DNA of 64,000 bases, taken from NCBI RefSeq assembly GCF_900104065.1, contig NZ_FNLC01000001.1:682001-746000 (forward strand), in the 5' to 3' direction. Source of the DNA: Natronobacterium texcoconense. GTDB taxonomy: Archaea; Halobacteriota; Halobacteria; Halobacteriales; Natrialbaceae. Shown here one piece after another: positions 1 to 64,000 of this stretch (positions are counted from its first letter, which is position 1; the number at the start of each line of letters is the position of its first letter). The position numbers were made by a program, and so were the translations under genes. A model generated the notes under the pieces. The model searched no databases and had not been told where the DNA came from. It saw only the letters and a program-made list of their open reading frames with translations.

Positions 1-2
1 GC

Positions 3-2408
3 CGGGTCGATCTCGTGATTGATGGGACCCCGTACGATTTGAAGACGAGTTACCAGCCGACCGACGCACAGCGCAACCATCACCGGTTCCAGCTCCGGAT
101 CTACCTGCTCGCACTCGCGCTGGAAACGCTCGAACCCGGTGAACGGCTCATGGACCGGATTGAGGACGGGGTCGAAGGTGTTCTGGTCTATCCGAACCTC
201 GCCGATGCAGACGGCGTGGAACTCGAGCGGGTCGAACTTCGGAAACACGACCTGCAGGCCATCATGGAGATGCGGAACGATGCAGCCGTTCTCCGGGGCG
301 GATTCGGTACCCCGACCACCTACGGTCGTGACTGCACCGGTTGCATGTTCAAAGAGCCCACAGCGATCAGTGGTGATACCGACGAGCAACTGCCGGCACC
401 GTGTCAGTTCTACTGTCAATCCGAACGGCGGTGGGACTGTTTCGAAACCGACGAAGACGGAGACATCATCACCCAGTGTCCTCTCTTCGACGAATGTGAC
501 CAGCGTCTCGAGTTCCGTAACCCGGCGGTAACCGATCACTACAACCGGCTACGGACCGCCCTGAACGAAGAACGAGACGCACGCCACGCACTCGGCACGG
601 AACTTGAGCACCTGAGCCGTGATAGTTTAATCCAGGCCGGACTGCTCCTCCCACAACTGGAACTCCACACGGTCGAAGGACAGCGACGGCTCCGGTTCAC
701 AACCGATCAGCCTGTCGTCCCGGCGTTTCGCCCCGGGGACAAGATCCGGCTCTACCATGCCGATACCGAGTACTACCAGACAGCCACGTACTACGGCCAC
801 GACGGTGAAGAAATCGTATTCGAACTTGACGGGCAACCGAACGTAGCCTTCCTCAACCCACAGGCAACATTTGAGGCACGGCGGACGGTCTCCACCGACA
901 CGTTCCCACGCGACTTGCTCAGCCAACTCGATTACGCACAACGCGCAGAGGTCACGCCTCTACTGGAGACCACCGGAGACGCCGGCGACGCGCTCGCGGA
1001 ACTCTCACCGGAAGAACCCGAGCAGGTGGCCACCTATCTCGATAACAAGGAACTCTATATCGACGTCCCGGTCCGTCGAGATCGGTCTGAACTCATCGCG
1101 GACCTCGTGCACCACGTGACGGCCACCCAACTCCAGAAACCCGGTGGAGACGGGGCCATTCCTCAGGACGACCAGCGTGTTCTGGTCCTGAGCGGGGTGC
1201 CAGAAATCACCGATACGATCGATGCCTGCATCGGTGACCGCGACGGCGTGATCCGGATGGACGGATTCGCCGATGCAACCGCAGACGCCATCACGCCGGA
1301 TATGGACGGACACACTATTTATACGTCGCTTGACACCGCCGATGTCGTCCTCTCATCAACCCGGTACGCTCTCGCAGATCATGTCTTCCACGCCATGCGA
1401 ACCGGTGATTCCGATGCACGCCCGCATTCTGACCGGTTCTTCGACTCCGTGGTACTCGTCGGTGCCGAGCCACTGACCGAGCCCCAGTTCCACTTCCTGC
1501 GGGTCCTCGGTGACCGCATAGTGGCAATCGGCGACACCCGCCGCCCCGGACCCCAGATGGTCAGCGGCGATGCACGGACATCACGATTGAACGAGAGCTA
1601 CTTCAACCGTCTGTACCGCCGGTTCGCGAACGTGGAAAACGACGACAGCCAAAGTCTCGTGGTCCCGGCCGAGCTCCCAGAGCCAATCGCCGACGCATTC
1701 ACCGGGATCGATGTCACAACAACTCGTATCCCCGGATCGGTCGACTTCGTGGACGCAACCGGGAACACGGAAACCGCACTCACGGAAACGACCCACGAAT
1801 ACCGTGTGACCTGTCAAGACACGAACATGGACGCTCGGTTCCTCCGTCTTGAACCCGCTGAAGAAGTCGATGCACTCCAGATCTCCCATGCACTCGACGA
1901 TCTGCGGACACTGGACGCCGGTGCGCTGACGATTCAAAACGAGTACACGATCCAGGACATCCGGTTCACGGTACTGACGAACAATCCTATCGATGGCGAC
2001 ACCCACCAGATCGAGGTGAACGTCCCGCTCCGGGCCACGCCGTTCCTCAACCGTCTGCTCACGCACAACCCCGATGAGGCCGCCACCGTCGCAGAGATCT
2101 GTCGAGAACAAGATCCAGACGTCGTTGTGACACCGTTCGCCGCGCACGCGAACACGATTCGGGACTGCCTCGGTGATGAGAGCATCCCGGTCCGTCTTCC
2201 ACACGAACTGACCGGGGACTACCACGAATCGGCCGTAGTAAGTCTCGGTGTGTCCGATCCGGAACGCATCGTGTCCGCGCCTGTCAGCGACATCGAAACA
2301 CTCTACACCGTCTTGACCGCCGCAAAACACTGCACCATCGTCGGCAACCGGGACACGCTGGAACGGAACTCCGTACTCAAAGCGCTGCTCCCTGTGACCA
2401 CCGCATAG
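3..2408 (+). CDS. Dna2/Cas4-like PD-(D/E)XK nuclease fused to a degenerate SF1 helicase (5' end outside window)
   Basis: The frame is already open at position 3 and reads RVDLVIDGTPYDLKTS, the D...DxK core of a PD-(D/E)XK nuclease; the start lies upstream of the window. Counting from the GTG at 15, a cysteine-rich stretch follows (C107, C110, C130, C134, C142, C155, C161), as in Fe-S Cas4/Dna2 nucleases. Residues 475-530 resemble SF1B helicase motifs II-III (VVLVGAEPLTEPQ, IVAIGDTRRPGPQ) and residues near 690-740 resemble motifs V-VI (VVTPFAAHANTIRDCL). No GxxGxGK[ST] Walker A is present where it is expected (about 340-410), and motif II has GAE in place of DEA. The helicase half therefore looks inactive while the nuclease half is intact. 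It may serve the modification/defence island that follows. The domain call is from motif reading only. Confidence 0.7.
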   Translation, partial: RVDLVIDGTPYDLKTSYQPTDAQRNHHRFQLRIYLLALALETLEPGERLMDRIEDGVEGVLVYPNLADADGVELERVELRKHDLQAIMEMRNDAAVLRGGFGTPTTYGRDCTGCMFKEPTAISGDTDEQLPAPCQFYCQSERRWDCFETDEDGDIITQCPLFDECDQRLEFRNPAVTDHYNRLRTALNEERDARHALGTELEHLSRDSLIQAGLLLPQLELHTVEGQRRLRFTTDQPVVPAFRPGDKIRLYHADTEYYQTATYYGHDGEEIVFELDGQPNVAFLNPQATFEARRTVSTDTFPRDLLSQLDYAQRAEVTPLLETTGDAGDALAELSPEEPEQVATYLDNKELYIDVPVRRDRSELIADLVHHVTATQLQKPGGDGAIPQDDQRVLVLSGVPEITDTIDACIGDRDGVIRMDGFADATADAITPDMDGHTIYTSLDTADVVLSSTRYALADHVFHAMRTGDSDARPHSDRFFDSVVLVGAEPLTEPQFHFLRVLGDRIVAIGDTRRPGPQMVSGDARTSRLNESYFNRLYRRFANVENDDSQSLVVPAELPEPIADAFTGIDVTTTRIPGSVDFVDATGNTETALTETTHEYRVTCQDTNMDARFLRLEPAEEVDALQISHALDDLRTLDAGALTIQNEYTIQDIRFTVLTNNPIDGDTHQIEVNVPLRATPFLNRLLTHNPDEAATVAEICREQDPDVVVTPFAAHANTIRDCLGDESIPVRLPHELTGDYHESAVVSLGVSDPERIVSAPVSDIETLYTVLTAAKHCTIVGNRDTLERNSVLKALLPVTTA

Positions 2409-2469
2409 ACAGCGCTAGTTAATCTATTGAAACGAGATGGATTCATGTGGATAGGAAAGGGATTGGATA

Positions 2470-3681
2470 GTGATGGATGAAGCAACCGTCTTGGAAGCTG
2501 TAATCGACTATCTGAGCCGTCAAGACGCGACTTTCTTTATAGATCCTGGTGGAGATCAAAGCTACGAGACGGTTCGAGAGCGGTGTACGGAACTTTCGAA
2601 CTGCGAGATTAACGACTCGATTAAAATCGGGAGAAAGATTCCTGATATCGTTGGAGTGAATGCACAGAACGAGATTTTTGCGGTCGAGGCTAAAGGAGAC
2701 GACTACCTCCGTAAAGGGATAGGCCAAGCAACCGACTACAGACGCGGTGTCCACAAATCCTACCTAGCCGCCGAAGCGACGGCTCTTTCACGGTTTGAAG
2801 ACACAGCGAAGGCAGCGGGTCTCGGTGCTATCCCCGTAAATCCTGATTCTGGGGAAGTGGCTGCAGATCAAGTCTCCGAACCCAACCCAAACATTGCAGG
2901 GACAGAGATTGCTGTCGTCCGTCGTGCCCTCGCTCTCAAAACAACCGAATTTGAATCAGGACGTCTCGATATACCACCGATGCAGCGGCCAGAAAATGCC
3001 TTACTGCCAATTCTGGCTCTCAAACTCGAAAATTGCCCAGAGACGCTTCATCAGGAGACTTGTGAACAGAAAATAGAGAATAGTGACGCGAATTACAGTG
3101 ATGCTTCAGATCGTCCAATACGTTTAGCAAGAACTCTGCAACTCATTGAGAAGGACGCACAAGGAAGACTCCGTCTTACTGACCATGGAGAAACAGCATA
3201 TACGATTATCAAAGGGATTCACGCCAACGAAGACAAAGGTGACGAATTGCAGGTGGGCACTATCGATGACTACCGGTCGTATCCAGAGATCGTTGCCTTC
3301 CTCCGGGATCGGTATCTTGCTGCACCCCCAATTCGTCTACTGGTGAAGATATTGGCTGATCAAGACGACTCGCGGATGGAGGTCAGCAAAATCCTGTCCG
3401 AGATTTCGCGTGAATCCCCAGATGTATTCCAGTCAGTGTTCTGTAGTGATGACGACGAGTTTCGAGATTTGCTAATGGATGAAAATCTATCAGATAGAGA
3501 TTTCCGGAAACAGATTCTCGAACTCACCATGGTCTCTTATCTGTATAATTTCACTCGGCAATTAGAGGTTATTGATATCTTAGAAACGGCTGACAAGACC
3601 TCCACTTCCGATGACTTAGTCGTGGGTGAGCTGGACTGGGAATGGGATCCAGAAAAGATCGGAAGAATTGGTGCGCTTTGA
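2470..3681 (+). CDS. PD-(D/E)XK nuclease-domain protein
   Basis: This 403-residue protein starts at GTG 2470 or, one codon later, at ATG 2473. The N-terminal 110 residues carry a restriction-nuclease core: D59 in KIPDIVG, then E73 and K75 in FAVEAKGD, and a helix with Q and Y (GQATDYRRG), the layout of PD-(D/E)XK enzymes. The remaining ~280 residues are not recognised; LTDHG.TAYTIIKGIH near residue 240 may be a small winged helix. It follows the Dna2-like gene by 61 bp on the same strand. GC is lower than in its neighbours, which fits recent transfer. A role in DNA restriction is inferred. Confidence 0.6.
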   Translation: MMDEATVLEAVIDYLSRQDATFFIDPGGDQSYETVRERCTELSNCEINDSIKIGRKIPDIVGVNAQNEIFAVEAKGDDYLRKGIGQATDYRRGVHKSYLAAEATALSRFEDTAKAAGLGAIPVNPDSGEVAADQVSEPNPNIAGTEIAVVRRALALKTTEFESGRLDIPPMQRPENALLPILALKLENCPETLHQETCEQKIENSDANYSDASDRPIRLARTLQLIEKDAQGRLRLTDHGETAYTIIKGIHANEDKGDELQVGTIDDYRSYPEIVAFLRDRYLAAPPIRLLVKILADQDDSRMEVSKILSEISRESPDVFQSVFCSDDDEFRDLLMDENLSDRDFRKQILELTMVSYLYNFTRQLEVIDILETADKTSTSDDLVVGELDWEWDPEKIGRIGAL

Positions 3682-3784
3682 TGCCAGTCTGGCAAGTCTC
3701 AAACGCTAGGTCCGCGGTTTGTCCGAACAAATTTTGGTCAATTCAAAACCAGTGAAGGACAAGACGAAGGTTCAGGGAAATAGG

Positions 3785-4678
3785 TCACTCCTCTGTCTCC
3801 ACCTCGGTCACCCGATCCATGATATCGTCAAATGGGACGGACTCGAAATCGTCGGAAAGAGTATCTCTGACCACAAGATCAATCCCCTCAGCGAGCAATC
3901 CTGTGATCTCCGTTGTTATCTCGTCTCCCGACCGCTTTTGAGACTCCGCTTTCTTCAACGCGTAGTCTTCTCCATCGACAGTAACCTTCTCACCGTCCGA
4001 AAACACTGTTTCTGGCTTCTGTCCACCATCACTAGTCGATTCTGTTAATCGGTCCTCTACCGTATCACCTGTGGGATTCCCATCCGCGTCTAAGACAGGA
4101 AGTGTTAGCCGTTGATCATGCTCACGGACAATACTTGAAAGGTTCTCCGGGGAATCTGCGCCAGACGGATACACCCAAATCCTGTGACGATACTCTGCGG
4201 TTTCAATAGTGATGTCTGCTGTGTACTCGATTCGTCGAATCTCGAGTAGCTTGATCCCACACTTTTCAGCAATGTCTACTGCTCCAGGCTGATACCCGCT
4301 TCGAGATACATAGATCCCTTTATCCGCGTCTGAGTGTTCAAGATAGAACGCAAAACAGGCAAGGTCGTCAATTCCCTTCTCATAGTCTCCGCCTTTACAT
4401 TCGACGATCTTCATAATCTTGTTGTCGCCCTCTTCGATCCAGAGAACGACGTCCATTTCCTTCTCACCGAAGTCGCATTGAAGATCGTGCTTGTGTTTCA
4501 CAGTATTTGTTTCATTTTGTTGTTCAAGTTTCTCTTTAATAATAGCTGACACGATCTCCTCATACTCTGAATACTTAAGAGGCTCTATATCCTGAAGATG
4601 TCCAGTGTTGTGAAGATGTTCGAGTAGACGTTCCGCATCTTCTTCGTCTATATTACCATAGTATGTGAACCGCCGCAT
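3785..4678 (-). CDS. Mrr-like PD-(D/E)XK nuclease-domain protein
   Basis: I start it at the ATG at 4678 (MRRFTYYGN); a GTG at 4699 would add seven residues. The middle of the protein has a restriction-endonuclease-like core: D76 in KEMDVVLWIE, E93 and K95 in KIVECKGGD, then a helix and the strand GIYVSRSGYQPGAVDIA, as in Mrr/RecB-type nucleases that act on DNA. The C-terminal ~120 residues are acidic and unrecognised. It faces the upstream plus-strand nuclease gene convergently and lies 112 bp beyond the end of the ATPase operon on the same strand, so it may be its distal member. Confidence 0.55.
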   Translation of the reverse strand: MRRFTYYGNIDEEDAERLLEHLHNTGHLQDIEPLKYSEYEEIVSAIIKEKLEQQNETNTVKHKHDLQCDFGEKEMDVVLWIEEGDNKIMKIVECKGGDYEKGIDDLACFAFYLEHSDADKGIYVSRSGYQPGAVDIAEKCGIKLLEIRRIEYTADITIETAEYRHRIWVYPSGADSPENLSSIVREHDQRLTLPVLDADGNPTGDTVEDRLTESTSDGGQKPETVFSDGEKVTVDGEDYALKKAESQKRSGDEITTEITGLLAEGIDLVVRDTLSDDFESVPFDDIMDRVTEVETEE

Positions 4679-4789
4679 TAACACTAAGAGGTGTACCACT
4701 GTTTCCTACAGCAGTGGAACCGCCGGCTGAACCTCCAGCAACAGGAAATTTATGAATTCTATCCGTTTCTGTGGGTTCAATAAAGCTTG

Positions 4790-5950
4790 TTACTGAGTTT
4801 CCAACGTATCCTGTACCAGTTGCGGTTCGATCGTGTGCGTCCCGTCATCAACGGCCTCGTCAAGCACGCGACTGCAGATAGACAGTACCTGCCGAATATT
4901 GCCCTGCGACCGCTGAAGGACGACCTGTAGGGCATCCTCGGTGAATGGATCAAGCCCGGCCTGCCCATCGGTCCGTGCCGTCTCAAGGTAGCTTTCCACG
5001 AGATCGTAGAGTTGGTCGTCGGTCAACGGTCTGAGAGCGACTTCGTTCCCGATCCGCTCGGAGAACGCGTGATACTCCTGCATCACGTCCTGCCAGACCT
5101 CGGGCGCACAAGCAAACAAGATACTCAGGCCAGAACTATTCTGATCCATCAAGTGCCGGATACTGTTCAGCGTGGACTGCTTGTCCGCCGCTGACAACTG
5201 GGCGATGGATTCGAACTCGTCGATAAACACGTACACACCGATATACCCCAGATCCTGCAACAGGTTCTTGAACGAGGTAAACGCCCGGACAGCCATCGTA
5301 TCATCATCCAGCGCGGTATGGATCTCCATCGTCTTCCGCTGCTCATACCGGATACCTTCCCCCGTCAACCACTGCCAGGCATAGAGATCCGTATCCTCGT
5401 ACACCATGTGGACCATCGCCCGAGCAAAATCAGCGAACTTCGTCACATCACTCAACCGCTGAACCGCCCCTGGTACGATGTCGGACAACAGGACATCCCC
5501 ATCATCGATCAGGTCCTGCATCGCCCTGCCGCTCACCGGGTTTCGCTCCGTTTCATCCCGTGCCATTCGCGCAAGGTACTCGTAGGCAAACTCCTGCACC
5601 TGATCGAACCCGATATCGTACATGAACTCGTGGTAGATGTCGTGAAACCCCTCTCCGGGCTGAGCAACATATCCGACCACGACATCGTCGCGGTCACGGA
5701 CCAGTGACCGCGCATATTTCAGTGTATGGCTCTTCCCATTCCCATACTTTCCTGTCACCACCAGATGCTTCGACTTCCCGGTGCCGAGCAGCGTCGACAC
5801 TGTGTCACTCACCGCCTCCACAACGTGGTCCTGTCCACAGTAGATGATCGGATCCTCGGCAGGAACCGGACTATACGGGAATGGATTCTCCTCGAGACCG
5901 TACATGGTGTAATCGCGCGATTCGTCCGTGATGGTGAAACTGTCACTCAT
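4790..5950 (-). CDS. AAA+ ATPase (DUF2791/BrxC-D-like P-loop protein)
   Basis: This 386-residue protein has a clear Walker A (GKYGNGKS, K73) and Walker B (VFIDEFES, D244 E245). A sensor-like stretch ILFACAPEV follows, then a C-terminal helical lid. The opening YGLEENPFPYSP resembles the start of ORC/DnaA-type and BREX-associated ATPases, which couple ATP hydrolysis to DNA-bound complexes. Its start codon overlaps the stop of the winged-helix gene (5947-5950, ATGA), which in turn overlaps the TGT-like gene, so the three are translationally coupled and probably work as one complex. The order TGT-like, winged helix, ATPase suggests that the ATPase drives or regulates a base-exchange or restriction step. 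The precise subfamily is uncertain. Confidence 0.75.
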   Translation of the reverse strand: MSDSFTITDESRDYTMYGLEENPFPYSPVPAEDPIIYCGQDHVVEAVSDTVSTLLGTGKSKHLVVTGKYGNGKSHTLKYARSLVRDRDDVVVGYVAQPGEGFHDIYHEFMYDIGFDQVQEFAYEYLARMARDETERNPVSGRAMQDLIDDGDVLLSDIVPGAVQRLSDVTKFADFARAMVHMVYEDTDLYAWQWLTGEGIRYEQRKTMEIHTALDDDTMAVRAFTSFKNLLQDLGYIGVYVFIDEFESIAQLSAADKQSTLNSIRHLMDQNSSGLSILFACAPEVWQDVMQEYHAFSERIGNEVALRPLTDDQLYDLVESYLETARTDGQAGLDPFTEDALQVVLQRSQGNIRQVLSICSRVLDEAVDDGTHTIEPQLVQDTLETQ

Positions 5951-6861
5951 GGTTCTGGATCAAACGTGACCGCATCGTCGTGAACTGCAAGGTAGTAGTA
6001 CCGTTTGCCGTACTGTTCCACACCCGCCATGACCTGCTCCGTTGAATGCGTGGTCGTGACCAGTCCCTCTTCGTCATCCGCCAGTCGGATCTGCTTGATC
6101 CCCCATTCAGCATCTTTCGCCCCGGTATCGGTCGGTGCACCAAGGAGCTCCAGCTTTCCAATATTCTGACCTACAAGAGTTGTCAAGCCGGTATCGAACG
6201 CATCCCGATCACACCGAACACGCTCACAGAGAAATTCCCGCAGCTCCGGGATCGATACATACCGTTGCGACAGGTTGACTCCGGTCCGCTCCTCCAACTC
6301 ATCGAAGACCGCCAGCAGTACGAACGGGAAATTGGGGGGTACCGTAGATCGGTCCACGACATAGTACGTTCCGGTGAACGCGTTACGCTGGATCACTCCC
6401 AACCGCTCGGCCCAGTCACCGACGACCTCGACGCCGGTCTGATTAAACGCATACGGTGTGTGCTCGTTCCGGTCCTCTAACTCCGCCAGCAGGGTCTGCA
6501 ACTCGGCTGGTTGGATCTCCTCCAGCACGGAAAGGAACGCACCATAATGAGGACTCCGCGTCTCCAGGATGGAACTTACCTGCCGCCAGTCCTCATCCGT
6601 GACCGCCTCGTGAAACTGTTCTCCAACAGTCGTCACCCGATACCGGTCCACCTCGTCATCTCTACCATCATCCGTTGATTGCAGGGTCCGGATAAGATCG
6701 AGTCGCAGACTCTCCAGCACGATTGACCGAAGCCGCCGCTCAGTCGTGTCGAACTGCTCCTCAAGATTCGACATCGTCTGTGAACTGTTGAGACAGGCAT
6801 CCGTGATCTCTACCAGTCGTGCAAGCGTCACCGGCCGAACCGTAGGACGTTGATCGCTCAT
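5947..6861 (-). CDS. Winged-helix protein of the TGT/ATPase operon, function unknown
   Basis: I do not recognise a family for this 304-residue protein. Residues 10-60 (LVEITDACLN ... TERRLRSIVLESLRLDLI) and 110-175 look like winged-helix units: helix-rich with a terminal strand such as YYVVDRS. A further helical module covers 195-240. It has no catalytic motif that I can see. It overlaps both neighbours by 4 bp (ATGA junctions at 5947-5950 and 6858-6861), implying fixed stoichiometry with the ATPase and the TGT-like enzyme. A DNA-binding or substrate-selecting subunit is the simplest inference. Comparison with DpdG-type proteins would be informative. Confidence 0.6.
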   Translation of the reverse strand: MSDQRPTVRPVTLARLVEITDACLNSSQTMSNLEEQFDTTERRLRSIVLESLRLDLIRTLQSTDDGRDDEVDRYRVTTVGEQFHEAVTDEDWRQVSSILETRSPHYGAFLSVLEEIQPAELQTLLAELEDRNEHTPYAFNQTGVEVVGDWAERLGVIQRNAFTGTYYVVDRSTVPPNFPFVLLAVFDELEERTGVNLSQRYVSIPELREFLCERVRCDRDAFDTGLTTLVGQNIGKLELLGAPTDTGAKDAEWGIKQIRLADDEEGLVTTTHSTEQVMAGVEQYGKRYYYLAVHDDAVTFDPEP

Positions 6862-7892
6862 GCAAACCTCCTGACCCGCTGTTTCGCGGCTTGGTACGCC
6901 CGCTGTGTGACCTCGTTCCCTTGGAACCGGAGATCCAGATATGTCTCCACGTCCTCACCTGCCGCCACCATATATCGGAACCGCCGGAGTTCCATCGTCA
7001 ACGCCCAGAGATTGTGTTGCGTCAGTGCGTCCCGGTCCTTGCGCAGTTCCACCAGCGGCGTATCACGGCAGACCGGACAGGAACACGGCAGGTACGAGAG
7101 ATCCGTCACATGAGACAGTTCCTGCCCGCCAAACCCCGGGATCAAGTAGTTCCGGTTCGCAGCACTCCGGATGAACGCAGTCGAATCAAAACTATCGACA
7201 CCGAGGTACAGCAATAAGGGCTGATACACTAATCCACCCAGTCCGTACACGTGAAGATGCTTCTCAGTTGTCCGCCGAGCCGCCAGAATCAACCGAATAA
7301 CCTTCTCGTAATCCGTTCGGACCGGAACAAGACTCCCGAGGGCATATCCATCAAACTCTCCGTTCTTCTCCAAGTAATTGATATTATTCCGGACTGTCTC
7401 CGAATCAAGTCCGTGGACACTGGCGAACAGAAGTTGTTCCCCATCGTGCCGGTCACTCGCAGCAAGGGCGTATTCAGTACTCTCGGATATCCGGCGCTGG
7501 TTTTCCGCATCACGATTCTCTCGTGACAATGGACGGTCCACCGTTCCCAGGATGTCTGCACCGATCTGGCGTTGGGTCTCCAGTGTCCGTTCTGGGGTAG
7601 TGTCAACCTTGTCGGCCTGAAAGTCGTATCCCCCACTGTCGGCAAACACCACTGTATCTGAGGGGACACCCATCTCTTCCCGGAGTGTCGTCCCATCAAG
7701 AAGCCGATTCCATTGCGGTTCACGTTGCCTGATCGCTCGTGCGTTCACCATCGCCGTCTGGAGATCTGGGATCGCCTCAATGTACGCCGGTGTATTGTCA
7801 GAGGACCGCTTTCCGATATTCCGGACCGGGAATAAGACTGGTGTCTCCACGCTCCCGTGGGGGGTCTCGAGCATTTGTTGTCTGTACAGCAT
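6858..7892 (-). CDS. TGT-fold base transglycosylase (archaeosine-TGT-like catalytic domain)
   Basis: This 344-residue protein keeps the features of the tRNA-guanine transglycosylase fold: the general acid/base motif FADSGGYDFQ (D85), the TPE...Q.IGADI segment (about 99-115), the LGSLVP phosphate/base loop (185-190), the nucleophile motif GVDSFDST (D233/D236, matching GVDMFDCV of TGTs), and a zinc site C270-x-C272-x2-C275...H293. TGTs swap guanine for a 7-deazaguanine such as preQ0. The archaeal tRNA enzyme (TgtA) carries extra C-terminal domains including PUA, absent here, so the target is probably not canonical tRNA; DNA is plausible as for DpdA. It is the first gene of an overlapping operon with a winged-helix protein and an ATPase. 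Confidence 0.8.
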   Translation of the reverse strand: MLYRQQMLETPHGSVETPVLFPVRNIGKRSSDNTPAYIEAIPDLQTAMVNARAIRQREPQWNRLLDGTTLREEMGVPSDTVVFADSGGYDFQADKVDTTPERTLETQRQIGADILGTVDRPLSRENRDAENQRRISESTEYALAASDRHDGEQLLFASVHGLDSETVRNNINYLEKNGEFDGYALGSLVPVRTDYEKVIRLILAARRTTEKHLHVYGLGGLVYQPLLLYLGVDSFDSTAFIRSAANRNYLIPGFGGQELSHVTDLSYLPCSCPVCRDTPLVELRKDRDALTQHNLWALTMELRRFRYMVAAGEDVETYLDLRFQGNEVTQRAYQAAKQRVRRFA

Positions 7893-7932
7893 GCCGGATG
7901 CGCTCGCCTAAGCTGGGCTGAGCAATAAAAGG

Positions 7933-7948
7933 CTTGGTCAAAACCAAG
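7933..7948. promoter_or_regulatory. Palindromic operator candidate between divergent genes
   Basis: CTTGGTCAAAACCAAG is a perfect inverted repeat with 6-bp arms and a 4-bp centre. It lies between the TGT-like operon (start 7892) and the HxlR-like regulator gene (start 8003), flanked by AT-rich stretches AATAAAA and AAGTTATTT that could be the two promoters. A dimeric winged-helix regulator encoded next door is the obvious candidate to bind it. Confidence 0.45.
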
Positions 7949-8002
7949 TTATTTCAGCCAGATCGATGAGTGTTTAGCGCTCCCCAGTAATCGCGTAAAC
8001 TG

Positions 8003-8278
8003 ATGCTCGACGACGTTCGGGAAATCGTCTGTCCGAAATGGTCGATCGAAATCCTTGGGTTCCTCGCTAAAAACAGTCCGCAGAACTACAGCGACATTGC
8101 CGAAGAGTTCGACACATCGAGCGATATCATCGTTAACCGGCTTCAACAATTAGTTGATACCGGGCTTCTGGAACGTGACGAGCGAAGTGTAAAAGACGTC
8201 CAGTACTCAATCACAGAAGACGGGGAAGAACTCATAAAGATTCTCGAAGATGCCGACAACCTTCTCGACGATCAGTAG
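8003..8278 (+). CDS. HxlR/ArsR-like winged-helix regulator
   Basis: This 91-residue single-domain protein has the HxlR-type opening CPKWSIEILGFL followed by a helix-turn-helix (YSDIAEEFDTSSDIIVNRLQQLVDTGLL) and a wing strand ending YSITEDGEELI. Such proteins bind DNA as dimers and often control the adjacent divergent operon; the palindrome at 7933-7948 is a good target. Its 3' end overlaps the convergent DUF6884-like gene by 7 bp (8272-8278), so it sits between the two TGT-type modules and could couple their expression. Confidence 0.75.
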   Translation: MLDDVREIVCPKWSIEILGFLAKNSPQNYSDIAEEFDTSSDIIVNRLQQLVDTGLLERDERSVKDVQYSITEDGEELIKILEDADNLLDDQ

Positions 8279-8970
8279 TCACTCAGGCCCGACTGATTCG
8301 GATCTACGGTACAGTACCGTTCTATCTCAGATACATTCGTCGGCGTATTTCCGTTCTCCCGGTGCAATGCGAAGTTCTCGATAAATTCCCCTTTCAACGC
8401 AATCACGATTGTTCCGTACTCTTTCGCATCTGTTGTTCGGGCCGATACTGATACAGCGTTCTCATACTCGGTAGCCAAGTCTTCACTGTTGAACAGCACG
8501 ATGAAGGTTTCTTCCGGGATAAGGGAAACAAGGTCGTCGATTTGTGCACTCCGGTAATAGTCGCTGCCCAACGCGAAAAAGATGATATCGTACGCATTGT
8601 CAGAAATGCGGTCACGCAGATCGTCGTAGATTTCGAGTTGCTTTGCCCGCTCGTCAACCTCCGCGGTGGTCATATCGGAGAATGTGACGTCGTACAGTGG
8701 CAGTGATTCTGACGCGTCAACGACGCCGAATCCAGCACTGATGAAGACACGGTCGACGTCGTCGCCCGCTTCTTCGAACCGTGTCACAGCGTCGGAGATA
8801 CGTTGTTGCTGCCGCCCTTCGTAGAGCTGATCAGCAGGCTCGACGTAGACATCATCCTGCTGAACGAGTTCTGTCCGGGGAGTTGAGTCGATCGTCTCTG
8901 TATTGACTGGCTCGTACCGGGTCTTCCCTTTCTTATCGCTTGAACACTGGTCGACGATGAGTACCTGCAT
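8272..8970 (-). CDS. DUF6884/YaaA-like protein, partner of DpdA
   Basis: This 232-residue protein has an N-terminal Rossmann-like strand with a Cys/Lys motif (DQCSSDKKGK, C9, K13, K14), then ADQLYEGRQQQR and FISAGFGVVDASESLPLYD, the pattern of the DUF6884/YaaA-like family (call from motif resemblance). It starts 2 bp after the stop of the DpdA gene, so the two are cotranscribed. In bacterial Dpd systems a helper converts the inserted preQ0 nitrile to an amide, and this protein is a candidate for such a step; that is inference. Its last seven residues, QSGLSDY, are the same as those of DpdA but use different codons at four of seven positions. Confidence 0.65.
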   Translation of the reverse strand: MQVLIVDQCSSDKKGKTRYEPVNTETIDSTPRTELVQQDDVYVEPADQLYEGRQQQRISDAVTRFEEAGDDVDRVFISAGFGVVDASESLPLYDVTFSDMTTAEVDERAKQLEIYDDLRDRISDNAYDIIFFALGSDYYRSAQIDDLVSLIPEETFIVLFNSEDLATEYENAVSVSARTTDAKEYGTIVIALKGEFIENFALHRENGNTPTNVSEIERYCTVDPNQSGLSDY

Positions 8971-8972
8971 GG

Positions 8973-11168
8973 TTAGTAGTCGGAGAGCCCTGACTGCATC
9001 ATTGGTTCCGGAACGAACTCGCTATCGTAGTCCAGTCGCTTGAGGACTGCGGCACGTAGATCTCGTGGGTCATCGATAATATGGACGTTACACCCGGTCG
9101 ATTCGATGGCCTCTACCAGTTCCTTTTCTGGTGTCCAGTTTTTCCCGTCGATGAAGACGTCTTGGTACCGGGCGCAGTACTCTTGCAGTTCGTTCTGAAT
9201 TGCACGAGGTGCGAAGGAGATCGACGTCGGTGATGCGTCCCACCACTCGTGAATTCCGTTCGCGGTCACGGCCCCAATCTCTGCGACAGGGAGATCATGC
9301 ACTTCTGACCAGAACTGGGGTCGGTTATCCTGAAGGAACTTGTCAACAGATTCATGGACAGAAAGGCCGGTCCCGCCCCGCGTCAGGACCGCCATCTTCG
9401 GGAGAGCTCGCTCGAACTGGTCGTAAAACCGGCGCGTATTGTGGAAGCCACGGCGACGGTTCCGGTTGTTCCCCCGGAAGATTGCGACTTCGATGCCCTG
9501 TTCTCGGCAGATCCGGCAATCACACTCACGCCATGGTTCGTGGCGTAACATCTCTTTGTATGCGTCGAGGTAGCCTTCGTCTTCCACATGGGCAGCATAA
9601 TTTTGCACCAGTATCCACACCTGATCGAACGTGCCGTACTCACCGGACCGTTCCTCTCGTTTGCTAATTTCCTCTAGTTTCGTTGGTGACCAGTCATCGA
9701 AGACGGTTCGAACACGGTCGATCAGGTCTTGGTACTCACTGAACGGGACCGGGTTGTCCGGGTCATCCTTTCGCAGTAGTTTCGCAAGACGACCACGGAA
9801 CTTGCCGCTGAAGTTTGCTCGAAGTTTCGATCCGTACGCGTAATCACTCCGAAGTTCCTCTTTGACATCTCGGAGGAGAGACTGATCATACCGGTCGTCA
9901 TGCCGGTGTTCTCTGAGGTATGGTTCGAGATTGTCTAAGGAGACGACCGCTGACTGGTGCCAGTCGATTAGCGCATCCGCGATTGACTCGTCGTTGTCGA
10001 ACGCCCGCAACGCGTATAGCATCTCTTGGCCGCGGAGCGCAGTCTCTACCGCTTCTTCGACCGAGGCTCGACTGGACGGATATCGGATGCGGATGGCGTC
10101 GTACCGGTTGTCACTGTCCAGATGGTAATTATCGCCCCCGGTCCACGCGGCACGGAGCATACTGGCGCTGTCGAAACTGGCCATCCCGCTCCGGCCGATG
10201 GTCTCGAAGGCTCCGGTCTTCGCGAACCCGAACACGTGGGTATCAACGCGGGTCTCGTGTTCGCGCTCGAATTCTTTCACTCGGTGACCAACCGATGTTA
10301 CACAGTCTTTCACGTCTTCTTCGGAACTCCCGGCGACACCACCGATCCCAAGATACTGGTAGCCCAAGTCGAGGACCTGCTCGGCAGCCCGGCCATAAGA
10401 TCGAGGATCCCAGCCCTGGATCGCGACCATCAACCGGAACGAATAGTCTCCGGCATCGTAGAGCTCTTTCATCTCTTTCGCGTTCGCCAGCGTCAGTTCA
10501 TACCGGAACGACATATCGTCATCCCGATACACTGCATGGGGATGGGTATCCAGGTCAGCCAGTATGGCTGAGAGCGGTTGATCGAAGATCGCTGGGTCGA
10601 ACTCTTGGACATCGGTGCCGTAGATCGATGGCTCATATTCTTGGACGTAGTCTGGCCACTCAGCAGGCCACTCATCGGTCATCACGTCGACTTCGCTCGA
10701 GATCTCGTCAGGGATGTCCGATGTTGAAAATCCGTCTGGGAACGCTCGTTCGTCTAGATACAAGCGTGCCGTATGCCCGCTCCCGAGTACGAGGTGATCA
10801 ATAGTGACGCCGACAGAGACATCAAGCGTTTCGTAGAACTCGAGCATTTCTTCGTTGCTGTACGGGGGGAACGGGAAGGATTTGTACCCCCACGCACCAC
10901 AGTCACTGATCGTTGGAAGCCACTTCGGGATGTCCAACATCGGCGCATCATAGACGCCATTTTCAGTGATGCGCTCATATTTGGATGGCGTATCCTCTAC
11001 CTGCTCACGAGAAATTAATACACCGTCGATTGGTGTCGACTCGTAATCGAAGATATCCCAAATATACGCGGTATCACGTTCACTTGGATCTAGTTCTGAG
11101 TGCTCATCGTGGATAAAGTCATAGTTCGCGTCGACGAAGTCATCCCATTCTGGAACGTAGAACCGCAC
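8973..11168 (-). CDS. dpdA: DpdA-type DNA guanine transglycosylase
   Basis: This 731-residue protein matches the DpdA layout. It has WLPTISDCGAWGY (D89), a PPYS..E..EFY segment, GVTIDHLV (D124), the barrel strands VAIQGWD and GIGGVAGS, HVFGFAKTG, the nucleophile motif ASFDSASMLRA (D333), and a zinc site C549-x-C551-x2-C554 followed by EVAIFRGNNRNRRRGFHN with H576. Bacterial DpdA puts preQ0 into DNA in place of guanine. A ~130-residue C-terminal extension ends in QSGLSDY. The ORF opens with GTG at 11168. An AT-rich TATA-like stretch lies only about 10 nt upstream, so the real start may be a little downstream. The following gene (DUF6884-like) begins 2 bp after the stop. Archaeal hosts supply preQ0 through the archaeosine pathway. 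Confidence 0.85.
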   Translation of the reverse strand: MRFYVPEWDDFVDANYDFIHDEHSELDPSERDTAYIWDIFDYESTPIDGVLISREQVEDTPSKYERITENGVYDAPMLDIPKWLPTISDCGAWGYKSFPFPPYSNEEMLEFYETLDVSVGVTIDHLVLGSGHTARLYLDERAFPDGFSTSDIPDEISSEVDVMTDEWPAEWPDYVQEYEPSIYGTDVQEFDPAIFDQPLSAILADLDTHPHAVYRDDDMSFRYELTLANAKEMKELYDAGDYSFRLMVAIQGWDPRSYGRAAEQVLDLGYQYLGIGGVAGSSEEDVKDCVTSVGHRVKEFEREHETRVDTHVFGFAKTGAFETIGRSGMASFDSASMLRAAWTGGDNYHLDSDNRYDAIRIRYPSSRASVEEAVETALRGQEMLYALRAFDNDESIADALIDWHQSAVVSLDNLEPYLREHRHDDRYDQSLLRDVKEELRSDYAYGSKLRANFSGKFRGRLAKLLRKDDPDNPVPFSEYQDLIDRVRTVFDDWSPTKLEEISKREERSGEYGTFDQVWILVQNYAAHVEDEGYLDAYKEMLRHEPWRECDCRICREQGIEVAIFRGNNRNRRRGFHNTRRFYDQFERALPKMAVLTRGGTGLSVHESVDKFLQDNRPQFWSEVHDLPVAEIGAVTANGIHEWWDASPTSISFAPRAIQNELQEYCARYQDVFIDGKNWTPEKELVEAIESTGCNVHIIDDPRDLRAAVLKRLDYDSEFVPEPMMQSGLSDY

Positions 11169-11273
11169 GCGATATATTCACCACAAACTGGTTTGACGCA
11201 TCCGTATATCAACCTGCTGGAGTCCGTTTGTTAGCTGTGGCAATGTCTATGAGATGCGCCATAATTTGTTTAG

Positions 11274-11633
11274 CTACTCCTCGGAATCAAGATCTAAGAA
11301 TTCATCAAATGCTCCTGTCTTTTCAGCCTCAAGCACATCGTAGGCTAGACTTTTGTAGAGCACTTCATCACACGATCTACAGACCGTGTATAAGCTTCCC
11401 TTTTGATCCCAGTAGTCGTTGCGCTGGATGACTGTATTCTCATGATGCCCGTAGTGTCCTCCTTCATACCTGATGTGATCAAATTCAGTACCGCTACATT
11501 CAGGACATGGATCAGACAGATTGTTCCAGTCATCTCGAGAGACGTACTCAAATTCAAATGATTCCTCAGATGGGAGATGCAGCATATACACTTCCAGAAA
11601 CTCGTCTTGATCATCTGAATCGATTTTGATCAC
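11274..11633 (-). CDS. Small zinc-ribbon protein
   Basis: This 119-residue acidic protein has two knuckles, CPECSGTEF (C-x2-C) and CRSCDEVLY (C-x2-C), about 42 residues apart, which would form one zinc ribbon. The segment between them includes HIRYEGGHYGHHEN. No enzyme motif is visible. Its start overlaps the stop of the upstream small gene by 4 bp (11630-11633, ATGA), so they are translationally coupled. It is the last gene of the operon that begins with the Orc1/Cdc6-like ATPase. Confidence 0.6.
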   Translation of the reverse strand: MIKIDSDDQDEFLEVYMLHLPSEESFEFEYVSRDDWNNLSDPCPECSGTEFDHIRYEGGHYGHHENTVIQRNDYWDQKGSLYTVCRSCDEVLYKSLAYDVLEAEKTGAFDEFLDLDSEE

Positions 11634-11821
11634 CAGCTCTTCGGATGATAGTACTGGATTTGAGCTTCTTCGAACTCGTTTTCGAATCGATCGACGGTGG
11701 CTGGATAGATTTCGGTCAGAAACTCCTCAGCGGTTACACCATCGTACGTGTAGACCCCATCGATTCCATAGATATGGTCTTCTCGTTTCTCAAGCATTCG
11801 TACATTGATTTCAAGCCTCAT
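11630..11821 (-). CDS. Small acidic protein downstream of the Cdc6-like ATPase; 5' limit uncertain
   Basis: The ATG at 11821 gives 63 residues (MRLEINVRMLEKREDHIY...). The same frame stays open and haloarchaeal-like in composition (SFLDLFDVDDDELGFVIGP) up to the TGA that ends the Cdc6-like gene at 11948-11950, with no ATG, GTG or TTG in the extra 42 codons. The true product may therefore be longer than 63 residues, or the gene may be 5'-truncated or an in-frame extension of the ATPase. I recognise no family. Confidence 0.5.
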   Translation of the reverse strand: MRLEINVRMLEKREDHIYGIDGVYTYDGVTAEEFLTEIYPATVDRFENEFEEAQIQYYHPKSW

Positions 11822-11947
11822 CTCGCCTGTTTCCTCGTATATCCGCGGACCTATTACGAATCCAAGCTCGTCGTCATCGACATCAAAGAGATCAAGGAAA
11901 GATTCAACCTCAACCAGTGGATCGCCTTCGTTCCAACCGATTTTCTC

Positions 11948-12754
11948 TCACCCGTCGATCTCTTCGAGAAACTGTGGCGTGACCTCGCGAGCACCTTCTC
12001 GTGTTGCTCGACGACCGGCCTGGAGGAGACGTTCGAAGGCATCCCGACAGTCTCCACCGTTGTCTGCGACGCTGTCTGCTACGAGTTCCAGCACTTCAGG
12101 CTGGACAGCACCTGGTCGGAAGGCCTGTTCGACCCGGTCTTTTAGAATCGCCAGCAGTTCCTCGGCTGTATAGGGTTTGAACTCGACAGCTCGGCAGTTC
12201 AACCGGCTCCAGCTGCGCTCATCGAGGACGAACCCGTCGGGAGGAATGTTCGAGATGAGGACGAGACCAAGCTTGTTCTCGGTCTGCTGACTCAGCATGT
12301 GAAGATCGTAGACGATCGCGGCCTTGTCTTCCAGTTGATCGAACTCGTCGAGCGCGATCGCGACGCTTCGGTTCCTGTCGAGCCATTCGCGGAGTTTCCC
12401 GAGCCGTTCGTCGACGGGTTTTCCCTTCCGGGGTGCTGGATATCCTAACTGGATGAGAATCTCGGTCAGAAGCGCTGGCCGCGTACTGTACTGCCAGCAG
12501 TTGATCTGGACGGTTTTCACACCGGCCTCGGTCTCTAACGCCTCGAAGACGTGATTGACACAGGTGGTTTTCCCACTTCCGGGCGGCCCATACACGAGGA
12601 GGTTCTCCGGCGTCTTTCGTTTCGTCAGGGGCCGCAGTGCGTCTCGAATCGTGTGAAGCTCGGCGTCGCGTTCGACTGGGGGATGGTGTGGATGGTCGGC
12701 TGTCAGGTATTCTTCTGCCCGAATGATTTCGCTTCCGTAGCTGTCGTCGAACAT
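11948..12754 (-). CDS. Orc1/Cdc6-like AAA+ ATPase lacking the C-terminal winged helix
   Basis: The N-terminus YGSEIIRAEEYLTADHPHH..P.R is the usual archaeal Orc1/Cdc6 opening. Walker A is VYGPPGSGKTTC and Walker B is AIALDEFDQL, followed by a sensor strand LVLISNIPP. Orc1/Cdc6 proteins bind origins and load the MCM helicase. This one is 268 residues against a usual ~400: the AAA+ and lid domains are present, but the protein stops at TGA 11948-11950 before any winged-helix DNA-binding domain. It is divergent from a second, full-length Orc1/Cdc6-like gene. It may be a plasmid-type or regulatory ATPase rather than an initiator. Confidence 0.75.
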   Translation of the reverse strand: MFDDSYGSEIIRAEEYLTADHPHHPPVERDAELHTIRDALRPLTKRKTPENLLVYGPPGSGKTTCVNHVFEALETEAGVKTVQINCWQYSTRPALLTEILIQLGYPAPRKGKPVDERLGKLREWLDRNRSVAIALDEFDQLEDKAAIVYDLHMLSQQTENKLGLVLISNIPPDGFVLDERSWSRLNCRAVEFKPYTAEELLAILKDRVEQAFRPGAVQPEVLELVADSVADNGGDCRDAFERLLQAGRRATREGAREVTPQFLEEIDG

Positions 12755-12954
12755 AGCAGTCTCACGCTCCGAACTAGGGACAATCTATCAGTCAGGATTC
12801 AAAAGGCGAGCCCGGGACGGTATTTCGTATGTGTTGCTCTAGACACATGTTCGAAACTAGTTATCCCGCATCAATAGATACGTTCGTCCGCTGGCTGGCA
12901 ACTGAAGCCAGGGGTCGCCAAAACGGTGTAGCGACTGCTCCCCCTCACGGTGTT
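12755..12954. other. Intergenic region between divergent Orc1/Cdc6-like genes; possible origin
   Basis: These 200 bp separate two divergent Orc1/Cdc6-type genes, a common place for haloarchaeal origins and their promoters. I see one short inverted repeat (CTGGCT/AGCCAG near 12890-12912) and an AT-richer part (12830-12875) but no convincing repeated ORB-type motif. The function is inferred from position only. Confidence 0.3.
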
Positions 12955-13995
12955 ATGCCACCATCCATCATCGACTCACGGCCACCGCTGGAACACTCGT
13001 ACATCCCAACACAGTTCGTCGGACGCGACGAATTCCAGGACGCACTCAGCGACAGCTTCGCCGTCGAAACCGACTCTCCTAGACAGCACCTCCACGTGTA
13101 CGGCGTCCGCGGAACGGGGAAGACACACCTTCTCCAGCAGTTGCTGACGACGTTCCCACCGACGGTGACGACCTGCTATCTCTCCGGCATTCCCCACGAC
13201 ACCCAGTACAAAGCACTCGAGCGGCTCTATCAACAGCTCACGGGCACCGAACTAGGTACCGGCCACCACGTCGCCGACGTCCAGCGACAGATCACCGACC
13301 AGGTAACGCTTCCGACAGTGATTGTCCTCGACGAGTTCGACTTCCTGCTGTTGAACGACGGGGACGACCTGCTCTACTTTCTCACCCGGCTCGACAACGT
13401 AACTGTCATCACCGTCTCTGCGAACACCTCGACCCTCGAGGAATCACTCGACGACCGGACCTACAGTTCGTTCCGTCCCCACCACCTCGAGCTCGAACCC
13501 TATTCACCGGAGGAGGCTCACCAGATACTCGCCGACCGAGCGCGACAGGCACTCAGCCCGGACTCGATCGAACAGTCCGTCCTCTCGCACATCGCAGAGG
13601 TGACCCAGAACATCATGATTGGGTTGACGTGGCTTCGCGAGGCCGCCGACACCGCGGACGAGCAGATCACACAGGACCTCGTCGACGACCTCCAGTCGAC
13701 CGCCTATCGAGAATACGTGACGTACCTGCTCGACGACTTCACGCCGCACCATCGCCGCTTGTACGAGGCGATCGAACGGCTCGATCACGAACTCGAGCCA
13801 CCGTATCTGACCGGGACGGTATACGACGAGTACCAGCGGCACTGCGAAACGGCTACGGTGGCCCCACTGAGTGAACGTAGGGTGAGCGATTTTCTGACTC
13901 ACCTCGAGTTGCTTCACCTCATCGAGACGACGTACCACTATGGCGGGACGAAAGGGAAAACCCGTGAAATCAGGCTCGTTGACTGGCAGTCATGA
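12955..13995 (+). CDS. Orc1/Cdc6-family ATPase
   Basis: I start at ATG 12955 (MPPSIIDSRPPLEHSYIP); the frame opens earlier, but that part is cysteine-rich and unlike the rest. Motifs: a QFVGRD.F box, Walker A VYGVRGTGKTHL, Walker B IVLDEFDFLL, sensor 1 TVSANTSTL, and a C-terminal winged-helix-like region (about 240-346) ending YGGTKGKTREIRLVDW. At ~346 residues it is near the family length. It probably acts at the replication origin of the integrated element or plasmid from which this region derives. It is divergent from the truncated Cdc6-like gene. Confidence 0.75.
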   Translation: MPPSIIDSRPPLEHSYIPTQFVGRDEFQDALSDSFAVETDSPRQHLHVYGVRGTGKTHLLQQLLTTFPPTVTTCYLSGIPHDTQYKALERLYQQLTGTELGTGHHVADVQRQITDQVTLPTVIVLDEFDFLLLNDGDDLLYFLTRLDNVTVITVSANTSTLEESLDDRTYSSFRPHHLELEPYSPEEAHQILADRARQALSPDSIEQSVLSHIAEVTQNIMIGLTWLREAADTADEQITQDLVDDLQSTAYREYVTYLLDDFTPHHRRLYEAIERLDHELEPPYLTGTVYDEYQRHCETATVAPLSERRVSDFLTHLELLHLIETTYHYGGTKGKTREIRLVDWQS

Positions 13996-14001
13996 TCAGA
14001 T

Positions 14002-14397
14002 TCAGAAGAGATCGAGTAAGTTCGTCTCCTCGAGCTCATCGAGTTCGCGTCGGACGTCGCGACGATCGGCCAGCAGGTCCTGCCGGTCACGCCAGTGGGT
14101 TCGCCGTTCGTCACGGAGGTCCTGGTAGAACGATTCTATCCGGGACTTGAGCCGGTCGCGTTCGCCGTCCTTACCGGTCGACCGTGTATAGAGGAGTTCC
14201 AGTCGATCGACGTACCACTGCAGTTTCGACTCGAGTTCGTCGACGGCCTGATCCAGGAGTGCAGTGCGGGTCTCCAGTTCCTGATCGATCCGCTGTAGCT
14301 CGTCCTCGAGCCGCTGGCGTTCCTGTTCGTGTGACCGGTCGAGGAACTCCTCGATGTCGAACTCTGTGAATGCCGGGGTGGAGCGTTCGTCTTCCAC
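14002..14397 (-). CDS. Coiled-coil protein
   Basis: This 131-residue protein is almost wholly helical with heptad-like spacing, rich in E, R, D, L and Q (RLEDELQRIDQELETR..., RRDVRRELDELEE). No enzymatic motif is present. Its stop lies 6 bp from the end of the convergent Orc1/Cdc6 gene, and it follows a 48-residue ORF on the same strand by 32 bp. A structural or DNA-binding accessory role in the integrative element is possible but not shown. Confidence 0.6.
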   Translation of the reverse strand: MEDERSTPAFTEFDIEEFLDRSHEQERQRLEDELQRIDQELETRTALLDQAVDELESKLQWYVDRLELLYTRSTGKDGERDRLKSRIESFYQDLRDERRTHWRDRQDLLADRRDVRRELDELEETNLLDLF

Positions 14398-14429
14398 GGA
14401 CGAGTATTATGGAGATAGCCGGTTGTGAG

Positions 14430-14576
14430 TCACTCCTCACCCGGTTGCGATAGCTGTCGGTACTCTCGTGCCTTCTTTTGGTAGAGCTTCGGCAATGCCT
14501 CGATCTCTTCCTCGGTCCACTCGTTGACTTCCCGGAGCAGCTGTTCGGCTTCCGCCAGTCTAGAGCGTGGGGCCAT
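14430..14576 (-). CDS. 48-residue helical protein
   Basis: The ATG at 14576 opens a 48-codon frame (MAPRSRLAEAEQLLREVNEW..., ending RQLSQPGEE). It has a helical, acidic composition like the next gene and lies 32 bp upstream of it on the same strand. The family is unknown. Codon use (third-position G/C) supports coding. Confidence 0.45.
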   Translation of the reverse strand: MAPRSRLAEAEQLLREVNEWTEEEIEALPKLYQKKAREYRQLSQPGEE

Positions 14577-14673
14577 ATAGAGATAGTCGTGAGGCGTTCG
14601 TTTACCTGTGTGGACAGACTACGCTTCATTTGGGACGATCGGTGAAATAGATCACACCAAGATAATTCTTGGA

Positions 14674-15909
14674 CTACATCTCATCGAACTCTTCGAGTTT
14701 GTCGAGCACACCCGCCTCTTCTAGCTCCGCCAGCCGCTCAATGACTCGTTCTTTCGTCTCTGCGTTCGACTGAGCTTCAAGGCTGTTTGGACGGCCACAC
14801 TGTCTGCACTCGGTGTGTTGGCCTTCGTTCGCTGCTCCACAGAAGGTGCACTCCCAGTTCTCGTCTGGGTCTTCTGTCGTGTCGAGCCCGTACTCCTTGC
14901 GGATCGCCTGGTTGACGTCGTCGTTGTTCAGGTGGACGTAGACCTTCGCCCGGCTGGAACCGGGGACCCATCCCGCGAACTTGTTGAGCTGTTCGTAGCC
15001 CATGAAGGTCGCGACCTCCGTTAAGCGAGTATGCCGAAGGTTGTACGGTCTTCTCTTGCTTTCGGGAATATCGGCGCGTTCACAGGCATCCTTGAAACGG
15101 TTGAGGAAGCCGTTGTAGTTCATCCTGTCTCGAAGATCGGGTGTGTATTCGCACTGGTCGTCGTGGAACCGAGGTATCTTGCCACAGCCCCGGCATTTCT
15201 GCTGTTCACGTTTCACCCAGAGCGGTGCTGAAGGGTCGTCGATGTTACCCACTTCGCCGCCGAGTGGATGTTGAGCGATCCATTCCCGGAGTGTCCGTCC
15301 CGACCGGACGAGTTGGTTGTTCCGATCTGGCGTTCCCTTCGATCCTTCGAGGAAGATGAAGTCGCCTTTCCCGTTGCTCGTGAAATCGCTGATACTACAC
15401 TCGAGGAGTTCACCGGGTCGGGCGGCAGACTCGTAGAGAACGCTGGTGAAGGCACGGTCACGTGTATTGGAGAAGTTCCGGAACAAGCGTTGGCGTTCGT
15501 CTTCGGTGAAGAGGTCGTCCCGTGTGATCGGTGTCGCCTTCTTCTTGGTCACGGTGAAGAAGTCGACCTTGTCCGGGTGCTCGTGGCCGCCGTTCTCGAC
15601 CTTGTAGAACTTCTTGATCGTGCCCTTGAACTTGTGTTTGGTCGCTTCAGCGTAATCACTTCTGTTGAGATCAGCAAGAACCTGCTTGAGTTCGTCTTCA
15701 GACGCGCCTTGCAGCCGGAACCCGTCGGGCGTGAACCGCTTCAGCAGAGTTTTGAAAGACTGGATCTGGCGTTCTTGCTGGACGTCACTGATACCCTCCG
15801 CTGCCTGATGGTTGATAAACCGGCGTACTGCTTTTGCGTTCTCCGAGTGGACCTCGTTTTCGAGATTTTGAAGGCTGCGTTGTACGTCGACGTGTTTGGT
15901 GGTGGACAT
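14674..15909 (-). CDS. Tyrosine recombinase (integrase) with C-terminal zinc ribbon
   Basis: This 411-residue protein has an N-terminal SAM-like core-binding domain (to ~115) and a catalytic domain with the Arg in SAARPGELL, the H-x-x-R box YNLRHTRLTE and the nucleophile Tyr in SRAKVYVHLN. A treble-clef-like insertion (CRGCGKIPRFHDDQC) lies within the catalytic domain and a second ribbon (CTFCGAANEGQHTECRQC) follows it, a form common in haloarchaeal XerC/D-like integrases. It would cut and rejoin DNA at an att site. Upstream (15961-16051) are two inverted repeats that may be arm or core sites or regulatory elements. Confidence 0.85.
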   Translation of the reverse strand: MSTTKHVDVQRSLQNLENEVHSENAKAVRRFINHQAAEGISDVQQERQIQSFKTLLKRFTPDGFRLQGASEDELKQVLADLNRSDYAEATKHKFKGTIKKFYKVENGGHEHPDKVDFFTVTKKKATPITRDDLFTEDERQRLFRNFSNTRDRAFTSVLYESAARPGELLECSISDFTSNGKGDFIFLEGSKGTPDRNNQLVRSGRTLREWIAQHPLGGEVGNIDDPSAPLWVKREQQKCRGCGKIPRFHDDQCEYTPDLRDRMNYNGFLNRFKDACERADIPESKRRPYNLRHTRLTEVATFMGYEQLNKFAGWVPGSSRAKVYVHLNNDDVNQAIRKEYGLDTTEDPDENWECTFCGAANEGQHTECRQCGRPNSLEAQSNAETKERVIERLAELEEAGVLDKLEEFDEM

Positions 15910-15960
15910 AGCGTTGTTTCACGTGTGGAGTCAGAAGGAGAGTGGGGAGACACACTGCTT

Positions 15961-16051
15961 CCGTTGGGTGTACTGAAGACCCAACGGTCGCCTCAACAGA
16001 CCTCAGTAATCAGTGGGGTTCGTTTGCCCCTCATGACGGTTGGACCCCACT
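15961..16051. repeat. Inverted repeats upstream of the integrase
   Basis: A perfect 9-bp inverted repeat CCGTTGGGT...ACCCAACGG (15961-15969 and 15979-15987, 9-nt loop) is followed by a second, AGTGGGGT...ACCCCACT (16012-16019 and 16044-16051). They occupy the middle of the 323-bp gap between the integrase and the lipoprotein gene; I see no gene in that gap. They could be recombinase or regulator binding sites, or an RNA structure. Confidence 0.5.
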
Positions 16052-16232
16052 ACACGGTTTGTGTACCGGGCGTCCGGCCCAAGCTCTAAACTATTGAGAG
16101 CGCTTCTTTCAAGTTCTCCTCGACTCTCCTTCTTTCGTTTGAGTTTTTCAAAGAAAACCTAGCCAGTATTCTTTATAAGCAATCTAGATACTGCAACACA
16201 ACAGTACGGTTGAACGGATGAAAATCAGGGGT

Positions 16233-17693
16233 CTATCCGAGCATCTGGCTTTCCACTTCTTCGGTAGTTACTGGGTCAGAGTTTTCGCGGAACTGGTCAA
16301 AGTGTTCGTTGTTTTCTGTTATTAGAAGCCGGTTTTCGTTATTCCCGTAGAGCACCGCTTTTTTGCCTGTTTTGTGCGCATGGATCATTCCAGCTTTGAG
16401 CGCGGTTTCGAACTCGGCGTCTAATGGTTGGTTGTTTTCTATTCTTTGCAGATGTGTTTGCTGTAGCGGATCGCTGACTTCGATGTCTGTCGAGTTTACG
16501 TCAGGTATTCGGGTCGTAGAGTATAGTGCTATGGTGCCGGCTTGTTTTTTCCGGCTGTAGTTCGCCATTTCATCTACCTCCCCTACTTCATGGTCAGCTG
16601 GTGCGTAGTACCTGTCGCCTCGTCCCGCGTCCGGCGCGTTTGCCGGTTCTGTTACTGCGCCACCACCCGGATCATAATTAATCCATTGACCTGTGTTGCG
16701 TTCGAAGTATAGTGCATTGCCGTGCCCGCTCCCGCCAACATATCCACCTTCCAGATCAATCTCCCGGTCGTGTTCGTACCGGTTCTCACCTTCAGGAATG
16801 TCGTTAATGTGTCTATCTACGAGTGTTATTCCGGTCGCAGTTTTCTGATCCATGGTTCCGGAGATACCTGATCTGCCATCGTTTTGGTGGCTGAAGTGCA
16901 TACTGTAGGCCACTCCAGTATCGTTCTTAATGTCCTCCAAATCGCCGACATCCAAGTCTTCAAATCGGTTGGTTTGCCATTCGTCCTCTTCGTGCGAGTA
17001 CAGATATCCTAGGTCGACAGGATCAAATTCCGGATGGAAATCAACCTCATCGTTCCTGACCGTCTCCCTGACGATTTCATCGATCGTCTCGTTCCTGATA
17101 TGCTGGTCTCGTAGCTCCTGATATTCTTCTTCCGTGAACTCCACGTTGTCAAAACTGAACGGCGTCTCGTAGTCGTCGAAGTTTTGTCCGTCAACTATGA
17201 TTTGCGCCCGGTAGGTTTCTGGTACTTCTTTCACGATGGATCTCGCTTCGTCCGCTACTGTTTCACCGTCTTTCTCTGCTTTCACCGTCCCTTCCTGTCT
17301 GCCGTCCAGTATCTGATTACAGGCGACCTCATACGTGCCTAACTCCGATCCAAGTTCTACTGTTCGGGAGTCGTACTCGTTCTCCAGATGCAGTTCAAGG
17401 CTGTCGACTTCATCGACAGGTTCACCGTCCTCGTACAGTTCTAGATCTTCTAACTGGAAGTATTCTAGATCGTCTTCGTTCATCTGGCCAAGACTATTGG
17501 TAGAAAGATCAGAGAGATCGATTGTTGAGTCTGAAAGCGAGAAGTCGAGTTCGTAGTCAGGACTGGTTTCCTCGTCGTTGTAGCCGTTGTCCCTGGTTTC
17601 TGCGGTTTCGTCTTCGAGTAACTCGTTACATCCGGCGAGTAGTGCTGTTGCGGTTGCTGCGACGAACGCTCTACGGTTTTTCCTTCTGTCCAC
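16233..17693 (-). CDS. Large acidic lipoprotein, function unknown
   Basis: The N-terminus MDRRKNRRAFVAATATALLAGC has a twin-arginine-like RRAF motif, a short hydrophobic stretch and a lipobox (LAGC, C22), so the 486-residue protein is probably exported and anchored to the outside of the membrane. The first ~130 residues after the lipobox form beta-rich, Asp/Glu-rich repeats. The C-terminal part contains NALYFERNTGQWINYDPGGG and a histidine-containing region (KAGMIHAHKTGKKAVLYG). No family is recognised. It follows the integrase region on the accessory DNA, so a surface or entry-related role is conceivable. Confidence 0.6.
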   Translation of the reverse strand: MDRRKNRRAFVAATATALLAGCNELLEDETAETRDNGYNDEETSPDYELDFSLSDSTIDLSDLSTNSLGQMNEDDLEYFQLEDLELYEDGEPVDEVDSLELHLENEYDSRTVELGSELGTYEVACNQILDGRQEGTVKAEKDGETVADEARSIVKEVPETYRAQIIVDGQNFDDYETPFSFDNVEFTEEEYQELRDQHIRNETIDEIVRETVRNDEVDFHPEFDPVDLGYLYSHEEDEWQTNRFEDLDVGDLEDIKNDTGVAYSMHFSHQNDGRSGISGTMDQKTATGITLVDRHINDIPEGENRYEHDREIDLEGGYVGGSGHGNALYFERNTGQWINYDPGGGAVTEPANAPDAGRGDRYYAPADHEVGEVDEMANYSRKKQAGTIALYSTTRIPDVNSTDIEVSDPLQQTHLQRIENNQPLDAEFETALKAGMIHAHKTGKKAVLYGNNENRLLITENNEHFDQFRENSDPVTTEEVESQMLG

Positions 17694-17796
17694 CCTCGAC
17701 CACTTAGTGTTGTGATTGGAAAGTAACGTTATAATTGTTGGTGATAGTGAAGGACAGAGGATTCAATTCGGTCAACTTCCTTGGTGACTAAACCAG

Positions 17797-18450
17797 CTAT
17801 TCCCAGTCGGAGAGTGTCGTCGTTTCGCTACCAGTGATCTTCGAGTGAAGATACGAAAGTTGCTTCCGTAGCTCAGCTATTTTCTCCCGATTCGTTCCCC
17901 AATTGGCGTGAAACCACACCCGGTAGCAATGAAACGGAGTACCATTCCAGTCTGCCGAGAAGGTTAGAATCTCGTGCTGAAGTGAACGCGTCTTCCCGTT
18001 GAAATGCGCCTTGAGTTCTTGATACACCGGTTCGAGGAAACAAATGACATGGTAGTGGTCCTGATCGAGTAATTCCAGTTGTTCGAGGAAATGTTGTACA
18101 TCGTCGGGAGTCGGCTCGATCTCCTGGGAGTCTGCGCCAACGCGCTCGACTAGATCAGTCATATACGCACCCTCGAGGCCGCTATCAACGACGATATCTC
18201 GGAATTGGTCGTTCCTGTGTGTGGGGTCGGTCGAATGGAAGTTCTCAAAGCTCGCAGGCATGTGTGTCGATGGATTTAGCGATAACAATACAATCGACGG
18301 TCGTACCTGTTCTTTGCGGTTGCGAACGAACTCGAACAGTTCTTCGGGGTCTTCTTCGATACAGCCGTCTTCTGGAAACGTGGGGCTCCAGAGGGCCCAA
18401 CTCGCTGTCGGATACCCCTCTTTCAAACGCTGTAACGTCTGATCGTCCAT
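17797..18450 (-). CDS. UDG-superfamily-like protein (DUF1643-like pattern)
   Basis: I start at ATG 18450 (MDDQTLQRLKEGYPTAS). Central strands read VLLSLNPSTHMP, then FHSTDPTHRNDQFRDIV and GAYMTDLVERV, with a later strand YHVICFLEP. This NPS...D..R...G....DL pattern resembles DUF1643 and uracil-DNA-glycosylase-fold proteins. If the resemblance holds, it would bind or excise an altered base. It is divergent from the BglII-like/DUF429 gene pair. The call is tentative. Confidence 0.45.
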   Translation of the reverse strand: MDDQTLQRLKEGYPTASWALWSPTFPEDGCIEEDPEELFEFVRNRKEQVRPSIVLLSLNPSTHMPASFENFHSTDPTHRNDQFRDIVVDSGLEGAYMTDLVERVGADSQEIEPTPDDVQHFLEQLELLDQDHYHVICFLEPVYQELKAHFNGKTRSLQHEILTFSADWNGTPFHCYRVWFHANWGTNREKIAELRKQLSYLHSKITGSETTTLSDWE

Positions 18451-18719
18451 GATATACGTTAACTGATTTTCGCCGATGAAACTATCTCTGAGCTGCAGCA
18501 TGTGGAGAACCAGCGCCAACAGACCGTGATTGGCAAACGGGACGGCGACTTCGGTATAGTCCGCCCACTTACTTCTTCGTAAGAGCCTTTGAACAAGTGA
18601 TCCACGTATGAGCCGGCTGTCCCGCCGCTCGTATAGACCCCAAACTCTCCGAAAATCGTTATAGAGTCACCTCGGATTTTATGTCAACAACCTCGTGAAG
18701 TGTGGCCAAGGAGCCAGCT

Positions 18720-19223
18720 ATGGAACCGGTACCCAGCCAGACGTGGTCGTACAGGGGGGCGCGAGAGATCCTCGAAGAGAAGGGAGTTCTCGAAGAGCTT
18801 CCGATCATTGCGGAAGCATACGACGAATACGGCGGTGGCAATCAAAATCTCGCGGACCGGCGTGAGTTGTTGCAGCCGATCGACTGGGAACAGGAAGTCA
18901 CCGTCCGATTCGAAGCTCCAAACACGAACGAAACTATCTCACGCCGAGCCAATTTTGATGCGTACAAATCGGGTGTCTTGCTCGAACACGAACGCGGTGA
19001 ACAGATGCGAGCGAACTGGCACCTGATGAAAATGGAAGCTACGTATCGGGATCCTCGTGGCTTTGCTGCTGGCGACGACGTTAGCGCAGGCGTTCTCCTG
19101 ATTCCCGACTACGTCAATTTCCCTACCCTCGATCGCACGAAAAACGATGTCCAAGCCGTTCTGGGAAACTATTTCGGATTCTCGATTCCCCTGTTCGTGT
19201 GGGAGTATCCTACAGGAGATTGA
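18720..19223 (+). CDS. BglII/BstYI-like restriction endonuclease candidate
   Basis: I take ATG 18720 (MEPVPSQTWSYRGAREILEE); a GTG at 18702 would add six residues. The order ANFDAYKSGVLLEHERGEQ (D, then E-x-E spacing), a helical stretch, and VSAGVLLIPDY fits the BglII/BstYI nuclease core, where a strand with acidic residues is followed by a conserved SVGV strand. At ~167 residues it is near the minimum for that family. No DNA methyltransferase is adjacent, so an alternative is a nuclease that senses modified DNA. It is followed after 6 bp by the DUF429 gene. Confidence 0.45.
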   Translation: MEPVPSQTWSYRGAREILEEKGVLEELPIIAEAYDEYGGGNQNLADRRELLQPIDWEQEVTVRFEAPNTNETISRRANFDAYKSGVLLEHERGEQMRANWHLMKMEATYRDPRGFAAGDDVSAGVLLIPDYVNFPTLDRTKNDVQAVLGNYFGFSIPLFVWEYPTGD

Positions 19224-19229
19224 ACGACG

Positions 19230-20036
19230 ATGGCCAAACAGCATTCGATCGGAATTGACTGGTGTAACGACACCTGGCTTGCAGTCGTCTATCAGAACGG
19301 CGAATACGAAGATGTGCTGATGGCAGACGACGTTGTCGACGTGTACCGGACGTACGAGAATTCCGTCCAACGGATCCTCATCGATGTCCCGATCGGACTG
19401 TTCCAAGAAGGCGACCGTGAGGGTGATGAGGAACTCGTGCGCCAGTGTGACAAACTGGCGAGACAGGTATTGGGATCACGCCACAGTTCCGTCTTTAACC
19501 CACCTGCCCGCGAAGCCGCTGAAGAAGCTGTAGCCGAGGAACCACACGAGAAAGTGACCAGGACGAACAAACGAATCACAGGAAAGGGGTTACAGCAGCA
19601 AGCCTACCATATTGCCAAAGGAGTCTTCGAGGTCGATAAGTTACTCCAGGATGATCAGAGTCCATCTGTCGATGGAATTGACGATACGATTGCGGAGGCA
19701 CATCCCGAGGTTTGTTTTAGAGCGTTGGCGGGAGAAGAACTCAAACACTCCAAGAAGTTGGTGTCCGGATTCGTCGAGCGATTAGAGGCGATGAGAGAAG
19801 TCGAGAACGAATCGGAGCAGACCTTCTACGAGGTCTGCAACGACATCTCCGCGAAGGAAGACACAGACGTCGAGATCGACGATGTCCTAGACGCGATGGT
19901 GTTAGCTATCACCGCCGCTGCTGATGAGGCTGAACTACTCCGGCTACCCAGCGGGAATCCACCATCCGACTCTACAGGCCTCCCTATGGAGATGGTCTAT
20001 CGAGCGAGAGAACCGTTACTGGAAGACCAGAAGTAG
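19230..20036 (+). CDS. DUF429 predicted RNase H-fold nuclease
   Basis: This 268-residue protein opens with the RNase H-like strand SIGIDWCNDTWLAVV, followed by the DVPIGL motif (ILIDVPIGLFQEGD) and the AHPEVCF box (EAHPEVCFRAL), then D.LDAM near the C-terminus. These are the acidic and histidine signatures of DUF429. It probably acts on nucleic acid with metal ions. It is in an operon with the BglII-like gene (6-bp gap), so the two may form one defence unit. Confidence 0.8.
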   Translation: MAKQHSIGIDWCNDTWLAVVYQNGEYEDVLMADDVVDVYRTYENSVQRILIDVPIGLFQEGDREGDEELVRQCDKLARQVLGSRHSSVFNPPAREAAEEAVAEEPHEKVTRTNKRITGKGLQQQAYHIAKGVFEVDKLLQDDQSPSVDGIDDTIAEAHPEVCFRALAGEELKHSKKLVSGFVERLEAMREVENESEQTFYEVCNDISAKEDTDVEIDDVLDAMVLAITAAADEAELLRLPSGNPPSDSTGLPMEMVYRAREPLLEDQK

Positions 20037-20663
20037 ATGTGACCGCTAAGCCTGAACGGCACTCGGCCCCCTCTAACGGCCGCTGGACTTCGTGAGTATA
20101 TCAGAAATCGGCTCCCACTCTAAACACTCAGGCTTGCCAAATTCTGAATGGGTACTACTCAGCGTGGCACGGGTATTCCTATTCGGATCGGCATACTCAT
20201 CGGCGGACCACTGACTCTGGTGACTCGCGCAACTGCGCACGTATCGGATACGCACTTCGTTCCAGCGACTCCATACTCATCACCGGAACCAAGGTCCGAC
20301 GAGTATGCACACCTCCTTTCTCGTATCCCCAGATAGCAAGCGAGTTACCAGAGTCCCTATTCCGATATGCCGAAGTCCCCGAACTCCCACGCTAATGAGG
20401 GTCCGCGCCCCGCGTTCCTGCCGAAGTCGCCGAATTGGCTTGGATATCGTCCCTCGGGTGAGTTCTCGGCGCGAGCGCCCAGGCCGTCCGTAGATCGAGC
20501 TGTACAGGTCCCTCTCGGAGGGCCACGATCGCCACCCTTCTTTGCATATCACCGGTTCAGAGTTCACCCGCCAGGTCGCTTGCACGATTCGTTTCAGATG
20601 GAGGCGACGATCAACCCCGGTTCGATGCGCCCTGTTCGGAGCGGCTGCGACGGACGATAGGTC
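20037..20663. other. 627-bp noncoding stretch with scrambled repeats
   Basis: I see no convincing gene: the open frames here are basic and unlike haloarchaeal proteins. It contains direct repeats (CATACTCATC at 20192 and 20272; GCCGAAGTC..CCGAA at 20369 and 20420), an inverted 15-mer with one mismatch (20214-20228 and 20340-20354) and an inverted 8-mer (GCATACTC at 20191, GAGTATGC at 20301). It may be a decayed mobile element or a binding-site array. Confidence 0.5.
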
Positions 20664-21446
20664 TCAGGCCTTGAAGTGAACCAACGACTGCTGTTCGCTT
20701 CGCGAGGTCGTGAGCGTCTCGAGCTGGCGCTTCATTCGGAGATAGTGATAGGCCTGCTCGCGCCAGGTGTTTCGTCGGTCTTCGAGCCGGGTCCGGAGTT
20801 CATAGGCCGTCGAATCGGCCGAATCGAGGGCGGTCACCACGCGTGGACACTGAAGTACACGTGGCGTGACGCCGAACCCGTGCAGGCGGTGGTTCTCCGG
20901 AAGCTCGTCCCGGACCTGATGGATGATCTGGGCCACGGTCGAAGTGTTCTGTCGACGAGCGAGCGATCCGATCCCGACGTATCGTGTGAGTAACCCCTCC
21001 GACCGTAACTCGTCGAGATGCGTCAGATACTGCGCTGGCGACCAGCCCTGCAGGACTGCGACGGGTTCACCAGTCAGGCCCGAATCATCGAATGTATCGA
21101 GAAGTCGGCGGTGGTGGCGAGTCGTTCGCTGCTGGTGATCACGGACCGTTCGATCGTGTGTTCGAAGGACTGCCGGACTACAGGGGTAGTCTCGGAGGGC
21201 GAACAGCTCGGGGTCGTGGGTTCTGAGATAGGCGAGGTACTCTCGGTCCGAGGTCTGGTACGCTTCGCCAGTGAGTAGTTGGCTGTACCCGCCGGAGTCG
21301 ACGAAGAGGTTCTCGATCGTGTCGAACGGGGTGTTGTTCGCGGTCGCGTAGTTGAGTAACACGTTCGGCTCTTCCAGCTTCTGTAGCGCTTTTCGCGCAC
21401 TCCCGGAGGCGCACCCAAAGAAGAATCTGAAATCGGTGTTTTCCAC
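20664..21446 (-). CDS. Phage-type DpdA-like TGT-fold protein
   Basis: This 260-residue protein has the short DpdA pattern known from phages: FFFGCASGSARKAL, a strand LLNYATANN, FVDSGGYSQL (D50), REYLAYL, VLQGWSPAQY, YVGIGSLARRQ, LHGFGVTP and ALDSADSTAYE (D208/D211 as nucleophile candidates). It lacks a zinc cluster. Such proteins are thought to insert 7-deazaguanines into DNA. It follows a 60-residue gene on the same strand with a 6-bp gap. It is the third TGT-fold gene in the window, unlike both others in length and motifs. Confidence 0.7.
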   Translation of the reverse strand: MENTDFRFFFGCASGSARKALQKLEEPNVLLNYATANNTPFDTIENLFVDSGGYSQLLTGEAYQTSDREYLAYLRTHDPELFALRDYPCSPAVLRTHDRTVRDHQQRTTRHHRRLLDTFDDSGLTGEPVAVLQGWSPAQYLTHLDELRSEGLLTRYVGIGSLARRQNTSTVAQIIHQVRDELPENHRLHGFGVTPRVLQCPRVVTALDSADSTAYELRTRLEDRRNTWREQAYHYLRMKRQLETLTTSRSEQQSLVHFKA

Positions 21447-21452
21447 GGCCGA

Positions 21453-21635
21453 TCACCACGGCCTAGTGAACGCCGTATCCTCGATCCGCCAATTCGATGG
21501 CGACCGAGCCGCGAGCTCGACTTCGTAGAGTTTGACCTGGACGAGGGCATCGGTGAAACACGAGACCGGTGTGGAATCTGCTGCCCCTATCTTTTGATAG
21601 TTCCCGTCACGTATCCTGACCGTTGTTTCGCCCAT
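21453..21635 (-). CDS. 60-residue protein upstream of the DpdA-like gene
   Basis: The ATG at 21635 has a ribosome site GGTGAT 4 nt upstream and gives 60 residues (MGETTVRIRDGNYQKIGAAD...). The frame ends 6 bp before the DpdA-like start, so the two are likely translated together. The N-terminal strand TTVRIRDGNYQKIG followed by a helix recalls small antitoxin-like or ribbon-helix-helix proteins, but this is only an impression. Confidence 0.45.
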   Translation of the reverse strand: MGETTVRIRDGNYQKIGAADSTPVSCFTDALVQVKLYEVELAARSPSNWRIEDTAFTRPW

Positions 21636-21907
21636 CGTATCACCATGACACACGGACTGGTGCTAATCAATGAAGTGACTATCTCCAGGCCGTGTTTCAC
21701 TTGCAGCAGTAGCCGGAGGAAATGCCATCCAGTGTGGCCAATCAATGTGGGACGATCCAAGCAACCAATAAGGTTGGTTCTGAGCGAATCCGGGCCTTTC
21801 GACACTTGAGTACTACATTACTCTCGGAGGAAGTACAACGCTGTAGAGTTCCAAGAGCGCCTTCGCTGGTTCTACTGTGCATTCCCGATACGAAAATTGG
21901 AATGCGA

Positions 21908-23146
21908 CTATTCTGAAGCCACAGACGGATGGAATAAATTGCTATTGGATTCCCAACTGAATTCATGAACGCGCCCCAACGCTTCCAAGATCTCCTCGAC
22001 AAATGCCTGGCCATTCTCCTCAAAGGTCAACGGCCATCCGAAGAGAAGCCGTTTGTAGCCCTCGTCCGGCAGTAAGCGATCTTCCGTCAGCACCGTCTCG
22101 ATTTCCTCTGGATCTTTGTGCGTATTGCTAATACCCCACGAATTCCACATTGAGTATAACGTTAAATCATGTTCTTCTGCCACTGCCGCAAACTCCTGAT
22201 TCGAGTTGAGAAGGGCTTCACGATGCTCTTCGTTCTTATTTGGGCGAAGATGGGCACCAACGTAAACTGTCTGTTCGAAGAAATTCAGGTATACGCCTGG
22301 GTATGCCGATGAAGTTCCGCGTTCTTCCGGGAAATCGTCATACTCGGATGGAACGAATGGCACCATAATATCTTGAGGGACCAGCGGATGGTAGGACTTT
22401 GATAGCGAACTGAGTGACTTCCTCCCGCCCCAGTGAAAGATCTCCTTTCGGCCGGAAGAGTAGCGGGACAACCCGATTTCTGGTGCCAGGCGTTCCAAGT
22501 CTTGGATTAAACTGATGATTTGATCCTGTTGCCGCTGGATCCGTTCGATTTCGTCCTCTTCGAAGTGGAGGAGTTCGGTAAATTGTGAGCCGTACCCCTC
22601 CGCTTCGAGGGCCCGACGAATTTGCTTCGCGAGTGGTTCGTGTTGGGGTTTGATGTCGTTTGTGTCTATCTCATCAAGTCGAGCAAGGAGATCGTTCCAA
22701 CTCAACCACTCGACCCGTACCTCGACGCTTTCTTGGCTGAGTTTTTCCCTTGTCTCTTCGACAATTTCAGGCTCATTGACGTCATCGGTTATGACGATGA
22801 GTATGCGGGCTCCTCGCTTTGCAACGCGGTCGAGCTCGACCGCTTCCTGATACAACTGCGATTCCCCGAACCCTGCTTTCTTCTTGGATTCGTAGCCCAC
22901 TAGCAACTCATTCAAGTCCTCGAATACCCAGTCTAATTCCCTCTCGGATCGAGACTGCAACTTTGTCTGTGCTGCAACGAGTTCTGTCTCCCCGCTGAAC
23001 CGTTTACCGCCCAATTCTGGTTCGTGGAGTGTGTTCAGAAGCTCGGGGCCGTATTCTAAGGATTCGGTGAGAATCCCAGCCACCAAATCGTTCTGTGCGA
23101 CCTCACTTCCCTCGATAGAGCGGAGATACCGTGGCATGCCAGCCAT
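21908..23146 (-). CDS. PD-(D/E)XK nuclease-like protein
   Basis: The N-terminal half of this 412-residue protein has a nuclease-like core: D72 in LDWVFEDL, E86 and K88 in LLVGYESKKKAG, a Q-containing helix (GESQLYQEAVELDRVA), and the strand RILIVITDD. The second half (220-412) contains a coiled segment and beta strands (YPGVYLNFFEQTVYVGAHL) of unknown family. It lies 87 bp downstream of the HerA/TraG-like gene on the same strand. HerA-family ATPases often work with a nuclease, so this may be the functional partner. Confidence 0.5.
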   Translation of the reverse strand: MAGMPRYLRSIEGSEVAQNDLVAGILTESLEYGPELLNTLHEPELGGKRFSGETELVAAQTKLQSRSERELDWVFEDLNELLVGYESKKKAGFGESQLYQEAVELDRVAKRGARILIVITDDVNEPEIVEETREKLSQESVEVRVEWLSWNDLLARLDEIDTNDIKPQHEPLAKQIRRALEAEGYGSQFTELLHFEEDEIERIQRQQDQIISLIQDLERLAPEIGLSRYSSGRKEIFHWGGRKSLSSLSKSYHPLVPQDIMVPFVPSEYDDFPEERGTSSAYPGVYLNFFEQTVYVGAHLRPNKNEEHREALLNSNQEFAAVAEEHDLTLYSMWNSWGISNTHKDPEEIETVLTEDRLLPDEGYKRLLFGWPLTFEENGQAFVEEILEALGRVHEFSWESNSNLFHPSVASE

Positions 23147-23233
23147 ACCTGTTCAAATCATAGTACATTCGTATAAATCACCACTTTCAATTCTGCCGTC
23201 AGCACAATTAGGTTGCACAACGATGGTAGGCGG

Positions 23234-25237
23234 CTATTCGGGGAGTGAGCTGGTCTCGCTGAAGTCCTGAAACAGGTGAAACGTGATCTGATCACGTGGG
23301 ATATCGCGTTCCGCTATCCGTTGTCGTAGCCCTTTTTTGACGATTTCGGTTCGGCAGATGATCCAGACAGCGATGTCGTTCTCAAGGTGCTTTTCCACGT
23401 GCTCCAGTTCCCGTGGTTTGTTTTCCATCGCGACCTCGACTGCCAGGCCTGTATTTCCCATGCTGACGTAGACGTCCGCATCATCACGTTCAAGCTCGGC
23501 CGTCCAGCCTGCCTCTTCGAACCGGTCTTTGATTCGGTGTTGCCAGTAGCGATGGACGATGCCGCCTCGCCCCTCGAATCCGGGATCGACGTCGAGATTG
23601 TCTTCGACGTACTCCTGCCCGTGCTGGGTGAGCTCCAGTAACTTCCGTTGGTCCCCACCTTTGACCTTTCTCTCGATAACGAGCCCGTGGTCAACGAGCT
23701 CGTTCTTCAACTTGTTCCCCTTGTACCGACTCGGGAACTGCTGGTATCGCCCGAGCAACGGCTTGAACGGGTATTCAACCACGTCTTTGAGGAGGCGTTC
23801 AGCATCTCTCGACACTTCCTCTTCACCGTGACCGTCGCTGGACCCCGTCTTGGCCCGCTCTCCTTTCTGGCCAGCACTGAGTATGTGGTCTAACCGGGGT
23901 GCGATTTCACGCGGTTCGCAGGAGAGTTGCTGCCACGCTTCGCGTTGGTACTTCTCCAGTTCCTGATCGGTGATCGTCTTCTCCACACTGTAATTCCGGA
24001 GGTGTACTGGCACTGGATCTCTATTCCCAACCTGAACGATCGCCTCCCCAACCTCGAGCCGTTGTGCGAACGCTTGCTGGCGGTCGGACAGCGCCATCGA
24101 CTCCGCAATCGCACGAAACTGTTTCTGGTCGCTGGTCGGCAGCAACACCTTGGTATCGGTGTTGGCCTTGATCGAGTCGGTGAGTTTCGACGCTTCCTGA
24201 TCCGCGACGACGAGCCCTTCACCGAACTCTCGCATCTTCGCGGTCAGTTGATCGATTTCAGGGATACCCGCGGCGTCCTGGCGTTCCTTGTAGACGGAGA
24301 ACACCTGTTTTCCCTCGTCGAGAAAGAAGACGTGCTCGAGACCAGTGTCTCGCTGGTTCTGTGCCAACCGGTACTCGTAGACGGACGCAAAGAGGATCTC
24401 CATCAGGAAGTTCTGGAGGTCTCGGCTGAGCCCGTCGAACTCGAACACGATGTTCCGATCGAGCAGCGTGTCCAGGGACGGGCCGTGGCTACAGTCGAAG
24501 ACCGTTCCGGCAACGAGGTTCATCGCTTCCAGTCGGTTGAGGACGGTGTCACGGTAGTTCGACGTCTTCCGGACGTAGTTGATGTTCTCGTCCCACATCA
24601 GGAGTTCGAGCTCGTGGAGGCTCGGATACGGTGGCGAGCGGTCGTTGAACAGATCGTAGAGCTTGTAGAGGTTGACTACGTGCTTCAGCAGGTAGTTCTT
24701 GGAACCGGACAGTAAGGCCGTCGCGTGGCCGAAGATTTCGGCGAAGACCTGTGCCCAGCGTAGCAGCGGGACTCCATCTGGTGGCTTCAACGGATTGAAC
24801 TTCAGCTCCGACCACGGCAACACCAGGAGATCGTCGTACTCGTGGATGAGATGGCGGTAGTCCTGTTTCAGGTCGAAACTCCAGAACGGGGCCTCGAGTT
24901 GGGACATCAGATTGTAGAACAGTGTGGTCTTTCCTGATCCCGACTGTCCGACTGCGAGAAGGTGCTTGGTGAGGTCATCGGGACCGATGCCAACGAGCCG
25001 GTTCCGCGGTGTTTCACCAAGGTGAACCGATCCGCAGTGAGCGTCGTCAGGGAATGGATAGTGCTGCTGTTCCGCCGCCTTCGCTGCGAAAATCGTGAGC
25101 GCATCGTATATGATCGACCGACTACTGGAAACCATTGCTGCCTTGAGCAACTGATCGATCTGGGGGTCAGTGATCTCGAGATCGTCGGCGAGTCGCAGGA
25201 GGCGTTCTACCCGTGGATGGTCCCGTGTTCGTCGCAC
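23234..25237 (-). CDS. HerA/TraG-like ATPase with C-terminal winged helix and nuclease-like domain
   Basis: This 667-residue protein has Walker A AVGQSGSGKTT (K103) and Walker B VFFLDEG, with the DFGEGLVVADQEAS-type stretch typical of VirD4/HerA motors, which pump DNA. After the motor come a winged helix (about 490-560) and a C-terminal domain with DADVYVSMG, VEVAMENKPRE and DIAVWIICR, the D...ExA...K layout of PD-(D/E)XK-like or replication-relaxation-type domains. This fusion would join a DNA pump, a DNA binder and a possible nuclease. It is part of the conjugation-like region and precedes the nuclease-like gene at 21908-23146. Confidence 0.75.
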   Translation of the reverse strand: MRRTRDHPRVERLLRLADDLEITDPQIDQLLKAAMVSSSRSIIYDALTIFAAKAAEQQHYPFPDDAHCGSVHLGETPRNRLVGIGPDDLTKHLLAVGQSGSGKTTLFYNLMSQLEAPFWSFDLKQDYRHLIHEYDDLLVLPWSELKFNPLKPPDGVPLLRWAQVFAEIFGHATALLSGSKNYLLKHVVNLYKLYDLFNDRSPPYPSLHELELLMWDENINYVRKTSNYRDTVLNRLEAMNLVAGTVFDCSHGPSLDTLLDRNIVFEFDGLSRDLQNFLMEILFASVYEYRLAQNQRDTGLEHVFFLDEGKQVFSVYKERQDAAGIPEIDQLTAKMREFGEGLVVADQEASKLTDSIKANTDTKVLLPTSDQKQFRAIAESMALSDRQQAFAQRLEVGEAIVQVGNRDPVPVHLRNYSVEKTITDQELEKYQREAWQQLSCEPREIAPRLDHILSAGQKGERAKTGSSDGHGEEEVSRDAERLLKDVVEYPFKPLLGRYQQFPSRYKGNKLKNELVDHGLVIERKVKGGDQRKLLELTQHGQEYVEDNLDVDPGFEGRGGIVHRYWQHRIKDRFEEAGWTAELERDDADVYVSMGNTGLAVEVAMENKPRELEHVEKHLENDIAVWIICRTEIVKKGLRQRIAERDIPRDQITFHLFQDFSETSSLPE

Positions 25238-25387
25238 AGGGGCTGTTCCGATGCCGAGACTCGGGTATCTGTGGGTAGGGGGTGGTTCGGATGGAGCAGC
25301 CCCCGCGGGCTACCCGTTTCCTCCCCACCGCTGTTGGCAGTAGCTGGCTAGGACTCCTGCATGCTGTAATCGGCTCGTGTGGACCGG

Positions 25388-26356
25388 TCAGGCGTCGACC
25401 TCGTGGACGTCCAGCAGCTCACGGATGGACTCGGTTTCGTCTTCCCAGTATTCTTCCTCCTCGGGATCGTCGGATTCGAGCAACTGGGTTGCACGGTTCG
25501 TGACCGCATTCTCCCCAAGAATTTCTGGGTGTGGGATACCGTCTCCGTACTCGAGGAGTCCGGCGGCCCGTTCGTAGGCATCATCCAGGGCATACTCCGG
25601 GATGTCTTCCTCGGTCAGATGAGTGAGTGCGTAGCTCGCGGCGTTGTACGTCTCGTACAGGGTTGGTGCATCGGTATCCTCGACTTCCTCGTGAAGTGCG
25701 GTCAGGAGATCCGGGGTTGGGTTCTCGAGTAGTTCGTCGATTCCGAGATCGTAGAGCACGAGCAATGCCTCGTCTAAGTTCATGAGTTCGCGTTCCTGGG
25801 CATCTGCCAGGCGTTGTTCGACCGTATCGACACCATCCACCATCGAGTCGACGGCGTGGTACGCCAACTGTGGCTGGAACGGTTCGCCGTGGGTCTGCTC
25901 AAAGCTGTGCTCGGCGACGAACGCGGTCATTCCGTTGCTACAGACGAGGCGTTCGGCTCCGATATCGTACTTGACGCCGTGGTATCCCGAGTGGCCGGAC
26001 CGGGCGTGGAGCTGTAACTCGATCTGGTCGCCTTCTCGAGGCTCTATCGATTGCTCCAGGCCAACTTTGGCGCTCATCTTGTGCCGTGTCTCGGAGAGCG
26101 AAACGTGGCCCTCCGGATTGAGATCGTGTTGCTCGACGCCGTGGCCGATCGCCTCGAGGATGTCGCCGTACTGGATTACGTTATAGAAGTCGGTGCTGCT
26201 GGAAACCTCGCCTGCAAGTTGGGGGTCGTCTTCGTCGGTCCAGAGACTGTCTCGCCAGGGAACTGGTTCCCATGCATCTAAATCACCGTGGTAAGCATAC
26301 ACTTGATGACGTTGGACATCCGGTAATCGTTCAGCAGTTTGGTAGAGACCGTTCAA
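25388..26356 (-). CDS. DUF932 plasmid/phage-type protein
   Basis: This 322-residue protein shows the DUF932 features: YGDILEAIGHGVEQHDLNPEGHVSLSETRHKM, then RLVCSNGMTAFV and a long acidic helical tail. DUF932 proteins are common on plasmids, ICEs and phages, often near the replication or transfer genes; their biochemical role is not established. It lies 150 bp upstream of the HerA/TraG-like gene on the same strand. Confidence 0.75.
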   Translation of the reverse strand: MNGLYQTAERLPDVQRHQVYAYHGDLDAWEPVPWRDSLWTDEDDPQLAGEVSSSTDFYNVIQYGDILEAIGHGVEQHDLNPEGHVSLSETRHKMSAKVGLEQSIEPREGDQIELQLHARSGHSGYHGVKYDIGAERLVCSNGMTAFVAEHSFEQTHGEPFQPQLAYHAVDSMVDGVDTVEQRLADAQERELMNLDEALLVLYDLGIDELLENPTPDLLTALHEEVEDTDAPTLYETYNAASYALTHLTEEDIPEYALDDAYERAAGLLEYGDGIPHPEILGENAVTNRATQLLESDDPEEEEYWEDETESIRELLDVHEVDA

Positions 26357-26461
26357 ATCGTTGAACTGGTAATGTTCGTCTTGAATCTTGTATCACCCTT
26401 ACTGAACTCAAGGAGGAAGAATGAGTTGTACTCGAGGGGACACCGTATTTCGATTGTACAA

Positions 26462-26941
26462 TTACCGGAACGAATCATATCTTTCTACTCGAAGCCCTTC
26501 TCCCGCGAACAGGTCTTCGAATTCATCTATATAGGGTTCTGCGCTCTCTGCGCCGTAGCTGAGTTTGAAAACTCCGCCCTGAAGCTGTGGGCGGTAGTCT
26601 ATGAAAGCACGTTGAACTGGAGGTCTGACAGATTGTTCGAGTTGATCAACCCCCGGTTCGTCTACATCGATCCGGGCCTTGAAATGAGAGAAAAGCTCGT
26701 TAACAGCATTCTTAACATTCTCTTCGGAACCGTCCTCGAAGACTCCTAGAAGTGCATCGGTCGAGGGTTCTATCTTCGTCTTTTCAACTCTGCGAACATA
26801 GTCAAAAAACTCGTTCAATGCTTCTTCAGGTTCACTGCCTCTCTTACGAGTGAGATGATCACCATCTATCTCGATACTGTAACAGACCTCATATCCGTGC
26901 TCTTCCAATGCGTTGCCACCGGTCTGCAGATCCTGTATCAT
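26462..26941 (-). CDS. Uncharacterised acidic protein
   Basis: I do not recognise this 159-residue protein. It is soluble, mixed alpha/beta, with repeated short strands (YEVCYSIEIDGD, RAFIDYRPQ) and a helix-rich middle (EENVKNAVNELFSHFK). GC is lower than in the surrounding genes. It lies between the DUF932 gene and another unknown on the same strand, within the conjugation-like region. Confidence 0.5.
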   Translation of the reverse strand: MIQDLQTGGNALEEHGYEVCYSIEIDGDHLTRKRGSEPEEALNEFFDYVRRVEKTKIEPSTDALLGVFEDGSEENVKNAVNELFSHFKARIDVDEPGVDQLEQSVRPPVQRAFIDYRPQLQGGVFKLSYGAESAEPYIDEFEDLFAGEGLRVERYDSFR

Positions 26942-27035
26942 CTCCTCTGGAAAACCATGGTTGAGGGTATCAATGTCTCATCACCTAAGGAATGAGGTGC
27001 TCCCCTTGTTGAAAAGGAAATCTAGTGTGGAGTGA

Positions 27036-28091
27036 CTATGTCCACCACACGCCGGGATCCTTAGTCATAAACGGGATCGGGAGGTACAGCTTGATACAGG
27101 ATTCATCTGAATCAGAGGAATCAAAGTATTTGGCTGCCCATTTCGAGTTAATACGCTTTCCTTCGGGAAGATCGTTCCCTTGGTATTCCTCTGTGTGAAG
27201 CAACCATGTGTAGCCAAGTCTCCCGTTTTCTGCGGCCCATACTGCTATCCCGCCTTTTTTGGGCAATATCACTTCTTTCCCTCCTTTGTCTTCAATTTTG
27301 AATATCAGTGATGACCTCCTATTCTTATTATGGGTTTTGAGTTTGTCAATATCATTTGCGCTGTTGATGTCTGGTATCCATCTAAATGAAAACTTATCGA
27401 GTTCTTTTGCAGGAATCGTGTGATCCTTTGTAACTGAGGTCACGTCGTCCGGTGTAACCACGATGTTGTCTCCGTGAAACTGCTGATCCGATTCTTGGAG
27501 AACTGGATCAAAATCGGGGTTCACGGGGACTATCTTCACCTTTTGACCGTCGAAAGGGGTCCTGGAGGCTAGGTCTACAGTGTCTACGTTCGGTTTGATT
27601 TCCTCCCAATATCTTTCCTCAATTGATTCTCCTATTAGTGTGTCATATTTCTGTTTCTGGAGTTCTGGTACTCGGTGCAACCCATAGTCTATGGGATGGT
27701 ACATTCGAAAATGGGGGTCATCCTTTAGATTTACTTCCACCACAGCTTGGTAAAACCGGTCTGGAAAGAACTCGTTCCATCGTTTGGGGACCTCGAAGTA
27801 GTTGTCTTGATGGACTTTATAATACCCTTCCACAGAAGATCCGTTTCTGGACTTTTCTCCCCGGATGTAGGCATACTCGTCTTCCTCCCTTAGTTCCAGG
27901 TGAATGGTATCCCCTGGATGTATATCGAGTATTTCAACCACTGAATGAAACTTGACTCTAAAGTAGACTTCGCCTTCCTTTTCCTTGTGATCCACTTCTG
28001 TGATCCGATGCTTGATCCAGCCTGATTTAATTTCTTCCATTAGTCTAACTTTTTTCTCTGGCTCGGGAGAATCATTTCTAACCATCTCCAA
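27036..28091 (-). CDS. Uncharacterised AT-rich gene product
   Basis: This 351-residue protein has no recognised family. Residues 15-75 contain an AbrB/SpoVT-like hint (LDIHPGDTIHLELREEDEYAYIRG). The C-terminal part has EVILPKKGGIAVWAAENGRLGYTWLL and ends PFMTKDPGVWWT. The lysine content and AT-richness are high for a haloarchaeal gene, suggesting recent acquisition. It is divergent from the conjugation operon (81-bp gap with shared promoter space). Confidence 0.5.
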   Translation of the reverse strand: MEMVRNDSPEPEKKVRLMEEIKSGWIKHRITEVDHKEKEGEVYFRVKFHSVVEILDIHPGDTIHLELREEDEYAYIRGEKSRNGSSVEGYYKVHQDNYFEVPKRWNEFFPDRFYQAVVEVNLKDDPHFRMYHPIDYGLHRVPELQKQKYDTLIGESIEERYWEEIKPNVDTVDLASRTPFDGQKVKIVPVNPDFDPVLQESDQQFHGDNIVVTPDDVTSVTKDHTIPAKELDKFSFRWIPDINSANDIDKLKTHNKNRRSSLIFKIEDKGGKEVILPKKGGIAVWAAENGRLGYTWLLHTEEYQGNDLPEGKRINSKWAAKYFDSSDSDESCIKLYLPIPFMTKDPGVWWT

Positions 28092-28172
28092 AATGATATA
28101 TTGTTATCCGGGTCCTAAGATGGATTACCGATCGGATTCCAAAAACGGAATTCGATTCGGGACAAATCAGCT

Positions 28173-28523
28173 ATGAGACCAATCGTGGAAGCGACAGTGG
28201 CAACGCTGTCACAGTTCGTTGCATCGACTCTGAACCCGACTCCAGCATTGTCGGTCTTCGAGGCCCTAGGTTGTGAGGTGGATGCGGAGTTTGAACCGTT
28301 ATTCAACCTGATTGACTCCCTGATTACTCTGATTACGTTGGGAGGTCTCGCAGTCGCGGTGCTCTCGCTGACCGTCGCCGGCTTGGTCTACATGTTTGGA
28401 ACAAGGGATCAGATCGTACGTGCGAAGAGGCGTGTGCGTGCGGTCTTGATCGGTCTCGTGATCATCCTGTCCGCGAACATGGTCGTGGTCTGGCTGGTCT
28501 CCCAGATCGGAGGGGCGTGCTGA
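28173..28523 (+). CDS. VirB2/TrbC-like small membrane protein (pilin candidate)
   Basis: This 116-residue protein has two long hydrophobic segments (LITLITLGGLAVAVLSLTVAGLV and AVLIGLVIILSANMVVVWLV, each given in short form here) separated by a positively charged loop RDQIVRAKRRVRA, the layout of VirB2/TrbC-type pilins. It is the first gene of a six-gene operon whose other members resemble VirB6, VirB3, VirB4 and VirD4. No signal-cleavage site is obvious. Confidence 0.55.
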   Translation: MRPIVEATVATLSQFVASTLNPTPALSVFEALGCEVDAEFEPLFNLIDSLITLITLGGLAVAVLSLTVAGLVYMFGTRDQIVRAKRRVRAVLIGLVIILSANMVVVWLVSQIGGAC

Positions 28524-28526
28524 AAA

Positions 28527-29441
28527 ATGACAGTGAAGCGTGTTCCTCTCCAGGCCAATAACGGTCCTCCCCGGTGGGTGGAAGCGTTGTTTGATCCGTT
28601 CCGACGATTGGCCGAGGCGTTGATCGAGATGTTGGTGGCGGTGTTGACTTACACACCAGCGCTGTACAACGGTGTTCCTGTCGAGGAGGTTCACCGGTTG
28701 AGTTTGGTGGTTGCTGTCTTGCTTTCGATATTGGTGGTGGCAGCAGCTGGACTATACCTGGTAATAGGTGTAGAACTCATAGGGATTCCGTACGCGCAGG
28801 TTCGGTTAATCCTGCCACGTCTGATCCTCGCACTGGGGGCGGCAGCGGTTTCACTGCCGATTCTGGATTTGCTTATCCAGTTTTCGGAGGCGCTGGTGGA
28901 GGCGTTCCTGCCGAGGGATGAATTACAGGTTCAGCAGTTAGCAGGCCTGACAACCGGGCTCGTACTCGTCTGGGTGATCAATGCAGCAGCACTGCTCGCG
29001 TTAGTCCTTCTGTTCATGTTCCGAGCGGTCTACCTGATGTTTGTCGCGGCCATCAGCCCACTGGTGGCGTTAGCGTGGGCGTTCCCACACTCACGGAAAT
29101 ACGCTCAGTCGTTTATTGCATTGTGGTTTGTCGCCTTGGTGATTGCTCCGATCGACGTCCTGGTGCTCCGATTTAGCCTGGCGATGCTTCAGGCCGGTAA
29201 TGGTTTGGATCTTGACCCGGTTGCTAACTGGGTCATCGGCGTCGCATCATTCACTCTGATGTTATGGATCCCTTACCAGTTGTACCAGGTTTCGATGGCA
29301 ACAATCGGTGGCCGGTCAACCGGTATCGGCCGTGATCTGTCTTCCGGCGGATCCGGAGGCGAAGGCAGTGATGACGAGTGGGACGATGAAGATACCCGTG
29401 AACGGCGACGTGAAGACCGCGATCGGAGAAGGAGGCGATAA
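28527..29441 (+). CDS. VirB6/TrbL-like polytopic membrane protein
   Basis: This 304-residue protein has about six transmembrane stretches (for example LVVAVLLSILVVAAAGLYLV, LVLVWVINAAALLALVLLFM and VIGVASFTLMLWIPY) and a Gly/Asp/Arg-rich hydrophilic tail after residue 265. VirB6/TrbL proteins form the inner-membrane pore of type IV secretion machines. It starts 3 bp after the pilin-like gene and is followed 6 bp later by a VirB3-like gene. Confidence 0.65.
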   Translation: MTVKRVPLQANNGPPRWVEALFDPFRRLAEALIEMLVAVLTYTPALYNGVPVEEVHRLSLVVAVLLSILVVAAAGLYLVIGVELIGIPYAQVRLILPRLILALGAAAVSLPILDLLIQFSEALVEAFLPRDELQVQQLAGLTTGLVLVWVINAAALLALVLLFMFRAVYLMFVAAISPLVALAWAFPHSRKYAQSFIALWFVALVIAPIDVLVLRFSLAMLQAGNGLDLDPVANWVIGVASFTLMLWIPYQLYQVSMATIGGRSTGIGRDLSSGGSGGEGSDDEWDDEDTRERRREDRDRRRRR

Positions 29442-29447
29442 AAACCT

Positions 29448-29699
29448 ATGAAGCAGAGAATGCCCGGAGACTTCGAGGAAGAGATCCGATTCTTCGGTCG
29501 GTTCACCTGGAAGGACCTGATTCGGATGGGTCTGCCACCGATAGTTGCTGCCCAGTCAGCCGGCCTCACGTCCACGGCAGGATCTATTGCGGTGCTATTC
29601 ACCGGAGGGGTCGTCGGCGCTGCCTGGTACCTGTTCCGTCCAGGAGGACAGCCGGTAGACATCCACCTCTACCACTTGCTCCGATGGGTGATCACATGA
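29448..29699 (+). CDS. VirB3-like membrane protein
   Basis: This 83-residue protein begins with an amphipathic stretch (PGDFEEEIRFFGRFTWKDLIRMG), then a hydrophobic hairpin (SIAVLFTGGVVGAAWYL) and a cytoplasmic tail, the VirB3/TrbD plan. Its stop codon overlaps the VirB4-like start (ATGA at 29696-29699). In bacteria VirB3 is closely tied to VirB4, and the coupling here suggests the same. Confidence 0.6.
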   Translation: MKQRMPGDFEEEIRFFGRFTWKDLIRMGLPPIVAAQSAGLTSTAGSIAVLFTGGVVGAAWYLFRPGGQPVDIHLYHLLRWVIT

Positions 29700-31564
29700 A
29701 GAGACCTGTTCCACGGCCCCGTGTCAAGATGAATGACAAGGTGGCTGTCATCGATCGGGATGCGTTGCTCAGCGTGCTGAAGGTGTCACCGGTCAACCTA
29801 GATATGGCGACGGAAACCGATCAGAACGCGTTGCACCAGTTCTTCAGGGAACTTCTGGACAAGGTACCGTATCCCATCTACCTCTACTCGAGACAGTCTC
29901 CGACCGATCTCGGTCCGTATATAGAGCGGATTACCGGCGGTGAAGGCCACGAGAAACTCAGGAGTGAATACGTTGATCATCTGCGAAGCCTGTCGCAATC
30001 GGACCTAGTGGAGACGAGACATTTCATCGCTGTCCGGACCACCGACCAGTACGAATCCCCAGGAAAAGAGCTATATCGGAGAATCCGTGAAATCCGGTCT
30101 ACGCTACAGGGATTCGATCTCGAGGTCGAGCAGGTGACAGGTAGAGATCTGTTCGAGTTCCTGAAACAGGAATTCAATCCTTCGCCCGTATCAACTCGGG
30201 AGTTCTGTACCACGTCGGACAGCGGGTTCAACACGTATCGGAAACTGCTGTACGTCGATGAGTACCCGAGGAGGATCGGCTTCGGCTGGCCGCGACACGT
30301 CCAACGTGTGGATGGACTCGTCGATATCGCCCAGGTGTTTGAGCCGGTCAGTATCGACACTGCAGTAGATAAACTACGGCGGCAGTCCCGGAAGCTGGAC
30401 GCTGAAATCACTGCGTTCCAGCAACACGGACACAGGGGAACCAACCATTTGGAACGGTCGCTGAGTGACGTGGAGTGGTTTCTCGACCTGTTGGCGGATC
30501 AGGAGTGCCTACCGGTCAGGCACGGCTGCTACATCACGGTTCACGGGACTGACCGGGGCCAGGTCGAAGCGACATCGAGCCGCGTTGAGTCCCAGCTCCG
30601 GGCACTGGGGATCGAATACCAGGAGCCAATGTATCGCAACGATCACGCGTACTACACCGACTCCGTGTTCTACCGGGACCGGTTGGATGAGAAGCTGCTG
30701 ATGCCAACGGTTTCAGCAGCTACAGGATTCCCGTTCAGTTCACAGCCCCTCGAGAACGATACAGGCGTGCTCTACGGAGTCGATGTCGAATCGAACTCGC
30801 CGGTAGTCGTGGACAGGTTCAGCTGGAGTTCACACTCGATGGCGGTGACGGGGACACTCGGTGCCGGCAAGAGCTACCTGGCCCAACTCGAGTTGCTGAG
30901 GTCGGTCCTCGCATACCCCGGACTTCGGATCGTCGTTGTCGATCCCAAGAAGGAATTCCGTCCCACGGTAGAGGCGATCGGCGGCGAATCCAGACTACTC
31001 AGAGGTGGGAAGGAGTACAGCTTCGATCGAGAAGTGCTCAATTTCGAGCCCAGTGAAAGAGGCGGGGTCAAGGATCCGGCGTTAGTCGAACTGGTGAAAC
31101 AAATCTACTCCTCGGTATCGAAGGACAGGGAGAAGACGATCGTGCTGGTTGATGAGGCACACAACCTGTTGAAGGACGAAACAGGGCGTAGAATCCTCAA
31201 CAAGTTCGTCCTGGAGGCTCGCGACATCAACACCGCTGTCCATCTCGTCTCGCAGAACGCCTCACACTTCACGGAGTATAGTGACGGCAGGGAAATCCTG
31301 GATCACACACCGGGGAAGCTGTTCTTCCGCCACGACAACATCGAGGACTCGATGATCGACTACTTCGGCCTGTCAGACCAGGAAATATGGCTTCTGGAAC
31401 GTTTGAAGAGCGGTGAAGAAGCTGATCACGGTGAGGCACTGCTGAAGGTAGCTGGGAAGGTCGATGCCCGTATCAGGATCAGTTCGACACCCCGTGAACA
31501 CCGGATAATCGAGACCGAACCGGAAACACACCAACAAGAGGAGGTGGTGACATGGGTCTCCTGA
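29696..31564 (+). CDS. VirB4-like ATPase
   Basis: I use ATG 29696, which overlaps the VirB3-like stop; the frame also has an ATG 12 nt earlier. Numbering from that earlier ATG, Walker A is TGTLGAGKSYLA (K396) and Walker B is KTIVLVDEAHNLL (about 477-489), preceded by VVVDPKKEF and followed by LVSQNASHF, the VirB4/TraC order. The N-terminal ~370 residues form the usual VirB4 platform domain. VirB4 powers assembly and substrate transfer in type IV secretion. The next gene overlaps its end by 13 bp. Confidence 0.8.
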   Translation: MKRPVPRPRVKMNDKVAVIDRDALLSVLKVSPVNLDMATETDQNALHQFFRELLDKVPYPIYLYSRQSPTDLGPYIERITGGEGHEKLRSEYVDHLRSLSQSDLVETRHFIAVRTTDQYESPGKELYRRIREIRSTLQGFDLEVEQVTGRDLFEFLKQEFNPSPVSTREFCTTSDSGFNTYRKLLYVDEYPRRIGFGWPRHVQRVDGLVDIAQVFEPVSIDTAVDKLRRQSRKLDAEITAFQQHGHRGTNHLERSLSDVEWFLDLLADQECLPVRHGCYITVHGTDRGQVEATSSRVESQLRALGIEYQEPMYRNDHAYYTDSVFYRDRLDEKLLMPTVSAATGFPFSSQPLENDTGVLYGVDVESNSPVVVDRFSWSSHSMAVTGTLGAGKSYLAQLELLRSVLAYPGLRIVVVDPKKEFRPTVEAIGGESRLLRGGKEYSFDREVLNFEPSERGGVKDPALVELVKQIYSSVSKDREKTIVLVDEAHNLLKDETGRRILNKFVLEARDINTAVHLVSQNASHFTEYSDGREILDHTPGKLFFRHDNIEDSMIDYFGLSDQEIWLLERLKSGEEADHGEALLKVAGKVDARIRISSTPREHRIIETEPETHQQEEVVTWVS

Positions 31565-32511
31565 AACAATCTCACACGGAGGTTGACGGTGAGCAGGTTG
31601 AGATGTTGAGATCGCCGTCAAAACGGTTCTACGCTGTCGAAGTGAAGCCGCCGCGTCAAGGAGACATTCCCGAGACCGTCGAAGAGTTCCTTCGAGGCGT
31701 TCTCGAACTCCAGACCAGGTACCGCGTCAAGAACACGTCACCCACGATCGGTTACGAGATCTACCGGACAAGAACCGACCGGTTACAGGTCCAGTTCTGC
31801 GTCCCGACAAAACGGTTGGAACGGAAAGTCCGTACACATCTCTCGAACGTGATCCCCGGGATAGGGTTCGATACTGGGTTCAACGGGCTGCCGGTCCTCG
31901 GAGACGACTCGATTGGCGGAGCAATTCTTACGACAGGGCGAGACGACCAGTACCCGTTACGGACGGATTTTGATTCGCCGCCAATCGACAGTGTAGTGGG
32001 GGCGCTGCACCGCCACGCAATGAGGGACACCCGGTTCGTCATCCAGATTCTATTCAAGCCGGTGGCAGGTTTCTCAGTTGAGGACTGGTGGCGGAAACGT
32101 CGGGGCTATCGGACCGTCAGCCACCTCCGGAAAGAAACCGACCTGTATGACCGGTCAGCGACACCGCGTGAGCGAAAGCAAGCCGACCTAGTTGACCGGA
32201 AACTCGGTACACGGAGATACTGGACCTGTATCCGTTTCGCCGTGATCGGCGCAGGTGAATACACGCCCTCCCGTGTCAAGGAGGTAGCGGGAGCGTTCAA
32301 CGTGTTTGAAAACCTAGGGAGCAGCCAGTATCTCGACATATACACGGTCCAGGGAAGACGGCAGAAACCGTTTCTCGGGTTCTGCAAAGCGATACGTGAC
32401 CGAGCGTTCGGTGGTTACAGCCTCCGGTTCCAGACTTCCCTTCAGGAACTCGCCGGACTAGTCTCGGTCCCCAACCGGGAACAGAAGAACCTCCAAAGAG
32501 CAAGACCATGA
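31552..32511 (+). CDS. Conjugation-operon protein between VirB4 and VirD4
   Basis: This 319-residue protein overlaps VirB4 by 13 bp and the VirD4-like gene by 4 bp, so it is translationally coupled to both motors. Its start (FYAVEVKPPRQGDIPETVEEFLRGVL, split into strand and helix) and the later segment AVIGAGEYTPSRVKEVAGAFNVFENLG recall the N-terminal non-catalytic part of VirB4-type proteins, but no P-loop is present. It may be a separated platform subunit. Function unknown. Confidence 0.6.
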   Translation: MGLLKQSHTEVDGEQVEMLRSPSKRFYAVEVKPPRQGDIPETVEEFLRGVLELQTRYRVKNTSPTIGYEIYRTRTDRLQVQFCVPTKRLERKVRTHLSNVIPGIGFDTGFNGLPVLGDDSIGGAILTTGRDDQYPLRTDFDSPPIDSVVGALHRHAMRDTRFVIQILFKPVAGFSVEDWWRKRRGYRTVSHLRKETDLYDRSATPRERKQADLVDRKLGTRRYWTCIRFAVIGAGEYTPSRVKEVAGAFNVFENLGSSQYLDIYTVQGRRQKPFLGFCKAIRDRAFGGYSLRFQTSLQELAGLVSVPNREQKNLQRARP

Positions 32512-34535
32512 ACCCTGAAACCGTTAAGAACCGCATCAAAGGTACTGAAAACCGCCAAAGAACCTACCTCGGAACTCGGACGTCAATACTGGATGTCGAA
32601 GAAGACGTCACGCTCCGCGATACTGATCGGTTGACGCACGTCTTGACGACAGGTCCAACAGGATACGGGAAGAGCCAGGAACTGGTTCACGTCGCGTTGC
32701 AGGACGCCCACAAGGGGTACGGCTGCTGTATCATCAACCCGAAGGGCGACCTGATCGACGAGTTCATCGCGAAGCTCCCCGAGGAACGGTGGGACGATAT
32801 CATCTACATCAATCCAGCACATCCAACCGTTCCCTCGATCAACGTCCTCGAACCCTATACGAATGGGCGGATGACCCTGGCACAGCAGGAAAACCAGAAG
32901 GAGATCATCGTCTCCGACCTCATCGACCTGTTCCGACGGCACAGCGAAAACTGGGGCGACCAGTTCGGACGGGTCCTCGAAACCCTCCTCCACGCCTACC
33001 TCGAGCTCAACATCAAAAACAGCGACTCGCATACACTGGTCGACGTCTACCGCAGCGTCATCAATCAGAATGCACTCACCGACCTGATTGACCAAGTCAG
33101 GGACCCGGTCGTTCGGGAGCAACTGGCCCGGGTCAAAGAGGACATGACGTCATACGAGATGGAGCCGTTACAGCGCCGGCTCAACGACTTCATGATGAAC
33201 TCGGCGATCCGACGAGTGATCAATGCCAACGGCACGGGCATCAACTTCCAGGAAGCGGTAGACAGCCAGAAACTTATCCTGGTAGACGTCCAGAAAGGAG
33301 AGGTCGGAGCCACCGTCTCGGAACTCGTCGGCTCTATCATCACCAAGATATGGGCAGCTGTACAGAGCCGTGTCACCCAGCCTATAGATGAGCGGACACC
33401 GTTCTACCTGTTCGTCGACGAGGTACAGAACTACAGTGGTGAAGGAAGCAACTTTGCGAAGATCCTGTCCGAGGCACGGGAGTACCGGTTAGGCTGCTGG
33501 CTCGCCACCCAGTACCTCCACCAGTTGGAACGGAAAATGCAGAAAGCGGTCGTCAACAACATCAATACCAAGATCGCGTTCAACCCCGGCAGTTCAGAGG
33601 ACCTGACCCGGATCGCGGGGATGCTCCAGGGAATTGACAAAGACGATCTGGCCGAGTTAGGACGGTTCAGGGCGGCCATTCAGACACCCGACAACGGAAA
33701 CCGGGACAACGCCAGAATCATCGATACCTACCCACCGTGGGACGCCAACAGAGGTCACGTCGCCGACATCAAACACCGGAGCGGTACGTCAGCCACACAG
33801 GGGACCAGCCTTAGCCCATCTCTCGGCCCGGGAACGAACAGTGGCGGGGAAAAGCACCGGGAACTCCTTACGACCGCGAAACAGCGGCTCGAGGAACGCG
33901 GTCTCCGCGTCGATCTGCTCTATCAGGATGTAGGTACCGAGAAACCGGACGGCCACGTCCACCTACCGACCGGTGACGTTGTCAACCTCGAGGCCGAGCA
34001 CACGACGCTGTCGAAACCCGCCAAAGTCCTCGAGAACCTTGAGCGGGCAGCCGAAGACGGCCGAGAGTGTATCTTCGTTGTCGAGGAAGGAAACGCCGAT
34101 ACGCTCAGGAACATCGTCGAGGATCCGGTGAACCGGAGCGGCGACCGATACCGGGACCAACACGGGAGCTACGATTTCTACACCGAGGACGGAGAACCAT
34201 ATACCCGGATCGAGAAACTGGAGGATGCCAACTACCGGACGCTCGAGGTCCAGGCCCGGGAAACCGAAACCGGACACGAGGAACTCCGGGAGAAAGATCG
34301 TAGAGTCCTCGAGTGTATCCGGGAGGGGAAGGACGACGTGCAGAAGATCACGGAAGCAACCTGCTTGGAGAACCACGAGGTCAACTACTGCTTCAGGAAA
34401 CTCAAGGACCTTGACCTGGTAGAGATAGAAAAGCCCGAGGGAAAGGTCGAACGCGTGATTGACGGCCAGAAACGGGTGTTCCAAGCACCGAAGAAAGCTT
34501 CTCTCACCGAATTGGGGTACCGATCCCTCGTATAG
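32508..34535 (+). CDS. VirD4/TraG-like coupling ATPase with nuclease-like and winged-helix tail
   Basis: This 675-residue protein has Walker A TTGPTGYGKSQE (K55), NPKGDLIDEF, and Walker B FYLFVDEVQNYS (D304 E305), typical of coupling proteins that feed DNA to a type IV secretion channel. After a Ser/Gly/Thr linker (425-447), a domain with KPDGHVHLP (D481) and LEAEHTTLSKP (E494, E496, K503) resembles replication-relaxation or PD-(D/E)XK-like folds. A winged helix follows (LREKDRRVLECIREGKDD..., about 585-675). No separate relaxase is seen in the operon, so this domain may do the DNA processing. Confidence 0.8.
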   Translation: MNPETVKNRIKGTENRQRTYLGTRTSILDVEEDVTLRDTDRLTHVLTTGPTGYGKSQELVHVALQDAHKGYGCCIINPKGDLIDEFIAKLPEERWDDIIYINPAHPTVPSINVLEPYTNGRMTLAQQENQKEIIVSDLIDLFRRHSENWGDQFGRVLETLLHAYLELNIKNSDSHTLVDVYRSVINQNALTDLIDQVRDPVVREQLARVKEDMTSYEMEPLQRRLNDFMMNSAIRRVINANGTGINFQEAVDSQKLILVDVQKGEVGATVSELVGSIITKIWAAVQSRVTQPIDERTPFYLFVDEVQNYSGEGSNFAKILSEAREYRLGCWLATQYLHQLERKMQKAVVNNINTKIAFNPGSSEDLTRIAGMLQGIDKDDLAELGRFRAAIQTPDNGNRDNARIIDTYPPWDANRGHVADIKHRSGTSATQGTSLSPSLGPGTNSGGEKHRELLTTAKQRLEERGLRVDLLYQDVGTEKPDGHVHLPTGDVVNLEAEHTTLSKPAKVLENLERAAEDGRECIFVVEEGNADTLRNIVEDPVNRSGDRYRDQHGSYDFYTEDGEPYTRIEKLEDANYRTLEVQARETETGHEELREKDRRVLECIREGKDDVQKITEATCLENHEVNYCFRKLKDLDLVEIEKPEGKVERVIDGQKRVFQAPKKASLTELGYRSLV

Positions 34536-34642
34536 AGGATAGACAGCAACCGTCATCTTGGATTCTCCGCGGCAAACTGGTTGACAATCGTTAGTTCTAG
34601 CTACAGCAACTATTAAGTAATTTAGATTAGAATCGGGGCATA

Positions 34643-35698
34643 ATGTTTGAGGAAAAGAGTGTAGAGGAGCAGGTTTCTTATCTAAAGGCCTGTCTGCCCC
34701 TCAATCAGTTTAATAATGTAGTAGAGGGGCACTCTTCTTACAGCGAAGAAACCGTCGCCGAACTGATCGAGGAGGGAAAGAGAGCTCTACGGCTCCAGAT
34801 GCAGAACGGGAGGGACTACTGGAAGTACCTGAAGGAAGACGGTCAAGCAGACATCGTAAGCGACGATGACCTATTTCAGAAATCCTATCGTGAACTAGCG
34901 TATTATGCAGTCGCGATGAATAATTCGGGTTTAGAGACATCGCCAGTTCCCTTCGAGTTCACACCCGGCCATGAAGTCACACAATTGATCGAAGACGAGG
35001 AGCACACGGAAGAGCAGTTAAAGGAGAAGATCATCGAAAACGGCGGCGACGACATAGAAGCGGCCTTCTCAACTGTCGGCCGAAATATTTGGGATGTCCT
35101 TGGAGATCATCCGGAGATACGGCTCGCTCATTTTGAAGACCAGGATCACATCTATCTAGAGTTTTGGATGAGGGCTAAGACGGACAGGGAATTTCACGAG
35201 CGAAAGGGCGAGTTCATTGAGTTCCCGGTGTTGAGGAAGATTGACTGCCGTGTCCACCTGGACGACGGACTGATCGAGATCCGTGGCAGAAACGAGAGAG
35301 AAAGAGACCGAGAACAAGTCCTAGAGTATGTAGAACATCTGTTTGGGAACACCACTGCAATCACCGTAATGGAAGATGATCTCGACATCACCGATGATAC
35401 GATACGCCACTTCATGGATCTGCCCGAGTTCGTGACTATCCCGCACGCAAGCAAGGCCGGGACAGCCCGATCAAACTGGACTTCAGATTCCGATGTCAGG
35501 GATGATAGCGAATACCCGGATCACAGGCCACACAACCACGGAAACCTGGTTTTCAACCTGGACTCCGTAGGGAGGGTAAGTTTCCAGCTTTCCGCAGATA
35601 ACGACTCCTTCAGGGTATTCAAACACAATATCACGCCTCAGGAGCATCAACAAGTCGTCGAGTTCATATGGAGGAATATCAATGCCGCAGATAACTGA
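34643..35698 (+). CDS. Uncharacterised protein coupled to an Mrr-like nuclease
   Basis: I do not recognise this 351-residue protein. It is mixed alpha/beta with a central region of strands (HIYLEFWMRAKTD, DCRVHLDDGLIEIRGR) that looks like a sensing or ligand domain. An AT-rich stretch (TATTAAGTAATTTAGATT) just upstream probably holds the promoter. Its 3' end overlaps the following nuclease gene by 17 bp. GC is lower than in the conjugation operon. The pair looks like a two-gene defence cassette: this protein would be the sensor or partner and the next gene the effector. Confidence 0.5.
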   Translation: MFEEKSVEEQVSYLKACLPLNQFNNVVEGHSSYSEETVAELIEEGKRALRLQMQNGRDYWKYLKEDGQADIVSDDDLFQKSYRELAYYAVAMNNSGLETSPVPFEFTPGHEVTQLIEDEEHTEEQLKEKIIENGGDDIEAAFSTVGRNIWDVLGDHPEIRLAHFEDQDHIYLEFWMRAKTDREFHERKGEFIEFPVLRKIDCRVHLDDGLIEIRGRNERERDREQVLEYVEHLFGNTTAITVMEDDLDITDDTIRHFMDLPEFVTIPHASKAGTARSNWTSDSDVRDDSEYPDHRPHNHGNLVFNLDSVGRVSFQLSADNDSFRVFKHNITPQEHQQVVEFIWRNINAADN

Positions 35699-36629
35699 AC
35701 ACGACTTCTCCGATCCCTCGACAGTAGTGTCTATCCTCAATGAGGGCCTTCACGGGGGTTTTATAGATAAAGGATCGCTAAGCGATGAAGAGATCCATTT
35801 TTGTAAAGTCACAGACTGGATCGAGAGCGTTCAAAAGTTCAAGTGCAGTTCCTGTGGAAAGTGGCACACAGCTCCTCACGGCGAGGAGAAATGCCTTCGG
35901 ACCCGAGAACCTGTTGAGCCGAGGACCGCGAAGACAGGATTCAGAGTTACGGCAGGCTCACAGCTTGATCTCGAGATTTCGGACGATTACAGCCTGTATA
36001 TCTACGAGTACTCCTCTTCCGTGGACACGACGAAGCTACCATATAAATCGATAGTCTTTACGCCTGACCTCGACGAGATGGTGTTCTCGGATAGAGCAGG
36101 AAGCACGGTTCTGTTACCTCTATCCGAACTCCCCACCTTTGTTGATGAATCTTCCAGAGAAAACATCATATCCGATATAAACCAGAAAAGGAAGCGGCTG
36201 ATAGACTGGGAAAGCCTGGACTCAGGAGGTGATGACTTTGAAGAGATTATCTTTCGACTTGTGAAAAGAGATGATAACTATTTCAACGAAAGTTGGGGAG
36301 GAAGCGGCCCCGATCAAGGCAAAGATGGGTTCTGCTCGATCGATTTGGGCGGTCGAGAGACCCGGGTACTCGTCCAGGCCAAGTTCAACAATAACGGGGA
36401 CGCCGTGAATGATCGCCAACTGGACAAGTCATGCCGTAAAGCCGACAGACACGACTGTAGCGGGGTGATCATCGGTGCTGTCAAAACAAGCGGGGATCTA
36501 GAATCCGAAGTCGAGAGGGGAACATACCAAACTCAAAAGGTGCACTACCTGCGGATCTGGCCTGGCCCTGAGATCAAGGAAAAGCTATCCGAGCATCCGG
36601 ACCTCATCGCAGAATACTTCCTAGATTAG
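35682..36629 (+). CDS. Mrr-like restriction endonuclease with zinc finger
   Basis: This 315-residue protein has a C-terminal Mrr-type catalytic domain: DDFEEIIFRLV, WGGSGPDQGKDGFCSID (the D of PD), VLVQAKF (Q-x-K), and a helix-strand CSGVIIGAVKTSG. Mrr-type enzymes cleave DNA, often modified DNA. The N-terminal half has a zinc-finger-like CSSCGKWHTAPHGEEKC segment and a beta-rich region that may bind the target. It overlaps the upstream gene by 17 bp and so is made together with it. Confidence 0.7.
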   Translation: MPQITEHDFSDPSTVVSILNEGLHGGFIDKGSLSDEEIHFCKVTDWIESVQKFKCSSCGKWHTAPHGEEKCLRTREPVEPRTAKTGFRVTAGSQLDLEISDDYSLYIYEYSSSVDTTKLPYKSIVFTPDLDEMVFSDRAGSTVLLPLSELPTFVDESSRENIISDINQKRKRLIDWESLDSGGDDFEEIIFRLVKRDDNYFNESWGGSGPDQGKDGFCSIDLGGRETRVLVQAKFNNNGDAVNDRQLDKSCRKADRHDCSGVIIGAVKTSGDLESEVERGTYQTQKVHYLRIWPGPEIKEKLSEHPDLIAEYFLD

Positions 36630-36774
36630 CTGACGTCTATCCACGTTCTCTTTACAGGTCAATTGGTCTATTGACGCCCTCTCTTTAGAACCAGGTTAGA
36701 ATGCTTTTCTAGAAACCCTGTCCGCAGGTTTGAACCAGGTTTGAAAATAGCGGCGACTATACACCGTATGGTGA

Positions 36775-36919
36775 TTACCTCGAGGGTGGTGTGATGACTA
36801 CCGATTCGCCTTCCTTTAACCGTTTTACTTCCTCCGGTGTTAGGAAGACAGTGGCTCCAAGCAGGTTGCCTCCTCTATCCTTCCATTCGTTGATTTCGTG
36901 GTCGATCGTTGATTCTCAC
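36775..36919 (-). pseudogene. Small ORF broken by a one-base frameshift near its start
   Basis: Immediately downstream of the integrase stop, a ribosome site GGGAGG precedes GTG at 36919, but that frame stops after 14 codons. The frame shifted by one base reads STIDHEINEWKDRGG, then NLLGATVFLTPEEVKRLKEG and ESVVITPPSR, then stops at TAA, which looks like a real 48-residue protein. One extra A after GTGAGA would explain the break. It is either a decayed gene or a sequencing error. There is no other gene in the 298-bp gap 36630-36927. Confidence 0.4.
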
Positions 36920-36927
36920 CTCCCGTT

Positions 36928-37860
36928 TTAGAGATTCAGGGTTTTGATACAGTCGAGGTACTCCTCCCGGGCCTCACGGCGGTCGACTCGGGTGTAGATG
37001 TCCATGGTCTCGCCGTTGCTGTCGCCGCGGATGTACCGGAGGACGTGGTCGCTTATCCCCTGGTTCCGCATCAGGGTGGTGAAGACCGTCCGGTAGGTGT
37101 GCGGGGTGAACTTCTTGTGGAAACGGTCTTCGCCTTCCTGCATCACTCCGGCGTCGACCGCTGCCCTGCGGACCGCTCGCTGCACCTGTGCCTTCGATAT
37201 CCTGTCACCCCGTATCGATACGAAGAGGTAGTCCGAGTCCTCGCTGGAACGGATGAACTGGAACCGTTCTACCACCCGTATGGTTTCCTCGTCGACCGGG
37301 ACAACGGTCTGTTTGCCGCCTTTCCGTTTTCTTAGGCGGATGAGCCCCTCCTCGAGCATGAGGTCGTCCATCTCGATCTCCAGCGCTTCGCTCAAACGGC
37401 ACCCGGTCTTCGCGAGTATGACTGCGATGGTCTTGTTCCGGGGATCAGGGATGTTGTGGATGATCTTCCGTCCGTTCTCCCAGGTGGCGCAGTCGGGCCG
37501 TTCCCGGTACTGTTTCGGGATCTCCTCCATCACGACCGCTGCAGGGTTACCGGTGATGCCTTCGAACCGTGGCCGTTTCATGGCGTAGCTGAAGAAGGCC
37601 GACAGGCTCTCGAGGTACCGCCTCTTGGTGTTCTGGCTTACGTCACGTTCTCCCAGCAGTGCGATGTACTCCTCGATGTGTTTCACCTCTGTTTCCTCCG
37701 GCGATAACTCGGGGAAGTACTCGTGGTAGAACCGTTGAAGTATCCGGCTGTACTCGTTCAGTGTCCTCGGGCTCCGTCCAGTGTTGTGTTTCTGCTCGAT
37801 GAACTGGTTGATCTCATCGTGCTTGTTCTCGTAGACCGTCTCGTACCAGTCGTCACCCAT
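36928..37860 (-). CDS. Tyrosine recombinase (integrase)
   Basis: I start at ATG 37860 (MGDDWYETVYENK), which has GGTGAT 4 nt upstream and overlaps the preceding gene by 8 bp; the frame is open for 12 more codons. Numbering from that longer frame, it has an N-terminal SAM-like domain (about 28-108) and catalytic R167 (TGCRLSEA), H266 and R269 (TPHTYRTVF) and nucleophile Y301 (MDIYTRV). It would integrate or excise the neighbouring element. It is cotranscribed with an RHH/coiled-coil protein, a likely directionality or regulatory partner. Confidence 0.85.
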   Translation of the reverse strand: MGDDWYETVYENKHDEINQFIEQKHNTGRSPRTLNEYSRILQRFYHEYFPELSPEETEVKHIEEYIALLGERDVSQNTKRRYLESLSAFFSYAMKRPRFEGITGNPAAVVMEEIPKQYRERPDCATWENGRKIIHNIPDPRNKTIAVILAKTGCRLSEALEIEMDDLMLEEGLIRLRKRKGGKQTVVPVDEETIRVVERFQFIRSSEDSDYLFVSIRGDRISKAQVQRAVRRAAVDAGVMQEGEDRFHKKFTPHTYRTVFTTLMRNQGISDHVLRYIRGDSNGETMDIYTRVDRREAREEYLDCIKTLNL

Positions 37861-38347
37861 CTCGATCACCGTCCTTGAGTTTCCAGCCGTGTCCACGGTT
37901 GTACTCCACTTCTTCCTGTGAGGCGAGGAAGTAGAGCTGATCCTCCACTGGTTTCCGGATCATGTCGTCCAGTGCACCGGACTCGACGATCTCACGCATG
38001 ATTTTGTCGAGCGTCTTATACCGGTAGTCGAGGAACCGGTAGAGGAACTCAGGGTCGTCGATCTGTACGTTCCCGCTGTCCCGCTTCTCTTTCCTATCCA
38101 ACTGTTTCTCCAGGGTTTCGATCCGCTGCTCGAGTTCCTCTATTTGCTCCTCGCTCTGGTGGTGGGAGAGGAACCCTTCCTCGCGATACGCGCGTGCCTC
38201 TTGGATCAACTCGAAGAGGTAGGTACTCAGGGATTTGTAGCCCTGGCTCTCGACTTCTTCCTCCCACTGCTGTTTGGCGTCGTCGGAACAGTAGATCTGG
38301 ACCTTCGTGGTCGACTCCGAAACACCGGTCGAGTCCTTCCAAGTCAT
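37853..38347 (-). CDS. RHH-like DNA-binding protein with coiled coil, integrase partner
   Basis: I take the ATG at 38347 because a TATA-like TATTTTA (38374-38380) lies 27 bp upstream, which would give a leaderless transcript; a GTG at 38359 is possible. The N-terminal part (TTKVQIYCSDDAKQQWEE, then GYKSLSTYLFELIQEA) has the strand-helix-helix look of ribbon-helix-helix/CopG proteins. A coiled coil (EEQIEELEQRIETLEKQL) and a helical tail follow. It overlaps the integrase start. The direct repeat at 38388-38428 next to its promoter may be its operator. Confidence 0.6.
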   Translation of the reverse strand: MTWKDSTGVSESTTKVQIYCSDDAKQQWEEEVESQGYKSLSTYLFELIQEARAYREEGFLSHHQSEEQIEELEQRIETLEKQLDRKEKRDSGNVQIDDPEFLYRFLDYRYKTLDKIMREIVESGALDDMIRKPVEDQLYFLASQEEVEYNRGHGWKLKDGDRDG

Positions 38348-38387
38348 CTCAGCACCCACCTCCTTCCGCGAGGTATTTTATGGTACT

Positions 38388-38428
38388 AGTACAGTTCAAT
38401 ATTTTTATGTCTAACTTCAGTACAGTTC
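38388..38428. promoter_or_regulatory. Direct-repeat operator candidate
   Basis: AGTACAGTTC occurs at 38388-38397 and again at 38419-38428, 31 bp (about three helical turns) apart. It lies just upstream of the TATA-like element of the RHH/integrase operon. RHH dimers typically bind short repeated sites, so autoregulation is likely. Confidence 0.4.
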
Positions 38429-38433
38429 TCGTT

Positions 38434-38462
38434 GAGTGCCGAGGCCATCGATTTACATGTAC
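38434..38462. repeat. 29-bp direct repeat, copy 1
   Basis: Copy 1 begins GAGTGCCGAGGCCATCGATT and ends TACATGTAC. It matches copy 3 (41696-41724) at 26 of 29 positions and copy 2 (39812-39840) less well. It lies between the integrase operon and the PQQ-propeller gene and is an att-core candidate. Confidence 0.7.
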
Positions 38463-38521
38463 GAAATTAAAATATTCGCATGGACCAGAATATCTAACTA
38501 TTCCTGAATGAATTGGTGGAT

Positions 38522-39760
38522 ATGTCCGAAGAATGGCCGGTATGGGGTCAGAACCCTTCTCGCACGGGACATGACCCAGCGCTTACCCGCCCACAGTGGC
38601 CGGTCAGAGAGGAATGGCGACACGATTTCGCCGGGAGAGTAGCGTGGGACGCACCGGTCGTCGATTCGAGGGGGAATCTCTTCGTGCACGTGAAAATGAC
38701 GCAAGTCGACGCGCCGAATTTTCGATCGATCAGTAGTAACGGGTCGTTGAACTGGGCACTAAAAACGAGCCCTGGGTGGGGGCCATGTGCTCCACCCCCA
38801 GCTGTCCCTGACGATCGAGTCATTCTTCCTGATACACCGGAGGCTTGGGTCGTGGAAAGCGATACTGGCGGCCTGTGTTACCGGACGAAGTTGCACCCAT
38901 CCGGAGTCACCTATCCGTTTCCCGTCGTCGCTGATGGGCGGATTCATACCGGATTCCAGACGTTCTCTCTGGAGTCGGGCGAACTACTGTGGAAGTATGA
39001 CTCAAATGGACCACAACGAGTTATTGTGATACCAGAAGGGGAGGAGCGCCCCTATCCCGACGGTCCAACTGGCGTCGCACCAACCGTCCGTGACGGGACC
39101 GTCTACGTCGCTGGAACCCTATACGACGGTGAGATTCGATTCCAACGCGAAAACTCCGAGGAGGAAGGTAGCACGGAGGAACGTTCATCGCTCGTTTATT
39201 CTGGCGAGGCGGATGGATCGTATCATGACGAGTACGACGAGTGGGGTCACATCCATGCACTCGATGCAGCCACTGGTTCACTCGAGTGGAAAACAGAGTT
39301 CGACACGGCAATCAGGGCCATGACCCCACCAGTGGCCACCAACGATGCTATTTTCGTCGTCGACAGCGAACCACGGCTGCACGCACTCGACAGAACAGAT
39401 GGAGAAAAACGCTGGCACGTACCGTTCGACGTCGAACTCATTAGTGGGTGGCGGCCAGCCGTTGCAGATGGCTGTGTGTTTCTCTGTGCCGGGAACAAAG
39501 TCTATGCATTCGACGCGCTGGACGGGGCAGAACTGTGGCAACTGGCATTCGATACCCAGTTAGCTGGTCCTCCGGCGATCGCCGATGGCGTCGTTCACGT
39601 GAGCACCTCAAATGGGATGGTCGCAGGTATCGGTGTCGATGGTGACAGACGGTGGCAACTCAAGGTCAGTGAGAGTCTTCGAACGGGGCCGGTCGTTACA
39701 GACGGTCGGCTGTACGTTGCTGGACACGAACTTATTTGTCTCACTGGCCATGCGGATTGA
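38522..39760 (+). CDS. PQQ-type beta-propeller protein
   Basis: I start at ATG 38522 (MSEEWPVWGQNPSRTGHD). The protein is built of repeated blades such as GHIHALDAATGSLEWKTEF, RLHALDRTDGEKRWHVPF and KVYAFDALDGAELWQLAF, the PQQ/WD-like pattern, with about seven blades over ~412 residues. There is no signal peptide, so it is probably cytoplasmic and may be a scaffold or ligand sensor rather than a quinoprotein dehydrogenase. It is enclosed by copies 1 and 2 of the 29-bp repeat and looks like a single-gene cassette. Confidence 0.8.
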   Translation: MSEEWPVWGQNPSRTGHDPALTRPQWPVREEWRHDFAGRVAWDAPVVDSRGNLFVHVKMTQVDAPNFRSISSNGSLNWALKTSPGWGPCAPPPAVPDDRVILPDTPEAWVVESDTGGLCYRTKLHPSGVTYPFPVVADGRIHTGFQTFSLESGELLWKYDSNGPQRVIVIPEGEERPYPDGPTGVAPTVRDGTVYVAGTLYDGEIRFQRENSEEEGSTEERSSLVYSGEADGSYHDEYDEWGHIHALDAATGSLEWKTEFDTAIRAMTPPVATNDAIFVVDSEPRLHALDRTDGEKRWHVPFDVELISGWRPAVADGCVFLCAGNKVYAFDALDGAELWQLAFDTQLAGPPAIADGVVHVSTSNGMVAGIGVDGDRRWQLKVSESLRTGPVVTDGRLYVAGHELICLTGHAD

Positions 39761-39811
39761 CAATCTCTATGTACTCTATCACATTCGAGTCCTGGTAATT
39801 CGTCAGGGTTC

Positions 39812-39840
39812 CAGTGCTGAGGCCACCGATTTACCATTAC
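39812..39840. repeat. 29-bp direct repeat, copy 2
   Basis: Copy 2 begins CAGTGCTGAGGCCACCGATT and ends TACCATTAC. It is the most divergent copy but keeps the core GAGGCCAYCGATTTAC. It lies between the ends of the PQQ-propeller gene and the convergent methyltransferase gene. Confidence 0.6.
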
Positions 39841-39857
39841 CGCAGTGATAACGACGA

Positions 39858-40631
39858 CTACTTTTCTGCCGCTATGACCAGCGTCGGCGGGATTCGGGCC
39901 ATACGGTCCGGCTGGAAACCCCCGAATTCGGACTCGTACTTCTCTGGGTCCTCATACCCCGGTTCGCGAAGTTCTTCGATCGAAAATCCGACCTCGAGCA
40001 GCGCGGTCACAATCTCACTGACCGTTCTGCGGTAGACGATCATTTCGGCGTCGAACTCCTCGCTGTATTCCCTGCGTGGTGAATCGGTGAAATAACTGAC
40101 TGCCAGTTCACCAGTTTCCGGGTTGAGGCACCGATAAAAGGGGTGGTCGACACTGAAAACGAGTTTTCCGCCGGATTTGAGGACACGATGCGCTTCCGAG
40201 AAACAGGACTGGATATCGTTGACCCACTGGAATGCAAAGGCGGAAAACGCCAGGTCGTACGAGGCATCCGAAACCATCGGCATGTCAGTCACGCTCGCCT
40301 CAATGAGGTCGATATCCTCGTCGTGTTTGTCCGCGAGGTCACGAGCGTGTGCGAGTTGGTTTTCGGAGATATCCACACCAGTCACCTCGGCACCTGCTTT
40401 CGAGAGTGCGAGGCCGAACTGGGCCCCGCCACAGCCAAGTTCGATCGCTCGTTTCCCATCAATGTCACCGAACAGGCCGAGGTCGTCACCATTCGGTACC
40501 CCGGGGCCGAACGCGATACCGACCTCTGTCTCGGCCTCGTCGTATGCTTGCTGGAACGTATCTGACCAACTTTCCCACCACTGTTTGGCTTTTTGTTCTG
40601 CCCGTTCGAGCGACTGCTCTGATTCGGTCAT
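39858..40631 (-). CDS. Class I SAM-dependent methyltransferase
   Basis: I start at ATG 40631 (MTESEQSLERAEQKAK). The SAM-binding motif I is AIELGCGGAQFGLAL, followed by VTGVDISENQL, SVTDMPMVSDASYDLAF and RVLKSGGKLVFSVDHPF, the Methyltransf_11 order. The substrate is unknown; a small molecule or tRNA/protein side chain is typical for this group. The gene is divergent from the HTH regulator at 40748 across a short promoter region, and the two share a cassette between repeats 2 and 3. Confidence 0.85.
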   Translation of the reverse strand: MTESEQSLERAEQKAKQWWESWSDTFQQAYDEAETEVGIAFGPGVPNGDDLGLFGDIDGKRAIELGCGGAQFGLALSKAGAEVTGVDISENQLAHARDLADKHDEDIDLIEASVTDMPMVSDASYDLAFSAFAFQWVNDIQSCFSEAHRVLKSGGKLVFSVDHPFYRCLNPETGELAVSYFTDSPRREYSEEFDAEMIVYRRTVSEIVTALLEVGFSIEELREPGYEDPEKYESEFGGFQPDRMARIPPTLVIAAEK

Positions 40632-40747
40632 CGTGTCTGTGAGACTGGGGCGGGGCAAATATAATGGTAATCTGTAGAAGAATACAGTAACCAGACAGAC
40701 AAACTGTCAGCATTCCATTGAATACGGCGGAGTTACAACCGCTCAGT

Positions 40748-41659
40748 ATGGGGAACAATGATTCAGCGAGTGAGTCTACCGAGAAGGGGAGGGGCTCGCT
40801 TGACATCGAAATACAGTCATCGGCGGCTGTATTCGAGACGCTCGGCAATGAGACGCGTATCGAGATACTGGAAGTACTGGGTGATCCTCCGGGCGAGAAG
40901 ATGTCGTTCGCGGAACTGTACGAGGCGGTTGCGATGGACGACAGCGGTAATTTCAATTACCATCTGAACAAACTGTTGGGAACGTTTGTTCGCAAGGAGG
41001 ACGGACAGTACCTGTTAAGTCACGCTGGCGAGCAGGTGTTCGGCTCCGTTCAGGCCGGCACGTATCAGGCAAGGGCCACTGTTGAACCCACAGCAGCGGG
41101 GGGAACCTGCCAACTCTGTGAGGGCGAACTCATTTTCGAGTATACACAGGAGCTAGTCAGGGTGTACTGCGACGAATGTGGAGAGGGTCGCTCGTTCCCG
41201 TTTCCACCGGGATGTCTTCCAGACTACGATATTGCGGAACTTCCAGCGGTCTCGGCGCGCTGGTACCGAACACATGTGAAACGCGTTCTCGACAGATTTT
41301 GTCCACTTTGTGCAGGCGAGATGACTGGACAACTGATACACGGTGTCAACGAAGATAGCGACCCACCAGAGCCATCATTGGCTAGATTTACCTGTACAAC
41401 GTGTGGAAAGCAGGTACATCTGACTGGTGCAACGATTGCGACGTTCCATCCTGTTTTCGAGGGATTCCTGTTCGAACATGGATTCGATACTAGGGGTGGT
41501 CCCCATTCTGAGGTCTGGGCTGCTCTCGACAGCACAACTGAAGCAACACACACCCGTGACCCACTTTCCGTGGAAGTGACCTTCACTCACGATGGAGAGA
41601 CCGTGACCGGGTTCGTGGGAGCAGATGCGTCACTGACGAACGTCGAGAGACAGTACTGA
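40748..41659 (+). CDS. ArsR-type winged-helix regulator with zinc-ribbon C-terminus
   Basis: I start at ATG 40748 (MGNNDSASESTE). Residues 20-105 are an ArsR-like winged helix (VFETLGNETRIEILEVLGDPP...FNYHLNKLLGTFV). The C-terminal part has paired cysteines (CQLCEGE, CDECGEG, CPLCAGE, CTTCGKQ) that would form two zinc ribbons, the haloarchaeal DUF7347/DUF7351 arrangement. It probably controls the divergent methyltransferase gene. No ribosome site is obvious, which fits a leaderless transcript. Confidence 0.8.
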   Translation: MGNNDSASESTEKGRGSLDIEIQSSAAVFETLGNETRIEILEVLGDPPGEKMSFAELYEAVAMDDSGNFNYHLNKLLGTFVRKEDGQYLLSHAGEQVFGSVQAGTYQARATVEPTAAGGTCQLCEGELIFEYTQELVRVYCDECGEGRSFPFPPGCLPDYDIAELPAVSARWYRTHVKRVLDRFCPLCAGEMTGQLIHGVNEDSDPPEPSLARFTCTTCGKQVHLTGATIATFHPVFEGFLFEHGFDTRGGPHSEVWAALDSTTEATHTRDPLSVEVTFTHDGETVTGFVGADASLTNVERQY

Positions 41660-41695
41660 CACTACGTTGGAGGTACTGGTACATCGTATAGGTTC

Positions 41696-41724
41696 GAGTG
41701 CCGAGGCCACCGGTTTACACGTAC
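41696..41724. repeat. 29-bp direct repeat, copy 3
   Basis: Copy 3 begins GAGTGCCGAGGCCACCGGTT and ends TACACGTAC. It lies 36 bp after the HTH gene and marks the apparent boundary between cassette DNA and the chromosomal backbone. Confidence 0.65.
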
Positions 41725-41814
41725 TAACTCCACGCTCACGATACGGTACTATCCGGTAGTGCCAGTATTAGTTTCAGAAATTCTAGTTGTAGCGGTTGAT
41801 CGATCGGATCTCGT

Positions 41815-42090
41815 GTGAGCAAGACGGAAGTAGCGGTTAGTGTGGCCTGTGATAGGTTTATTTTTCCTCGCGTAGTCGATCGTTGTATCTCAGATAGTAG
41901 AAACGTTTCGTGGGAGTACAAGATTGTCAGACCGGAACGGGGCGTAGCGCTGAAAGAGGCCGGAGACCCGGAGTCGACGTTGAACGAATTTGGAAAGCAC
42001 GGGTGGGAGCTAACCGAAACGATCGACTACGTCGGCGGTGGGACGAAGTATCTGGTACTCAAGCGTCGACGGGGTGCGACGAGTGAGTGA
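41815..42090 (+). CDS. DUF4177 domain protein
   Basis: The domain begins at residue ~33 with WEYKIVRPERGVALKEAG and continues LNEFGKHGWELTETIDYVGGGTKYLVLKR, the usual ~55-residue DUF4177 unit. The GTG at 41815 adds an unusual N-terminus, and a TATA-like TTTATTTT lies inside it (about 41855), so the true start may be downstream at a weak codon. Its stop overlaps the start of the membrane protein gene. Function unknown. Confidence 0.65.
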   Translation: MSKTEVAVSVACDRFIFPRVVDRCISDSRNVSWEYKIVRPERGVALKEAGDPESTLNEFGKHGWELTETIDYVGGGTKYLVLKRRRGATSE

Positions 42091-43087
42091 TCGCTCGAGC
42101 GGGACAGCGGATACGATGCGTGATCGGGCCAACGAAAGTTCGCTGAAAATATGGCTTCTGTTGGTCGCGAATCGACTACTCGTCACGACGTTCCTCGCGG
42201 GTGCCGTCTTCGCCGTGTTCGTACTGATTGGGTCGATCGATCCGGCTGTCGCCGTGCTTCTCGGGGAGCGTAGCGTTATCGAAACCATCTTCGGAACGAT
42301 GATCAGCGCGCTGATCCTGGGGGTAACGCTCGTCGTCGCAATCAATCAGCTGATCATCTCGCAGGAGAACGGACCGCTCGGAGACCAACACGAACGGATG
42401 AGTGACGCGATGACTGTTCGGGGGTTCGTCTCGGAACTCACTGAGAGACCGTTGCCGGCAGAACCGGCCGAATTTTCACGTGATCTCATCGTCGCGACCG
42501 AATCGAGGGTGGAGACGGTTCGTCGAACGATCGACGCAACCAACGAGCCGGAGCTCGAGTCGGAGGTCGATGACTTTCTCGACAGTGTACTCGAGAACAC
42601 CGAACACGTGAAACGAAAACTGGACGGCGCAGAGTTCGGAAGGTTCGGGGTGGTGTCTGCGCTCCTGGATTACAACTATTCCTGGAAGATCGTCCAGACG
42701 GAACAACTCAGGAACGATTACGGTGATGTATTGAACGACGACCAACTCGCGGCGTTGGACGATCTGCAACAGGCGTTCGTTCTATTCGGGCCCGTGCGCG
42801 AACACATCAAGACGCTGTACTTCCAGTGGCAGTTGATCAACCTGTCACGGCTTATCCTCTACACTGCAGTCCCCGGAATCGTCATGGCCACGGTAACGCT
42901 GGCGTTCGTCGATTCGACGACGGTTACCGGACAGACGATGATGATCGAAAACCTCGTCTGGGTCATCGGAGCCGCCTTCACACTTTCGCTCGTCCCGTTC
43001 CTGCTGTTGACCGTATACATCCTCCGGATCGCCACCGTCGCGAAGCGAACGCTGGCGATCGACCCGCTCATCCTCCGGAACGTCTAG
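42083..43087 (+). CDS. Four-helix membrane protein with cytoplasmic domain
   Basis: I start at GTG 42083 (VSDRSSGTADTMRDR), which overlaps the DUF4177 stop. Two hydrophobic helices (LLVTTFLAGAVFAVFVLIG and ISALILGVTLVVAINQLII) are followed by ~140 soluble, helical, acidic residues, then two more (LYTAVPGIVMATVTLAFV and LVWVIGAAFTLSLVPFLLL). No transporter or enzyme motif is visible. The tight coupling with the DUF4177 gene suggests a joint function. Confidence 0.6.
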   Translation: MSDRSSGTADTMRDRANESSLKIWLLLVANRLLVTTFLAGAVFAVFVLIGSIDPAVAVLLGERSVIETIFGTMISALILGVTLVVAINQLIISQENGPLGDQHERMSDAMTVRGFVSELTERPLPAEPAEFSRDLIVATESRVETVRRTIDATNEPELESEVDDFLDSVLENTEHVKRKLDGAEFGRFGVVSALLDYNYSWKIVQTEQLRNDYGDVLNDDQLAALDDLQQAFVLFGPVREHIKTLYFQWQLINLSRLILYTAVPGIVMATVTLAFVDSTTVTGQTMMIENLVWVIGAAFTLSLVPFLLLTVYILRIATVAKRTLAIDPLILRNV

Positions 43088-43210
43088 AACGGGGCAACGC
43101 TTTCGGCACCTAGCGGAACCCCGTTCTCTTTGTGTCGACTCTCGCCGATAGTGACGCTAGGGTGACACTCTCGAACAGCAATATCGGAGTTACGTCGAAT
43201 CTGACCAGCA

Positions 43211-44206
43211 TTAACTCGAGTGAGCGGGAACGCCGAGAAATTCGAACGGTTCGGTGCTGTCGAGTTCGTCGGCAACATCTCCGGCGAAGACGTTTGCCTG
43301 GTTCTCGCCGAGGGGGAGCGTCCGAGTGCCAGTATCGGGGGAGAAGTCGATCCCGTCGAGGCCCAGCCAGAAGACGTTCGGCGAAAGCGCGGATTCGAAG
43401 TAGTAGCGTCGATCCCGGTGATCCGCGACGGTACGCCAGCGAGTCGAGGAGATATTGGGTTCGTCCGACGTGCTGAGCCCGTATGGGACGGAGACGTTGC
43501 GGATCGCGCCAAAGACGCTCGCCGTTGCCATCCGACGGTTCGCAGTCTGTGGAATCGCGTCGGCAAAGAAGCTGGCCCGAACGAATCGGTCGGCCGCACG
43601 ATTCGTGCCCGGCAACATGACGGTGCCGCCGATCTCCGACCAGTATTCGTCGAGTGCGAGTTGCTGGTCGAACGGTGGGGAGTTCGTCATCACCTGGTAC
43701 TCTCGTCCGTGGTGGATCGTCAACTCGCCGTCGACGTATTCGAAGACGGCGCTGTCTCCCGTGGCGTCCGACAGGGAGAGGTGCAGGGTGGCGAACCGAT
43801 CTTCGTCCGGTATCTCCTCGGAGACGACGACGAACTCCGCTTTCCGGTGGTTCTCGACGGCTTCAGCGACCGTCCCGAAGTTGTCGAGGACGTACTGCGC
43901 CCACAGTGAAATCGCCAGTCCGGGTGTGTCGCCGTCCCACTGAGGATAGTCGGATTCTGAAAGCCACAGGAGGTTCGCGACCAGGCCAGCCTCATTCATC
44001 CCGTCGGTCGTGGCGATGTCGTAGGCGGAGGCGGTGACACTACCGTACTCCGCGGTCCACTCTATCGAAGGCGATTCAGTCGCGCCGGTTCGCTCCATTC
44101 CACGCGGGAACACCCAGATGTTGGTGCCGATCCCACCGTGCCAGTCCATCGTTCGACCGGTAATAACGGTATCTTCAGGGCCAAGATACACCAATCGCGT
44201 ACACAT
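43211..44206 (-). CDS. Linear amide C-N hydrolase (choloylglycine hydrolase / penicillin V acylase family)
   Basis: This 331-residue Ntn hydrolase begins MCTRLVY, so removal of Met exposes nucleophile C2. R18 and D21 (ITGRTMDWHG), the NEAGL motif, TNSPPFDQQL (N-containing loop) and a late R (SSTRWRTVADHRDR) correspond to the bile salt hydrolase/penicillin V acylase active site. It would hydrolyse an N-acyl amide such as an acyl-homoserine lactone or a conjugated acid; the substrate is unknown. There is no signal peptide. It is divergent from a DUF5518 membrane protein across a 298-bp gap in which I see nothing else. Confidence 0.85.
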   Translation of the reverse strand: MCTRLVYLGPEDTVITGRTMDWHGGIGTNIWVFPRGMERTGATESPSIEWTAEYGSVTASAYDIATTDGMNEAGLVANLLWLSESDYPQWDGDTPGLAISLWAQYVLDNFGTVAEAVENHRKAEFVVVSEEIPDEDRFATLHLSLSDATGDSAVFEYVDGELTIHHGREYQVMTNSPPFDQQLALDEYWSEIGGTVMLPGTNRAADRFVRASFFADAIPQTANRRMATASVFGAIRNVSVPYGLSTSDEPNISSTRWRTVADHRDRRYYFESALSPNVFWLGLDGIDFSPDTGTRTLPLGENQANVFAGDVADELDSTEPFEFLGVPAHSS

Positions 44207-44504
44207 TTACGATCGGCCTCTCCACCCTCGGCCGTTATGCGTTCTAGAACCGAACATGAGCCAGTCGTACCTCGAGCAGAAACATAAATCGCGACCGGCT
44301 CGAACTGGAACATCTTGACTGGATAGGTGTTTCCCCCTCGAGTGCGAGGGCGGAGGTGACGACCGAATCACCACGTCTGCCAGCTCGGAGTCGACGAGTT
44401 CGGCGATCGGCAGCTGCCGTCGAAACGGTACCGGCTGACGTACTGACTGCAACCCCGATCGAACGGGGAAACATCCAATACCCCACTTGCCGACTGAAAC
44501 ACAC

Positions 44505-45053
44505 GTGAGCGACAGTTCGCGGAGACAGTTCTCGCTCGTCGGATTCGCCGTCGCCATCGTGACGGTGTCCGTCGGTGCAGCGGCAGGGCTGGCGCTGGTA
44601 CCCGTTGCCGGTTCCTTCGTCGGACTCTTCGTCGGCGGATTCCTCGCTGGTATGGCCGTCGAGGACCGCCCGCTGCTCGAGGCGGGCGTCGCCGCTGCCC
44701 TGGTGAACCTCGGGATCCTCGCAGCCGGCGCGGGTATCGGGAACGGGATCGTCGCCGCGGTAGCTGCACTCGGTGCGATCGATCCCGCGATTCTGCTGGT
44801 GTCGGTCGCACTCGGTGCTGCTGTGGGTGCGTTCGGCGCGCACTTCGGCGACGACCTGCGGGATGGGTTGACCGAACCCGTCGAGGATGCCGGCACTCGA
44901 GTCCCTGGTCCTGACTCCTACTCGTCGCCTGTAACCGAGCCGTCGGCGTCTCACGCTGTCGACGACGCTGACGACCTCGAGCCGGTGGCCGACGAAACAC
45001 GGGAACGGGAACCGGCCGACTCCCGGGACGACGTCGAACTGGACCGGAACTAA
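44505..45053 (+). CDS. DUF5518 membrane protein
   Basis: I take GTG 44505 (VSDSSRRQFSLVGFAVAI); a TTG at 44487 is possible. Four or more hydrophobic Gly/Ala-rich segments cover residues 8-115 (GLALVPVAGSFVGLFVGGFL and IVAAVAALGAIDPAILLVSV are examples), followed by an acidic, disordered tail. This is the haloarchaeal DUF5518 plan. Function unknown. Confidence 0.7.
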   Translation: MSDSSRRQFSLVGFAVAIVTVSVGAAAGLALVPVAGSFVGLFVGGFLAGMAVEDRPLLEAGVAAALVNLGILAAGAGIGNGIVAAVAALGAIDPAILLVSVALGAAVGAFGAHFGDDLRDGLTEPVEDAGTRVPGPDSYSSPVTEPSASHAVDDADDLEPVADETREREPADSRDDVELDRN

Positions 45054-45111
45054 CGCGACGGTTCGTTTCGGGTTCCGGATTTATTAACACCGCCATCGAA
45101 AGAGCGAGCGT

Positions 45112-46323
45112 ATGGGGAGTCGCGAGTGGTCTCGGCGTGATATGTTGAAATCCGTGGGGACGGGTGCGCTCGGACTCGGCGTCGGAGCCGCCGTCTACCA
45201 CTGGCTGGACCAGTACATCGTCGGCACGCGGTCGGCCGACGGTGCGGCCGCGGTCGCGGCCGTCTCGGACAGCGGGACGGACCGGATCGACCTCACCGAG
45301 CACACGTCGCTGAAATTGGTCCGGGGCGTCTTCTCTCGGGACCGCCTCGAGTCGTTGCGCTCCCGCGACGACGTCGCGTTCGTACAACCCGACCACATCC
45401 TGACGCGCGTCTCCACGCAGGCCGAGGACGGGACCGCACAGACGCTTCCGTGGGGAGTGGATCGGATCGGCGGCGACGTCGCCCACGCGGAGGGTGCGAC
45501 GGGATCGGGCGTCGACGTCGGTGTCATCGACCACGGCATCGCCGCTGGCCACGCCGATCTGGAGGAGAATCTGGCGGATCCGGACGTCGAGACCAACCAC
45601 GAGTCGTGGGTCGACTGCCAGGGGTGTGACCAGCCGTGGGGGGACGACCTCGGGCACGGAACCCACGTTGCGGGGACCATCGCCGCCGGAGACGGCGACG
45701 GCGGCGTCGTCGGCGTCGCTCCGGACGCGACGCTCCACGCGCTGAAGGTCTGTGGCGGGGCGGGTGGCTGCCGCACCTCCGCGATCGCCGAGGCGATCCG
45801 GTATGCCGCCGACCAGGAGTGGGACGTGATAAACCTCAGCCTCGGCTCGGGCCAGGCGTCGCCGGCCCTGCAAGCAGCCGGGCAGTACGCCCTCGAGTCG
45901 GACGTCCTGCCGGTCGCGGCCGCCGGCAACTACGGCCGACCCGACTCCGTCGGCTACCCGGCTGCCTACGACGAGTTCGTCGCCGTCGCCGCGACGGACA
46001 TCGACGACGAACTCGCCGGCTTCTCCTCGACCGGGCCCGAGGTCGACATTGCGGCCCCGGGAGTAGAGGTCTGTTCGACGGTCGTCGACGGTTACGCCGC
46101 CCAGAGCGGGACCTCGATGGCGGCACCGCACGTGACGGGTGCCGCCGCCACGCTGCTGGCCGATGGCTACACTCCGACCGAGGCTCGCGAGCGACTCCTC
46201 GAGACCGCCGAAGATCTCGGGATGGCCGACACCGACCAGGGGGCAGGTCTGGTCGACGTGGCGGCGGCCCACGGGTACGAGTCTGGCGACGGCACCGTCG
46301 ATCGACCGCGTTGTCCGTCGTGA
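45112..46323 (+). CDS. Tat-exported subtilisin-like serine protease (halolysin type)
   Basis: The N-terminus EWSRRDMLKSVGTGALGLG is a twin-arginine signal. The S8 catalytic triad is clear: D in VDVGVIDHGI, H in GHGTHVAGTIA and S in GTSMAAPHVTGA, with the oxyanion Asn in AAGNYG. An inhibitor-like propeptide (about 60-105, ending VQPDHI) precedes the enzyme. At 403 residues it lacks the long C-terminal extension of classic halolysins. A TATA-like TTTATTAA lies ~28 bp before ATG 45112, so the transcript is probably leaderless. It would be a secreted protease. Confidence 0.9.
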   Translation: MGSREWSRRDMLKSVGTGALGLGVGAAVYHWLDQYIVGTRSADGAAAVAAVSDSGTDRIDLTEHTSLKLVRGVFSRDRLESLRSRDDVAFVQPDHILTRVSTQAEDGTAQTLPWGVDRIGGDVAHAEGATGSGVDVGVIDHGIAAGHADLEENLADPDVETNHESWVDCQGCDQPWGDDLGHGTHVAGTIAAGDGDGGVVGVAPDATLHALKVCGGAGGCRTSAIAEAIRYAADQEWDVINLSLGSGQASPALQAAGQYALESDVLPVAAAGNYGRPDSVGYPAAYDEFVAVAATDIDDELAGFSSTGPEVDIAAPGVEVCSTVVDGYAAQSGTSMAAPHVTGAAATLLADGYTPTEARERLLETAEDLGMADTDQGAGLVDVAAAHGYESGDGTVDRPRCPS

Positions 46324-46396
46324 CGGTTGACTTTCTCCCGGGCGATCGCTTCCACTCGACAGGTTCGACGCCCGATGGCTGATACGGAGGTGTCTC

Positions 46397-46579
46397 GTGG
46401 ATCTCGAGGCGGTGTCGCGGACACTGCAGTACCATATCCTGGAACACAAGCTGGCGAACTACCCGTGTGAGACGCGACTATCGGCTCGTCGCTGCGTTCC
46501 GACAATCGGTCTCCTCTCGAGAGAGAAACCGAAACCCGACGACGAGACTATCTTCGCCGAGTTCGCTGTGGAATCGTAG
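46397..46579 (+). CDS. Possible 60-residue ORF with strong ribosome site
   Basis: GTG 46397 has GGAGGTG 5 nt upstream and opens a 60-codon frame. The product is not very acidic and I recognise no domain. The 307-bp gap 46324-46630 holds nothing else. Treat it as doubtful; the ribosome site is the main argument. Confidence 0.2.
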   Translation: MDLEAVSRTLQYHILEHKLANYPCETRLSARRCVPTIGLLSREKPKPDDETIFAEFAVES

Positions 46580-46630
46580 TTCGTCTTCCGAATCGATCCA
46601 CGCTATGAAAAGGAGAAAACGATCGAGTTG

Positions 46631-47380
46631 TCAGTCCCCTCCCGTTTTGATCATTCCTTCCTCGGCCATGTACCGCGCGATGTACATGCTTCCGAACACG
46701 GCGGCGATGATCACCACGTAGATGGGATCTGCAGGGAGGAACGCGAGCAGCCCCATCTCGTAGATGATCATGAAGACGAGTGCGATCGAGAACGCGACGA
46801 GCAGGACTTTCGGATAGTCACGGCCGAACTGTGCGAGGATCGCGCCGAAGATGGCTGGAACGAGATAGGTCTCGAGAGCGGTCTGCCATATCGCCGGAAG
46901 CGCCTGGAAGAGGCCGACGAGGGCGAACGCACCGATAGAGAGGATGATGATGTTGACGAACATCGACGCCCCGATGCCGAGCGTCGAGATGATACTGCCC
47001 TGTGGCGTTCCGGTCTCGACACCGGCGCTTTCCTGTGCGGCGGCGGAACACGGAAGCCGCAGGTTCGAAATGTTCCCCGAGAGGAAGGCCATGTAGGTTC
47101 CTGGCATGCCAAGTACGGGATAGTACGAGACCGGTTCGACGATCCAGAACGCTGCGAAGGCGGCAGCGACCGACACGAACCCGCCGATGATCGCGCTCAC
47201 CGGCGGGAGGATTTCGAACACGCCCAGTAGCACCAGTGCTGGACCGAACGAGAGGGCTGCTGCGAGGAGGTTGGTTCGTCGCCCCCACTTGTTGATGTAG
47301 GGGAGGAACTCCGATTCGAAGACGTCCGCTTCTTCCTGTGTCGCTTTGCCTCTTTCGTTGTAATTTCCTTCTTCAGCCAT
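46631..47380 (-). CDS. Membrane subunit paired with DUF5058 protein
   Basis: I start at ATG 47380 (MAEEGNYNERGKATQ); the frame is open further but runs into the upstream gene. The 249-residue protein has seven or so hydrophobic segments (for example LLAAALSFGPALVLLGVFEI and IIAAVFGSMYIARYM). It starts 2 bp after the stop of the DUF5058 gene. DUF5058 genes often have such a neighbour; together they are thought to form a transporter. The two M20-family hydrolases nearby suggest an amide or peptide-like substrate. Confidence 0.65.
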   Translation of the reverse strand: MAEEGNYNERGKATQEEADVFESEFLPYINKWGRRTNLLAAALSFGPALVLLGVFEILPPVSAIIGGFVSVAAAFAAFWIVEPVSYYPVLGMPGTYMAFLSGNISNLRLPCSAAAQESAGVETGTPQGSIISTLGIGASMFVNIIILSIGAFALVGLFQALPAIWQTALETYLVPAIFGAILAQFGRDYPKVLLVAFSIALVFMIIYEMGLLAFLPADPIYVVIIAAVFGSMYIARYMAEEGMIKTGGD

Positions 47381-47382
47381 TG

Positions 47383-48126
47383 TTACCAGAAGGTTCCGAC
47401 GGTCAGTTGGAGAACCATACCTGCCAGGAGGCCGACGATCATAGCGGTTCCGAGCGCCCACTCTCTGATCCACTGGATATCGTGCTTGTCCGCGATGTGC
47501 AACAGTCCCAGCATCGTGACGCCACCGAAGACGACCGCCATGGTCCGGGGCGTTCCCTCGACGACTTCGTCCGTCGCGAGGTACGAGAACGCCCCCAGCA
47601 TTGCCGCGGACGTAATCACTGGCAGGAGCGATTCCTTGCCGCCAGCGACTTTTTGGCGGATGTTTTCCATTTTGGGGGTGAACAGGCCGGAGACGAGCAA
47701 CCATCCTAGCGCACCCAGCGTCATCGTCCAGACTGCCGTAGCGAATGCGGCTTCGGTGATTCCTTCGTCACCGAGACTGTACCCGAGCTGGCCGACGCCG
47801 AACTCGGCGGCCGGGATTTCGAACATCACCGAACCGATCACCGACAGTCGCATCCAGGCCATCGGTCCGCCCACGGTCGCGATAAGCGCCAACATTCCGA
47901 CCAGAACGGCGACTGCCGGTCCGATGGCCGAAATCACACCCGATCGGATTCCACTCTTCATCTGCTCTTCCGACAATCCCATCTCCTTGCCAGTCTTCCA
48001 GGCACGACGCATGAACAGTGCTGCTTGAACCAGGACCAGCAGGACGACCGGCAGGGCAGCCAACCACAGCCACTCGCTGTTCGCGACGTCCATATAGGCC
48101 GGTGCGTGATTCACGAATGTTACCAT
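47383..48126 (-). CDS. DUF5058 transporter-like membrane protein
   Basis: I start at ATG 48126 (MVTFVNHAPAYMDVANSEW). The family pattern is visible: a helix with VLLVLVQAALFMRRAWKTGK, a GMLALIATVGGPMAWMRLSV region and FEIPAAEFG, then further helices, about seven in all over 247 residues. A TATA-like ACTATATAAAT lies about 30 bp before the start. It is divergent from an M20D amidohydrolase gene and cotranscribed with a second membrane subunit. Confidence 0.8.
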   Translation of the reverse strand: MVTFVNHAPAYMDVANSEWLWLAALPVVLLVLVQAALFMRRAWKTGKEMGLSEEQMKSGIRSGVISAIGPAVAVLVGMLALIATVGGPMAWMRLSVIGSVMFEIPAAEFGVGQLGYSLGDEGITEAAFATAVWTMTLGALGWLLVSGLFTPKMENIRQKVAGGKESLLPVITSAAMLGAFSYLATDEVVEGTPRTMAVVFGGVTMLGLLHIADKHDIQWIREWALGTAMIVGLLAGMVLQLTVGTFW

Positions 48127-48364
48127 GCTACACTGGACAATTGTTAACGCTGTACTATATAAATGAGGGGATATGGTTAAGAAAACAAGATGAGACGGTA
48201 ACCCCGGAACAGGCCGATATCGATGGTATACAGGCAACAATGACCGTATTGACTTCATACGTATCTGTCGCAGTCTCATCCGAAGTTCGAACGCGGTTCG
48301 TCGCCTGACTCTCCTGAATCGCTGGATGAACTTTTTGGGTCATAACTTCGAACATCATGTGTGT

Positions 48365-49663
48365 ATGGGAGTAACAATCACAACCCCCGATCGAAGTCGA
48401 CTCGTCGACTTGCGACGGACGTTCCACGAGTACCCCGAACCGGGCTGGTGTGAATTCTGGACGACGGCACGGATCGTCGACGAGCTGGAAACGATCGGCG
48501 TCGACGAGATCCACGTCGGACCGGACGCGATGGATACCTCCGAGCGACTGGGGGTGCCGGACGAAGCGGAACTCGAGGACTGGTTCGAACGAGCCAGAGA
48601 CCGCTACGACGGCGACTCCGACGTCTTCGACAAAATCGAGGGTGGGAATACGGGAGCCGTGGCAGTACTCGAGCGAGGTGAGGGACCGACGGTCGGTCTG
48701 CGCGTCGACATCGACGCCCTACCGATTACTGAAGCGGATGGAGCGGACCACGACCCGACCGAAACCGGATTCCGGTCGGAAAACGAGGGGTTCATGCACG
48801 CCTGCGGGCACGACGCTCACATCACGTTCGGACTGGGAACCCTCGAGGCAGTGAAAGACAGCGACTTCAGCGGGACGTTCAAGGTCTTCTTCCAGCCCTC
48901 CGAGGAATTGCTCGGGGGCGGGAAGGCGATGGCGGCGGGGCCACACATCGACGACGTCGAGTACATGATCGGGACCCACATCGGGCTCGGCCACTCGACC
49001 GGCGAGGTCGTTGCAGGCGGGAGAGGGATGCTGGCGTTGAACCGAATGGAGGTCGCGTTCGAAGGCGAATCCTCTCACGCCGGTCTCGCTCCCAATGCGG
49101 GGAGAAACGCTGTCCAGGCCTTCGTAACGGCTGCGGAGAACGTCTATGCCATCCCTCGACACAAGGAGGGCGCGACTCGAGTCAACGTCGGGCGTCTTCA
49201 CTCGACTAACCCGGCCAACATCGTCGCCGACGAGGTCAGCGCAGAACTCGAGGTTCGTGGCGACACGACCGAGTTGATGGAATACATGCGCGACAGGGTA
49301 GAGCGGACACTCGAGTCGGCTGCCGAGATGCACGACTGCTCGGTCGACTACTCGCTCACCGGTGAGGCGATCCGACACGATTCCGACGAAGTGATGGTCG
49401 AACGTGTCGTGGATCTGGCATCGAAGATAGACGAAGTCACGGCCGCAACCCGATGGGCCGAGTTCGGCGGTAGCGAGGACGTCACCTATCTGATGAAAGA
49501 AGCAAGCGATAGCGGCGGGTATGCGACGCTGATCGTCATCGGAACGGACCATCCTGGCGACCACCATACGCCAACGTTCGACGTCGACGAAGAGAGTCTC
49601 GGCGTCGGTGTGTCGGTTCTCTCCGAAACTGCACTCTCGCTTTTCGACGATCCAGTCGGCTGA
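48365..49663 (+). CDS. M20D-family amidohydrolase (AbgA/AbgB, IAA-amino-acid hydrolase type)
   Basis: I start at ATG 48365 (MGVTITTPDRSRLVDLRR). Zinc-site and family motifs: RRTFHEYPEPG near the start, VGLRVDIDALPI, MHACGHDAH, FFQPSEELLGGGKAM, IGTHIGLGH, a dimerisation domain with GESSHAGLAPNAGRNAVQA, and a late HTPTFDVDE. The substrate would be an N-acyl or aminobenzoyl-amino-acid amide. It is divergent from the DUF5058 pair and convergent with a second M20 hydrolase, which suggests one catabolic locus. Confidence 0.85.
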   Translation: MGVTITTPDRSRLVDLRRTFHEYPEPGWCEFWTTARIVDELETIGVDEIHVGPDAMDTSERLGVPDEAELEDWFERARDRYDGDSDVFDKIEGGNTGAVAVLERGEGPTVGLRVDIDALPITEADGADHDPTETGFRSENEGFMHACGHDAHITFGLGTLEAVKDSDFSGTFKVFFQPSEELLGGGKAMAAGPHIDDVEYMIGTHIGLGHSTGEVVAGGRGMLALNRMEVAFEGESSHAGLAPNAGRNAVQAFVTAAENVYAIPRHKEGATRVNVGRLHSTNPANIVADEVSAELEVRGDTTELMEYMRDRVERTLESAAEMHDCSVDYSLTGEAIRHDSDEVMVERVVDLASKIDEVTAATRWAEFGGSEDVTYLMKEASDSGGYATLIVIGTDHPGDHHTPTFDVDEESLGVGVSVLSETALSLFDDPVG

Positions 49664-49683
49664 TACGACGATTTTTATCGAAG

Positions 49684-50919
49684 CTACCGTTCGTCGTTCG
49701 CCAACTCGAGGGCCGCAACAGCCAGCGTGTTCGCCGCACTGTAACAGTCGTCCCAGCTGGTGTACTCGTCTTCGGTGTGGCTCTTGCCGTCTTCGCTTGT
49801 GGCAAACACCATCCCGGCGTCGCACACCTCGTGTGCGTGCGTTGCGTCGTGGACGCCGCCGCTGAATACGTCAGCCGCGTCGTACTCGAGATCCGAAGCC
49901 GCCGTTCGAACGGCGTCGACACAGCGGTCGTCGAAGTAGACTGGATCGGCGTCCGCCCGACTCTCGTGTTCGACCTCGATACCCTCGCGCTCGGCGGCTG
50001 CTTCGGCTTCCTGGATCACGCGTTCTTCGGCTTCGTGAAGGACCTCGACAGTCGGATCGCGGAACCCGTACGTAATAGTCGCTTGCTCGGGAATCACGTT
50101 GATCGAGCCCGGTTCGATCTCGACGGAGCCGACGGTGCCGACCGTTCGCTCGCCGAGTGTGGACGGGATGCGCCTGATCTGCGTGACGACGTCGGCCGCC
50201 GCGACCATCGCGTCGCTTCGGTGGTGCATCGGAGTCGCCCCGGAGTGGTTCGCCTCGCCGAAGAACGTGAACGCACCCCAGGTGAGCCCGACGATACCGG
50301 TGACGACGCCCACGTCTTTGTCGTTGGCATCGAGGTACGGTCCCTGTTCGATATGCAACTCCAGATACGAGTCGTAGTCCGTGGCCGGCTCTGCCGGCTC
50401 CGACCCCTTGTAGCCGATGCGCTCGAGTTCCTCCTCGACGGTGACGCCGTCTTCGTCGGTTGCCGCGTACTGCTCCTCGAGATCGTGAACGCCGGCCCAG
50501 ACGCCGCTTCCCTGTAGCGTCGGCTGGAAGCGCGACCCCTCCTCGTTCGTCCAGTTGACGATCTCGATCGGGCGGTCGGTTTCGATATCGCGGTCGTTCA
50601 GTTCCCGGACGAACTCGAGGGCGGCGACGACGCCGAGTGCCCCGTCGTAGATACCGCCGTACGGTTGCGAATCGAGGTGTGAGCCGAGCAGGATCGGCTC
50701 GAGATCGCGAGCGCCCTCGCGCCGCCCAAACATGTTTCCGAACTCGTCGACTCGAACCGACAACTCGGCCGCTTCCATCTGATCGGAGAACCAGTCTCTC
50801 ACCGCTTTGTCCTCGTCGGACAGCGCCAGCCGATGGAGTCCACCGTTCTCCGTTCCACCGATGTCAGCCTGTGTTTTCATCGTCTCGACGAACCGCTCGC
50901 GGTTCAATACGAGCGTCAT
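49684..50919 (-). CDS. Zn-dependent hydantoinase/carbamoylase-type M20 hydrolase
   Basis: I start at ATG 50919 (MTLVLNRERFVETMKTQADIGG). Motifs of the N-carbamoyl-L-amino-acid hydrolase/allantoate amidohydrolase group are present: LGSHLDSQPYGGIYDGALGV (metal-binding H and D), IVNWTNEEGSRFQPTL, LELHIEQGPYLD, ANHSGATPM and a late SGGVHDATH. It would remove a carbamoyl or similar group, releasing an amino acid. Its end lies 20 bp from the convergent M20D gene. Confidence 0.85.
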   Translation of the reverse strand: MTLVLNRERFVETMKTQADIGGTENGGLHRLALSDEDKAVRDWFSDQMEAAELSVRVDEFGNMFGRREGARDLEPILLGSHLDSQPYGGIYDGALGVVAALEFVRELNDRDIETDRPIEIVNWTNEEGSRFQPTLQGSGVWAGVHDLEEQYAATDEDGVTVEEELERIGYKGSEPAEPATDYDSYLELHIEQGPYLDANDKDVGVVTGIVGLTWGAFTFFGEANHSGATPMHHRSDAMVAAADVVTQIRRIPSTLGERTVGTVGSVEIEPGSINVIPEQATITYGFRDPTVEVLHEAEERVIQEAEAAAEREGIEVEHESRADADPVYFDDRCVDAVRTAASDLEYDAADVFSGGVHDATHAHEVCDAGMVFATSEDGKSHTEDEYTSWDDCYSAANTLAVAALELANDER

Positions 50920-51006
50920 GTTCGGACCTACGATTCTCCTGCCGATATAGCTACGGACGGTTCCGTCGATCGCTATCGGGCCGTGGCTCTCGGTAGTCGG
51001 GCACAA

Positions 51007-51489
51007 TTACTCGCGTTGCTCGCGGTGACGTGCCTCGAGTTCCCGGTACCGGTCGTCGTCTCGCACTCGCTCGAGCCAGACGTCGTAGACGAGTGCGGCG
51101 TCTCGTTTGTCGCTGTCAGCCCAGTAGACCGGCTCTCGTTGCTCGCCGTTCTCGTACTTCTGCCCGCCGGGGTACCTCGCGTAACGCATCGCTCGCGTAT
51201 ACCCCATCTGCAGGTACTTCCTGGCCATGTCCATCCCGACGAAATCGTCGTCCTCTCTGTATCGCTTGAACTGCCGATAGATCGCCTCTCCGCTTTCGTC
51301 GGCCGTTTCGCGGTCGGCGTACCCCCACAGCGACAGGAGTTCGGACTTGTAGGGCTGGACCTTGAATACGCCTTCCTCGCCACGACCGATCTCGTACCGT
51401 TCCGGATGGGCGCGATAGTCCACGTCGTGAGCGACGTCGTCGCGGACGTGTGGCGGTGCGTTCTCGTCCTGCGGAGAGTCGCTGGTCAC
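51007..51489 (-). CDS. DUF4385 family protein
   Basis: The conserved block YEIGRGEEGVFKVQPYKSEL, then SLWGYADRETADESG, DDFVGMDMARKYLQMGYTRA and RYARYPGGQKY identifies DUF4385 (about 150 residues). I use GTG 51489 (VTSDSPQDENAPP) because the longer frame to 51552 adds a basic, atypical N-terminus. Function unknown. It lies upstream of the carbamoylase-type gene (87-bp gap). Confidence 0.8.
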   Translation of the reverse strand: MTSDSPQDENAPPHVRDDVAHDVDYRAHPERYEIGRGEEGVFKVQPYKSELLSLWGYADRETADESGEAIYRQFKRYREDDDFVGMDMARKYLQMGYTRAMRYARYPGGQKYENGEQREPVYWADSDKRDAALVYDVWLERVRDDDRYRELEARHREQRE

Positions 51490-51714
51490 GGGTGCGTTTC
51501 GACCGGGAACGCCTTCGAGGTGTCGCCGGCGCCCCTCTCGGCAGTCAGGCATTCGTCTGGACGAGACCGCTGAATCCCTTCAGGGTCCTACCTCTGCAGG
51601 AAGTCGCGCCGCGTTCGTCGCGAGTTGCTTCGATCGGCGAATCTTCTCGGACGTAGCCGTGAGCCGTCGCTACTCGAGTGTCGGGGTACGGATACCAGTG
51701 GCCGCGAAAAACGG

Positions 51715-51804
51715 CTACCGATCGTCGTCCGTTCCTCGTTTCCAGATGTCTGGCGATTCTCCGTTGGGTGGCGTGTGCGAGATCTCTTTCATCGTCTGTG
51801 TCAT
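51715..51804 (-). CDS. 29-residue small protein with its own leaderless promoter
   Basis: ATG 51804 opens a 29-codon frame (MTQTMKEISHTPPNGESPDI..., ending GTDDDR). On the same strand a strong TATA box, GGTATATATGG (about 51827-51837), ends ~24 nt before the ATG, the spacing of a leaderless haloarchaeal transcript. This is the only gene-like signal in the 51553-52005 gap. Function unknown. Confidence 0.45.
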   Translation of the reverse strand: MTQTMKEISHTPPNGESPDIWKRGTDDDR

Positions 51805-52005
51805 GGTACTACCTGGCAGTGTTCACCATATATACCTTTCCAGGGGACGTCCCTAGAATCTTATTAGCATATAAGGATTGCAGGCAGGAATCGACGTTCG
51901 GTTGACTCGGCCGCCAGTCACCCGTATCGCCGGCTCGTCGTTGTTTCCGCTTCGTACAGGAACGAAGGCTCTGGTCCGTACACTTTTGCTGATCGTCAGC
52001 ACAGT

Positions 52006-53055
52006 ATGAACATGGATCAGGTCGTCGAGGAGTTCGAGTGGTTCGCTGACTGGGCCAATGGCGTCACACCACTCTACGAGCGACTCGCCCGTCAGACCGC
52101 TCGAGAGAACTCCCTCCTCGAAATCGCAGCGGAGGCGCCCTCGAGTCAACCAGCGCCGAATCTGCTCTTCGGTGCCGTCCACGCGCTTCTGTTAGCGGGC
52201 GTCGATCACCCACTGGTGGAGTTTTACCCGACCTGTACCGACGACGCGGTCGACCCGACTACACGGGACCCGTTCCCGGCATTTCGGGAGTTTTGCCTGT
52301 CACACGAGGACCGAATCCGGGAAATCGTCGGCTCACGGCGCGTCCAGACGAACGAGGTCGGACGATCCGCAGTCCTCTTTCCGGCGTTCAAATCCGCCGT
52401 CGACCGCGGTGCAGCGACGCCGATTGCGCTCGTCGAAATCGGTACCAGTGCCGGACTCAACCTGTACTGGGATCGGTTCCGGTACGAGTACGAGGGATAC
52501 GCGGCCTGCGGTGATCCGGAGTCGCCGGTGACGATCGAAACGACCGTTCGCGGCGATGGTGTTCCGCCACGATGGGATCGACCCCCCGAAATCGCCCGTC
52601 GCGTCGGTATCGACGTCAACCCCCTAGACGTCACCGACCCGGCCGACGCGCGCTGGCTACGGGCGCTCGTTATCCCGGACCAGGCCCAGCGATTCGAACG
52701 GCTCGACGACGCTATCGAGCTGGTCGCGGACGATCCCCCGCAGCTGGTCGCCGGCGACGCGCTCGAGGTACTCCCGGACGTCCTGTCCGAGATTCCCGAC
52801 CGGTTCGACGTCTTCGTGTTCAGCACCCTCGTGCTCTACCAGCTTGACGACCACGAGATCGAGACGCTTCGAGACCTACTGATCAAGCAGAGCCAGCGCC
52901 GGACTGTCCACTGGTTTTCGAACGACCCGTCCCGGGAGGAGACACCGCCGACGTATCGGTACGTCTCGTTCGCCGACGGGCAGCGGACGCGACGGCTCGC
53001 AAAGTACAAAGCCCACGGCGAGTGGATCCGATGGCTCGCCGACTCCAGCACCTGA
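52006..53055 (+). CDS. DUF2332 family protein
   Basis: The 349-residue protein matches DUF2332: FEWFADWANGVTPLYERLAR at the start, PNLLFGAVHALLL, ALVEIGTSAGLNLYWDRFRY, GIDVNPLDVTDPADARWL, and a C-terminal stretch VHWFSNDP. The EIGTSAGLN motif looks like a nucleotide- or SAM-binding loop, so a methyltransferase-like fold is plausible, but the activity is not known. Confidence 0.85.
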   Translation: MNMDQVVEEFEWFADWANGVTPLYERLARQTARENSLLEIAAEAPSSQPAPNLLFGAVHALLLAGVDHPLVEFYPTCTDDAVDPTTRDPFPAFREFCLSHEDRIREIVGSRRVQTNEVGRSAVLFPAFKSAVDRGAATPIALVEIGTSAGLNLYWDRFRYEYEGYAACGDPESPVTIETTVRGDGVPPRWDRPPEIARRVGIDVNPLDVTDPADARWLRALVIPDQAQRFERLDDAIELVADDPPQLVAGDALEVLPDVLSEIPDRFDVFVFSTLVLYQLDDHEIETLRDLLIKQSQRRTVHWFSNDPSREETPPTYRYVSFADGQRTRRLAKYKAHGEWIRWLADSST

Positions 53056-53091
53056 CGGACTTCGACTCGCGATTCTGGATTCGTCGGCTAT

Positions 53092-53634
53092 CTATTCCCA
53101 CTCCTCGCGAAGGATTCCGTACAGAATCCCGTCCCGGTACTCGCCGTCGACGAAGGCATTCATACGAAGTCGTCCCTCCTGCTCGAAGCCAAGCGACTCG
53201 AGTAGCCCGCGCGAGGCCTCGTTGTGCTCGAACGCCTTCGCCTTCACCGTCGGCGTGTCGTACGACCGGAAGACGTAATCGACGAGCAACGCAGCGGCTT
53301 CCCTGCCGTACCCTTCGCCCTGTACCCCCGAACGGAGCCAGAAGCCGACTCGCGGGTTTCGAGTCCACTCCGAGACTGAGACGACACCGACCCGACGAAC
53401 GTCGTCCGTGTCGACCGGTCCCGGCTCACCCGGGTCGTCGAGACAGACCAGCAGGATCGTGACGTTGTCGTCCTCGAGGGTCTTCTCGAGTTCGTCACGG
53501 CTCCGGACTTTCGAGTTCCCGGTTAGATGTCGGATTTCGGGATCGCCAGCGCCGTGTTGCAAGACGTCTACGTCTTCGCTCTCGAGCGTTCGGAGGGTGA
53601 TTCGCTCCCCACGTTTGACGATTGCGCCAGCCAT
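53092..53634 (-). CDS. GNAT acetyltransferase (RimJ/RimL-like)
   Basis: I start at ATG 53634 (MAGAIVKRGERITLRTLES). The GNAT fold is recognised from ERITLRTLESEDVDVL, VGVVSVSEW, RVGFWLRSGVQGEGYGREA (acetyl-CoA loop) and KAFEHNEASRGLLESLGFEQEG near the end. RimJ/RimL-type enzymes acetylate N-termini or small molecules; the acceptor is unknown. Confidence 0.85.
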   Translation of the reverse strand: MAGAIVKRGERITLRTLESEDVDVLQHGAGDPEIRHLTGNSKVRSRDELEKTLEDDNVTILLVCLDDPGEPGPVDTDDVRRVGVVSVSEWTRNPRVGFWLRSGVQGEGYGREAAALLVDYVFRSYDTPTVKAKAFEHNEASRGLLESLGFEQEGRLRMNAFVDGEYRDGILYGILREEWE

Positions 53635-53768
53635 ACTCGCACAACCACAGCTATTGACATGTGCGTTCCGGTAAAACTGCTGCAGTTGGCGGCCGCACGT
53701 GGTACCGACGAGGGGGACGTGTCCTCGAGTCATCGATGGGCGCGAGGATTCTCGAGTCGTCGAACCGC

Positions 53769-54380
53769 CTACTCGTCCTCGTTTTCGTCGTCCTCCTGTG
53801 CCTCGACCGCCACCTCACCGACCATCTCGGTTTCGTGGACGCTACACAGATACTGGACCATCTCGTCGGTAACTTCGTCGATCTCGAGCGTCTCCGTCTC
53901 GCCTTCCTCGTCCATCAGGTCGGTCTCGTAGTCGTCGACGACTCCGTAGGTATCGTCCCGGATCTCGAGGTTGTGCTCCTCGCCGTCGCCGTTCTCCCAG
54001 GTGATCTCGTAAGACTCGCCTTCCAGCAGGAGCAGCGTTGGGTTTTCTTCGTCGGCGATCGCCTCGGGTTCGACGCCGGTCCACCCGTCCGTAGTTCCCT
54101 CGAGGAGGATTTCCTGATCGGGATCGATCGGTTCGTCTTCGTCGTCGTTCTCTTCGTCTTCTTCGTCTTCGTCGTTCTCTTCGTCGTCATCCGCAGCCGC
54201 TTCGTCCTCCTCGTCGTCGTTTTCGGCTTCGGGCTCGTCTTCGTCCGCTGCAGGCTCGTCCTCTTCCGGTGTCTCTTCTTCGGGATCCTCGTCGGCACAG
54301 CCGGCGAGCAATGCCGTGATGCCAGCAGCGCCAGCCACTTCGATTATGCGTCGACGGGTCGTACTGTCACCTTCGGGCAT
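53769..54380 (-). CDS. Halocyanin-like cupredoxin lipoprotein
   Basis: The N-terminus TTRRRIIEVAGAAGITALLA then GC is a Tat signal with a lipobox (about residue 28). A ~60-residue Asp/Glu-only linker follows, then a cupredoxin domain with H in EEHNLEIRD and the C-x2-H-x4-M type ligand loop CSVHETEM. This is the plan of halocyanins, membrane-anchored type 1 copper proteins that carry electrons outside the cell. The acidic linker is unusually long. Confidence 0.75.
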   Translation of the reverse strand: MPEGDSTTRRRIIEVAGAAGITALLAGCADEDPEEETPEEDEPAADEDEPEAENDDEEDEAAADDDEENDEDEEDEENDDEDEPIDPDQEILLEGTTDGWTGVEPEAIADEENPTLLLLEGESYEITWENGDGEEHNLEIRDDTYGVVDDYETDLMDEEGETETLEIDEVTDEMVQYLCSVHETEMVGEVAVEAQEDDENEDE

Positions 54381-54591
54381 GACAGTACGTCACGTCTCGA
54401 GCCGCCTAAGCGAAATCCCGGAAACTGCCGAGTTGGGCGTTCCGCAGTTTCCATTTCACCGCTGGTGGCGCGACTCTTTGGGACTCGAGAACGAAACCAG
54501 GATTCAGCCGATTGGTAATCTATTTGTCTGGTCGAGTGTCGTCTGGTCGGTACGCTCATAACGAATACGTTCGTACTGTCGAGCACTCGAA

Positions 54592-55038
54592 ATGAGAGTC
54601 GACCGATCCGAGATTCGAGATGGGCTCGCGGCGACCTGGCCGTTCTTGCTCTCGCATCACCTCCCCTCGGAGTGGTACCGATGTTACTCGCCGCACGTAT
54701 TCGGGCGGCAAGTCCACATCTGTGCACGCTGTCTCGGGGTGTATCCCGGAATCGCGGTCGGACTTGCCACCTACTTCGTCGCGTTTCCGTCGACCGCTTC
54801 GGTAGTACTCACCGCAGTTCTCCCGCTGCCGGCCCTGGTGGACTGGACGCTCACCACCTTTACAGACCGTCGTGGTTACAACGTCGTCCGCACGGTAACT
54901 GGTGGATTGCTCGGCTTCGCGTACGGAATCGGTCTATTGGCTGTCTTGCTCGAGTTCGATCTTCGCATTATTGTCGTGGGGATCGCCTACGCAATAATAG
55001 CCAGCGTGTTGATATATTTCGACCAGAACGGAAAGTAA
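54592..55038 (+). CDS. DUF2085 membrane protein
   Basis: The 148-residue protein has FLLSHHLPSEWYRCYS and GRQVHICARCLGVYPGI, the HH...C and CARCLG motifs of DUF2085, followed by four hydrophobic helices. The cysteines may bind metal. Function unknown. Confidence 0.85.
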   Translation: MRVDRSEIRDGLAATWPFLLSHHLPSEWYRCYSPHVFGRQVHICARCLGVYPGIAVGLATYFVAFPSTASVVLTAVLPLPALVDWTLTTFTDRRGYNVVRTVTGGLLGFAYGIGLLAVLLEFDLRIIVVGIAYAIIASVLIYFDQNGK

Positions 55039-55083
55039 TATATAGGTAATATTTTATATTGGCTGTGACAATCAGGCGATAGC

Positions 55084-55530
55084 ATGAAACACTGCATCAA
55101 CTGTGGCGAAGAGATCAAAGCGGAAGCGGAACTGTGTGGAAACTGTGGTGTCAACCAGAACGCATCGCTCGAGGGTGGACACGGCGATCGGGACGCAAAC
55201 GAGAAGTACTGTACGGACTGTGGCTCGCTGATCGCGAAGCAGGCCGAGGTCTGCCCCGAGTGTGGCGTTCGACAGGCTTCCCACGGTGCCGGCGGCAGTT
55301 CCGGCAGTTCGGACAAGGTCGTCGCGAGTATCTTTGCACTCTTCCTCGGTGGACTCGGCGCCCACAAGTTCTACCAGGGCAACGTGAAGTACGGCGTGCT
55401 GTATCTGTGTTTCTTCTGGACGTTCATCCCTGCACTTCTCGCGTTCGTCGAGGCGATTCTCATGCTGGTCTCGGACGACGCCGAGTACGAACAGCAGTAC
55501 GCCGACGGCAGCATCCTCGGCAAGATTTAG
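55084..55530 (+). CDS. TM2-domain protein with double zinc ribbon
   Basis: Two zinc knuckle pairs (HCINCGEE...CGNCGVN and YCTDCGSL...CPECGVR) precede a TM2 domain (ASIFALFLGGLGAHKFYQGN, then YLCFFWTFIPALLAFVEAIL). A strong TATA-like TTTATATTGG lies about 28 bp upstream of ATG 55084. A T6 run at 55556-55561 follows the gene. TM2 proteins are small membrane proteins of unclear role. Confidence 0.85.
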   Translation: MKHCINCGEEIKAEAELCGNCGVNQNASLEGGHGDRDANEKYCTDCGSLIAKQAEVCPECGVRQASHGAGGSSGSSDKVVASIFALFLGGLGAHKFYQGNVKYGVLYLCFFWTFIPALLAFVEAILMLVSDDAEYEQQYADGSILGKI

Positions 55531-55555
55531 AGCGGCTCTGAACGTCGTCGGTCCG

Positions 55556-55561
55556 TTTTTT
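55556..55561 (+). terminator. Poly-T terminator after the TM2 gene
   Basis: TTTTTT follows the TM2 gene stop by ~26 nt, the kind of T run that ends archaeal transcripts. Confidence 0.45.
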
Positions 55562-55640
55562 GTCGACCGTCGAGAACCGTCGTGAGTTGTCGGACCCCAG
55601 TAGACGACCGAATCCAGGTAGTCTACCGCAAATCCGCGAA

Positions 55641-58600
55641 TTACTCGGCTGCCGGCAGCGTAAACGAGAACGTCGAGCCGTCACCGGGGTTGCTCTCGAC
55701 CCATATCTCTCCGTCGTGGCGTTCGACGATACGCTCACAGAGTGCGAGACCGATACCCGTTCCTTCGTGTTCCTCGTGGCTGTGGAGTCGATCGAATACG
55801 GAGAATATCCGCTCCTGGTCCTCCGGGTCGATCCCGATGCCGTCGTCGTGGACGGAGATCACCCACTGTCCACCCTGCGATTTCGCGTCGACGTGGACGC
55901 ACGGCAGATCGTCACCGCTGTAGGTGATCGCGTTACTGAGCAGGTTCTGGAAGACCTGTCGTACTTGACTGGCGTCTCCCATCACGTCCGGTAACTGCTC
56001 GCTCGTAATTTCGGCGTCGCTCTCTTCGATCTGTAGCTGCAAGTCCTCCACTGCATCGGTTAGCACCTCGTCCAGGTCGATCGGCTCGAACGACTCGCCG
56101 CGCGTTTCCACACGGGAGTACTCGAGTAACGCGTCGATCATTGCGCGCATCCGCTCGGCGCCGTCGACCGCGAACCCGATGAACTCCTCGCCGTCCTCGT
56201 CGAGTTCGTCCCCGTACCGACGCTCGAGCAACTGGAGATAGCTCGTCACCATCCGCAGCGGCTCTTGCAGGTCGTGGGAGGCCGCGTACGCGAACTGTTC
56301 GAGTCGTTCGTTCGACTCCCTGAGTTCGATTTCCAGCCGTTTTCGTTCGGTGATGTCGGAGATGATTCCCTCGAGCGTAACGGGAGTTCCGTCGTCGTCG
56401 AAGATGCCGCGACCGTGTGACCGCACCCACCGTCTCTCGCCGTCGGCGGTCTCGATGCGGTAGGCCACCGAGAACGTATCCCGCTCGGCGAGGGATTGCT
56501 GGACCTCTTCCCACACCTCCTCGCGATCGTCCTCGAGGACGACGTCGTCACCGTAGGAGACGTCACCAGTTTCCAGCGATTCGGGATCGTAGCCGGTGAT
56601 TTCGCGGCAGGCGTCGCTGACGAACTCCATAGGCCAGCTCCGGTCGTTGCGACACCGATAGACCATGCCGGGAACGTTGTCCATCAGCGTCTCGAGCTGG
56701 CGCTCGTACTCGCGGCGTTCGGTGATGTCGGTCAGAGTGACGACGGCGCGACTCACGTTCCCGCCTGCGTCCCGGACCGGCATGCCGTGTTCCATGATGA
56801 TCCGCTGTTCGTCGTCGAACGTCTCGATCTCGTAGATGTTCGGCTCCGTCACCTCCTCGCCCTGTAGCACCTGGTACATCGTCCAGTCCTCGGGCTCGAC
56901 CGGTTCGCCGGTCTCGGCCCACACCGCCGAGTACTTCTCGTACTCCTCGACGGACTCCGCATCGAAGACATCGCCACCCCAGATCTCTCGTGCCGTCTCG
57001 TTCGCTCTGATCAACGACCCGTCCGCGTCCGCGACTACGGCACCGACGGGCAACACCTGAAACAGCGTCTCGAGCTGGCGCTGTTGCTTCTCGAGTTCGA
57101 GTTCGGCCTGCTTCCGTTCGGTGATGTCGGCCAATGCGCCGGGGAACGCGACCGGATTACCGTCGTCGTCGCACTCGACGTGGCCGCGTCCCACGACCCA
57201 GCGGAGTTCCCCGTCGGCGTTCCAGACGCGGTACTCCTCCTCGTACTCGCCGCCGGATTCGACGGCCTCCTGGATCTTTCGCTCGACGCGGTCGCGGTCG
57301 GCCTCGTGGATCGACGAGAGGATTCGCTCGAGGGACACTCCCTCTCGGGCCGCGTCCGGATCGACGCCGAAGGTTCTGGCGAACGACGCGCCGGTGACGA
57401 ACCGGTCTTCATCGATTTTCCACTCCCAGGTGCCGACCGCACCGGCTTCCGTCGCCGCCTCGAGTTGTGCCTTGGCGTCTTCCAGGTACTGCTCGCGCTC
57501 CTTGCGTTCGGTGACGTCCCGGAAGTAGACCGAGATCCCGGTCTCGGAGGGGTAGAGGTTCGCCTCGACCCAGAAATCGAGTGTGTCGTAGTACAGTTCG
57601 TAACTGGTCGCTTCCTGCTGCTCGAGTGCCGTATGGAAGGCGTCCCACACTTCATCGAGATCGGTGAGGTCGGGGAACACGTCCCAGAGCCGTTCGCCGA
57701 GCAGGTCGTCTTCGGAGTGCTGGAGGAGTTCTTCGGCCCGTTCGTTGACGTGCGTGAATCGGAACTCCTCGTCGACCGCATAGAAAGCGTCGGAGATCCG
57801 GCCGAAGAGACGCTGGAGTTCGCTCTCCAGTTCCTGCTCGCGCTCGCGCCAGTCGGTCATATCGCGAGTCACCTTCAGATAACCGCTGTGTGTCCCGTCG
57901 TCGTCGGAGATCGGCGTAATCGTCACGTTCGCCCAGAACTGCCTTCCATCCTCTCTGACGCGCCAGCCCTCGTCCTCGACGGAGCCGTCCTCGAGTGCCC
58001 GCTCGAGATTTCGCTCGGGAACGCCCGCTTCTCGATCCTCGTCGGTGTAGAACGTCGAGAAGTGTTCGCCGAGGATCTCGTCGCAGTCGTAGCCTTTGAT
58101 CCGTTTTGCGCCGCTGTTCCAGCTGACGACGTGTCCGTCGGCGTCTAACCGGAAGATAGCGTACTCTTCGACGGCGTCGACCAGCGACTGGAACTCCGCT
58201 CTGCTCTCCTGCAGGGCTCCTTCCGACTCCTTCCGGTCGGTGATATCGTAGTACAGTTCGATCCGGCCGCCGTCGTACTGTCCCGACTCGATCGGTTTGC
58301 TGTGGTGTTCGAGCCATCGCTCCTCGAGGTCGAGTTCGTTGTCGCCGACGATCCGACACTCGAAGCGTTCGCTGTCGGCGTTGTCGTCGTACGTCGGGAG
58401 GACGGTGTCGGCAAACCGGTCGGGATCGGCGACCCTGTCTTTGACCGTTTCCTCGATCAACGCTCGCTTGTCGCGACCGACGACCTCGCTTCGGTCGAGA
58501 CCGAAGTACTCCTCGACTGTCTCGTCGATCCACGCGACGTCGAAGTTCTCGTCGAGGACGAAAACACCGATGTTGGCCTCGTCTAACACGTTCCTGACAG

Positions 58601-59060
58601 ATCTGTGCGATTCTCGTGCCGAATCGAGTGTCTTCCGTCGCTGTTGCCGTTCGGTCAGTTCTCGAGCGACGCCGATCGTGCCCTCGAACTCGCCGTCGGC
58701 CACGAGGAGGTTGACTCGGAGTTCACACGGAACCGTGTCACCACCGGCAGTCTGGATGCCGAGTTCGAACGTGGCTATATCGGTCCCGCCTGCCTTCAGT
58801 TGTGTGTGGATTTCGTCCTGGATCGTTTCGATATCGTCGTCGTCGAGCACGAGTGAGACGTGTTCGCCGACGAGTTCGTCGCGAGCGTACCCAGTCAGTT
58901 CGACGATTACCTCGTTGACCGCGACGAAGTTTCCCTCGGCATCGAGCTGGTAGATGCCGTCGTCGATCGTGTTGACGAGCGTTCGGTATCGCTGTCGTGC
59001 CACGTCCCCGTCGACATCCCCCCAAAATCCCTCTTCAGTGGCATCCGCTCGTGTACTCAT
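55641..59060 (-). CDS. Multi-PAS sensor histidine kinase
   Basis: I start at ATG 59060 (MSTRADATEEGFWGDVDGDV), with TTTATCC ~25 bp upstream. The ~1139-residue soluble protein has seven consecutive PAS units, marked by repeated DITERK/DVTERK-type ends, then HisKA (ASHDLQEPLRMVTSYLQL, phospho-His in SHDLQEP) and HATPase_c (N box LLSNAITYSG, G boxes DDGIGIDPEDQERIF and GTGIGLALCERIV). There are no membrane helices, so it senses inside the cell. No response regulator is adjacent. Its transmitter is nearly the same as that of the next kinase. Confidence 0.9.
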   Translation of the reverse strand: MSTRADATEEGFWGDVDGDVARQRYRTLVNTIDDGIYQLDAEGNFVAVNEVIVELTGYARDELVGEHVSLVLDDDDIETIQDEIHTQLKAGGTDIATFELGIQTAGGDTVPCELRVNLLVADGEFEGTIGVARELTERQQRRKTLDSARESHRSVRNVLDEANIGVFVLDENFDVAWIDETVEEYFGLDRSEVVGRDKRALIEETVKDRVADPDRFADTVLPTYDDNADSERFECRIVGDNELDLEERWLEHHSKPIESGQYDGGRIELYYDITDRKESEGALQESRAEFQSLVDAVEEYAIFRLDADGHVVSWNSGAKRIKGYDCDEILGEHFSTFYTDEDREAGVPERNLERALEDGSVEDEGWRVREDGRQFWANVTITPISDDDGTHSGYLKVTRDMTDWREREQELESELQRLFGRISDAFYAVDEEFRFTHVNERAEELLQHSEDDLLGERLWDVFPDLTDLDEVWDAFHTALEQQEATSYELYYDTLDFWVEANLYPSETGISVYFRDVTERKEREQYLEDAKAQLEAATEAGAVGTWEWKIDEDRFVTGASFARTFGVDPDAAREGVSLERILSSIHEADRDRVERKIQEAVESGGEYEEEYRVWNADGELRWVVGRGHVECDDDGNPVAFPGALADITERKQAELELEKQQRQLETLFQVLPVGAVVADADGSLIRANETAREIWGGDVFDAESVEEYEKYSAVWAETGEPVEPEDWTMYQVLQGEEVTEPNIYEIETFDDEQRIIMEHGMPVRDAGGNVSRAVVTLTDITERREYERQLETLMDNVPGMVYRCRNDRSWPMEFVSDACREITGYDPESLETGDVSYGDDVVLEDDREEVWEEVQQSLAERDTFSVAYRIETADGERRWVRSHGRGIFDDDGTPVTLEGIISDITERKRLEIELRESNERLEQFAYAASHDLQEPLRMVTSYLQLLERRYGDELDEDGEEFIGFAVDGAERMRAMIDALLEYSRVETRGESFEPIDLDEVLTDAVEDLQLQIEESDAEITSEQLPDVMGDASQVRQVFQNLLSNAITYSGDDLPCVHVDAKSQGGQWVISVHDDGIGIDPEDQERIFSVFDRLHSHEEHEGTGIGLALCERIVERHDGEIWVESNPGDGSTFSFTLPAAE

Positions 59061-59420
59061 ACTCACGTAATCGCTGCTAAAACGGATAAACCCCGTGACG
59101 ACCGTCGTTTGCCTTCCAGTGCTCTCGAACGACACTCGAATTTCTGGCATGCGCCACAGACAGCGACCGGGGAGACGCTGGCAACGGCGACCACTGGCTT
59201 CCGACGATCCGTACTCGAGGGGGCGAACGACCGAGCCGACCGGCTCGAGAATACGTTGACGGCCGTTACACGGGAGACGAGCGAGGTTTCGATCGGCAGC
59301 GCCTGCAAGTGTCGAGAGCGTTTACTCGTCGTTCGATATCGAACCGTTTCTGTCCAGAATGCTGCTATTGCAGGTCGATAATGGGCATGGATACGGTGAT
59401 CTCCCGGTACCGATCGGAAA

Positions 59421-61352
59421 CTACGGCTCGTCGGCGACGGGAAGCGTAAACGAGAACGTCGACCCTTCGCCGGGTTCGCTGGTCACCCAGATATCGCCAC
59501 CGTGCCGTTCGACGATCCGCTCGCAGAGAGCGAGCCCGATTCCAGCGCCGTCGTACTCCTCCTGGCTGTGCAGGCGGTCGAAGACGGTGAATATACGCTC
59601 TTGATCCTCCGGATCGATCCCGATCCCGGAGTCGCGAACCGAGAGCACCCACTCCCTGCCGCGACGCGTCACCGTGACGTCGACCTCGGGTGGTTCGTCG
59701 CCACTGTAGGTGATCGCGTTACTGAGCAGGTTCTGGAAGACCTGCCGTAACTGGCTGGCGTCTCCCTCGACCCGGGGCAGTTCTGCGGTCGTAACCTCGG
59801 CGTCGTTCTCTTCGAGCTGGAACTGCAGGTCCTCGAGCACCTCCTCGAGGACGCCGTCGAGTGCGACCGGTTCGAACGGATCACCTCCCGTCTCCACCCG
59901 CGAGTACTCGAGCAGCCCATCGATCATCTCCCGCATTCGTTCGGCACCGTCGACCGCGAACCCGAGAAACTCCTCGGCGTCCCCGTCGAGCTGGTCGCCG
60001 TACCGACTCTCGAGAAGCCGGAGATAGCTCGTCACCATCCGCAACGGCTCCTGGAGGTCGTGGGAAGCGGCGTAGGCGAACTGCTCGAGCCGTTCGTTCG
60101 ACTCCTCGAGGGCTCGCTCGCGCTGTTTTCGCTCGAGTTCGTACGTCACCCACTGGCTCATCAGGTGGTGGAAGGTTCGTTCCGCGTCGGAGAACTCCTG
60201 ATCACGAGATTCCGTCGACACGAAGAAAAACGTTCGATCCGGTGCGTTCTCGAGTTCGATACGCGTCCCGAGATACGTCTGCACGCCGAACTCCTCGTAG
60301 GCGAGCGTGTTCCCGAATCCACAGTGTACCGGATCGACGACGTTGGCTATCCCATCGCCGTCGACCGTCGACCGACAGTACGTCTCCGAAAGCGGGGCTT
60401 GCGCTCCAGGCCTGAGCTGTTCGTGGTTGCCGTGGACGGCCTCGACTTCGAACGAGTCGGTCGACGGATCAACCCTCGCCAGTCCACCCAACTCGAGGTC
60501 GAACCGCTCACACCCGAGTTCGAAGAGGTCGTCCAGTTTCTCTTCGAACGAACGGACAGGATCGCCGGCAATCTCGTTTTGCCGCTGGAGGTGCTGGCGC
60601 TGGTGCTCGAGTTCGGCACGCGCTTCCGTCCGATCGAGCAGCGTCCCCATCATCCGATCGATCTCGCGTTCCGGCTGATCGGGCCCGAAGAACTCCTCGG
60701 GCGGCGTGTAGTAGAAGTTCTGGCAGACAGTGTTCTCGTAGACCAGATGCGGATGCGTCTTGATGATATCGCGGATAATCTCCGGCGGGAACCGCTCGCG
60801 ATTGTACTGACAGAGCGCGATCCCGTTCGCGTCCGGCAACACCTCGTTGAGTTTCCCCTCGTACTCGACGAGTTTCTCGAGCGGCGGATCGTCGCCGAAC
60901 ACCCAGGTCATCTCACCAATGATCCTGACCCCCTCGTACGCGTCAGCCCCTTCCTCGATCGTCTCCGAGATGAACGCGATCATCTCGTCCGGATCGAACG
61001 CCCCGTTCCTGAGATACGACTCCTGTGCCGTGTACATCACGAGCGCACCCGACTCGAGCGCCGTCTCGACGTCGACGCCTTGCTCGCGAAGCGCGTCGAG
61101 AATCTCCTCGGTATCGTTCTCGTCCGCGATGTACACACACCGCTCCCCCCGCTCGAGACCGTGTTCGATGTACGGGATCGCCGTCGCGAACTGCTCGGCC
61201 TGCGAGTTGTAGATCGACGCGAGATGGTCGTGTGACTCGTGCTCCTCGAGCGATTCTACGGGGCCCGAAAACGCCGGGCTCTCCTGAAGCGCCTCGAGGC
61301 CGCTCTCGAGGCCAAGGACGTTGGTTTCGACGGTTTCTCTGGGTTGACTCAT
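59421..61352 (-). CDS. MEDS-GAF sensor histidine kinase
   Basis: I start at ATG 61352 (MSQPRETVETNVLGLESGLE). Residues ~40-195 form a MEDS domain (HDHLASIYNSQAEQFATAIP, then GERCVYIADENDTEEIL and ALCQYNRERFPPEII), known from DcmR-type sensors and bacterio-opsin activators. A GAF-like domain follows (~240-395), then HisKA (ASHDLQEPLRMVTSYLRL) and HATPase_c. The protein is soluble, about 643 residues. It lies upstream of the PAS kinase on the same strand with 360 bp between them, in which I find no gene, only a short inverted repeat (59232-59247). Confidence 0.88.
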   Translation of the reverse strand: MSQPRETVETNVLGLESGLEALQESPAFSGPVESLEEHESHDHLASIYNSQAEQFATAIPYIEHGLERGERCVYIADENDTEEILDALREQGVDVETALESGALVMYTAQESYLRNGAFDPDEMIAFISETIEEGADAYEGVRIIGEMTWVFGDDPPLEKLVEYEGKLNEVLPDANGIALCQYNRERFPPEIIRDIIKTHPHLVYENTVCQNFYYTPPEEFFGPDQPEREIDRMMGTLLDRTEARAELEHQRQHLQRQNEIAGDPVRSFEEKLDDLFELGCERFDLELGGLARVDPSTDSFEVEAVHGNHEQLRPGAQAPLSETYCRSTVDGDGIANVVDPVHCGFGNTLAYEEFGVQTYLGTRIELENAPDRTFFFVSTESRDQEFSDAERTFHHLMSQWVTYELERKQRERALEESNERLEQFAYAASHDLQEPLRMVTSYLRLLESRYGDQLDGDAEEFLGFAVDGAERMREMIDGLLEYSRVETGGDPFEPVALDGVLEEVLEDLQFQLEENDAEVTTAELPRVEGDASQLRQVFQNLLSNAITYSGDEPPEVDVTVTRRGREWVLSVRDSGIGIDPEDQERIFTVFDRLHSQEEYDGAGIGLALCERIVERHGGDIWVTSEPGEGSTFSFTLPVADEP

Positions 61353-61586
61353 ATGGGGACTATGACAAGGTGGTAAATCGTCCGGGATCGCTCGCAATTC
61401 GCGTCAGGTGACCTTGCCCACACCTGCCCGATTTCTCCCGTCGTCGCTACTACTCGAGACTGGATGCAGCGTCATAAGCACGGCGGTGAAATACCTGTTG
61501 GAGTTCTTGAGATGCTCGATACGAGTAGTATGAGGCGTTCTGGCTGAAGTCTCTCTGCCCTCTCAAATCAACCCTATTTGAACTTA

Positions 61587-61960
61587 TTGTGAGACGGTCC
61601 TGCCCGTTCGATTCGCTCACCGCGCAGGCTACAGCTCATAGGAACTCAACCGGGCATCGTCGACGATTTGCGCCGCTCGCGAGTTTGCTCGCGGCGCAGA
61701 ATAGTGGACTCGCCGGGAGTCACGCGAGCGAAGCGAGTGTGACTACGGGGAGTCCACGACTGAACGAGCGAAGCGAGTGTGACTACGGGGAGTCCACGAC
61801 TGAACGAGCGAAGCGACGTGAAGAAGTGGACTCGCCGGGATTTGAACCCATTGTGAGACGGTCGCCTCACTTCGTTCGGCGCTGCGACTCACAGGGCTTC
61901 AAATCCGGGCTTCGACGACGATTTGCGCGGCTCACGAGTTTGTGAGCCGCGCAAGAATAG
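61587..61960. repeat. Duplicated tRNA-Ala 3' flanks with hairpins and a 40-bp tandem repeat
   Basis: A ~130-bp unit beginning TTGTGAGACGGTC occurs twice (from ~61588 and ~61852), each copy carrying a hairpin around GAGTTTG and then GAATAGTGGACTCGCC. Partial copies of the tRNA-Ala 3' end (TGGACTCGCCGGGATTTGAA) lie at ~61828 (22 nt) and, shorter, at ~61704. Between them a 40-bp unit (CGAGCGAAGCGAGTGTGACT...) is repeated 2.3 times (61725-61816). The rest of the gap from 61353 holds no gene that I can see. Confidence 0.65.
61923..61954 (-). terminator. Hairpin immediately 3' of tRNA-Ala
   Basis: A perfect 13-bp stem (TTGCGCGGCTCAC / GTGAGCCGCGCAA) with a 6-nt loop starts 7 nt beyond the tRNA 3' end. 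It may end transcription or guide 3' processing. A related imperfect hairpin is at ~61669-61698. Confidence 0.4.
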
Positions 61961-62032
61961 TGGACTCGCCGGGATTTGAACCCGGGGCCTCTCCCATGCC
62001 AAGGGAGTGATCTACCTCTGATCTACGAGCCC
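61961..62032 (-). tRNA. tRNA-Ala (anticodon GGC)
   Basis: The 72-nt minus-strand sequence folds as a cloverleaf. The acceptor stem GGGCTCG/CGAGTCC contains the G3-U70 pair that identifies alanine tRNA. The D arm is GATC...GATC, the anticodon stem-loop is CTCCC-TTGGCAT-GGGAG with anticodon GGC, and the T arm is CCGGG-TTCAAAT-CCCGG. The discriminator is A and CCA is not encoded. A TATA-like TTTATA (62065-62070, minus strand) is about 35 bp upstream. Confidence 0.95.
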
Positions 62033-62064
62033 TCGTTCGCAACTATCGATTTCACGCACTCGAG

Positions 62065-62070
62065 TATAAA
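62065..62070 (-). promoter_or_regulatory. TATA box of tRNA-Ala
   Basis: TTTATA on the minus strand lies 33-38 nt before the tRNA 5' end, which would give a short ~9-nt leader. Confidence 0.5.
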
Positions 62071-62236
62071 CCCCACGAATTCACCCGGCGCTGTGCGGGA
62101 GTCTCTGGCACGCCGACCCGCCACCGAGCCGGTTACGCAACGCTTTAGTTCGTCGTAGTGATAGGCCAGGTGGGAAGCGCACGGCCGCAAATCTGACTCG
62201 TCACCGTTCGGTGGCTTGGGATTGCGGAAGTGCATC

Positions 62237-62263
62237 GCCAGTCGTCGGTGTCCGGCGACTGGC
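62237..62263 (+). promoter_or_regulatory. Strong hairpin in the rps15 leader
   Basis: GCCAGTCGTCGG and CCGGCGACTGGC form a 12-bp stem (one G-U pair) around a 3-nt loop, 39 nt before the rps15 start. It could be a protein-binding leader structure or a palindromic DNA site. Confidence 0.45.
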
Positions 62264-62302
62264 ACACTATCGTGCGGTCAGTGCGGTTCCTATCCTCGAA
62301 CA

Positions 62303-62773
62303 ATGGCACGAATGCATACTCGCCGTCGTGGCTCGTCCGGTTCGGACAAGCCGACGGCAGACGAACCTCCGGAGTGGAGCGACGTCGACCCCGAAGATAT
62401 CGAATCGCGGGTCGTCGAACTGGCAGAGCAGGGCTACGATCCCAGTCAGATCGGGATCAAGCTGCGTGACGAAGGCGTCACCGGCACGCCCATCCCGGAC
62501 GTCAAGCTGGCGACCGGGAAGAAGATCACCGAGATTCTCGAGGAGAACGACGCCGACCCCGAGATTCCCGAGGATCTGCGGAACCTGATGAAACGTGCCG
62601 TGCGACTGCGCGAGCACGTCCAGCAGAACCAGCAGGACTACCAGAACAAGCGAGCCCTGCAGAACACGGAGTCGAAAGTCCGTCGACTCGTCGACTACTA
62701 CCGTGGCGACGAACTCGAGCCGGACTTCACGTACTCCTACGAACAGGCCAAGGACCTGCTCGACGACGTCTAA
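62303..62773 (+). CDS. rps15: 30S ribosomal protein S15
   Basis: I start at ATG 62303 (MARMHTRRRGSSGSDKP), the usual archaeal S15/S13e opening. IESRVVELAEQGYDPSQIGI, LRDEGVTGTPIPDVKLATGK, LRNLMKRAVRLREHVQQN and ESKVRRLVDYYRG are highly conserved. It binds 16S rRNA in the platform of the small subunit. At 156 residues it has the normal length. The RecJ-like gene follows after 11 bp, as in other haloarchaea. Confidence 0.97.
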   Translation: MARMHTRRRGSSGSDKPTADEPPEWSDVDPEDIESRVVELAEQGYDPSQIGIKLRDEGVTGTPIPDVKLATGKKITEILEENDADPEIPEDLRNLMKRAVRLREHVQQNQQDYQNKRALQNTESKVRRLVDYYRGDELEPDFTYSYEQAKDLLDDV

Positions 62774-62784
62774 GCTAGTTCCAG

Positions 62785-63966
62785 ATGTCCACCGACAGTC
62801 GCCCCGTCGAATCGACGACCGCCACACCCGGCCTCGAGAGCGCCGCGTTCGTTCGCCTCGTAACGCGATCGGACGGTGACGCCTTGGCCGCGAGTGGTAT
62901 CGTCGCGCGGGCGCTTGCGGAACGGAACACGCCGTTCCAGGTAACTGTCGGCCGAACGGTCGCGGACCGAACGGACCGCGCTCGGGCCGGCGAGGAGGGC
63001 GATCTGACGCTCGCCGTCGGCGCAACGGACGCGGACGTGCCGCGACTCGACGCGGACGATCGACCCGCGACGCTCGCGGCCGTCGATCAGGTCCGCGAAC
63101 TCGGCGTCACTCCGGATCCCGTGCTCGCGCTCGCCGGACTCGTCGCCGCTGGCGTCGAACCCGGCGCAGGCGAGAGCGAGTGGGTCTTAGAGACCGCGCA
63201 GGACCGTAACCTGGTCGACCGACGGCCGGGCGTCGCGGTACCGACCGCGGACCCGATCGACGGCGTCGCACATTCGACACGACTGTGCGGGCCGTGGTCG
63301 GGCGACCTCGAGGCGACCCGTGAGGCGCTCGCCTCGAGCGTCGATCTCGAGTCCGACCTCGAGCAGGAGGACCGCCGCGCGATCGCTTCGGCAGTCGCAC
63401 TCGACGTCGTCGGTGACGACGAGGCGACCGAGACCGCAGCCAGCGCGATCCGGCGCGGACTGAAACCCTACGCGACGACCGGATCCGACGCGCCGTTCGC
63501 CACCGTCGGCGGCTACGCCGACGTGCTCGAGGCGACGGCCCGGACGGAACCCGGCACCGGCGTCGCGCTCGCGATGGGTCACGACGCTCGCGATCCGGCA
63601 CTCGCGGCCTGGCGCGAGCACGGTCGTCGCGCACACGAGGCACTCGAGTCGGCCTCGACTGGCCGGTACGACGGGTTGTTCGTCGTCGGGATCGACGACG
63701 GCCCCGTCGAGGCGGTCGCTCGTATCGCCGTCGCGTACCGCTCGCCGGAACCGGTCGTGCTCGCGGTCGCCGCCGACGGTGGCGAGGCCGCGATCGCGAC
63801 CCAGGACGACGATCCGCTGGGTGCGACCGTCGAACGAATCGCTCGCGAACTCGAGTCCGACGCAGAGGGCGTCGAGTACGACGTCGGTCGTCGTCGGGGC
63901 TACCTGCGGTACGATCCCGGCCTCGAGCGATCGACGGTCGTCACGACAGTGAGGGAGCTTCTATGA
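62785..63966 (+). CDS. RecJ-like DHH-superfamily protein
   Basis: The 393-residue protein opens with a degenerate DHH-type motif (FVRLVTRSDGDALAASGIVA) and has a DHHA1-like C-terminal region (RYDGLFVVGIDDGP..., VEYDVGRRRGYLRY). It sits between rps15 and a Pcc1-like gene, the standard haloarchaeal order. Members are described as RecJ-like single-strand exonucleases or GINS/CMG-associated proteins; the acidic motifs look weakened here, so a structural role is possible. Its stop overlaps the next start (ATGA). Confidence 0.8.
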   Translation: MSTDSRPVESTTATPGLESAAFVRLVTRSDGDALAASGIVARALAERNTPFQVTVGRTVADRTDRARAGEEGDLTLAVGATDADVPRLDADDRPATLAAVDQVRELGVTPDPVLALAGLVAAGVEPGAGESEWVLETAQDRNLVDRRPGVAVPTADPIDGVAHSTRLCGPWSGDLEATREALASSVDLESDLEQEDRRAIASAVALDVVGDDEATETAASAIRRGLKPYATTGSDAPFATVGGYADVLEATARTEPGTGVALAMGHDARDPALAAWREHGRRAHEALESASTGRYDGLFVVGIDDGPVEAVARIAVAYRSPEPVVLAVAADGGEAAIATQDDDPLGATVERIARELESDAEGVEYDVGRRRGYLRYDPGLERSTVVTTVRELL

Positions 63967-64000
63967 GTCGGCGAGCGACGATCCGGACGGAACACGGCGA
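63963..64000 (+). CDS. Pcc1-like KEOPS subunit (5' end only)
   Basis: Twelve codons are visible (MSRRATIRTEHG). The ATG overlaps the RecJ-like stop, and rps15-recJ-like-pcc1 is a known haloarchaeal gene order. Pcc1 is a small subunit of the KEOPS complex that makes t6A in tRNA. The identification rests mainly on context. Confidence 0.6.
   Translation, partial: MSRRATIRTEHG

What the first reader, a model, noticed from the sequence alone, without database searches (positions are those of the whole stretch)
4790..7892. Translationally coupled TGT-like / winged-helix / AAA+ ATPase operon
Three genes overlap by 4 bp each. The first encodes a TGT-fold enzyme with intact catalytic Asp residues and zinc site but without the tRNA-binding extensions of archaeal TGT; the others are a winged-helix protein and a BREX-like ATPase. 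This combination does not match the classical dpd cluster that I know and could be a separate base-exchange-based modification or defence system.
Basis: partly seen in the sequence, partly recalled or inferred. Interest (0 to 1): 0.8.

Follow-up and report, generated by a model that had tools for sequence, protein, structure and literature searches.

The report
Archaeal DNA-modification system with two transglycosylases
Salt-loving and methane-making archaea carry a relative of the bacterial Dpd system, which swaps guanine in DNA for a 7-deazaguanine as a self-mark; here it has a second base-swapping enzyme with a DNA-binding protein and an ATPase in place of the usual helper DpdB, a variant I found described nowhere.

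Summary
In detail: three genes on the minus strand, with 4-bp overlaps, encode a TGT-fold enzyme (TGT2), a winged-helix protein and a BrxD-like AAA+ ATPase. The host's tRNA enzyme TgtA is elsewhere. In 391 haloarchaeal genomes TGT2 and DpdA co-occur in 55 of 56 each; the two exceptions are a contig edge and a decayed locus. Five methanogens carry the same genes. preQ0 synthesis or transport genes lie in 21 of 40 loci. DpdB is missing from 58 of 60 such genomes, and in 18 plasmid dpdA loci DpdB and a second TGT never co-occur. TGT2 keeps every catalytic and zinc residue, forms a clade apart from tRNA TGTs and lacks the tRNA-binding domains. The winged-helix protein resembles SspB and BrxA in fold. 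Best reading: TGT2 + wHTH + AAA+ is an ATP-driven DNA-targeting unit that replaces DpdB and works with DpdA to put preQ0 into DNA. That activity is inferred, not shown. New variant of a known kind.

The parts
6858..7892 (-). TGT2: second TGT-fold enzyme, 344 aa, catalytic domain only
   Evidence: Pfam TGT 109 bits; catalytic and zinc residues invariant; separate clade from TgtA; model pTM 0.88, best match 1iq8
5947..6861 (-). tandem winged-helix DNA-binding protein, SspB/BrxA-like fold
   Evidence: no Pfam family; model pLDDT 85; SspB Z 9.7, BrxA Z 7.9 over residues 3-172
4790..5950 (-). BrxD-like AAA+ ATPase, 386 aa
   Evidence: Pfam BrxC_BrxD 68.9 bits, PADLOC BrxD 8.5e-14; Walker A GKYGNGKS and D244-E245 invariant
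8973..11168 (-). DpdA, DNA-guanine transglycosylase homologue, 731 aa
   Evidence: NCBIfam DpdA 279 bits, PADLOC 5e-76; Q251, D333, C549/C551/C554/H576 invariant
8272..8970 (-). DpdC-like (DUF6884), predicted dPreQ0 to dADG conversion
   Evidence: PADLOC DpdC 1.6e-8; fused to the C end of DpdA in many haloarchaea (967 aa form)
8003..8278 (+). divergent 91-aa HTH protein, putative repressor of the TGT2 operon
   Evidence: same place and orientation in several loci; goes with the palindrome below
7933..7948 (.). palindrome CTTGGT-TTTG-ACCAAG just upstream of a TATA-like TTTTATT, putative operator
   Evidence: similar palindromes at -50 to -56 in 7 other loci that carry the divergent HTH gene
3785..4699 (-). 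Mrr-type nuclease downstream of the AAA gene, accessory
   Evidence: Pfam Mrr_cat 25.4 bits over cut-off 21; no relative in the 40 other loci
2470..3681 (+). 403-aa protein of unknown family, possible accessory restriction gene
   Evidence: relatives beside the same core in L038, L063, L072; no Pfam family
1..2408 (+). C-terminal part of a ~1058-aa PD-(D/E)XK nuclease that starts upstream of the window; last gene of the restriction operon (wHTH-wHTH-BrxC-like-DpdJ-MZB-nuclease, L004:6947 onward)
   Evidence: PDDEXK_1 3.7e-16; DpdJ 6.7e-54; same module beside the core in methanogens

Best explanation
This is an archaeal Dpd-type restriction-modification system. DpdA, with preQ0 from the host's archaeosine pathway, exchanges guanine in DNA for preQ0, and DpdC would convert it to the amide (dADG). 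TGT2, the tandem winged-helix protein and the BrxD-like AAA+ ATPase form a three-protein unit that takes the place of DpdB: the winged-helix protein docks on DNA, the ATPase oligomerises and opens or licenses the site, and TGT2, which keeps its catalytic residues, takes part in the exchange as a heteromeric partner of DpdA, perhaps for the other strand or a different sequence context. The DpdJ-helicase / BrxC-like / PD-(D/E)XK operon upstream would restrict unmodified DNA. Shown: gene content, co-occurrence, residue conservation, predicted folds, absence of DpdB. Inferred: the modification, the complex, the replacement of DpdB and the restriction.
For: DpdA and DpdC-like identified. TGT2 and DpdA co-occur in 55 of 391 genomes, one exception each way, Fisher p 6e-65 without correction for shared ancestry; the exceptions are a contig edge (G166) and a decayed triad (G034). 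Five methanogens have TGT2-wHTH-AAA and DpdA 10-17 kb away. DndB/DpdB family found in 2 of 60 triad genomes, weakly; in 18 plasmid dpdA loci 12 have DpdB only, 4 a second TGT only, 2 neither, none both, p 0.005. preQ0 genes or the YhhQ transporter in 21 of 40 loci. The triad keeps its order while restriction modules vary: 19 of 40 loci show none within 20 kb. Catalytic and zinc residues invariant. wHTH fold like SspB and BrxA; BREX type 4 and Ssp also pair an SspB-like binder with an ORC/Cdc6-type ATPase and a modification enzyme (PMC12839542).
Against: No chemical or genetic evidence for any 7-deazaguanine in host DNA here. Gln169 of ArcTGT is His160 in all haloarchaeal TGT2 and Gln in four of five methanogens, so the base may differ. 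Phage DpdA acts without any such partner (PMC6884629). The DpdB exclusion rests on 18 plasmid loci, several of them close relatives. Co-occurrence does not show physical contact.
Confidence: 0.58

Rival explanations
1. TGT2-wHTH-AAA is an independent second DNA modifier with its own target sites or its own base, running beside DpdA rather than with it.
For: Complete active site; own operon, putative operator and divergent regulator; DpdA-DpdC moves or inverts relative to the triad in several loci.
Against: No intact triad without DpdA, which an independent modifier would not need.
Confidence: 0.16
2. TGT2 is a non-catalytic partner that holds DpdA on DNA, as QTRT2 does for QTRT1 in eukaryotic tRNA TGT.
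For: Known heterodimer precedent in the TGT family (established knowledge; structures listed); second TGT in place of DpdB.
Against: Nucleophile, general acid/base Asp and zinc ligands are invariant across haloarchaea and methanogens, unlike a degenerate partner.
Confidence: 0.14
3. The triad belongs to the restriction or sensing half: TGT2 reads or removes the mark on incoming DNA and the BREX-like ATPase signals to the nucleases.
For: BrxC/BrxD-type ATPases and BrxA-like proteins also serve in BREX exclusion (PMC12839542).
Against: The triad is constant while restriction modules change or are absent within 20 kb in 19 of 40 loci.
Confidence: 0.14
4. TGT2 modifies RNA or tRNA, for example on infection.
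For: Closest solved fold is ArcTGT.
Against: No PUA or other tRNA-binding domains; host TgtA and ArcS present elsewhere; strict tie to DpdA; DNA-binding partner fold.
Confidence: 0.05

Closest known systems
Bacterial Dpd system (dpdA-K, Salmonella Montevideo type)
   Same: DpdA, DpdC-like protein, DpdJ helicase, a DpdH-like ATPase in some loci, preQ0 genes nearby
   Different: no DpdB; an added second TGT, SspB/BrxA-like wHTH and BrxD-like ATPase; restriction operon with BrxC-like ATPase, MZB protein and PD-(D/E)XK nuclease
BREX-Related Capture (BRC) systems, PMC12839542
   Same: BREX-like ATPase and DNA-binding module combined with a TGT
   Different: BRC has PglZ, DUF6079, HerA/FtsK and optional GNAT and, as the authors report, no DpdB or DpdC; here no PglZ, HerA or GNAT among the scanned genes of the locus, and true DpdA and DpdC-like genes are present
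SspBCD / type-4 BREX phosphorothioation modules
   Same: layout: SspB-like DNA binder + ORC/Cdc6-type AAA+ ATPase + modification enzyme
   Different: the chemistry is a base-exchange enzyme, not a PAPS-reductase-type sulfur enzyme
Archaeosine tRNA-guanine transglycosylase (TgtA)
   Same: catalytic fold, both Asp residues, zinc site
   Different: lacks the C-terminal tRNA-binding domains; separate clade; 27% identity to the host's TgtA
BrxD of type-2 BREX
   Same: AAA+ family over Pfam cut-off
   Different: paired with TGT2 and a wHTH protein, not with PglZ, PglX and BrxHI
Cyanobacterial and Paenibacillus plasmid dpdA loci with a second TGT (found here)
   Same: DpdA + second TGT and no DpdB
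   Different: partners are DEAD/DEAH helicases or a DpdH-like NTPase; the Paenibacillus second TGT is closer to DpdA

Membership tests
Dpd system | DpdA-family TGT | tested here: met
   NCBIfam DpdA 279 bits, cut-off 200
Dpd system | DpdB (DndB/DGQHR ATPase) | tested here: not met
   PF14072: no match in this genome, 2 weak matches in 60 triad genomes, one of them 0.8 kb from TGT2. Filed as a variant of the kind, not as a classical Dpd member.
Dpd system | DpdC | tested here: met
   PADLOC DpdC 1.6e-8; fused to DpdA in many relatives; Pfam DUF6884 below its cut-off
Dpd system | preQ0 supply | tested here: met
   QueC elsewhere in this genome; QueD/E/C, FolE or YhhQ beside the core in 21 of 40 loci
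Dpd system | restriction genes DpdD-K | tested here: inconclusive
   DpdJ met at 6.7e-54; DpdH-like in some loci; DpdD, E, F, G, I, K not recognised in the scanned genes of this locus
Dpd system | 7-deazaguanine in DNA | not testable with these tools
   needs LC-MS
tRNA TGT (TgtA) | C-terminal tRNA-binding domains and TgtA score | tested here: not met
   146.6 bits against TIGR00432 cut-off 350; catalytic half of 1iq8 only
tRNA TGT (TgtA) | catalytic Asp pair and zinc site | tested here: met
BrxC/BrxD ATPase family | Pfam BrxC_BrxD over gathering score | tested here: met
   68.9 bits, cut-off 22.2
BREX system | PglZ and methyltransferase | tested here: not met
   none among the locus genes scanned between C1:670947 and 695995
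SspB/BrxA/DUF4007 DNA-binding proteins | sequence family or fold | tested here: inconclusive
   no DUF4007 hit by sequence (the genome search rang in no control); fold match SspB Z 9.7 with rmsd 15, BrxA Z 7.9 with rmsd 3.5 over 147 residues

The most novel reading that the evidence does not exclude
DNA base exchange here is done by two active, different transglycosylases acting together (DpdA and TGT2), with an ATP-driven SspB/BrxD-like loader. Dpd systems then fall into two classes, DpdB-dependent and second-TGT-dependent, the latter reaching archaea, cyanobacteria and Firmicutes.
Probability: 0.35. Interest if true: 0.85.

Novelty: new variant of a known kind. Interest (0 to 1): 0.68.

Why it matters
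It would extend Dpd DNA modification to archaeal host genomes as a widespread system (TGT2 and DpdA each in 37 of 86 haloarchaeal genera sampled) and give DpdA a new obligate partner set. It may bear on the puzzle raised for halovirus HVTV-1, which carries dPreQ1 but no DpdA: the host Haloarcula vallismortis contig on which that paper places its DpdA (AOLQ01000002) holds this whole locus. A published survey that required dpdA plus dpdB reported only bacterial phyla (PMC11888242) and could not have seen DpdB-less loci such as these.

Tried and rejected
TGT2 as the host's tRNA enzyme: rejected, TgtA and ArcS are at C1:338-341 kb. A separate defence system without DpdA: rejected. Virus-borne system: no relatives of the AAA or TGT2 found in viral contigs, and only distant tgt hits in phages. 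His160 as a sign of lost activity: weakened, because it is Gln in four of five methanogen TGT2 with the same context. DUF4007 genome search: rang nowhere, controls included, so uninformative. A tree with DpdA included had long-branch problems; it was rebuilt without them. The join of TGT2 with cyanobacterial TGTs may still be long-branch attraction. The original Dpd papers (PMC4801273, PMC6207457, PMC10164549) are not held.

Full report
Observation. The three genes are as described: TGT2 (7892-6858), wHTH (6861-5947) and AAA (5950-4790), all on the minus strand with 4-bp overlaps. TGT2 reaches 109 bits against Pfam TGT and the AAA protein 68.9 bits against BrxC_BrxD. The genome has two other TGT-domain places, the tRNA enzyme TgtA and, next to it, an ArcS-like gene, at C1:338-341 kb, so TGT2 is not the host's tRNA enzyme.

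What was missed. Directly upstream on the same strand lie a DpdC-like gene (8272-8970) and a DpdA of 731 aa (8973-11168; NCBIfam DpdA 279 bits, cut-off 200). Outside the window, on the plus strand, an operon runs towards it: two proteins of 389 and 259 aa that I read as winged-helix proteins (no Pfam family), a 1136-aa BrxC-like ATPase, a DpdJ helicase (PADLOC 6.7e-54), an MZB-like protein and a PD-(D/E)XK nuclease that ends at window 2408.

Distribution. With the wHTH protein as query, 62 of 391 Halobacteria genomes in 38 of 86 genera match, a few of them weakly. TGT2 (E <= 1e-60) and DpdA are each in 56 genomes, 55 shared (Fisher p 6e-65, not corrected for ancestry). The exceptions: in G166 the contig ends just after DpdC, so TGT2 would lie beyond the edge; in G034 the wHTH gene is truncated to 60 residues; G003 keeps wHTH and AAA with a 50-residue TGT2 remnant. 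In 40 fetched loci the triad is present in 39 and DpdA in the same 20 kb in 37. DpdA and DpdC are fused in many (967-aa form). QueD, QueE, QueC, FolE or the YhhQ transporter stand beside the core in 21 of 40. The same core sits on several haloarchaeal plasmids.

Beyond haloarchaea. A scan of genome contigs with the ATPase found one non-haloarchaeal relative, Methanoregula. A phylum search from there gave five further methanogen TGT2 genes at 53-57% identity. Five of the six genomes carry DpdA about 10-17 kb from TGT2, and three of those carry the same u259 / BrxC-like / DpdJ / MZB / nuclease module as the window's genome. The sixth (G465) has TGT2 and wHTH but neither AAA nor DpdA, which fits decay.

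Anatomy of TGT2. Aligned to P. horikoshii ArcTGT, D85 matches D95, D236 matches the nucleophile D249, and C270, C272, C275 and H293 match the zinc ligands; all are invariant in 34 haloarchaeal sequences and also in the methanogens. The base-contacting Gln169 is His160 in haloarchaea and Methanoregula and Gln in four other methanogens. The model (pTM 0.88) matches 1iq8 over its catalytic half only. In a tree without the long DpdA branches, TGT2 of haloarchaea and methanogens is one clade (98/94) apart from TgtA (100/99); Dpd-linked TGTs of cyanobacterial plasmids join it, with a long-branch warning.

Partners. The wHTH model (pLDDT 85) matches SspB of the Ssp phosphorothioation system (Z 9.7 over 229 residues, rmsd 15, meaning similar domains set differently) and BrxA (Z 7.9, rmsd 3.5, 147 residues). 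Published analysis links SspB, DUF4007 and BrxA as tandem DNA-binding modules that act with ORC/Cdc6-type ATPases and a modification enzyme (PMC12839542). The triad has that layout, with a base-exchange enzyme in the chemical role. This is resemblance in plan; membership by sequence was not shown.

DpdB and the second TGT. PF14072 (DndB, the DpdB family) was found in 2 of 60 triad genomes, weakly, one of them beside TGT2. Among 18 plasmid dpdA loci, 12 have DpdB and no second TGT, 4 have a second TGT and no DpdB (Picosynechococcus, Nostoc, Paenibacillus, Haloarcula), 2 have neither detected and none has both (p 0.005). A second TGT thus seems to take the place of DpdB in more than one lineage. 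The Paenibacillus one is closer to DpdA, so the replacement may have arisen more than once.

Mechanism. Best supported: DpdA plus a TGT2-wHTH-AAA unit insert preQ0 into DNA, DpdC makes dADG, and the variable DpdJ-type module restricts unmarked DNA. The triad is assigned to the modification half because it is constant while restriction modules vary or are not seen within 20 kb (19 of 40); a module elsewhere in those genomes was not excluded. Pairwise distances of TGT2 correlate with those of wHTH, AAA and DpdA (0.83-0.90), as expected for genes inherited together, though no outside control was run. Whether TGT2 is catalytic in this role is open; its residues suggest it is.

Regulation. Between DpdC and TGT2 a divergent 91-aa HTH gene is found in the window and several other loci. 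Eight of those, the window included, carry a palindrome of the type ACTTGGT-N4-ACCAAGT, or a variant of it, 50-56 bp upstream of the TGT2 start; among the loci examined without that gene this type of palindrome was not seen. This looks like an autoregulated operator and is untested.

Novelty. In the literature held, dpd islands are described with DpdB, and a large survey required dpdAB and reported only bacterial phyla (PMC11888242). A haloarchaeal DpdA was noted in H. vallismortis without its neighbours (PMC6884629). I found no description of the second TGT or the triad, but most subscription papers, including the original Dpd papers, are not in the library.

Noticed in passing
window 7933-7948 and the upstream 100 bp of TGT2 in L037, L038, L043, L054, L069, L070, L073: Conserved palindrome just upstream of the TATA-like box of TGT2, in loci with the divergent HTH gene: a likely operator.
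   Followed up: partly
L164:1074-9403 (Picosynechococcus plasmid), L168:6740-15257 (Nostoc plasmid): DpdC-DpdA fusion followed by DEAD/DEAH helicase, second TGT and another helicase; no DpdB.
   Followed up: partly
L178:5411-19044 (Paenibacillus plasmid): queE-queD-queC, VUT transporter, DpdA, a second DpdA-like TGT, DpdH-like NTPase and DpdJ, without DpdB.
   Followed up: partly
L182-L190 (alphaproteobacterial plasmids): DpdA is flanked by two DpdB genes, one on each side, in nine plasmid loci.
   Followed up: no
L166:11974-14861, L167:11974-13266 (Deinococcus plasmids); H120/H127 (D. taeanensis): Short TGT-like proteins next to or fused with a DEAD/DEAH helicase, or near a DUF6884 gene; no DpdA seen in the stretches shown.
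   Followed up: no
L163:3820-11038 (Aulosira plasmid): TGT-like gene downstream of a HerA-like protein, a metallophosphoesterase and an SMC/Rad50-like ATPase.
   Followed up: no
window 11948-15909 and 23234-34535: Two Orc1/Cdc6-type genes, an integrase and TraG/TraC-like conjugation ATPases follow the locus; G+C drops from about 0.62 to 0.50-0.60 from about C1:670 kb on, so this looks like an integrated element.
   Followed up: no
L071 (G273:C1:843914-844129): A DndB-domain frame lies between DpdC and TGT2 on the other strand, one of two weak DndB matches among 60 triad genomes.
   Followed up: no
L165:10997-11470 (Haloarcula sinaiiensis plasmid): An EVE-domain gene, a candidate modified-base reader, sits between DpdA and TGT2.
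   Followed up: no

What the first reader, a model, noticed from the sequence alone, without database searches (positions are those of the whole stretch)
4790..21446. Three different TGT-fold enzymes within 17 kb
Genes at 6858-7892 (344 aa, zinc site), 8973-11168 (731 aa, DpdA type) and 20664-21446 (260 aa, phage-type, no zinc) belong to three distinct branches. Archaea already make preQ0 for tRNA archaeosine, so no preQ0 synthesis genes are needed and none is seen. One element may put different 7-deazaguanines into DNA, or one enzyme may counter another.
Basis: partly seen in the sequence, partly recalled or inferred. Interest (0 to 1): 0.75.

Follow-up and report, generated by a model that had tools for sequence, protein, structure and literature searches.

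The report
Clamp-tethered two-enzyme archaeal DNA-modification system
Two of the three base-swapping enzymes here are fixed partners in one haloarchaeal DNA-marking defence system, and the marking enzymes carry tags that should hook them onto the ring that follows the DNA-copying machinery, as their bacterial cousins also seem to do; the third enzyme is an unrelated virus-type gene next door.

Summary
The three TGT-fold genes are real and fall in three separate branches, but they are not three rival DNA modifiers. The 731-aa gene is a bona fide DpdA. The 344-aa gene (TGT2) is its obligate partner: among 391 haloarchaeal genomes each occurs in 56, 55 of them shared. With a DpdC-like protein, a winged-helix protein and a BrxD-like ATPase they form a conserved module, often beside preQ0-synthesis and restriction-type genes. 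DpdB is missing. Across 47 DpdA loci a second TGT (18) and DpdB (12) never co-occur, so TGT2 plus an NTPase probably replaces DpdB. The 260-aa gene is a phage-type DpdA, distributed independently of the module. Unexpected: DpdA and DpdC end in a PCNA-binding (PIP) motif (QSGLSDY here; 17 of 17 non-redundant split DpdAs), and bacterial long DpdAs carry beta-clamp motifs (27 of 56 versus 0.3 expected). Best reading: a Dpd restriction-modification-like system whose base-exchange enzymes are tethered to the replication sliding clamp, so that new DNA is marked behind the fork. Clamp binding, the role of TGT2 and the modified base are inferred, not shown.

The parts
8973..11168 (-). DpdA (731 aa), DNA-guanine transglycosylase; catalytic Asp89 and Asp333, Zn site C549/C551/C554 with His576
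   Evidence: NCBIfam DpdA equivalog 279 bits; 7ui4 match; alignment A1; motif positions
8976..8996 (-). C-terminal PIP-box-like motif QSGLSDY of DpdA
   Evidence: 17 of 17 non-redundant split homologues against 0.23 in shuffles; 10 of 1378 other genes; own FEN1 ends QTGLDRWT
8272..8970 (-). DpdC-like protein (232 aa, DUF6884/YaaA-like), putative dPreQ0 maturation enzyme
   Evidence: PADLOC DpdC 32 bits; Pfam DUF6884 23.3 bits, below cut-off; fused to DpdA in about half of haloarchaea and, at the other end, in bacteria
8275..8295 (-). C-terminal PIP-box-like motif QSGLSDY of the DpdC-like protein
   Evidence: all 20 non-redundant homologues carry Q..[LIF]..[FY] near the end, 14 by the strict test
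6858..7892 (-). TGT2 (344 aa), second transglycosylase, catalytic residues intact, no tRNA-binding C-terminal domains, pocket Gln replaced by His160
   Evidence: fold closest to 1iq8 (TM 0.86)
5947..6861 (-). winged-helix protein (304 aa), overlaps TGT2 by ATGA
   Evidence: AlphaFold pLDDT 85, weak matches to winged-helix DNA binders; conserved in the module
4790..5950 (-). BrxD-like AAA+ ATPase (386 aa), Walker A GKYGNGKS, overlaps the previous gene by ATGA
   Evidence: Pfam BrxC_BrxD 68.9 bits; Walker motifs
8003..8278 (+). small HTH regulator (91 aa) between the two halves of the module; family seen in 10 related regions
1..2408 (+). 3' part of a 1058-aa PD-(D/E)XK/Cas4-like protein; the restriction-type cassette continues upstream of the window (L004: DpdJ-like helicase 14339-17110, AAA protein 10936-14346, MZB-domain protein 16920-19235)
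   Evidence: the same cassette next to DpdA in other genomes
20664..21446 (-). phage-type DpdA (260 aa), independent of the module; Asp50 and Asp208 kept, no zinc site
   Evidence: PF23859 57 bits; 14 of 391 genomes, 4 with DpdA; tree 100/100 with phage DpdA
20673..20693 (-). PIP-box-like motif QQSLVHF near the C-terminus of the phage-type DpdA
   Evidence: also seen in several homologues

Best explanation
A haloarchaeal Dpd system (restriction-modification-like). DpdA exchanges guanine for preQ0 in DNA, and the DpdC-like protein, often fused to DpdA, converts it, probably to dADG. preQ0 comes from the host's archaeosine pathway or from genes beside the module. TGT2, a winged-helix DNA binder and an AAA+ ATPase take the place of DpdB as the ATP-driven part of insertion, TGT2 most likely as a second catalytic subunit of the insertion machinery. 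DpdA and DpdC are tethered to PCNA through C-terminal PIP boxes, so that daughter strands are marked behind the replication fork; unmarked incoming DNA is attacked by the associated helicase and nuclease genes. Shown by computation: gene identities, obligate pairing, intact active-site residues, mutual exclusion with DpdB, conserved clamp-type motifs. Inferred: clamp binding, the modified base, the role of TGT2, restriction.
For: DpdA equivalog and 7ui4 match. Pairing in 55 of 56 genomes, p about 6e-65 without correction for relatedness. Five-gene module in nearly all of 50 regions although order and orientation vary. DpdC fused to the C-terminus of DpdA in haloarchaea and to the N-terminus in bacteria. 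preQ0 genes and a Vut_1 transporter beside the module. DpdB absent; second TGT and DpdB exclusive: 18 and 12 loci, none with both, of 47, p 0.0014. Both catalytic Asp kept in every TGT2. PIP-like tail in 17 of 17 DpdA and 20 of 20 DpdC, own FEN1 as positive control and other genes 10 of 1378. Beta-clamp motifs in bacterial long DpdA 27 of 56 against 0.33 expected; DpdB 0 of 27, TGT2 0 of 21. Asgard DpdAs end KQTTLKDFR and KQTTLGEF.
Against: No binding, activity or mass-spectrometry data. The PIP pocket of Haloferax PCNA is unusually shallow, and these motifs lack the second aromatic residue of the consensus (PMC2737543), so affinity is unknown. Nearly half of the fused DpdA-DpdC proteins fail the motif test (14 of 25 match), and 29 of 56 bacterial long DpdAs fail the strict clamp pattern, though some keep relaxed forms. 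The cyanobacterial QLELPL copies share descent. In 17 of 47 loci neither DpdB nor TGT2 lies within about 10 kb, so some DpdAs may need neither. The DpdC similarity is weak (32 bits; DUF6884 below cut-off). DpdJ is clear here, but DpdH-like and PLD proteins were seen only in relatives.
Confidence: 0.6

Rival explanations
1. TGT2 is a second, independent DNA modifier with another base specificity, so the module puts two different 7-deazaguanines into DNA.
For: All catalytic residues are kept, and the base-pocket Gln of other TGTs is His160 in all 9 haloarchaeal TGT2s in the tree. TGT2s come from at least two separate TGT branches.
Against: The near-perfect pairing with DpdA and the mutual exclusion with DpdB fit a shared reaction better. 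Bacterial TGT2s keep the Gln.
Confidence: 0.22
2. TGT2 is a structural or regulatory partner of DpdA (a heterodimer like eukaryotic QTRT1/QTRT2) and not a catalyst.
For: TGTs dimerise (established knowledge), and cyanobacterial TGT2s have lost the zinc site.
Against: Both catalytic Asp are invariant in all 31 TGT2s examined from three branches, which is not expected of a pseudoenzyme.
Confidence: 0.15
3. TGT2 acts on tRNA or another RNA, for example to release preQ0 or to sense infection, and is not a DNA enzyme.
For: The nearest solved structure is the archaeosine tRNA enzyme (TM 0.86), and the tree places haloarchaeal TGT2 on the tRNA-TGT side.
Against: It lacks the C-terminal tRNA-binding domains of that enzyme, scores 147 against a cut-off of 350 for tRNA TgtA, and follows DpdA in its distribution.
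Confidence: 0.1
4. The C-terminal QxxLxx[FY] tails are not clamp motifs but another docking tag, for example between DpdA and DpdC themselves.
For: Both proteins carry the same tail and nothing has been tested biochemically.
Against: The pattern matches the published PIP definition and own FEN1. Bacterial DpdAs carry beta-clamp-type motifs instead, Asgard DpdAs carry PIP-type ends, and the unrelated phage-type DpdA has one too.
Confidence: 0.2

Closest known systems
Bacterial Dpd islands (dpdA-K; Salmonella Montevideo type)
   Same: DpdA, a DpdC-like protein, a DpdJ-type helicase, nuclease genes, and in relatives DpdH-like and PLD-type proteins and preQ0 genes or a transporter
   Different: No DpdB; a second TGT, a winged-helix protein and a BrxD-like ATPase instead; clamp-type motifs; DpdC fused to DpdA in about half of the haloarchaeal copies
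BREX-related capture (BRC) systems with TGT (PMC12839542)
   Same: TGT together with BREX-type ATPase relatives and no DpdB; those authors also suggest that an NTPase replaces DpdB
   Different: BRC is built on HerA/FtsK, PglZ, DUF6079 and sometimes a GNAT; those authors found no DpdC, and the passages read do not describe a TGT pair
Phage DpdA (PF23859, phrog_1279)
   Same: The 260-aa protein falls among them with full support
   Different: It carries a PIP-like motif near the C-terminus and lies in a haloarchaeal chromosomal element; unrelated to the module
Archaeosine tRNA-guanine transglycosylase (TgtA)
   Same: Catalytic fold, Asp pair and zinc site of TGT2
   Different: TGT2 lacks the tRNA-binding domains, has His for the pocket Gln, is about 33% identical and follows DpdA in its distribution
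DNMT1 maintenance methyltransferase (analogy only, from general knowledge)
   Same: A DNA-modifying enzyme recruited to PCNA by a PIP box
   Different: Methylation and not base exchange; unrelated proteins; clamp binding not shown here

Membership tests
Dpd system | DpdA (NF041059 over cut-off) | tested here: met
   279.3 bits against 200
Dpd system | DpdB (NF041060, DGQHR) | tested here: not met
   absent from the own genome and 0 of 22 DpdA-bearing genomes over cut-off; one weak hit in G273
Dpd system | DpdC | tested here: inconclusive
   PADLOC DpdC 32 bits; Pfam DUF6884 23.3 bits, below the cut-off of 30; fusion with DpdA supports it
Dpd system | restriction genes dpdD-K | tested here: inconclusive
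   DpdJ-like 181 bits upstream; DpdH-like and PLD proteins only in relatives
Dpd system | 7-deazaguanine in genomic DNA | not testable with these tools
   needs nucleoside mass spectrometry
tRNA TgtA | TIGR00432 over cut-off and tRNA-binding domains (TGT2) | tested here: not met
   146.6 against 350 bits; 344 aa with no C-terminal domains, 1iq8 matched only over the catalytic part
TGT superfamily (TGT2) | PF01702 over cut-off, catalytic Asp pair, Cys3His zinc site | tested here: met
Phage DpdA (260 aa) | PF23859 over cut-off and position in tree | tested here: met
   57.1 against 27 bits; 100/100 branch with phage DpdA
PCNA-binding (PIP) proteins | terminal Qxx[LIM]xx[FY] conserved in the family | tested here: met
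   17 of 17 DpdA; DpdC 14 of 20 strict, 20 of 20 if F is allowed at the middle position and a slightly longer tail
PCNA-binding (PIP) proteins | physical binding to PCNA | not testable with these tools
   needs a binding assay
BREX | BrxD equivalog over cut-off | tested here: not met
   NF033438 50.3 against 350 bits; only the Pfam BrxC_BrxD domain is met
BREX | PglZ, PglX and BrxL genes | not tested
   no dedicated search was run

The most novel reading that the evidence does not exclude
Insertion of 7-deazaguanine into DNA by Dpd systems is coupled to replication through the sliding clamp, by PIP boxes in archaea and by beta-clamp motifs in bacteria, gained at different places of the protein; and a second transglycosylase with an NTPase, recruited at least twice from different TGT branches, replaces DpdB.
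Probability: 0.55. Interest if true: 0.88.

Novelty: new variant of a known kind. Interest (0 to 1): 0.78.

Why it matters
How Dpd systems keep self DNA marked while it is being copied appears to be open. Clamp motifs on the insertion enzyme, of the archaeal kind in archaea and the bacterial kind in bacteria, would answer it and make a direct, testable parallel to maintenance methylation. The exclusive choice between DpdB and a second TGT defines a subtype that searches requiring dpdA plus dpdB (as in PMC11888242) would not retrieve, and it is widespread in haloarchaea. It also bears on why halovirus HVTV-1, which has no DpdA, carries dPreQ1 at about 30% of its G: its host encodes a DpdA (PMC6884629), and a Haloarcula DpdA of this kind is seen here.

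Tried and rejected
- The 260-aa protein as part of the same system: rejected (independent distribution).
- Sequence homology between the haloarchaeal winged-helix protein and the ~250-aa protein in the same place in Firmicutes, and between the two ATPases: hhalign found none of weight; the order TGT2 - mid-size protein - NTPase is shared, the proteins are not.
- Every TGT2 next to an NTPase: only 21 of 30 by a simple Walker A scan of two neighbours each side, so not claimed as a rule.
- IMG/VR search for the 260-aa protein: nothing.
- Fold search of the winged-helix protein: only weak matches to winged-helix DNA binders, RPC62 and SspB among them, none with E at or below 0.001.
- The primary Dpd papers (PNAS 2016, NAR 2023) are not held, so whether a second TGT was ever mentioned there could not be checked.
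Full report
1. Observation. The three ORFs are present at the given coordinates. Family scans confirm 344 aa = TGT (109 bits), 731 aa = DpdA (279 bits, over the curated cut-off), 260 aa = phage DpdA (57 bits, over the cut-off). The genome is haloarchaeal: the window is C1:682001-746000 of a 4.0-Mb genome, whose own tRNA enzymes are elsewhere. A tree of 67 TGT-fold proteins, rooted at the midpoint only for drawing, puts the 731-aa protein within DpdA (100/99), the 260-aa protein with phage DpdA (100/100), and the 344-aa protein on the side of the tRNA enzymes next to a 673-aa Haladaptatus TGT (100/91). The catalytic Asp pair is present in every group tested. The zinc site is present in DpdA and in the 344-aa protein and absent from the 260-aa protein.

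2. One system, not three. Each of the 731-aa and 344-aa families occurs in 56 of 391 genomes of the class, 55 of them the same genomes; the one DpdA without its partner (G166) lies at a contig end, and the one partner without DpdA is G034. The 344-aa family is sharply separated from the tRNA enzymes (55% identity or more against about 33%). In 50 regions of up to 40 kb the core DpdA - DpdC-like - TGT2 - winged-helix protein - BrxD-like ATPase is nearly constant, while the two halves are sometimes inverted, separated or split by insertions. Such rearrangement with retention argues for a shared function and against hitch-hiking. In about half of the genomes DpdA and the DpdC-like protein are one polypeptide of about 967 aa. 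In bacteria the same domain is fused to the other end of DpdA, an independent joining of the same two activities.

3. preQ0 and restriction. Beside the module lie QueD (22 regions), QueE (20), QueC (20), FolE (14) and a Vut_1/YhhQ-type transporter (9). The own genome has QueC at C1:1028707. Two alternative effector-type cassettes recur: the own type (389 aa, 259 aa, 1136-aa AAA protein, DpdJ-like helicase, MZB-domain protein, 1058-aa PD-(D/E)XK protein) and a second with a DpdH-like ATPase, two DruE/DpdJ-like helicases of about 1840 aa and a PLD protein. I read these as the restriction side; that is inference.

4. DpdB replaced. Among DpdA loci fetched with a DpdA profile and from plasmids, some carry DpdB and others a second TGT. 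After thinning DpdAs to under 80% identity and asking for 8 kb on both sides, 47 loci remain: 18 with a second TGT, 12 with DpdB, 17 with neither, none with both (Fisher p 0.0014, relatedness not corrected). NF041060 (DpdB) is absent from the own genome and below cut-off in all 22 module-bearing genomes tested. Second TGTs fall in three clades, one sister to DpdA and two on the tRNA side, so the place was filled at least twice. A 2026 survey cites reports that DpdB is dispensable in some Dpd clusters and proposes an NTPase substitute in another system (PMC12839542); an exclusive second TGT was not found in the papers I could read.

5. Sliding clamp. The own DpdA and DpdC-like proteins both end in QSGLSDY, which fits the published PIP definition QXXhXXaa except for the second aromatic residue (PMC4929162, PMC2737543). 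Own FEN1 ends QTGLDRWT. After reduction to 80% identity, 17 of 17 split DpdAs match strictly (shuffled tails 0.23, maximum 3), and of 20 DpdCs 14 match strictly (shuffled 0.10, maximum 2) and all 20 when Phe is allowed at the middle position and the tail may run a few residues longer. The residues between the key positions vary while Q, L/F/I and F/Y stay. TGT2, winged-helix and ATPase never match (0 of 141), other neighbouring genes 10 of 1378. Asgard DpdAs end KQTTLKDFR and KQTTLGEF. Bacterial long DpdAs instead carry beta-clamp-type motifs (QLDLF, QLSLF, QLELF, QLELPL) in the linker between the two domains or at the C-terminus: 27 of 56, none elsewhere in the protein, 0.33 expected by shuffling (maximum 3 in 500); DpdB 0 of 27, TGT2 0 of 21. 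The beta-clamp consensus itself is from established knowledge. The motif type follows the clamp of the host domain of life. The unrelated 260-aa protein and several of its homologues also have PIP-like tails. No paper in the held library joins DpdA with the sliding clamp in a relevant way.

6. Mechanism proposed. DpdA swaps G for preQ0 in DNA at or behind the fork, held by the clamp; the DpdC-like enzyme, likewise tethered, finishes the base; TGT2 with the winged-helix protein and the ATPase supplies what DpdB supplies elsewhere. TGT2 keeps all catalytic residues, so I expect a catalytic role; the invariant His160 in place of the pocket Gln hints at a different base or step in haloarchaea. Its fold is closest to the archaeosine enzyme (TM 0.86) but without the tRNA-binding domains.

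7. Limits. All is computed from sequence. Motif counts are of related sequences; the reduced sets and shuffles lower but do not remove that. Cyanobacterial QLELPL motifs are one descent. Gene calls in the fetched regions are mechanical. The regex for the bacterial motif was fixed after looking at the sequences, so its count is descriptive, with the shuffles and the other protein families as controls. Whether earlier Dpd papers noted a second TGT could not be checked.

Noticed in passing
L284:956-2977 (Haladaptatus sp. YSMS36 plasmid): A 673-aa TGT, the closest relative of the haloarchaeal TGT2 clade in the tree (100/91), also with His for the pocket Gln; its context was not studied. A shorter plasmid TGT match in Natrinema sp. 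SYSU A 869 (hit H65) was not placed.
   Followed up: partly
L169:11576-12049 (Haloarcula sinaiiensis pHsi139): An EVE-domain protein between the DpdA-DpdC fusion and TGT2; EVE domains can read modified bases, so this may be a reader or effector.
   Followed up: no
L145:13686-14408 and similar (family F26, 7 regions): CARF/Csa3-like regulators beside the effector cassette in several genomes, suggesting control by a signal nucleotide.
   Followed up: no
window 14674-37896: Two integrase-type genes (14674-15909, 36928-37896) and HerA/TraG/VirB4-like ATPases between them: a probable integrative or conjugative element next to the module, carrying the 260-aa gene.
   Followed up: partly
G263:C3:5403-7600 and G263:C3:349040-351235: Two copies of the module on one replicon, one with broken DpdA and ATPase genes.
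   Followed up: no
window 11948-13995: Two Orc1/Cdc6-type genes in opposite orientation (268 and 388 aa); relatives occur near the module in about 10 other regions.
   Followed up: no
L205-L231 (Firmicutes loci): The order TGT2, ~250-aa protein, ~1060-aa P-loop NTPase mirrors the archaeal TGT2, winged-helix, ATPase order with no detectable sequence homology.
   Followed up: partly

Follow-up and report, generated by a model that had tools for sequence, protein, structure and literature searches.

Previously, the bacterial Dpd system has been described as dpdA, dpdB and dpdC together with the restriction genes dpdD-K. Bacterial DpdC converts preQ0 to its amide. In archaea, DpdA of Haloarcula vallismortis (EMA11768, AOLQ01000002) has been proposed to put preQ0 into the DNA of halovirus HVTV-1 (PMC6884629). 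PCNA-interacting peptides (PIP boxes) follow the general consensus QXXhXXaa (PMC4929162); the consensus for Haloferax volcanii, QxxLxxFx, requires no aromatic residue at position 8 (PMC7776575). All PIP motifs of three archaea examined lie at the very C-terminus, and positive flanks strengthen the binding of human PIP peptides (PMC6881253). The C-terminal PIP boxes of archaeal FEN1, RNase HII, RFC large subunit, Hel308, NreA and NucS place the same Q-x-x-hydrophobic-x-x-aromatic at a disordered extreme C-terminus.

The known archaeal carriers of such boxes replicate or repair DNA, whereas the two proteins considered here are base-modification enzymes that we predict to bind PCNA. Their genes lie in a stretch of 64,000 nucleotides from Natronobacterium texcoconense (contig NZ_FNLC01000001.1, positions 682,001 to 746,000 of the forward strand), called the window below.

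Results

Composition of the locus

The features of the locus are collected in Table 1. The 731-residue product had been labelled DpdA in an earlier note made from the letters of the window, and the label stands: the protein scores 279 bits against the NCBIfam equivalog NF041059 (cut-off 200), and its family profile matches PDB 7ui4, a solved DNA-guanine transglycosylase, with E=8e-53. C549, C551, C554 and H576, together with D89 and D333, are invariant among 24 homologues; by analogy with TGT, the first four would form a TGT-type zinc site and the two aspartates would be catalytic. A weak Pfam match to Ago_N (E=0.005) was taken as chance. Viral origin was also considered and rejected, as a single IMG/VR scan with the DpdA alignment returned no relative and phage records gave one distant match.

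The 232-residue partner matches DpdC in PADLOC (E=1.6e-8) and reaches 23.3 bits against Pfam DUF6884, under the cut-off of 30. It carries CxxxK (C9-K13) and SAxxG (78-82), the motifs given for DUF6884 by the Pfam curators (PMC11701544), with C9, K13, S78, A79 and G82 invariant, and dpdC is named as an example of DUF6884 in a 2025 preprint (PMC11888242). The AlphaFold model of the partner (mean pLDDT 90.8) has YaaA (5caj) as its best PDB fold match. Sequence and model together point to a DpdC/DUF6884-type protein with a YaaA-like fold.

Table 1. Features of the Dpd-like locus (window positions)
Feature	Coordinates	Strand	Basis or remark
DpdA, 731 aa	8973..11168	-	GTG start; NCBIfam NF041059 and profile match to PDB 7ui4
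DpdC-like / DUF6884-type partner, 232 aa	8272..8970	-	PADLOC DpdC, AlphaFold, PDB fold match
Predicted PIP box of DpdA, C-terminal QSGLSDY	8976..8996	-	
Predicted PIP box of DpdC-like partner, C-terminal QSGLSDY	8275..8295	-	
Winged-helix (HxlR-like) regulator	8003..8278	+	Pfam HxlR 5e-9
Second TGT-family protein of the operon	6858..7892	-	Pfam TGT 3e-31; no PIP tail
304-aa operon protein, no function assigned	5947..6861	-	Conserved gene order; no PIP tail
BrxC/BrxD-type ATPase of the operon	4790..5950	-	Pfam BrxC_BrxD 5e-19; no PIP tail

The HxlR-like gene is convergent with the partner gene and overlaps its last codons by 7 bases; Haloarcula sinaiiensis has a winged-helix gene in the same position on the opposite strand. 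Past this gene come the second TGT, the 304-residue protein, for which a Pfam scan gave no match, and the BrxC/D-type ATPase, an order also found in Natronosalvus, Natronorubrum and Haloarcula. The Haloarcula version of the locus additionally has QueD/QueE.

The locus resembles the bacterial Dpd system in having a DpdA above cut-off, a DpdC-like partner and, in relatives, preQ0 genes close by. It differs in that a scan of 10 window proteins gave no match to DpdB, which is not annotated in the haloarchaeal relatives shown either; the second TGT, the 304-residue protein and the BrxC/D-type ATPase are found instead. With BREX-related capture (BRC, PMC12839542) it has in common a TGT-family protein and a BREX-type ATPase, but BRC also combines a HerA/FtsK translocase, DUF6079, PglZ and DUF4007, and the window locus is not classed as BRC. 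About 19 kb from DpdA, an ATPase that looks HerA/VirB4-like by eye (29684-31564, plus strand) is probably part of a conjugation-type element and was not assigned to the Dpd operon.

The shared C-terminal tail in the window

Both minus-strand ORFs end in QSGLSDY, and, as the earlier note had stated, their codons are unlike at four of the seven positions (CAG TCG GGC CTG AGT GAC TAC TGA in the partner and CAG TCA GGG CTC TCC GAC TAC TAA in DpdA). The two C-terminal peptides read VDPNQSGLSDY and PEPMMQSGLSDY. A degenerate DNA pattern for QSGLSDY followed by a stop occurs in the whole 4.0 Mb genome at these two sites only. The heptapeptide has the form Q-x-x-L-x-x-aromatic and is a predicted C-terminal PIP box, not a private signature of the two proteins. 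The second aromatic residue of the classic PIP motif, position 8, is absent, both chains stopping at position 7, and the flanks of both tails are acidic or neutral.

Partner residues 227-232 have pLDDT values below 50, among the few such residues in its model, and so do residues 722-731 in the weaker model of DpdA. Both tails are therefore predicted to lie in a disordered, accessible segment. The DpdA model, poor over the first 100 residues, was used solely for this C-terminal end, and plasmid-record rows were left out of the alignments behind the models.

Conservation of the tail among haloarchaeal loci

Related loci were collected by DpdA similarity, not by tail, from the class and from a collection of named genomes. 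Both proteins terminate in Qxx[L/I/F]xx[F/Y/W] plus 0 to 5 residues in every distinct intact split locus (21/21). Among unique tails the glutamine is invariant on both proteins (in the partner as Q226, across 28 homologues); at position 4, DpdA has L or I and the partner L, F or I. Positions 2 and 5 vary most in both; tight constraint is confined to positions 1, 4 and 7, and the x residues drift between partners and loci. By chance, ~0.5% of proteins would be expected to end in Qxx[LIMFV]xx[FYW] plus at most five trailing residues, an estimate built on the composition of 14 window proteins. The related loci contain 527 long frames; the tail was present in 14, of which 13 were DpdA or partner. 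Occurring in all 21 intact split loci, the tail on both proteins is far beyond chance.

Identical heptamers on both proteins were seen in the window only, one of the 21 split loci, which rules out a private shared heptapeptide. Within loci, 3.67 of the seven positions are identical on average, compared with 3.26 in shuffled pairs (nominal P 0.013, computed without correction for the relatedness of loci). The proposal of the earlier note that the tail is selected as a peptide thus holds, Q1, L/I/F4 and F/Y/W7 being kept while codons differ and x positions drift. The idea that one heptapeptide is maintained between both proteins fails, because the x positions differ and the within-locus likeness barely exceeds the shuffled one. 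The co-conservation that the note had proposed to look for in an alignment of homologues was found in part: no intact split locus lacks the tail, but variation at the x positions is largely independent.

Second, broken copies of the locus were seen at L145 (G263:C3:4000-10000) and on a Halospeciosus flavus plasmid (L052/L060); there, frameshifts split DpdA and the partner end retains the tail.

Proteins without the tail

Distinct homologues of the second TGT (0/28), of the 304-residue protein (0/28) and of the BrxC/D-type ATPase (0/27) lack the tail, as do QueE (0/16), QueD (0/19) and distant DUF6884 proteins from genomes without this DpdA adjoining (0/10). None of the bacterial DpdAs compared has it, and they also lack the C-terminal extension of about 140 residues by which the archaeal DpdA differs from them. 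Bacterial cells use the beta clamp, not PCNA. The idea that bacterial DpdAs carry a clamp motif of their own instead was considered and set aside, since only the DpdA on an Acetobacter pasteurianus plasmid (L181) ends in RQQSFDFTPF and other bacterial DpdAs have nothing similar; in this single case the end might be a beta-clamp-type motif.

Fusions of DpdA and partner

On a DpdA-core tree that was built quickly and leaves some forks open, the split state forms the background within haloarchaea and fusion has two origins, one in L146 alone and one in a clade of 30. In many haloarchaea the partner domain is fused behind DpdA, and in Paenibacillus and on cyanobacterial plasmids (L173-L177) a DUF6884/DpdC-like domain is fused N-terminal to DpdA. 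Fusion in both orders argues that the two proteins work together.

A PIP-type sequence was found at the junction in none of 29 distinct fusions and at the terminus in 16. Loss of the inner tail on fusion is what a tether carried once per chain would predict. In the other 13, the terminal tail is degenerate (QAEFESE, QTTLHN, QKRLNGVNNE), so docking on PCNA cannot be indispensable in all lineages. The H. vallismortis DpdA belongs to the same family (locus L063, on the published contig) and, unlike that of the window, is fused to a DUF6884/DpdC-like domain and ends in the first of these degenerate tails. The virus concerned, HVTV-1, has genes for a DNA polymerase and for clamp loader proteins of its own.

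PIP-type ends elsewhere in the genome

A DNA-level survey of the genome used the pattern Qxx[LF]xx[FY]-stop, followed by in-frame reading and Pfam assignment; tails that carry trailing residues or a Trp escape this strict pattern. It matched 29 places and was rarer than its reversed control at the DNA level, so the argument rests on the carrier genes and not on the count. The recognisable carriers, besides the two Dpd proteins, were RNase HII (QTGLEQF), a Hel308-type helicase (QSSLGDF), uracil-DNA glycosylase (UDG; QTRLDGF), an HhH/RNase H-fold protein (QTGLTDF), a DUF2797 protein (QSSLGSF; L120, G000:C1 about 541723-541746) and a small winged-helix ORF (QVYFLKY). The end of the last looks like part of a folded domain; that of the DUF2797 protein is, by its sequence, likely a PIP box. 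RNase HII, Hel308 and UDG of this genome likewise stop at position 7 with no second aromatic residue. FEN1 is a textbook PIP protein; here it ends in QTGLDRWT, and all 18 FEN1s that could be read in this genome and in its relatives follow the pattern. The genome encodes a PCNA that matches the one of H. volcanii (3hi8) along its entire length.

Discussion

The shared tails of DpdA and its DpdC-like partner are, very probably, C-terminal PIP boxes that dock both proteins on the PCNA sliding clamp. Of the roles that the earlier note had offered for the tail, a docking tag for a shared partner fits best and PCNA would be that partner, an assignment that rests on sequence. We infer with strong confidence that both Dpd proteins bind PCNA, and with moderate confidence that modification is coupled to replication and that labour is divided between the two. 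DpdA would exchange guanine in DNA for a 7-deazaguanine (preQ0). The DpdC-like partner would probably act next and turn the preQ0 now in the DNA into the amide. Each separate chain would need one PIP box, and a single box would be enough for a fused chain. With both enzymes on PCNA, modification would be coupled to replication or repair, since the clamp tether would make the marking of self DNA go along with DNA synthesis in both processes. Against PCNA docking we count the lack of an eighth aromatic residue and of positive flanks, and the degenerate tails of 13 of the 29 fusions.

Alternatively, the tails might bind another Dpd-specific partner, such as the second TGT or the BrxC/D-type ATPase, their likeness to PIP boxes being coincidence or mimicry. 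Both tail carriers do lie in one operon and its other members are conserved alongside. However, the same type of tail occurs on FEN1, RNase HII, Hel308 and UDG, which are unlinked to Dpd, and the tail positions that are conserved coincide exactly with the PCNA-contacting ones of known PIP boxes. Furthermore, bacterial DpdA-DUF6884 fusions, including those of Paenibacillus with a TGT and an NTPase alongside, carry no PIP tail. We therefore consider such a partner unlikely. A role as degron or processing signal, also offered by the earlier note, by which the amounts of the two proteins would be controlled, fits less well than a docking tag and is very unlikely. The tail is short, C-terminal and predicted to be disordered, which would suit a signal of this kind, but Q1, L4 and an aromatic residue at position 7 in PIP spacing would not be expected of it, nor would sharing with long-lived replication proteins or loss from the inner end only upon gene fusion. 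Gene conversion, with DNA recently copied from one of the two neighbouring genes to the other, would account for the identical heptamers of the window and the slightly higher within-locus likeness, but it is refuted by the unlike codons and by the persistence of the tails, with different x residues, in 21 diverged loci, and is hardly credible.

Docking on PCNA may go further: tentatively, and with somewhat less than even confidence, we suggest that DpdA and the DpdC-like enzyme sit on two subunits of one PCNA ring in a two-step, replication-coupled assembly, and that PIP-like tails are old in archaeal DpdAs and absent in bacterial ones. The eukaryotic DNMT1 likewise marks DNA and has a PIP box (PMC6881253); enzyme and chemistry are unrelated, and the analogy extends only to the proposed logic of replication-coupled marking.

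Our literature search, whose scope left subscription journals largely outside, returned no paper with both PCNA and DpdA, and none with both PCNA-interacting and 7-deazaguanine. PIP boxes, DpdA and DpdC have each been described before, and what seems to be new is the combination. A PCNA hook on the inserting and the maturing enzyme would offer, for archaea, an answer to how 7-deazaguanine systems reach all host DNA. Modification behind the fork would keep new self DNA from passing for foreign, by a logic analogous to that known for methylation in eukaryotes. Removal of the tail would be a simple way to part enzyme activity from recruitment, and two DNA-modifying enzymes would join the candidate archaeal PCNA interactome.

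PIP-like ends were also seen on other proteins. The window encodes a 260-residue DpdA-family protein (Pfam PF23859; 20664-21446, minus strand) that ends in QQSLVHFKA, and a PIP-like tail is present in 3 of 10 haloarchaeal PF23859 loci: L168, L169 (QTDLGGFA) and L171 (QSSLEGFA). Distant archaeal DpdAs of about 570-590 residues (L194-L197, L149) have PIP spacing without the glutamine (NLTLDEFIEE, DSELNKFL, NRTINEFSRDQ, DRSLDEFVSSS, ESKLEEY), and three genomes of this set have FEN1s with QKTLDAWF-type ends. Judged from these sequences, the PIP-like tail may be older than the present DpdA family. Finally, a protein encoded near a related locus that looks PD-(D/E)XK-like by eye (L053:2861-4144, strand and coordinates of the reverse complement) ends in RQRSLSDF and is a candidate for another PCNA client.
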